From Candidatus Zixiibacteriota bacterium (GTDB lineage: Bacteria > RBG-13-66-14 > B26-G2 > WVWN01): DNA of 18,176 nt. Under the pieces are notes generated by a model, which had not been told where the DNA came from, searched no databases, and was given only the letters and a program-made list of their open reading frames with translations. This document shows, in pieces, positions 1-18,176 of the stretch. The stretch is taken from positions 1 to 18,176 of the forward strand of contig JAUWLW010000051.1 of assembly GCA_030613505.1 (NCBI GenBank). The letters run 5' to 3'. The position numbers and the translations under genes are program-made. Each line of letters begins with the position of its first letter. Positions within the stretch are counted from its first letter, which is position 1.

Positions 1-687
1 GGGGGCGGGGCCGGCGGGGGCGGCGGCGCGGCCGGGCAGCCCATTTTGGGCGGCGCCGGCGCCGGCCATCGGCTGCGGTTGGGGGGAGACAAAGTGGGCA
101 GTCGGGGGGCCGCGGCGGCGTTTTCGTTCTTCCCCGCCAAGAACCTGGGCGCCTTCGGCGACGGCGGCCTGGTGGCCACGGACGACGCCGAACTGGCGGC
201 TCGCGCGCGGCGCCTCCGCGTCCACGGCGCGGCGACGAAGAACTACCCGGAGGAAATAGGCTACAAGAGCCGCCTGGACGGCCTGCAGGCTACGGTCCTT
301 TCGATTAAGCTCAAGCACCTCGACGCCTGGGTGGCGCGGACGGGCGGGCTCGTGCGGTTATACCGCGAGCGGCTGGCCGCCGTCGACGGCGTAACGCTGC
401 TGGCCGAGTTGGATAATTATCTTCCCGCCTATCACCAGTTCACGATACGGGCGACGCGGCGCGACGAGCTGCGGGCCTTCCTGGGCGAGCGCGGCGTCGC
501 TTCGGCGGTATATTACCCGACCGCGGTCCACCTAACGCCGGCCTTCGAATATCTAGGCTACGGCGCGGGTTCGTTCCCGGAGGCGGAAGCCGCCGCGGGC
601 GAAGTCGTATCGCTGCCCCTCTGGCCCGAGATGGCCGACGAGCAAGTGGAGGAGGTCTGCGCCGCGGTAGTCGATTTCTATGGGTAA
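1..687 (+). CDS. DegT/DnrJ/EryC1/StrS family sugar aminotransferase, 5' truncated
   Basis: PLP-dependent transamination of a keto-sugar nucleotide is the usual role of this family, feeding O-antigen or surface-glycan synthesis. Only the C-terminal part is present, because full family members are about 360-400 residues and about 213 coherent residues are visible here. The motif FSFFPAKNLGAFGDGG carries the PLP-binding lysine (codon 139-141). The next conserved segment, around KSRLDGLQATVLSIKLKHL, is the family's RxDxLQAA-like region. The C-terminal tyrosine-rich part (VYYPTAVHLTPAF) also fits. The frame is open to base 1, but the first ~60 bases are G/C-only-like and do not read as the expected EDxAQAHGA segment, so the contig edge may contain errors. 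The stop overlaps the wecB start by 8 bases, which implies co-translation. The exact sugar substrate cannot be told. Confidence 0.9.
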   Translation, partial: GGGAGGGGGAAGQPILGGAGAGHRLRLGGDKVGSRGAAAAFSFFPAKNLGAFGDGGLVATDDAELAARARRLRVHGAATKNYPEEIGYKSRLDGLQATVLSIKLKHLDAWVARTGGLVRLYRERLAAVDGVTLLAELDNYLPAYHQFTIRATRRDELRAFLGERGVASAVYYPTAVHLTPAFEYLGYGAGSFPEAEAAAGEVVSLPLWPEMADEQVEEVCAAVVDFYG

Positions 688-1771
688 TAACGGGCCTATA
701 ATGTTGGTGGTGGGCGCGCGGCCGCAGTTCGTGAAGGCCGCGCCTTTGCTGGCCCGGCCGCCGGAGGGCGCGGCGTGGCTGTTGGTCCATACCGGTCAGC
801 ACTACGACTACGAGATGTCGGCGGCCTTCTTCGCCGAGCTCGCCATCCCGGAACCGGCGTACAACCTCGAGGTGGGACCGCTCGCCCCCGCGGCGCAGCT
901 CGCCGCGATGACCGGGCGGTTGGCGGACGTCGTCGAAAAAGAGACGCCGGCCGCGGTGGTAGTGGTGGGCGACACGACGTCGACGTTGGCGGGGGCGCTG
1001 GCGGCGTCGCTCTCGGGGGTGCCGTTGGCCCACGTCGAGGCCGGCATGCGCTCGTACGACTGGGCGATGCCCGAGGAGCGCAACCGCGTGTTGACGGACC
1101 GGCTGGCGGCGCTGCGGTTGTGTCCCCACGACGACGCCGCGGCGAACCTCGCGCGGGAGGGCATTGCCGAGGGCGTGGCGGTCGTCGGCGACGTAATGTA
1201 CGAGGTAGCCGCGGCGGCCTACCCGAAGCTTGACGTAGTAAAATATATCACGCCGCTGGGGTTGGAGCCGGGCCGCTACGCGTACGTGACCTGCCACCGC
1301 CAGGAGAACGTCGACGTCCCGGAGCGGCTGGCCGCGGTAGCAAGCGCGCTCGTCGAGTTGAATTTCCCGGTTTATTTCCCGGCGCACCCGCGTACGGCGA
1401 AGGCGCTCCAGGCCGGGGGCCTTTGGGGGCGGCTCGAGGCCGCGCCGCACGTCAGGCTGGCCGAGCCCGCGACCTATTACGCCAGCCTGGCCCTTATCCG
1501 GTACGCCGCGGCGGTGATCACGGACTCGGGGGGGGTCCAGCGGGAGGCGTACCTGTACGACGTCCCCGCGCTCACCCTGCGCGACCGCACCGAGTGGCCG
1601 GAGACGGTAGCGGCGGGGGTTAACCGGTTGGTCGACGTAGACTTGGAAGCCGTAAGGGTCGGCGTGGCGGCGGCCCGCGCGCGCCGGGAAAGGCCTTCGC
1701 CCCGCCTCGAGCTGGTCGGCGAGCCGGTGCCGAGCGCGCGCATCGCCGAAGCGCTGGAGGTTTTTATCTAA
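680..1771 (+). CDS. wecB: UDP-N-acetylglucosamine 2-epimerase (non-hydrolysing)
   Basis: Interconverts UDP-GlcNAc and UDP-ManNAc in the cytoplasm, supplying ManNAc-type sugars for surface polysaccharides. At 363 residues it has the normal family length. Visible family motifs in order are VVGARPQFVKAAPL near the N-terminus, HTGQHYDYEMS, VVVVGDTTSTLAGALAA, HVEAGMRSYDWAMPEERNR (catalytic-region Glu/Arg), TCHRQENVD, FPAHPRT and TDSGGVQREAYLYDVPAL, followed by the RTEWPETV and GxNxLV end segments. ATG 680 overlaps the upstream aminotransferase stop. A second in-frame ATG at 701 (MLVVGARP) would also give a complete protein, so the start is uncertain by seven residues. The gene ends 22 bases before the tRNA promoter. 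Family assignment is very secure. Whether it serves enterobacterial-type antigen or another glycan is not shown. Confidence 0.96.
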   Translation: MGNNGPIMLVVGARPQFVKAAPLLARPPEGAAWLLVHTGQHYDYEMSAAFFAELAIPEPAYNLEVGPLAPAAQLAAMTGRLADVVEKETPAAVVVVGDTTSTLAGALAASLSGVPLAHVEAGMRSYDWAMPEERNRVLTDRLAALRLCPHDDAAANLAREGIAEGVAVVGDVMYEVAAAAYPKLDVVKYITPLGLEPGRYAYVTCHRQENVDVPERLAAVASALVELNFPVYFPAHPRTAKALQAGGLWGRLEAAPHVRLAEPATYYASLALIRYAAAVITDSGGVQREAYLYDVPALTLRDRTEWPETVAAGVNRLVDVDLEAVRVGVAAARARRERPSPRLELVGEPVPSARIAEALEVFI

Positions 1772-1793
1772 GTATTTGTTACGGGAAGATTTC

Positions 1794-1822
1794 TTGACGC
1801 CCCCCGCGTATTATGGTAGTAT
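1794..1822 (+). promoter_or_regulatory. Sigma70-like promoter for the initiator tRNA
   Basis: TTGACG (1794-1799) and TAGTAT (1817-1822) are separated by 17 bases. The predicted transcription start falls at about 1828-1830, at the mature tRNA 5' end, so little or no leader is expected. Confidence 0.55.
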
Positions 1823-1827
1823 CCCGG

Positions 1828-1901
<74 letters not shown>

Positions 1902-1906
1902 ATGCG

Positions 1907-1933
1907 AAAACGGCCCTTTTGGGCCGTTTTTTT
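1907..1933 (+). terminator. Rho-independent terminator of tRNA-fMet
   Basis: A 10-bp perfect stem, AAAACGGCCC with GGGCCGTTTT, closes a TTTT loop. Seven Ts (1927-1933) begin inside the stem's 3' arm. It starts six bases after the tRNA. Confidence 0.93.
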
Positions 1934-1965
1934 ACGGTTTTGCGCGGCTAACGCCGCCGGTAAAT

Positions 1966-1994
1966 TTGACACGGGCGCGTTCGTCCGCTATACT
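1966..1994 (+). promoter_or_regulatory. Strong sigma70-like promoter upstream of the secreted propeller gene
   Basis: TTGACA (1966-1971), a 17-base spacer and TATACT (1989-1994). The predicted start is near 2001, inside the purine-rich ribosome site GGAGAGG (1998-2004). The untranslated leader would therefore be only about 12 bases. This argues against a translation start at 1902, which lies upstream of the promoter. Confidence 0.85.
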
Positions 1995-2012
1995 TCTGGA
2001 GAGGTGGTGCAT

Positions 2013-2945
2013 GTGAAAACGCGTCTTTATATTATTGTTTTGTCGTCGGCAATAGCCGTCGGGGCGGCTTACGGCGGTTGGGCGCTCGAGGAGGTTCTGG
2101 GCGAACACCTGAACGACGTCCAAATGATTTCTACCACCGACGGTTGGGCGGTGGGCGCGGGCGGCCAGATCGTACGCTATAACGGTTCGTCCTGGCGCGC
2201 GGTAACGTCGCCTACGACGAAGGACCTCAACGCCATAAAGATGCTCTCCGCGACGAGCGGCTGGGCGGTAGGCCACGGCGGGACGGCAATCCGTTACAAC
2301 GGCACGCGGTGGACGCTCGTGCCCACCCCCACGGATAGACATTTGTACTCGGTGGATTTCGTGGACGCGGCCAACGGCTGGGCCGGCGGCCGCAACGGCG
2401 TCCTGCTGCGCTACAGCGCCGGCTCCTGGCGCCTCGCGAATAGCCCGACGAGCCGGCACATTCGAGGCATCGACATGCTGGCGAGCAACGCCGGTTGGCT
2501 GGCGGGGAACGCGGGCGTTATTTACCGCTTCAACGGCTCGAGCTGGCTACGCCAAACCTCCGGCACTAACCGCGACCTTAACGACGTCGCGATGTACGGC
2601 GCGAGCTTGGGTTACGCCGTGGGCGCGTACGAGACGGTATGCAAATACAACGGCGCGCGCTGGTCGAGGGTCCACGAAGGGCCGGTTATTACGGGTTTGA
2701 AAAGCGTTGCTGTAATAAGCCCGACGGACATTTGGGCCGTCGGCGGCCAGGGCCTCGCGGTCCACTACGATGGCTCGAGCTTTTCGTACGCATCCACGCA
2801 GGTAACAGTGACTTTGAACGGCGTTTGGTTCATAGATTCGTTGAACGGTTGGGCCGTGGGCAACGGCGGTTACATAATACGCTATACGAGCGGCACGGCG
2901 GTCTCGCCGGCGTCGCTCGGTCGCGTTAAGGCGCTATACCAGTAA
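2013..2945 (+). CDS. Secreted seven-repeat YCF48/BNR-like beta-propeller protein with C-terminal tail motif
   Basis: The chosen GTG at 2013 gives 310 residues beginning MKTRLYIIVLSSAIAVGAAYG, a typical Sec signal peptide, with GGAGAGG eight bases upstream. The mature part contains seven repeats of about 40 residues with the pattern L-N-x-V-x-M-x-S-x-x-x-GWAVGxGGxIxRYNGSSW. This is the YCF48/BNR-like signature, so a seven-bladed beta-propeller is likely. Such folds usually bind partners or ligands, and no catalytic role is evident. No lipobox is present. The last residues are SPASLGRVKALYQ, shared with two other exported proteins in this window (12303-13100 and 15188-15946). The gene is monocistronic, between its own promoter and terminator. 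A lipoprotein paralogue with the same number of repeats lies at 6239-7150. Specific function unknown. Confidence 0.85.
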   Translation: MKTRLYIIVLSSAIAVGAAYGGWALEEVLGEHLNDVQMISTTDGWAVGAGGQIVRYNGSSWRAVTSPTTKDLNAIKMLSATSGWAVGHGGTAIRYNGTRWTLVPTPTDRHLYSVDFVDAANGWAGGRNGVLLRYSAGSWRLANSPTSRHIRGIDMLASNAGWLAGNAGVIYRFNGSSWLRQTSGTNRDLNDVAMYGASLGYAVGAYETVCKYNGARWSRVHEGPVITGLKSVAVISPTDIWAVGGQGLAVHYDGSSFSYASTQVTVTLNGVWFIDSLNGWAVGNGGYIIRYTSGTAVSPASLGRVKALYQ

Positions 2946-2965
2946 TCGCACCACTTTGCGTGTTT

Positions 2966-2994
2966 AAAAGCCGGTCCGCGAGGGCCGGTTTTTT
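2966..2994 (+). terminator. Rho-independent terminator
   Basis: AAAAGCCGGTCC pairs with GGGCCGGTTTTT, with two G-T wobbles, around a GCGA loop. Six Ts end at 2994. It lies 20 bases after the propeller stop codon. Confidence 0.85.
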
Positions 2995-3031
2995 ATATAG
3001 AGGGCGCGGGCGGCGGGTTTTCGGCGCATAC

Positions 3032-3060
3032 TTGGCCGTTGCAATTTGCGCGAATATATT
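3032..3060 (+). promoter_or_regulatory. Sigma70-like promoter for the membrane glycosyltransferase gene
   Basis: TTGGCC (3032-3037), a 17-base spacer and TATATT (3055-3060). The predicted start near 3067 lies downstream of the longest possible TTG start (3039), which supports translation from 3126 instead. Confidence 0.55.
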
Positions 3061-3125
3061 TTTTAATAGGAGGGGCGAGCAGGCAGACACCTTTTTTATT
3101 TCGGATTAAATCAGCGAGCAGGGAG

Positions 3126-4631
3126 ATGGCAAACAGGTTCAACGAGTGGCTCAATGAGTTATCGCCCGGGCGGATGAGTTTGGCGCTGGCGGCCTTCTTC
3201 GCCGCCGGCCACGGCGCCTATTACGTATGGGGAATTCGCTTCGACGACACGCCCCTTTTGTGGTTCTGGCAATATTTAGACCCACAGCTTTTAAAGGGTA
3301 AGCTGCTCGAGAGCGTCTTCTACATGCACAGCCAGCCGCCCCTTTTCAACTTGTTTCTGGGGGCGGTTTTAAAAATATCGGGCGGCGACGGCCGGTATAT
3401 CTTTCAGGGCGTATACCTCGCCGCGGGCCTGACGCTTTACCTGTCGCTATTTTGGTTGCAACTCAAGCTGGGCGTGTCCCGCGGGGTCGCTTTCGCCGTT
3501 AGTACGGCCTTCTTGCTCAGCCCGTCGTTCGTCTTGTACGAGCACTGGCTGTTTTACACGTTCCCGGTGGCGGCGTTATTAACGCTATCGGCGTTTTTAT
3601 TCTACGAGACGGTGACGAGCAAGCGGGCCTGGGCCGCCGTCGCCTTTTTCGCGACGCTGTTTCTGGTTTGCGGGATCCGGCACGTCTTCCACTTGGCGTA
3701 TTACGTCGTCGTCGCCGCGGCCTTGGCCGTTTTCTGCGCCGGCGCCCGGAAGAAGGTCTTACTCGCCGCCGCCCTGCCGTTTGCGATCCTATTCTCTTTT
3801 TACGCCAAGAACTACGCGCTCTTCGGCCAGTTTTCGGCCAGCTCGTGGGGCGGTATGTACTTGTGGGAGATGACGGGGTACTTTCTGTCGCCCGACGAGC
3901 GGGAAAAGTTGGAGGCGGACGGGAAGCTCTCCACGGTCACGTCGGTACCTACTTTTTCGGACCTCGGGCGTTATCCGGCAACGTACGCCGACGTCGGCCG
4001 TTTGGGCGGCGTCGACGCGCTGACGCAAGTGAATAAGTCGACCGGCCCCAATAATTATAACCACCTCGGGTACGTAGCGATTTCGCGCGAGTACTTGAAC
4101 GATGCGTTGGGGGTACTGCGGTATTCCCCCAAAGCTTACCTCCGGGGTCTGTTGCGGGCGGGGTTCATATATTTCCGCTCGAGCAGCGACTACGCGAGCG
4201 GCGTGCGTTTTCTGGACGAGGCCGGCAACCAGAGTAGAATTTCGTACGTCGAGCGCTTCTACGATTATTTCTTCTACGGCAAGGTCCCCCTCGGGCCGTC
4301 GTTGACGAAGGCACTCGCCCGCTTCGATTTGAAGTGCCCGCCGTACGCGTATTTATACCTCATAATATTCCTCCCGCTCCTGGCTTTTTACGGCCTTAGG
4401 CTGGTGCTGAGACGCGCCGCCGCGGCCGCCGCCGGCCTGTCGCCGGGTCAGCGCTTGACTGTCCTCTATGTGTGCGCCAACGCAATTTACATAGCGTTGG
4501 CAGGTACGGCGTTCAATTGGGCGGAGAGCAACCGCATGCGGTTCTTGTCGGACCCGCTTTACGTGGCGTTGCTGGGCCTTTTCGTACAGCATTTCCTCGT
4601 CCGCAACGTTCGCCGGTCGTTAGGTAAGTAA
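3126..4631 (+). CDS. GT-C-type polytopic membrane glycosyltransferase (PMT/ArnT-like)
   Basis: A protein of about 501 residues with many hydrophobic segments, starting after a short hydrophilic N-terminus (MANRFNEWLNELSPGR) with MSLALAAFFAAGHGAYYVWG. The first extracytoplasmic loop carries acidic residues (RFDDTPLL) followed by HSQPPLFNLFLG. In GT-C enzymes that use lipid-linked sugars, such as GT39/ArnT, an acidic loop residue and a following His-x-Pro-Pro-like segment are common. A large soluble loop follows the mid-protein membrane helices, around WGGMYLWEMTGYF. The likely role is transfer of a sugar from a polyprenyl-phosphate donor to a protein or glycan outside the membrane, but donor and acceptor are unknown. 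The ATG at 3126 is preceded directly by AGGGAG, which is closer than ideal. The AGGAGGGG at 3068-3075 has no in-frame start nearby. The 5' end is therefore uncertain. Confidence 0.75.
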   Translation: MANRFNEWLNELSPGRMSLALAAFFAAGHGAYYVWGIRFDDTPLLWFWQYLDPQLLKGKLLESVFYMHSQPPLFNLFLGAVLKISGGDGRYIFQGVYLAAGLTLYLSLFWLQLKLGVSRGVAFAVSTAFLLSPSFVLYEHWLFYTFPVAALLTLSAFLFYETVTSKRAWAAVAFFATLFLVCGIRHVFHLAYYVVVAAALAVFCAGARKKVLLAAALPFAILFSFYAKNYALFGQFSASSWGGMYLWEMTGYFLSPDEREKLEADGKLSTVTSVPTFSDLGRYPATYADVGRLGGVDALTQVNKSTGPNNYNHLGYVAISREYLNDALGVLRYSPKAYLRGLLRAGFIYFRSSSDYASGVRFLDEAGNQSRISYVERFYDYFFYGKVPLGPSLTKALARFDLKCPPYAYLYLIIFLPLLAFYGLRLVLRRAAAAAAGLSPGQRLTVLYVCANAIYIALAGTAFNWAESNRMRFLSDPLYVALLGLFVQHFLVRNVRRSLGK

Positions 4632-4635
4632 TTAT

Positions 4636-4657
4636 AAAAAGTCGCCGGCGTCCGGCG
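4636..4657 (-). terminator. Terminator of the metal permease gene
   Basis: Read on the minus strand, CGCCGG and CCGGCG pair around ACG, followed by ACTTTTT. It lies about 60 bases beyond the permease stop and just past the convergent glycosyltransferase stop. No other gene signal is seen in 4632-4716, apart from a short CTCGAG-centred palindrome at 4677-4688. Confidence 0.65.
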
Positions 4658-4716
4658 GAAGCGAAGCGTGTCGCGGCGGCTCGAGCCGTCGGTTCGTTAA
4701 TGCCGCCGTTGCCCGC

Positions 4717-5808
4717 TTATCCCTGCGCGTCGCAGGCGTCGCCCTCGCGGCGGCTCTTTAACTTCAGGCGGAGGCCGTTCAGGCAGAGCAGTACGAAGGC
4801 GGCGGCGGCGACGGTTCCCACGTAATCGAAACCTTCTTCCGGCGTCAGCGCGCCGGCGGCCGTGGTCGGCTCGAGGCCGAAGCCGCCGTAGAACGCGTTG
4901 AGGGAGATGCCCGCGGCGACGGCGCAAACTATTATGGTAACGAGGTATATGACGACCGAGCGCCGGCCCAGGTACTTGGTGAGGACGGCGAGGCTGGCGG
5001 CGTTGGTGGCGGGGCCGGCGAGGAGGAAGGCGAGCGCGGCGCCGGGCGAGACGCCCTTCGCCACCAGCACCGCGGCGATGGGCGTCGCGGCCGTGGCGCA
5101 GACGTAAACCGGCGCGCCCAGCAGGACCAGCGCGACGATCTGGAGCGTGGGCGACGCCAGGCGTTCGGCGACGAACGCCGGCGGCACCAGCGCGGCCAAA
5201 ACGCCCGCCAAAAGGAACCCCACCAGCAGGTAAATCGCCATGTCCTCGAACATCTCGCCAAAGGCGTAGCGGAGGCCGGCGGCCACGCGGCTCGCGAGGC
5301 CCGGCCGGCGTTGTTCGTCGACGTCGGCCTCGTCCGCGTCGTCGCAGCCGCAGCCGCGACTTTGCGGTTCCGCCGCGGGGGCGGCCGCGGCCTCGGGCCG
5401 GCCAAAGAGCAGCTCGCCGACGCCCGCGGCTAGCGCCGTGGCGAAGGCGACTATGGGCCGTGCGATCGTCATCGGGATATCCATCAGGGCGTACGTCACT
5501 AGTATGGAGTCGGCGCCCGATTCGGGGGTAGAGATCATGAAGGAAGAGACCGCGCCTTTGCTCGCGCCCTCCCGCCGGAGCGCCGCGGCCATCGGTATCA
5601 CGCCGCACGAGCATAGCGGCAGCGGCACGCCGATCGCCGCCGCCCAGAATATGGAGCCCAGATTGCGTTTGCCCAGCAGCTTCGCTACCGCGCCCGTGGG
5701 AATGAGGGCGCGCACCAGGCCGGCGAGGAAGAACCCCGCCAGCATGTACGGCCCGGCTTCGCGTAGAAGCTCCCACGTTGAGGCCGATATGTCGCTTAGT
5801 ATCCCCAA
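4717..5808 (-). CDS. SO_0444/ArsP-type permease, probable heavy-metal or metalloid exporter (COG0701)
   Basis: A polytopic membrane protein of about 363 residues with two homologous halves. The first half has PLPLCSCGVIPMAAALRREG and STPESGADSILVTYALM. The second has APVYVCATAATPIAAVLVAKG and LLAGPATNAASLAVLTKYLG. This pairing is typical of the SO_0444 Cu/Zn efflux and YraQ/ArsP permease families, which move metals or organoarsenicals out of the cell. The cytoplasmic linker between halves holds RGCGCDDADEADVDEQ, a Cys/acidic cluster that could bind metal. The TTG at 5808 is preferred because GAGAGG lies five bases upstream and the promoter (5826-5853) would start transcription near 5819. ATG 5835 and GTG 5871 are alternative longer starts, but they lie at or upstream of this promoter. 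The exact substrate is inferred only from the family. Confidence 0.85.
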   Translation of the reverse strand: MGILSDISASTWELLREAGPYMLAGFFLAGLVRALIPTGAVAKLLGKRNLGSIFWAAAIGVPLPLCSCGVIPMAAALRREGASKGAVSSFMISTPESGADSILVTYALMDIPMTIARPIVAFATALAAGVGELLFGRPEAAAAPAAEPQSRGCGCDDADEADVDEQRRPGLASRVAAGLRYAFGEMFEDMAIYLLVGFLLAGVLAALVPPAFVAERLASPTLQIVALVLLGAPVYVCATAATPIAAVLVAKGVSPGAALAFLLAGPATNAASLAVLTKYLGRRSVVIYLVTIIVCAVAAGISLNAFYGGFGLEPTTAAGALTPEEGFDYVGTVAAAAFVLLCLNGLRLKLKSRREGDACDAQG

Positions 5809-5825
5809 AGTTGCCTCTCGGGCAA

Positions 5826-5853
5826 ATAATACCATATTGGTCAGAAATGTAAA
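5826..5853 (-). promoter_or_regulatory. Promoter of the metal permease
   Basis: On the minus strand TTTACA (5853-5848), a 16-base spacer and TATTAT (5831-5826). The predicted start (about 5819) coincides with the ribosome site GAGAGG (5819-5814) of the TTG start at 5808. Confidence 0.6.
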
Positions 5854-5875
5854 GTGGCGGCCTTTTGGCACGTGG

Positions 5876-6074
5876 TTACCGCACGGGGGTGCGCGCCAAC
5901 TCGCGGGCCGCGTGCACCGCCAGATCGTCCTGGGCGAGGGCTAAAAGGCCCGAGCAGACTAAACCGGCCGCGAGGTTTTTTCGTCTAAAGAAAAAGAAAG
6001 CGGCCAGCGCCGGCGGCACCGCCGGCGACCGCCGAGAGGATTAATACTTCCCCGATAACGACGGATAAGGCCAA
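5876..6074 (-). pseudogene. Small membrane protein ORF, split by an apparent +1 frameshift
   Basis: A good promoter (6095-6123) is followed by AGGAGG (6087-6082), seven bases, then TTG (6074). The first frame reads a hydrophobic stretch, MALSVVIGEVLILSAVAGG, continuing to RFLFL and a TAG at 5987-5985. The +1 frame continues without a break as RRKNLAAGLVCSGLLALAQ and DDLAVHAARELARTPVR to the TAA at 5878-5876, just before the permease gene. Joined, the product would be about 66 residues with one or two membrane helices. The junction is a pyrimidine-rich tract ending CTTTAG. I cannot tell whether this is a sequencing indel, a decaying gene or programmed frameshifting. Alternatively it is only a 29-residue membrane peptide. 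The family is not recognised. The position suggests a partner of the downstream permease. Confidence 0.4.
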
Positions 6075-6094
6075 CGGCCTGCCTCCTAAATGAC

Positions 6095-6123
6095 ATTTTA
6101 TTATTGCACCTAAAGTATCGCAA
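6095..6123 (-). promoter_or_regulatory. Promoter of the small membrane ORF
   Basis: On the minus strand TTGCGA (6123-6118), 17 bases, TAAAAT (6100-6095). The predicted start is near 6088, immediately before AGGAGG at 6087-6082. The rest of 6124-6170 holds no gene that I can see. Confidence 0.55.
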
Positions 6124-6170
6124 CACAAAAAAACGGTTGAAAATAAACGCCGCCGGCGGGTTCGGAGTTC

Positions 6171-6199
6171 TTGACGCCGCCGTCGGCCCGTGGTAAATT
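6171..6199 (+). promoter_or_regulatory. Promoter of the propeller lipoprotein
   Basis: TTGACG (6171-6176), a 17-base spacer and TAAATT (6194-6199). The region is arranged divergently from the small membrane ORF promoter. The predicted leader is about 33 bases and includes GGGAGG (6228-6233). Confidence 0.6.
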
Positions 6200-6238
6200 A
6201 TATCCGTCCGCGCCGGGCGGAAACCGTGGGAGGTACGT

Positions 6239-7150
6239 ATGTCCAAGCATTTTGCGAAAGCGGCGGCCTTAGCTCTAATCGTTGTGGCCTGTTCCTCCGG
6301 CGGGGGTTCGGGCCCCGGCGAGCCCCCCGTGCCCTGGCGCCCCGCCCATAGCCCGACGGCCGAGGACATCCACGCTGTCTGGGTCGTGGGCGAGGATGAC
6401 ATCTGGGCGTGCGGCGACAACGGCAATATCCTGCACTACGACGGGTACGAATGGCGCCTCGACATTACGAAGTTGGCTCCCGATTTTTTCGACATCCAGT
6501 TCGTATCGTCTTCGCACGGATGGGTCTGCGGTAAAGACGGTTGGGTGGCGCGCCGCGCGGGCGGCAAATGGGAGGAGGTGCCCGGGAATACGCGTTCGAA
6601 CGCGTTGTACGCGCTCGACGCCCACGGCGCCGCCGAGGCGTGGTTCTGCGGCTCGCGCGGCACCGTCCTCCATTACAAGGACGGCGTGTGGGCCGACGAG
6701 TCGCCCAACGTCGACAACGACCTCTACGGCATCCGCGTCGCCGGCGACGGCAAAGGTTGGGGGGTGGGCGACCGGGGCCGCATATTGGAGAGGTCGGGAG
6801 GTAAGTGGGAAGAGGTTACGAGCCCGGTGGGGTCCGATTACCGGTGCGCGTTTTTTGTGAGCGACGACGAGGCGTGGTTCGGCGCCGCGGACGGTTTCGC
6901 CGTGCACCTCAAGGCCGGCGGCCTTAACAAAACCCGCCTCCCGAGCGCGGAAACTATTGCCGGCCTTTACTTCCATTCCAACGGCCGCGGCTACGCCGTA
7001 ACCAAGGGCGGCAACATATACTCCTATTCTCCCGCGACCAGGAATTGGCGCTTGTGGGCCGGCCACAACCGTCAGTTGTTCGACATCACCTTTTCGACCG
7101 CCGAGCGCGGCTGGATCGTGGGCGCCGCGGGCACCATTCTCAGGCATTAG
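6239..7150 (+). CDS. Lipoprotein with seven YCF48/BNR-like beta-propeller repeats
   Basis: The 303-residue protein begins with a lipoprotein signal, ALALIVVACSSGGG. The lipobox VVAC places the lipidated cysteine at residue 18, so it is expected to be anchored in a membrane after export. Seven repeats follow, each ending in a GWxxGxxGxILHYxGGKW-like strand, for example DIWACGDNGNILHYDGYEW and GWGVGDRGRILERSGGKW. The repeat count equals that of the secreted protein at 2013-2945, and the two are probably paralogues that differ in anchoring, because this one lacks the PASxGRxKALYR tail. GGGAGG sits five bases before the ATG. Several blades carry extra cysteines (WACGD, WVCGK, WFCGS), which might bind metal or form disulfides. 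The ligand is unknown, and no catalytic residues are evident. Confidence 0.85.
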   Translation: MSKHFAKAAALALIVVACSSGGGSGPGEPPVPWRPAHSPTAEDIHAVWVVGEDDIWACGDNGNILHYDGYEWRLDITKLAPDFFDIQFVSSSHGWVCGKDGWVARRAGGKWEEVPGNTRSNALYALDAHGAAEAWFCGSRGTVLHYKDGVWADESPNVDNDLYGIRVAGDGKGWGVGDRGRILERSGGKWEEVTSPVGSDYRCAFFVSDDEAWFGAADGFAVHLKAGGLNKTRLPSAETIAGLYFHSNGRGYAVTKGGNIYSYSPATRNWRLWAGHNRQLFDITFSTAERGWIVGAAGTILRH

Positions 7151-7240
7151 CGCCGGGCGCGAGGGCCGGGCGGCGTGCCGCCTTCGGTCGGATTGTAACG
7201 CCCCGGCGGGCGTCGTGGCACGCTGAGCTATGCGCGTAGC

Positions 7241-7360
7241 GTGGTGGCGATTTTAATTTTGACGTCCATAGTCTGGGCGTCATTTATCATCGTAATCGAC
7301 GGGTATCCGCTCCGGAGCGACGAGGCCGAGTACAGCTTCACGGGCCGGCGGCGATGGTAA
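7241..7360 (+). pseudogene. Fragment of the GT-C glycosyltransferase family (N-terminal helix and DE motif)
   Basis: A 39-codon open stretch from GTG 7241 to TAA 7358-7360. It reads MVAILILTSIVWASFIIVID followed by GYPLRSDEAEYSF. This matches the N-terminus of the two genes directly downstream: the helix WGSFIVVIGG plus SDQREYYSAA in the first, and ALADAPLNADEAEYVTAARR in the second. It contains the first membrane helix and the acidic DE motif but then stops in GRRRW. No convincing ribosome site precedes it. It is best read as the remnant of a third tandem copy, left by deletion or unequal recombination. It could instead be a short leader peptide of the downstream genes. Confidence 0.6.
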
Positions 7361-7361
7361 G

Positions 7362-8753
7362 GTGCGAACGGAGATGACAACCCCCTTAGCCAAAAACGAG
7401 CCGCACGGCTTCGCCCGTACATGGCGGTTCGCGTTGATCGTCCTGTGCGTGACGGCTTTCGTATGGGGGTCGTTCATCGTAGTTATCGGCGGAATTGAAC
7501 CCGCGAGCGACCAGCGCGAGTACTATTCGGCCGCCACGAGGTTCGCGAAGGGCCTCGGCCTCACGCATCCCGGCGGCGAGCTGTACGTCCACATGCACCC
7601 GCCGCTGTACGCCATATTCCTGGGCCTGGTCTACCGCGTCGGCGGCGGCAACGTTACGGCGAGGGGCGTCCAGCTCGCGTTGGCCCTCGCTACGTTGGTC
7701 CTGGTCTTCTTGACGGCGCGGGCCGCTTTCGGCACCCGCGTGGCCCGAGCCACGCTAATCGCCGGCGCGGCGTACTTGCCCACGGCCTTCTACGCCACGC
7801 AGCTCCTGTCCGAGATACTGTTCACGTTCTTACTCGTGTCGGCGGCGTACGTTTTGTACGTGACGATGAAAAACGCCGAGGCCGGCCTCTGGCGCTACGC
7901 CGCCGCGGGCGTATTCTTGGGGCTGGCGGGCCTTACGCGCGGCGTCGCTTTGACCGTCGCGGTGGCGTTTGGGTTGTACATATTATTACGGCGCGGCTTG
8001 CCGTTGGGCCGGCGCGTCGCGGCGGCGGCGGCCTTGGCCGTGGCGGTCGTCGCCGCGGTGGCGCCGTGGAGCGCGTACGTCTATTCCAAGACGGGACAAT
8101 TCGTGCTGCTGGATACCAAGAGCTCGGCGGTGTTCTATTACGGCAACGGCGCGGGCACGCCCGACCACCACGCCTGGGACATAACCCACGCCGGCAGCTC
8201 GTTCGTCCCGCCGCCGGGCATCGCCGAAGCCGAAGACCGCTTCGACCACCCCCGCATATATCGCGCCGCCGCCCTCGACTACATAGCGGCACACCCCGTT
8301 AAGACCTTCGCGCGGTTCTGGTCGAAGTTGGCGGATATGTGGGAGCCGGAGCGGCTGTTCTTCGGCGGGTACCGCGGCGGGTATTTGCCCAACGCGCGGC
8401 AGCCGTTGATCTTCGGCTTTATCGGGGCCGAGGTCGCCGCGTCGGCCGCGGCGCTACTCTTGTTCTGGGCGGCGGTGCCGCTGATGCCCAGGAACGCGTG
8501 GCGCGACGTTGCGTTCATAGTGGTGTTGTGCACGTCATTGGCGTACGCGGCCACCGTCGCGCACCCGCGCTACAATTATCCGTTGATGGTCCTGGGCCTG
8601 CCGGCTATCGGGTACTTCTTCGCCGAGGCGTTAACTCGTATTAAGGCCGGGGCTTACTCGCGCCGGCGGTTGGCGCTCGCGGTCGCCGCCGTCGGGATAC
8701 TTATGCTAATTTGGGCCAGGATGGTTTGGCTGTTCGTCGCGCGCGGCAGTTGA
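7362..8753 (+). CDS. GT-C-type membrane glycosyltransferase (GT39/ArnT-like), copy 1
   Basis: The 463-residue polytopic protein starts with a hydrophilic end and a first helix, RFALIVLCVTAFVWGSFIVV. The first outer loop has SDQREYYSAATRFAKGLGL, then LYVHMHPPLYAIFLGL. In GT39-type enzymes the loop Asp-Glu/Asp pair is catalytic, and here the second position is Gln (DQ), unlike the DE of the neighbour. Later landmarks shared with the neighbour are EPERLFF, a HPRYNYPLM segment and the terminal WARMVWLFVARGS. It probably transfers sugar from a polyprenyl-phosphate carrier outside the membrane. GTG 7362 and ATG 7374 (MTTPLAKNE) are both possible starts. The next gene begins on its stop codon, so the two form an operon of diverged duplicates. 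Donor and acceptor are unknown. Confidence 0.78.
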   Translation: MRTEMTTPLAKNEPHGFARTWRFALIVLCVTAFVWGSFIVVIGGIEPASDQREYYSAATRFAKGLGLTHPGGELYVHMHPPLYAIFLGLVYRVGGGNVTARGVQLALALATLVLVFLTARAAFGTRVARATLIAGAAYLPTAFYATQLLSEILFTFLLVSAAYVLYVTMKNAEAGLWRYAAAGVFLGLAGLTRGVALTVAVAFGLYILLRRGLPLGRRVAAAAALAVAVVAAVAPWSAYVYSKTGQFVLLDTKSSAVFYYGNGAGTPDHHAWDITHAGSSFVPPPGIAEAEDRFDHPRIYRAAALDYIAAHPVKTFARFWSKLADMWEPERLFFGGYRGGYLPNARQPLIFGFIGAEVAASAAALLLFWAAVPLMPRNAWRDVAFIVVLCTSLAYAATVAHPRYNYPLMVLGLPAIGYFFAEALTRIKAGAYSRRRLALAVAAVGILMLIWARMVWLFVARGS

Positions 8754-10108
8754 GCCGGGGTTCGCGTTTGGCCGAGAAGCGAATACTCTTTTTACTGTTG
8801 CTGCTGGCGTTCGCCGTCCAGCTGGCGTTCGTGGTGGCCTTGGCCGACGCGCCGCTGAACGCCGACGAGGCGGAGTACGTGACCGCGGCCAGGCGTCTCG
8901 CCGGCGGCCTGGGCCTCACCGCGCCGGACGGCCAGCTCTACGTCCACCGCCATCCGCCGGGATACGCCGCTTTCGCAGCGGCGATATTTTACGTGGGGGG
9001 CGACGTCTTGGGTGTTCGGCTGGCGCAGGCCGTGCTCGCGGTCCTGACGCTGGGGCTGGTGTACGCGACGGCCCGGGGGGAGTTCGGCCCGAAGATTGGC
9101 GCCGCGGCCTTGCTCGCCGGCGCGCTGTACCTGCCCGCCGCTTACTATTCCACCAAGGTCTTGACGGAAACGCTCTTCACGTTCGCGCTCGTCCTGGGTA
9201 TATACCTGTTGGCGCGGGGGACGCGCGGCGCGCCGCGCTACCGTTGGCTCGCGTTCGCCGGGATAACCTTCGGCGCCGCGGCGCTGGTACGGTCGGTGGC
9301 GTTCCCGGTCGCGCTCGCGCTGGCGTTGTACCTGGCGCTGGGTCGCGACGGCTCGCGGCGCGCGCGGCTGGCGGGCGCGGCGACCTTCGCCTGCGGCCTG
9401 CTGGTCGTACTGGCGTTGTGGTCGGGGTACGTCTTCTCGCGGACGGGTCGCGTCGTCGCGACGGATACGAACGCGTCGGCGGTATTGTATATCGGAAACA
9501 ACCCCCGGGCGCCGTACCACCACACGTGGAAGGCGTTGGAGGACCCGGCGTCCTGCGCGCCGCTGCTCGAGGTGGCGGCCGCGGGCGAGGACGGCTTCCG
9601 CGTCGCGGCCAAGTACCGGCGGGAAGCGCTAGGGTATATCGCGACCCACCCGGCGCAGACGGCGCTCCGGAGTATCGGGCGGCTGCTCGACATGCTCGAG
9701 CCGGAGCGACTGTTCGCGGCGACGTACGCCGCCGGCCGCATCCCGGCCTTGCCCGCCGGCGTCGCCTGGCCTATGGTCGCGCTCGAGCTGGCCGCGGACG
9801 CCGCGGCGCTGGCGCTGTGCGGCCTCGGCCTGGTCCTCATGCCGGCGTCGCGGCTGCGCGGCATCCTGGCCGTCTCGTTCGCGGTAATCTTCGTCGCTCA
9901 CGGCGCGACGCTGGCGTACCCGCGGCACCACGTGCCGCTGGTGGTGGCGGCGCTGGCGGCGGTCGGTTACGTGCTGACGGCGGGCCTGCCGGCGCTGCGC
10001 GAGCGGCGGTTGTCGCGGCGGCAGTGGGCCGCGCTGGCCGTCGTGGCCGCGGCCTTGCTCGCCTCCTGGGCGCGGATGGTGTTGTTGTACGTGGCGTACC
10101 GGAGTTAA
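8750..10108 (+). CDS. GT-C-type membrane glycosyltransferase (GT39/ArnT-like), copy 2
   Basis: About 452 residues with around ten hydrophobic segments. The first helix is ILFLLLLLAFAVQLAFVVAL, followed by the acidic loop LNADEAEYVTAARRLAGGLG and then YVHRHPPGYAAFAAA. The DE pair fits the catalytic acidic motif of GT39/ArnT-like enzymes. It shares MLEPERLFAATY, a YPRHHVPLV segment and the terminal WARMVLLYVAYRS with the upstream copy. The TTG at 8750 overlaps the upstream TGA in a TTGA arrangement typical of translational coupling. A TTG at 8768 (MAEKRILF) is an alternative. A longer reading from 8711 is possible but would lie entirely inside the upstream gene. The predicted role is sugar transfer from a lipid carrier to an external acceptor. 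The substrate cannot be inferred. Confidence 0.78.
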   Translation: MSRGSRLAEKRILFLLLLLAFAVQLAFVVALADAPLNADEAEYVTAARRLAGGLGLTAPDGQLYVHRHPPGYAAFAAAIFYVGGDVLGVRLAQAVLAVLTLGLVYATARGEFGPKIGAAALLAGALYLPAAYYSTKVLTETLFTFALVLGIYLLARGTRGAPRYRWLAFAGITFGAAALVRSVAFPVALALALYLALGRDGSRRARLAGAATFACGLLVVLALWSGYVFSRTGRVVATDTNASAVLYIGNNPRAPYHHTWKALEDPASCAPLLEVAAAGEDGFRVAAKYRREALGYIATHPAQTALRSIGRLLDMLEPERLFAATYAAGRIPALPAGVAWPMVALELAADAAALALCGLGLVLMPASRLRGILAVSFAVIFVAHGATLAYPRHHVPLVVAALAAVGYVLTAGLPALRERRLSRRQWAALAVVAAALLASWARMVLLYVAYRS

Positions 10109-10140
10109 TTAAAAATCCCTCGAAATTTAAATACGGGTGT

Positions 10141-10222
10141 ACGTAAAGTAGGGGCCGGTCTTCAGACCGGCCCGCCCGACGCTAAATATTTATCGGGCCG
10201 ACCTTAAGGTCGGCCCCTACGT
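10141..10222. repeat. Nested palindromic element (MITE/REP-like)
   Basis: Outer inverted ends are ACGTA (10141-10145) with TACGT (10218-10222), and GTAGGGGCC (10148-10156) with GGCCCCTAC (10212-10220). Inside are an inverted repeat with 10-bp arms at 10152-10173 (GGGCCGGTCT and AGACCGGCCC) and a perfect 22-base palindrome at 10195-10216 centred on CCTTAAGG. The two palindromes differ in their cores but share GGGCC/GGCCC ends. No coding potential is seen. It sits at the boundary between the GC-rich glycosyltransferase gene and the AT-rich island. Confidence 0.8.
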
Positions 10223-10226
10223 AAAC

Positions 10227-10252
10227 AAAACCAGGCCTTAAAGGCCGGGCTT
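10227..10252 (-). terminator. Imperfect terminator of the NHL lipoprotein operon
   Basis: On the minus strand AAGCCCGGCCTT and AAGGCCTGGTTTT pair around a single T, with one mismatch and one wobble, followed by a T-rich tail. It resembles a degraded member of the AACCCGGCC hairpin family found at 11776, 14314, 14985 and 15970. Between it and the lipoprotein stop (10253-10291) only AT-rich sequence is seen. Confidence 0.6.
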
Positions 10253-10291
10253 AATAGCTACATTTCGGTTTTTAATTTTGGGAAAATTTTA

Positions 10292-11221
10292 CTACTTGAA
10301 ATATTGTATTCTATTGTTATCTCTGTCAACTACGTATATCGTTTTGTTAGCAGAAACGGCCAAATCTTTTGTAAACTGAAACTCTCCGTTTCCCGAACCC
10401 CACTTACCGAACCTCCAAATAAAACCCCCAGTACTGGAGAAATGTTGGACGGCAACACCGTCCGATACGTAAATTTTACCTTCCGAGTCCACAGTTATCC
10501 CATTAGGGAGGGCGAATTCCCCTTTACCGTTACCTTGTTTGCCCCATTTGCCTAAGAAGCTACCCGAACGCGAGAAATATTGGATACGCGAGTTACCGGT
10601 ATCGGCAACGTATACATTTCCGTTTGGAGCGACCGCGATGCCTTCTGGTTTGTCGAATTTACCCTCGGCGCTGCCGAAAGAACCCCAAGTGCCAAAAAGA
10701 GAACCGGTGGAGGTAAAGTATTGTACGCGGTTATTTTCAGTATCGGCTATATAAACATTTTCATCGGGCCCTATAGCAATACCCATTGCCGATGAAAACA
10801 GCCTTTCCCATTTACCTAAATATCCTCCGGTATTAGAAAAATATTGCAAACGGCTTGAATCTAGAACATATATGTTACCATTATCCGTAGATGCTATACT
10901 GGACGGGTAAAATAACTCCCCGTTGCCTAGGCCCCGAGTTCCCCATTTACCTAAGAAACTCCCCGTATCTGAAAAGTATTGTACCCGGTGATTCCTGTAG
11001 TCTGTTACGTAAATATTACCGTTATCTCCGATACAAATCCCCCATGGTAGACTAAATTCCCCGTTACCGGTACCTTTATCCCCCCACTTCCCGGCGAATT
11101 TAGGAACCTCCGGTTCGGTAGGTTCGGGCTCAGTGGTAGAATCTGAACACGCGAGGCCGAAAACCAGGATTCCGGAAACGGTCAATAGCTTAGGTATATT
11201 TACTATAATTCCGTGAGCCAT
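10292..11221 (-). CDS. NHL-repeat beta-propeller lipoprotein
   Basis: The 309-residue product has an N-terminal export signal ending GILVFGLACSDST, in which Cys25 is the probable lipidation site. A Pro/Glu-rich linker (TTEPEPTEPEVP) follows. Six NHL repeats of about 45 residues fill the rest, each with the pattern GKWGxxGxGxGEFxxPxGIxVxxxGNIYVxDxxNxRVQYF. A six-bladed propeller is therefore expected. NHL propellers usually bind proteins, glycans or RNA, and exported ones are thought to bind surface partners. Base composition and codon choice (many AAA, TAT, ATA) are strikingly AT-rich beside its neighbours. It starts three bases after the stop of the GIY-YIG-like gene, so the two are co-transcribed. 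It lacks the PASxGRxKALYR tail, as does the other lipoprotein. Function beyond binding is unknown. Confidence 0.87.
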   Translation of the reverse strand: MAHGIIVNIPKLLTVSGILVFGLACSDSTTEPEPTEPEVPKFAGKWGDKGTGNGEFSLPWGICIGDNGNIYVTDYRNHRVQYFSDTGSFLGKWGTRGLGNGELFYPSSIASTDNGNIYVLDSSRLQYFSNTGGYLGKWERLFSSAMGIAIGPDENVYIADTENNRVQYFTSTGSLFGTWGSFGSAEGKFDKPEGIAVAPNGNVYVADTGNSRIQYFSRSGSFLGKWGKQGNGKGEFALPNGITVDSEGKIYVSDGVAVQHFSSTGGFIWRFGKWGSGNGEFQFTKDLAVSANKTIYVVDRDNNRIQYFK

Positions 11222-11224
11222 TTT

Positions 11225-11698
11225 TTACCCCGCTCGATTACTTATTATGCCTTTAAGGTTTTTTAAAATATCTTTTAAGTATTTGTCGACCATCGCCGTC
11301 TGTGGCTTGGTTAATTTATTTCGAAAACCCACTTTTTTGTTTAATATTACGAAATCCGTTTTTTTGCGCAAACAATTTATTAACTCTTTTTCTATCGCTT
11401 CAATTATTAACCGCCAATTATTTTTCCCCTTTCTATCGGCGTAGCTTTTTATATTGTATATCCTTATTTCGTATTCGTGACTCTCAATTATTTTATCGTT
11501 ATAGTTAAGTATTTTCGCTATTACGTTTTCGGTACTGTTGCGTGTTAAACCGAAGTGGCGGCCTATCCTTTCTAAAGCGCTACGGGCGTGTGTCGAACCA
11601 ACGTATAATTTGGGCTTTTTATTTTTTAGGATTATTAAGTATACGTTGTACCCTCTCGATACTAAATTACCGGGTATTTTCAGTTTCGTTATTTTCAC
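11225..11698 (-). CDS. GIY-YIG nuclease-superfamily-like protein
   Basis: A basic protein of 157 residues. Residues 17-22 (YNVYLI) and 31-36 (LYVGST) match the two halves of the GIY-YIG motif. Arg44 and His48 in ALERIGRHFG are in the place of the conserved basic residues, and a Glu near residues 103-105 (EKEL) could be the metal-binding acid. Such domains cleave DNA in repair, restriction and mobile endonucleases. The C-terminal part is Lys-rich and unrecognised. The gene is very AT-rich. It begins with GTG at 11698, six bases after an extended -10 box, so the mRNA is predicted to be leaderless. It lies just upstream of the NHL lipoprotein, an odd partner for a nuclease. The fold call is by motif only, and catalytic activity is unproven. 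Confidence 0.55.
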   Translation of the reverse strand: MKITKLKIPGNLVSRGYNVYLIILKNKKPKLYVGSTHARSALERIGRHFGLTRNSTENVIAKILNYNDKIIESHEYEIRIYNIKSYADRKGKNNWRLIIEAIEKELINCLRKKTDFVILNKKVGFRNKLTKPQTAMVDKYLKDILKNLKGIISNRAG

Positions 11699-11704
11699 GA
11701 CTAA

Positions 11705-11713
11705 ATTATAGCA
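11705..11713 (-). promoter_or_regulatory. Extended -10 promoter, predicted leaderless
   Basis: On the minus strand TGC is followed directly by TATAAT (11710-11705), an extended -10 element. The -35 region is weak (GTAAAA at 17 bases). Only six bases separate the -10 box from GTG 11698, so transcription should begin on the start codon itself. Confidence 0.65.
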
Positions 11714-11775
11714 TAAAAAAATTCGTCTTTTACATATATTTTCTTACACAGGTATGGGACCTTTAAAATAATAAT

Positions 11776-11799
11776 AAACCCGGCCTTACGGCCGGGTTT
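11776..11799. terminator. Bidirectional hairpin terminator
   Basis: AAACCCGGCC (11776-11785) pairs perfectly with GGCCGGGTTT (11790-11799) around TTAC. T-rich sequence follows on both strands. It terminates the minus-strand SH3-like gene and separates the GC-rich block from the AT-rich island. The stretch 11714-11775 contains no gene. Confidence 0.8.
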
Positions 11800-11824
11800 C
11801 TTTTTAACGAAAGACGATAGCCGT

Positions 11825-12301
11825 TCATTCGTCGCCGAGGGGCGCGAGCGCCGGGGCGGATAGCCAGCCGCGCTGGCCCTCCGCCGTCGTTATCTGGCGC
11901 CAGGTAACGTTGCCGGCGTCGTCCGTCGCCGGCGGGCCGGTCTCGGCGACGCCCTCTCCCCGCTTCAGCCGCGCGCGCTCGGTACGCGCGACGGCCGGGA
12001 CGCCAACGAGTATGGTCTCCTTGGCGGCGACGTCGTAGGCGCGGCCGAAGTAATCCCATTCAGCCAGGCCCTGGCGGGCGTCTTCCAGCGTGACGAGGCA
12101 GTACGTCCGGGCGCTCTCGGGCGAGCCGACCTCCTCCGCGATTACCGGCGTCCAATACGGCAGCCGCTCGAGTACGTAGTCGTCCTCGTAGTTGTGGTCC
12201 TCGTCGTAAACTACCGCGCCTTCCACGACGACGAGGTGCGTCGGCGCGAAGGCGAGGGCCGCGGAGGCGGCGAAGGCTATTAACGGCGCGAGTCGGAGCA
12301 C
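11825..12301 (-). CDS. Exported protein with SH3-like (bacterial SH3) region
   Basis: The 158-residue protein starts at GTG 12301 with a signal peptide, MLRLAPLIAFAASAALAFA. Two segments have the small beta-barrel pattern of bacterial SH3 modules. The first starts VVVEGAVVYDEDHNYED and the second starts ILVGVPAVARTERARLKRGE, ending in the WRQITTAEGQRGWL-type strand that closes SH3b domains. Such modules usually bind cell-wall peptides or other surface ligands. The gene begins one base after the stop of the upstream secreted propeller, so the two are probably translated from one mRNA and might act together outside the cell. No catalytic domain or lipobox is visible, and the PASxGRxKALYR tail is absent. 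Domain call moderate, exact role unknown. Confidence 0.65.
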   Translation of the reverse strand: MLRLAPLIAFAASAALAFAPTHLVVVEGAVVYDEDHNYEDDYVLERLPYWTPVIAEEVGSPESARTYCLVTLEDARQGLAEWDYFGRAYDVAAKETILVGVPAVARTERARLKRGEGVAETGPPATDDAGNVTWRQITTAEGQRGWLSAPALAPLGDE

Positions 12302-12302
12302 G

Positions 12303-13100
12303 TTATCTGTAGAGCGCTTTAATCCTGCCTACCGAGGCCGGCGCTACGGCCGGGTATCGGACCGGGCAGTGGATAATAAGTATGTGGGGGTCCGAAAGGG
12401 TCTGGGAGGAAACCCAGAGATATTCGCCGTAGTAGTCGAGGCCCCGGGGTATGTGGGCCGCCGTTATCGGCGGGAACGACGCTACCAGCGAGCCGTGCGT
12501 GTCGTAAGCGTGGTAATAGGGGTGATAGTCGTCTCGCGGAAGCCACAGCCACCCGTTGCCGTAATCCCACGCGATTTCCGACCACGGCGTTATCTCGGGC
12601 TTGAAGGAGTCGATGAAGCTGCCCGCGGTCGTGAAGCGCAAAAGGTGTTGGCCGTAGATGCCTATCGACACGGACATCAGTATGGACTTGATGGGCGCCG
12701 GTTCGCCGCGAGGAGTTTCGAAATCGACGCTCGAGCAGCCTTGGGTGATTATGGGCATCGACGAATAGATGCTGCCCGTCCCCTCGTTGCAGCGGTGGAA
12801 CCACACCGGCGCGAAGCCCTGGTCGTGCATCCACAGGTAGGGGCCTTCCTCGAACGCCATGCCGGCGACGGTGCCGCCGACAGTGGGCGCGTACGAGTTG
12901 ACGACGCTTCCGGTCCAGCGCTCGATGCGGTATACGCGGAAAAGTCCGGTGATGTACGCGTATAAGTAGCGGTCGCCGACGGACATCGCGTACGCGTTTC
13001 TTCCCTCGGGGCACGGGTACGAGGCGACTATCTCCCCCATGTAACCGTGCGCCGCGCCGGCGGTTGCTAGCAGTATCCCCAACGCTATCGCTTTTCTCAT
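12303..13100 (-). CDS. Secreted WD40/NHL-like propeller protein with C-terminal tail motif
   Basis: Starts at ATG 13100 with GGAGGG five bases upstream. It encodes 265 residues with a signal peptide, MRKAIALGILLATAGAAHG. The body has repeated strands with aromatic ends, for example GNGWLWLPRDDYHPYYHAYD and RGLDYYGEYLWVSS, suggesting a beta-propeller. It resembles the protein at 15188-15946 in both repeat style (GYLWISEFDSRDVWQCTT) and ending. The last residues are APASVGRIKALYR, matching the tails of two other exported proteins here. Several cysteines (YPCPEG, HRCNEG, QGCSS, IHCP) might form disulfides. It is the first gene of a two-gene operon with the SH3-like exported protein. Function not recognised. 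Confidence 0.8.
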   Translation of the reverse strand: MRKAIALGILLATAGAAHGYMGEIVASYPCPEGRNAYAMSVGDRYLYAYITGLFRVYRIERWTGSVVNSYAPTVGGTVAGMAFEEGPYLWMHDQGFAPVWFHRCNEGTGSIYSSMPIITQGCSSVDFETPRGEPAPIKSILMSVSIGIYGQHLLRFTTAGSFIDSFKPEITPWSEIAWDYGNGWLWLPRDDYHPYYHAYDTHGSLVASFPPITAAHIPRGLDYYGEYLWVSSQTLSDPHILIIHCPVRYPAVAPASVGRIKALYR

Positions 13101-13171
13101 CTTACCCTCCTCGAGTGCGTAGAACTTTTTTAATAAGTTACGTGCCCCGCTTTAAAAACCGCCGGGCCGCA

Positions 13172-13705
13172 TTACCCCGTTCGTACGAATTGGAACGTGT
13201 ACTTGGGCTTTTTCGAGAACTCGAAGAAGCCGCCGGCGCGCACGGCGGCGATGGCCTCCTCGGGTTTCAGGTGGTGGTCGGAGAAGGAAAGGATGCCCCG
13301 TGGTTTCAGGACGCGCGCCAGCTCGGCCAGGACCGCCTCCGGCTCGTCGAGCTCGTGGAAGACGTCGTAGAGGAGGACGACGTCTACGCTCTCGTCCGGT
13401 AGGCCGGTAGCGCCGTCGGACTGGATGGTCTCGACGTACGCGAGCTTCTTCCGGCGGGTTTTCTTTTGGACCGACTCGAAGGCGAGCGGGTGGATGTCCA
13501 GCGCGTATACTTTACCCGCCGGGCCGACGGCCTTCGCCGCGGCTACGGTGAAGCCGCCGCGGCCGCAGCCGAAGTCGAGGACCGTATCCCCCGCCTTGAC
13601 GCCTGCCTCTGCCACCCATCTCTTGGGAGGGTTGAAGAAGTCCCGGATCGCGGAGTGTACCGCGAACATCCGGAAGTGGCTTTCGGTCATCGGCTCATGC
13701 GGCAC
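13172..13705 (-). CDS. Class I SAM-dependent methyltransferase
   Basis: The 177-residue Rossmann-fold protein has the SAM-binding motif I VLDFGCGRGG (residues 43-51), an acidic residue binding the ribose at Asp70 (VYALDIHP), and the motif IV-like DVVLLYDVFHELDEPE near residue 108. A RVLKPRGILSFSDHH segment follows, as in UbiE/Methyltransf_11-type enzymes. The small size and lack of a substrate domain prevent naming the substrate. The start is GTG 13705 with AGGAGG upstream, inside the end of the TPR gene. The four-base gap indicates an operon. No clear terminator follows: GC-rich sequence leads to TTTTT at about 13155-13159 but the hairpin is imperfect. Sequence 13106-13171 otherwise holds only an uncertain promoter for the next gene. 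Confidence 0.85.
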   Translation of the reverse strand: MPHEPMTESHFRMFAVHSAIRDFFNPPKRWVAEAGVKAGDTVLDFGCGRGGFTVAAAKAVGPAGKVYALDIHPLAFESVQKKTRRKKLAYVETIQSDGATGLPDESVDVVLLYDVFHELDEPEAVLAELARVLKPRGILSFSDHHLKPEEAIAAVRAGGFFEFSKKPKYTFQFVRTG

Positions 13706-13709
13706 GCGG

Positions 13710-14261
13710 TCACTCCTCCTTTTTCTTAAACGCCACCAGTTCCGGGAACCAGTCCTCGTCGCGGAAACGGGCGAGGTCGACGTCGGTCGCGGCGAAGACG
13801 TTGGAGGAGGGTTCTAGGCGTAGCGCCTCGGCCAGCTGTTCGCGGCACTTCTCGGCGTCGCCGCGCTTGGCCCAGTAGCAGGCGAAGTTGTAGCGATGCA
13901 TCGCGCCCTCCAGCTCGAGGGCGATGGCGCGCTCGAAGTCGGCGCGCGCCTCCTCCAGCCGGCCCGCGTATTCGTGCGCCGTGGCGCGGGTGCTGAAGGC
14001 GCGCGCGTTTGTGGGGTCGGCTTTGAGTATGGCCTCGGCGATGGCGAGCGCCTCGTCGACGCGGCCCAGGCGGGCCAGCGCCAGGCCCCGGCCCATCTGC
14101 GCGCGGGACTCGGCGACGTCTTCCTTTAATACGTCGTCGAAGGTGCGGAGGGCCTCGTCGTTGCGGCCCTCGCGGAGGTAGTTCAGGCCGATGGTGACCT
14201 GCGCGTCGAGGCGGATCTTGCGGGCTTCTTCCTCGGTGGGGGGACGTTTATTCTCGGCCAT
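13710..14261 (-). CDS. Tetratricopeptide-repeat protein
   Basis: A cytoplasmic protein of about 183 residues with four or more TPR-like helical pairs. Successive units include GLNYLREGRNDEALRTFDDV, ARLGRVDEALAIAEAILKAD, THEYAGRLEEARADFERAIA and CYWAKRGDAEKCREQLAEAL. TPR arrays mediate protein-protein contacts, and no enzyme domain is fused. ATG 14261 (MAENKRPP) is chosen because a TATAAT box lies at 14277-14272, so longer starts at 14273 and 14366 would lie inside or upstream of the promoter. The predicted leader is only about four bases. It is the first gene of an operon with the methyltransferase, with a four-base gap. The TPR protein could present the methyltransferase to a partner, which is inference. 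Confidence 0.8.
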   Translation of the reverse strand: MAENKRPPTEEEARKIRLDAQVTIGLNYLREGRNDEALRTFDDVLKEDVAESRAQMGRGLALARLGRVDEALAIAEAILKADPTNARAFSTRATAHEYAGRLEEARADFERAIALELEGAMHRYNFACYWAKRGDAEKCREQLAEALRLEPSSNVFAATDVDLARFRDEDWFPELVAFKKKEE

Positions 14262-14271
14262 AGGCGCCGCC

Positions 14272-14300
14272 ATTATATAACAAGAACCGGGTTTTGTCGA
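14272..14300 (-). promoter_or_regulatory. Promoter of the TPR-methyltransferase operon
   Basis: On the minus strand TCGACA (14300-14295), 17 bases, and a consensus TATAAT (14277-14272). The start codon at 14261 is ten bases beyond the -10 box, so the mRNA is nearly leaderless. Confidence 0.75.
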
Positions 14301-14313
14301 GGGGGATACGGAA

Positions 14314-14335
14314 AACCCGGCCTGGCAGCCGGGTT
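14314..14335. terminator. AACCCGGC-family hairpin, site A
   Basis: AACCCGGC (14314-14321) pairs with GCCGGGTT (14328-14335) around CTGGCA. It is followed by the box described at 14339-14370. No gene ends here on either strand, so it may insulate the TPR promoter from upstream transcription or be a relic. Between 14370 and 14400 nothing else is seen. Confidence 0.55.
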
Positions 14336-14338
14336 CAC

Positions 14339-14370
14339 TAAGAGGAGAGGATAGGGAGAATCCCACCCCC
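14339..14370. repeat. Purine-rich box next to hairpin, copy A
   Basis: TAAGAGGAGAGGATAGGG (14339-14356) is identical to 15998-16015, each 3-4 bases after an AACCCGGC hairpin. The following AGAATCCCACC is a diverged version of the GTCCTAC end seen in copies B and C. Confidence 0.75.
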
Positions 14371-14400
14371 CCGGCCTTTGTGCGGGGTCGGCCTTTAAGC

Positions 14401-14429
14401 TTGACCCGGCGGCGGTTGAGTAATAAAAT
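14401..14429 (+). promoter_or_regulatory. Promoter of the DUF4258/DUF2283 module
   Basis: TTGACC (14401-14406), 17 bases, TAAAAT (14424-14429). The predicted start is near 14436, within the ribosome site AAAGGAG (14433-14439), giving a leader of about 13 bases to the TTG at 14449. Confidence 0.7.
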
Positions 14430-14448
14430 AATAAAGGAGTTGGAGTAT

Positions 14449-14744
14449 TTGTCCGTCGGTAAACAACGAGCCGTAGGGCAGCGAAAATTATTAAAGAAGT
14501 AAAGCTAAGCGAGCACGCGCGGTATAAAATTAAGCTCCTCGCAACGTTGGGCGTAGAGGTGGACGAAGCTACTGTGATGGACGCATTAGCGAACGCCGAA
14601 GGCGTAAAGCCGGCGTACGGCGGCAGGCGCATGGCGGAAATAACCCTCGACGAAAGGCGGGTTTTACGTGTCGTTTTCGTCGAAGAGGTGGACGTTATCA
14701 ACGTAGTGACCGTATACCCCGCCCGAAGGGGGCGTTATGATTAA
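14449..14744 (+). pseudogene. DUF4258-like (toxin-like) ORF with frame problem at its 5' end
   Basis: The conserved frame reads IIKEVKLSEHARYKIKLL, then VEVDEATVMDAL, RRMAEITLDERRVLRVVFVE and INVVTVYPARRGRYD to the TAA at 14742-14744. The SEHARxKI start, the central beta strands and the VVTVYP end fit DUF4258-type small proteins related to RelE/HicA-scale toxins. In this frame there is no ATG, GTG or TTG between the stop at 14460 and TTG 14547, which would remove the conserved N-terminus. A well-placed TTG at 14449, nine bases after AAAGGAG, is in another frame and joins the conserved frame only by a -1 shift at the A-run 14484-14487. Either an indel has occurred, translation slips, or ATT 14487 is used. 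The reading frame, rather than the family, is the doubtful part. Confidence 0.6.
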
Positions 14745-14955
14745 GACCAGATACAGCGACGATGTGGACGCGTTACTCATACAGTTCTCCGAGAAAGGCG
14801 TGGACGTGGCGGAGGAGCGGGGCCCGTATATCCTCCACTACGCCGCGGACGGCGACCTCGTTTTACTGGAGGTCCTGAACGGCCGCGACTTCATTCTGGA
14901 GGCCGTCGCCAGCGTCTTTGCCGGTAAAGAGCACGCCGCCGAGACGCCGGGATAG
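14737..14955 (+). CDS. DUF2283 family protein (putative antitoxin partner)
   Basis: The 72-residue protein reads YSDDVDALLIQFSEKGVDVA, then EERGPYILHYAADGDLVLLE and VLNGRDFI. This is the compact DUF2283 pattern of an alternating beta sheet with DALxIxF and GxLVxxEVL strands. DUF2283 genes are often found next to DUF4258 genes, and the pair has been suggested to act as a toxin-antitoxin-like module, but biochemical proof is limited as far as I know. ATG 14737 overlaps the stop of the DUF4258-like frame by eight bases, with GAAGGGGG just upstream, so translation is coupled. Transcription stops at the hairpin at 14985-15006. If the upstream partner is truly broken, this gene may be left as an orphan. 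Confidence 0.85.
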   Translation: MIKTRYSDDVDALLIQFSEKGVDVAEERGPYILHYAADGDLVLLEVLNGRDFILEAVASVFAGKEHAAETPG

Positions 14956-14984
14956 ACGGTCCGACAGTACGGGCGTGTAATAAG

Positions 14985-15006
14985 AACCCGGCCTCGTGGC
15001 CGGGTT
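14985..15006. terminator. AACCCGGCC-family terminator, site B
   Basis: AACCCGGCC (14985-14993) pairs with GGCCGGGTT (14998-15006) around TCGT, ending in TTT. It terminates the DUF4258/DUF2283 unit. Downstream, 15007-15098 contains the box copy B and no plus-strand gene. Confidence 0.75.
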
Positions 15007-15023
15007 TCGCAACGTCGGCGTGG

Positions 15024-15047
15024 GATAGGGGGTGTCCTACTCCTCCC
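15024..15047. repeat. Purine/pyrimidine box, copy B
   Basis: The 24 bases match 16009-16032 at all but one position. In copy C this sequence holds the last codons and stop of the PQQ propeller gene on the minus strand. Here the minus strand also reads SGKAYSRPPGREE and a stop, which might be the end of a gene otherwise lost. Confidence 0.7.
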
Positions 15048-15098
15048 GGCCCGGGGGGCGCGAGTAAGCTTTTCCGGAGGCGCGCGGGGCCGATTACG

Positions 15099-15127
15099 TT
15101 GAAACGAAACCGCAGGCGTGGTATAAT
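15099..15127 (+). promoter_or_regulatory. Strong promoter of the secreted propeller at 15188
   Basis: TTGAAA (15099-15104), 17 bases, consensus TATAAT (15122-15127). The predicted leader is about 54 bases and ends in a strong GAGGAGGAGG ribosome site. Confidence 0.85.
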
Positions 15128-15187
15128 CATGTAGTAAGATAGTAAATAAGACGGGAGCGATACTATAAACGAGGAGGAGGAAGATCG

Positions 15188-15946
15188 ATGATAAGGAAGT
15201 GGTTAGCGGGCACCGTGGTAAGCGTCGTTACGACGGCGACGTTGACTTTGGCCTGGGGGAGTTTGGTATCCTCGTTTAAGTCCCCCGGTACCTATCCCGA
15301 CGGCATCGGTTACTTGGACGGCTACCTCTATATAGCCGGGCCGAGTACCCTTTATCGGACTACGACCACCGGGTCGTTGATTAGCACGTGGAAGTGCCCC
15401 GCCGAGTTTTTTTCGGGCGTTACGGCGGGTGAAATAGGCGGGGCCGGTTATTTCTGGTTTAGCGCGGGGCCGTTGAGCGGCCCAGATAGAATTTACCGGG
15501 CGACGGCTACGACGGGTTCTATTTGCGGTTCTTTTATGGAACCTACGAGCCACCCTTGGGGTTTAGCGCTGCGGGATGAAACGTCGCTTTTTATCACGCA
15601 CGCAAACCGCGATTGGTTATTCCTGGTCCATCCGGTTTCCGGTTCCGTATATAGTACTTACTCTCTTAACTTCCCGCCCATGGACGCGGCCTACGACCCT
15701 CACGGTTACCTATGGATATCGGAATTTGATAGCCGAGACGTTTGGCAGTGCACTACCAACGGTTCGAGGATAGCTTCGTTTAGTACAGCCGCTTATGGGC
15801 GGCCGGGCGGCGTCGCGTTCGACGGCCTCTACCTCTGGGTGGGCGTTATCGAACGCCTTATTTATTTGATAATGCAGTACGAAGTGGGGTACGAACCGGC
15901 GGTCGGGCCGGCGTCTTTAGGAAGGGTAAAAGCGCTGTTCCGGTAG
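15188..15946 (+). CDS. Secreted propeller-like protein with C-terminal tail motif
   Basis: The ATG at 15188 follows GAGGAGGAGGAAG. The 252-residue product has a signal peptide, MIRKWLAGTVVSVVTTATLTLAWG, and no lipobox. Repeated units end in aromatic strands, such as DGIGYLDGYLYIAGPSTLYR, DPHGYLWISEFDSRDVWQC and GGVAFDGLYLWVGVIE. These suggest a beta-propeller of the WD40/NHL type that presumably binds something outside the cytoplasm. The ending GPASLGRVKALFR matches the tails at 2945 and 12303. It is most similar to the minus-strand protein at 12303-13100, probably a paralogue. It forms a single-gene unit between the promoter at 15099-15127 and the hairpin at 15970-15995. No function can be assigned. 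Confidence 0.8.
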   Translation: MIRKWLAGTVVSVVTTATLTLAWGSLVSSFKSPGTYPDGIGYLDGYLYIAGPSTLYRTTTTGSLISTWKCPAEFFSGVTAGEIGGAGYFWFSAGPLSGPDRIYRATATTGSICGSFMEPTSHPWGLALRDETSLFITHANRDWLFLVHPVSGSVYSTYSLNFPPMDAAYDPHGYLWISEFDSRDVWQCTTNGSRIASFSTAAYGRPGGVAFDGLYLWVGVIERLIYLIMQYEVGYEPAVGPASLGRVKALFR

Positions 15947-15969
15947 GGGCGGAAGAACGCTTGGCTTAA

Positions 15970-15995
15970 AAAACCCGGCCTGGAGGCCGGGTTTT
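15970..15995. terminator. Bidirectional AACCCGGCC-family terminator, site C
   Basis: An 11-bp perfect stem, AAAACCCGGCC (15970-15980) with GGCCGGGTTTT (15985-15995), around TGGA. It serves two convergent genes, the propeller ending at 15946 and the PQQ propeller ending at 16022. T-rich tails follow on both strands. Confidence 0.9.
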
Positions 15996-15997
15996 CT

Positions 15998-16032
15998 TAA
16001 GAGGAGAGGATAGGGGGCGTCCTACTCCTCCC
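15998..16032. repeat. Purine-rich box next to hairpin, copy C
   Basis: The box starts two bases after the terminator stem. GAGGAG-AGGA can pair with TCCT-CTCCTC downstream, with one bulged base, so it may form a second small hairpin. Its right part is the minus-strand codons for Glu-Glu-stop of the PQQ propeller. Confidence 0.75.
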
Positions 16033-17533
16033 AGCCGTTGTGAGAGGCGTTGCCGCCCCACATCGCCCAGCCGTCCGCGGAGCGGTCTTTTACGTCCACG
16101 CAGAAGATGTTGCCGTAGTCGGTACCGACGAATACCTTGCCGCCCGTCACCGCCGGTTGGAAGCGGATGGGCTCGCCGACGTTGAAGCGCCACAGCTCCT
16201 TGCCGTCGCCGGAGCGCATGCATATCACGTCGCCGTCGGTGGAGCCGAAGTAGAGGTTGTCGCCCGCCAGCGAGGGGGGCGTGAGCGCGCGGCCGCCGAC
16301 GTCCTCCTCCGGCTTAAATCGCTTTTCCCACACGACTTTGCCGGACTCGACGTCCACCGCCCGGACGGCGTCGCCCATGGCGTTGTAGGAGCGGTTGTCC
16401 TTAACGACGGGCCGCGAGCCCTGGTAGGCCCACACGCCGGAGACGGTCCCCACGCCCAGGTTCTCCTCGGCCTGGCTCAGCTTGGCGGCCGCCGGCGCGG
16501 AGCCGAAGCCCACCGAGGCGTCGAGGTCGGCCTGCTCGGAGGCGTACCGGCTCGAGGTGTCGTGCTTCAGATAATCGGCCTTGCCGTAGGCGTACAGCTC
16601 TTTGTTCGTCTGCTCGCCGGAGCCGCGGCCCAGGCCGGCGATGCCCTCGTACTGGTCCGTGGCGCCGCCCTCGCCCGCTACCTCCACGCGCTTGGAGACG
16701 TAGACCTCGTCGCCCACGACCCAGGGCGCGGACGTCGCCAGCTTCTGGTCCTTCCACTTGAGCTCGCCGTTGTCGGCGTCGAAGTGGTAGACCGTTCCCT
16801 CCAGCGTGGAGCAGAAGACCGAGCCGCCGTTGATAATGGGCGCGGTGATGACCTCGCCGATGAGCGGTTGGTTCCAGACCTCGCCGCCGTTTTCGAGCAT
16901 GCGGCAGGTGAGGTGGTGCTGGCCGTCGCCGCCGGGGTACGTGATATAGATCTTATCTCCGGCCGCGGCGGGCTGCGCCATCAGCGGGTCGCCGAGCCAC
17001 TGGCTCCAGATCTTGGTCCCCTTCTCGGCGTCGAGGACGTAGAGGATGCAGCTCTCGGTGTTGAAGGCGACGCGGCCGCGGTGGACGACGGCCGCGGTGG
17101 GGCCGTCGTCGCCGACGTGGTATTGCCAGGTCAGGTCGCCGTCGTCGACGTCGAAGGCGTAGAAGTCGTAAGTCCCGAAGCCGCCGCCGACGAATACCAG
17201 GCCGTCGGCCACGGCGGGCGTGGCGAGCGGCTTGCCGTCCGGTACGTGGACCTTCCAACCCTTAAAGCCGTTGTCGGTTTCGTAGGGTTCGGCCTTGATG
17301 GCCGCGTCGGGGACGAGCCCTTCGCCGCCGCCCTCCTCGTAGCTGACCTGCTCGGGCGAGGCCGCGAGCATTTCGTCAACGTACATCTGCTCGGTCAGCT
17401 CCTGGCTTTCGGGGTTTACGAGGCCGGCGATGACCTCGGCGCGGGCGTCGTCGCCGGGCAACAGCGCCAGGCCCAGGCACACGACGGCGCCGAGCGCGAA
17501 TGCGGCCAAGCGGGGAATACGGGATGAAGACAT
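16022..17533 (-). CDS. Exported PQQ-like beta-propeller repeat protein
   Basis: The 503-residue protein has a signal peptide, RLAAFALGAVVCLGLALLPG, with cleavage likely near DARAE. A linker is followed by repeats of the PQQ type, for example ATPAVADGLVFVGGGFGTYD, FYAFDVDDGDLTWQYHVGDD, VYHFDADNGELKWKDQKLAT and ICMRSGDGKELWRFNVGEPI, each with the A-x-D-x-x-x-G-x-x-x-W core. These form eight-bladed or similar propellers. Without the catalytic features of quinoproteins, they usually act as binding scaffolds, as in BamB. An insert of about 100 residues rich in Gly and charged residues (near ATDQYEGIAGLGRGSGEQ) interrupts the repeats. The ending WAMWGGNASHNGWEE resembles the MWGGNxxHNG pattern seen at propeller ends. 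Start ATG 17533 has GGAGG seven bases upstream. Ligand unknown. Confidence 0.87.
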   Translation of the reverse strand: MSSSRIPRLAAFALGAVVCLGLALLPGDDARAEVIAGLVNPESQELTEQMYVDEMLAASPEQVSYEEGGGEGLVPDAAIKAEPYETDNGFKGWKVHVPDGKPLATPAVADGLVFVGGGFGTYDFYAFDVDDGDLTWQYHVGDDGPTAAVVHRGRVAFNTESCILYVLDAEKGTKIWSQWLGDPLMAQPAAAGDKIYITYPGGDGQHHLTCRMLENGGEVWNQPLIGEVITAPIINGGSVFCSTLEGTVYHFDADNGELKWKDQKLATSAPWVVGDEVYVSKRVEVAGEGGATDQYEGIAGLGRGSGEQTNKELYAYGKADYLKHDTSSRYASEQADLDASVGFGSAPAAAKLSQAEENLGVGTVSGVWAYQGSRPVVKDNRSYNAMGDAVRAVDVESGKVVWEKRFKPEEDVGGRALTPPSLAGDNLYFGSTDGDVICMRSGDGKELWRFNVGEPIRFQPAVTGGKVFVGTDYGNIFCVDVKDRSADGWAMWGGNASHNGWEE

Positions 17534-17588
17534 TTCGGGACCTCCAGGGTATTATCGGGGTGGAATAATCGCTTAATTTGTTTATTGG

Positions 17589-17597
17589 ACTATACCA
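17589..17597 (-). promoter_or_regulatory. Possible extended -10 promoter of the PQQ propeller
   Basis: On the minus strand TGG is followed by TATAGT (17594-17589). No good -35 box is seen. The predicted leader is about 49 bases. The surrounding 17534-17655 contains no gene. Confidence 0.4.
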
Positions 17598-17655
17598 AAA
17601 ACGAATAGGTTTAAGTAATGAAAGGGCCGCCCGCAGGGCCGGCTTTTATGCGCCC

Positions 17656-17685
17656 TTGAAAACCCTCCCCCCGTTGTGCTATATT
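17656..17685 (+). promoter_or_regulatory. Promoter of the dehydratase activase gene
   Basis: TTGAAA (17656-17661), 18 bases, TATATT (17680-17685). The leader would be about 136 bases. Confidence 0.6.
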
Positions 17686-17704
17686 AAACGTCTATAAGTT
17701 CAGC

Positions 17705-17726
17705 GGACGGGCCCCGCGGCCCGTTC
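17705..17726 (+). other. Stem-loop in the activase leader
   Basis: GGACGGGCC (17705-17713) pairs with GGCCCGTTC (17718-17726), with one wobble, around CCGC. No T-run follows, so it is not a terminator. A second long-range pairing of GCGGGACGGG near 17757 with CCCGTCCGC near 17802 is possible. A structured leader could regulate translation, but no known riboswitch is recognised. Confidence 0.35.
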
Positions 17727-17827
17727 GTTCGCGCATAATTTTATTTAAATAGTATTGCGGGACGGGCGCTGGTATACGCCGAAGCCCTTATAAGTCCCCC
17801 CCGTCCGCCCCCCTTAGGAGCGTATAT

Positions 17828-18176
17828 ATGCACCTCGGCGCCGACCTGGGTTCCATCAGCGTGAACCTGGTCCTGCTCGACGACGAGTACAACGTCGTCG
17901 AGGACCATTACATCCGCCACAAAGGCCAGCCCGTAAAGGCGCTCGCCGCCGGCGTCGACGACGTCCTCGGCCGTCACCCGGCCGGCCAAATCAAGTCGCT
18001 GACCGTCCCCGGCTCGGGCGGCAAGCTGGCGTCCGACATTTCGGGCGCGACCTTCGCCAACGAAATCGTCGCGCAGACCGCGGCGGTGGGTCGCCTCTAC
18101 CCGAACGTACACACCGTCGTCGAGATCGGCGGCCAGGCCTCCAAATTGATTATCCTGGGCGAGGACGAGAAGACGG
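17828..18176 (+). CDS. BadF/BadG/BcrA/BcrD family acyl-CoA dehydratase activase, 3' truncated
   Basis: The first 116 residues are present and the gene runs off the window. GADLGSISVNLVLLDDEYN is the phosphate-1 loop of the ASKHA ATPase fold, and VVEIGGQASKLIILGEDE is the phosphate-2 loop. TVPGSGGKLASDISGATFAN and EIVAQTAA match the region before the [4Fe-4S]-binding part in HgdC/YjiL-type activators (COG1924). These proteins use ATP to inject an electron into 2-hydroxyacyl-CoA dehydratases or benzoyl-CoA reductases and are oxygen-sensitive. That family role supports an anaerobic lifestyle. ATG 17828 has TTAGGAG seven bases upstream. Whether it is a short activator or a long fused form, and its partner, cannot be seen in this window. 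Confidence 0.88.
   Translation, partial: MHLGADLGSISVNLVLLDDEYNVVEDHYIRHKGQPVKALAAGVDDVLGRHPAGQIKSLTVPGSGGKLASDISGATFANEIVAQTAAVGRLYPNVHTVVEIGGQASKLIILGEDEKT

Follow-up and report, generated by a model that had tools for sequence, protein, structure and literature searches.

The type IX secretion system (T9SS) is usually described from Bacteroidota only, and its signals are held to be folded and at least 40 residues long; the known ones are domains of 40-235 amino acids (PMC11969387, PMC12618676, PMC10202324). Recognition has been placed at the last strand of the C-terminal domain (CTD), its conserved Lys and the final residues (PMC11285876, PMC10202324). In P. gingivalis and Prevotella it involves the last strand together with the motif B loop; the targeting signal of HBP35 is its last 22 residues, RgpB minus two C-terminal residues is blocked in export, and the last-strand Lys is conserved, with motif E linked to PorV (PMC11285876, PMC11969387, PMC10202324). 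The type A CTD (TIGR04183/PF18962) is an Ig-like beta-sandwich of 70-100 amino acids. Type B (TIGR04131) and type C CTDs are folded domains of at least 100 amino acids, the partners of type B being PorP/SprF (PMC12618676, PMC10202324). Prevotella intermedia has in addition short CTDs of 40-55 amino acids, which are three-stranded and keep motifs B, D and E (PMC11969387).

Short conserved C-terminal signals on many unrelated exported proteins are also found in the PEP-CTERM/exosortase and LPxTG/sortase systems. These signals consist of a motif, a transmembrane helix and a basic end, in that order.

A common C-terminal tail in the window

The window (the whole 18,176-nucleotide stretch that was analysed) is contig C94 of a Candidatus Coatesbacteria genome of 2,860,374 bases (2.86 Mb; G000), called the own genome below. 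Three of its exported proteins end in a common tail, with the ORFs and endings that a first-pass annotation had described (Table 1). That annotation had also called their bodies different in sequence, which is right for the 1902 protein, a YCF48-type propeller unrelated to the other two, but not for the 12303 and 15188 proteins, which are distant members of one propeller family with ~26% identity. Its statement that the ending is far more conserved than the bodies is borne out when the columns of 105 own-genome tails are set against this body identity. The true start of the 1902 protein is probably the GTG of VHVKTRLYIIVLSSAIAVGAAYGG, which lies within the ORF.

Table 1 Features of the window and TGA-interrupted tail genes at other loci
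Feature	Positions	Strand	Sequence	Basis
YCF48-type beta-propeller, exported, with tail	1902-2945	+	ends in VSPASLGRVKALYQ before the stop	ORF; Pfam PSII_BNR 45 bits; modelled propeller stops before the tail
C-terminal tail of 1902 protein	2904-2942	+	SPASLGRVKALYQ	ORF; matches motif of 105 own-genome tails
Lipobox propeller, YCF48-type, without tail (contrast case)	6239-7150	+	start MSKHFAKAAALALIVVACSS, end WIVGAAGTILRH	ORF; Pfam PSII_BNR 54.6 bits
Lipobox NHL propeller without tail (contrast case), in low-GC stretch	10292-11221	-	contains FGLACSD; end NNRIQYFK	ORF, GC, Pfam
Beta-propeller-like protein, exported, with tail	12303-13100	-	signal peptide MRKAIALGILLATAGAAHG; ends in VAPASVGRIKALYR before the stop	ORF; homologue of 15188 protein
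C-terminal tail of 12303 protein	12306-12344	-	APASVGRIKALYR	ORF; motif of 105 own-genome tails
Beta-propeller, exported, with tail	15188-15946	+	signal peptide MIRKWLAGTVVSVVTTATLTLA; ends in VGPASLGRVKALFR before the stop	ORF; AF2 model; Foldseek
C-terminal tail of 15188 protein	15905-15943	+	GPASLGRVKALFR	ORF; outside propeller, low confidence (AF2)
BamB/PQQ-like propeller, no lipobox, no tail, apparent signal peptide	16022-17533	-		ORF, Pfam
TGA-interrupted tail genes	L143:8135-8635, 8948-9445, 9736-10245, 12025-12567, 12712-13245	+		
TGA-interrupted tail gene	L003:991-1527	+		
TGA-interrupted tail gene	L142:17401-17910	-		
TGA-interrupted tail genes	L226:573-785, 1512-1727, 2424-2639; L234:13739-13954; L231:508-1143	-		

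Window positions 10001-12000 have a GC of 0.45-0.48, compared with 0.56-0.73 elsewhere in the window, and hold the NHL lipoprotein. This stretch looks like an insertion. It also contains an ORF (11225-11698) whose translation resembles a GIY-YIG nuclease.

Position, carriers and structure of the tail

About 155 genes of the own genome end in this 13-residue tail, [VI]-x-P-x-S-[LVF]-G-[RK]-[VI]-K-A-L-[FY]-x-stop. The DNA pattern G-x-x-[IVL]-K-x-x-[FY]-x-stop has 156 matches in the own genome and a stricter one with Ser/Thr has 155, while the reversed pattern has none, which excludes chance as the origin of the recurrence. Among 105 distinct own-genome tails, S, G and K are nearly fixed, and six positions that the search pattern had left free show strong conservation as well: V at -14 (90 tails), P at -12 (101), R/K at -7 (100), A at -4 (83), L at -3 (90) and R/K at -1 (77).

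The motif is confined to the end of proteins. Six-frame reading of own-genome stretches totalling 618,734 bases gave 79 matches to S-x-G-x-[IVL]-K-[ASTG]-[LIMV]-[FY]; of these, 78 lie exactly one residue before the stop, and the reversed motif does not occur. The sole exception, at L234 (APASLGRVKALYAAGRGSDSKG), has a frame that continues 46 residues beyond the tail, perhaps through a lost stop or a frameshift. A GTDB scan gave 97 matches, of which 88 are terminal and seven are not near a stop; these seven are from unrelated proteins outside Coatesbacteria, six of them from one family with GRVKAFYGNFG.

The carriers are diverse in fold and uniform in export. The bodies of 98 own-genome tail proteins fall into 15 unrelated families (single linkage, E < 1e-5), among them propellers (NHL-type, YCF48-type and others), a family resembling a right-handed beta-helix and several unnamed families, so the initial view that the tail is tied to propellers does not hold. 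In 18 stretches from four long contigs (360 kb), all 14 tail ORFs are predicted to be Sec-exported, compared with 148 of 332 other ORFs, which answers the concern that cytoplasmic proteins might use the tail equally. Export was predicted by simple rules of the analysis rather than a published predictor and gene starts were set by rule, the 14 tail ORFs being called after inspection of their start codons. The tail thus behaves as the C-terminal targeting signal that had been proposed, being strictly terminal, borne by ~15 unrelated families and found on Sec-exported carriers, and it is almost certainly a genuine one.

The tail had further been proposed as an alternative to the lipobox. None of the 14 tail ORFs has a lipobox, compared with 32 of the 102 exported non-membrane ORFs that lack the tail (p = 0.01, unbiased stretches). 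Automatic calls gave five ‘lipo’ assignments among all tail proteins, with the Cys mostly inside the hydrophobic core of the signal peptide, and at most one to three of ~100 tail proteins are plausible or ambiguous lipoproteins. The two lipobox propellers of the window lack the tail, as described. The proposal stands to this extent, but the propeller at 16022-17533 is exported with neither tail nor lipobox; the tail is therefore not general for exported propellers and marks a subset of exported proteins.

Structure models place the tail outside the folded body. The AlphaFold2 model of the 15188 protein with 19 relatives (pLDDT 86) has a propeller at residues 25-232, with most blocks above 90, and groups in Foldseek with glutaminyl cyclase and NHL propellers; tail residues 238-252 are outside the propeller, at a pLDDT of ~45 (below 50), and are drawn as a short helix. 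In the model of the 1902 protein the propeller extends to about residue 301 and is followed by a helix with a confidence of ~55. Both modelled propellers close without the tail.

These results bear on a reading in which the tail is the last propeller strand, or a leftover inherited through gene duplication that plays no part in sorting. The largest tail families are indeed paralogous propellers, some in tandem arrays. However, ~15 unrelated families carry the tail, both propeller models close before it and in other phyla it sits on other domains, making this reading highly improbable. The specific case of a last strand or internal motif, named at the outset as what would speak against a signal, is ruled out by the terminal position, the unrelated bodies and the models. 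Tail genes do often lie in tandem paralogue arrays with a spacing of ~0.7-1 kb (C10:790-3298, C12:365-4172, C30:8314-20364 and C56:28609-33245 of G000).

It is also conceivable that the tail acts as a short peptide that binds the membrane or envelope directly or docks to a chaperone. Such a peptide would retain proteins in the periplasm or at the outer membrane and would not be a secretion signal. Its basic, hydrophobic and aromatic residues would suit such a role, as would the low-confidence short helix in both models. In Coatesbacteria, however, the helical moment of the last ten tail residues is not above that of shuffled sequences (0.39 vs 0.39), and we rejected an amphipathic helix on this ground. 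The strand hydrophobic moment is on average 0.58, compared with 0.38 after shuffling; the hydrophobic pattern of the sequence thus favours a strand over the helix that the models draw at low confidence. Moreover, the position-specific conservation of S, G and K is stricter than lipid binding needs, and an envelope-binding role leaves the alternation with a secretion CTD (see below) unexplained. We consider this reading quite unlikely.

As a separate observation, 12 tail-bearing exported genes each contain one in-frame TGA, never TAA or TAG, at a conserved Cys-containing site (Table 1). The site reads C-U in seven genes, C-x-G-U in four genes of the beta-helix-like family and U-x-x-C in one thioredoxin/Omp28-like protein. 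Since the frame runs past the TGA to an intact tail, these genes look, from their sequence, like exported selenoproteins. Hairpins ~15-40 nt 3' of several TGAs fit bacterial SECIS elements, most of them not being significant singly. Selenocysteine decoding in the own genome is supported by the predicted SelB gene (G000:C63:15628-16725; 319 bits against a curated cut-off of 242) and tRNA-Sec gene (G000:C62:50539-50632, L269; 66.7 against an Rfam cut-off of 47).

The tail and the type IX machinery

The own genome encodes T9SS components. SprA/Sov is found at C76:36408-40127 (1958-aa frame; its pieces sum to 218.5 bits, against a cut-off of 200), together with ~10 PorV-family matches and 48 canonical type A CTDs. 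A PorU-type C25 peptidase (C8:2817-4028, 1493-aa frame), which bears its own CTD, is encoded directly upstream of a PorV-family gene (C8:5335-6225); porU directly before porV is a known arrangement.

To analyze the distribution of the tail, we compared 386 genomes, mostly draft MAGs. At least three tails occur in 25 genomes from 13 families. All 25 have SprA, compared with 113 of the 361 others (Fisher p = 1.5e-12, a value that overstates the case because the 25 genomes are not independent), and 805 of 824 tails sit in SprA-positive genomes. There is no tail-rich genome without SprA among the 386. The converse fails: 113 SprA-positive genomes have fewer than three tails, and in f5, a sister family in the same phylum, genomes carry only 0-4 tails although SprA, PorV and 35-66 CTDs are present. 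T9SS alone thus does not predict the tail.

Tail numbers are highest near the source of the window, with 100-154 per genome in three members of the genus, 23 in the same order and 17 and 7 in the same class. Outside the phylum, genomes of f30, f71, f74, f104, f139, f178 and f219 have 7-23 tails and f163 has three; in most of these tails [ST]-[WF]-G replaces P-x-S-x-G. The closest records in the GTDB scan were Candidatus Coatesbacteria CP070633.1, a record labelled Zixiibacteriota A-C077 (WVWN01) and one Krumholzibacteriia MAG. The second of these (WVWN01000024.1) encodes dozens of tails as well as a homologue of the 1902 protein at 70% identity, and it is therefore probably a mislabelled Coatesbacteria genome. 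Elsewhere, L160:2634-3038 and L161:120-566 encode small exported FnIII-like proteins ending in TWGSIKAMFR, and several further SprA-positive genomes each hold a single such tail, which perhaps represents one conserved family with a special role.

The same domain can carry either the tail or a CTD. Two tail proteins of genome G038 (L154 and L150) are 52% and 42% identical in their bodies to the protein at L158:462-1799, whose C-terminus is a CTD-like domain. This domain gives 41 bits with Pfam FlgD_ig and 18.6 bits with TIGR04183, the latter under the cut-off of 23. The L158 body was searched in 80 genomes of the phylum of G038, which is not the phylum of the window, and complete 3' ends were counted at the fetched loci. 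All 42 complete short homologues (open frames of 119-289 aa) end in the tail, as does one homologue of 349 aa, while each of the 19 long homologues whose end is complete (740-1367 aa) finishes in PNPFNP...K-[MIV]-x-L-[LV]-[KR], and five of five sampled are above the TIGR04183 cut-off. Among the homologues counted, none has both endings and none has neither. In these tails Gly at -8 may be Asp or Ser, so that pattern counts elsewhere are lower bounds. The exchange follows protein size and could therefore mark a different route. In the own genome we found only one weak tail/CTD pair of propellers, the 1902 protein and L210 (E 1e-7).

The type A CTD resembles the tail in its C-terminal location, its Sec-exported cargo, its occurrence in genomes with SprA, PorV and PorU, its position on homologous bodies and, weakly, its basic-hydrophobic-basic end with a conserved Lys. 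Local CTD ends, [RK]-[KR]-M-V-V-x-[RK], resemble K-A-L-F-R of the tail in nearly the same register, with basic residues at -5 (K) and -1 (R/K) in tails and at -6 and -1 (K/R) in CTDs, a weak likeness to motif E without demonstrable homology. In contrast, the tail has only ~13 residues and starts with P-x-S-x-G in Coatesbacteria or [ST]-[WF]-G in other phyla, unlike the type A CTD. Motifs B and D (GxY; names from PMC11969387) are absent from the columns of the 105 own-genome tails. A T9SS signal of 13 residues without them would be unprecedented. TIGR04183 matches neither tail proteins nor tail peptides, and neither NCBIfam nor Pfam has a model that picks up the tail.

Two known variants were tried and rejected. 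The short CTDs of P. intermedia resemble the tail as reduced signals that stand beside long CTDs in one genome, but the tail is about one third of their length and lacks motifs B and D, and such a CTD is ruled out. Type B and type C CTDs are likewise alternative C-terminal signals of the same secretion system; type C is ruled out by its size of ~100 aa. As first suggested, the tail is also unlike PEP-CTERM and LPxTG signals, since it occupies the final 13 residues without a hydrophobic helix. In the literature covered, which included few subscription journals, neither the tail nor Coatesbacteria secretion is mentioned.

Because the tail is associated with SprA across phyla and replaces the CTD on related proteins, it is probably a new and very small T9SS sorting signal of minimal form, and we infer its T9SS dependence with a probability of roughly 0.6. 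The first-pass annotation had set the tail apart from the type IX CTD, and in sequence and size it does differ; the implied unrelatedness looks wrong, as the tail tracks SprA and alternates with the CTD. The wholly separate new sorting system which that annotation had raised is accordingly the less likely reading. In such a case the same lineages would have a C-terminal sorting or anchoring system unrelated to T9SS, which would recognise the tail through a receptor or transpeptidase of its own and would direct small exported proteins to the surface or the periplasm. In some Coatesbacteria this undescribed system would handle ~150 exported proteins in each genome, and it would extend to several other phyla. 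It would account for the lack of a domain shared with T9SS signals or matched by a library model, for the few tails of f5 and for the size of the carriers, with a median own-genome frame of 263 aa for tail proteins and ~594 aa for CTD proteins. However, it fits poorly with the absence of tail-rich genomes lacking SprA and with a domain that takes either the tail or a canonical CTD, and a search for a receptor, itself not unbiased, gave no candidate. We therefore regard a separate system as doubtful.

Proposed route and its meaning

We then propose a model for the tail as a minimal T9SS signal. Sec and signal peptidase I would bring the tail protein to the periplasm, where its body would fold. 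The T9SS would then bind the flexible 13-residue end, most likely through a PorV-family shuttle, which is the presumed reader of the tail. The tail may be bound in the manner of the last strand of a type A CTD (motif E), and the protein would cross the SprA/Sov pore to reach, presumably, the cell surface or the medium, possibly losing its tail to PorU. Most economically, the tail would serve small proteins as the CTD serves large ones.

If this is true, a signal of 13 residues would set the minimum that the T9SS must recognise, and one genome would hold two tiers of C-terminal signal, the tail for its small proteins and the much larger CTD for its large ones. Cargo prediction would open in phyla whose surface proteins are mostly unannotated, and the tail could be used as a display tag that is small and portable. 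Should it prove to be no T9SS signal, it would instead point to a new sorting system.
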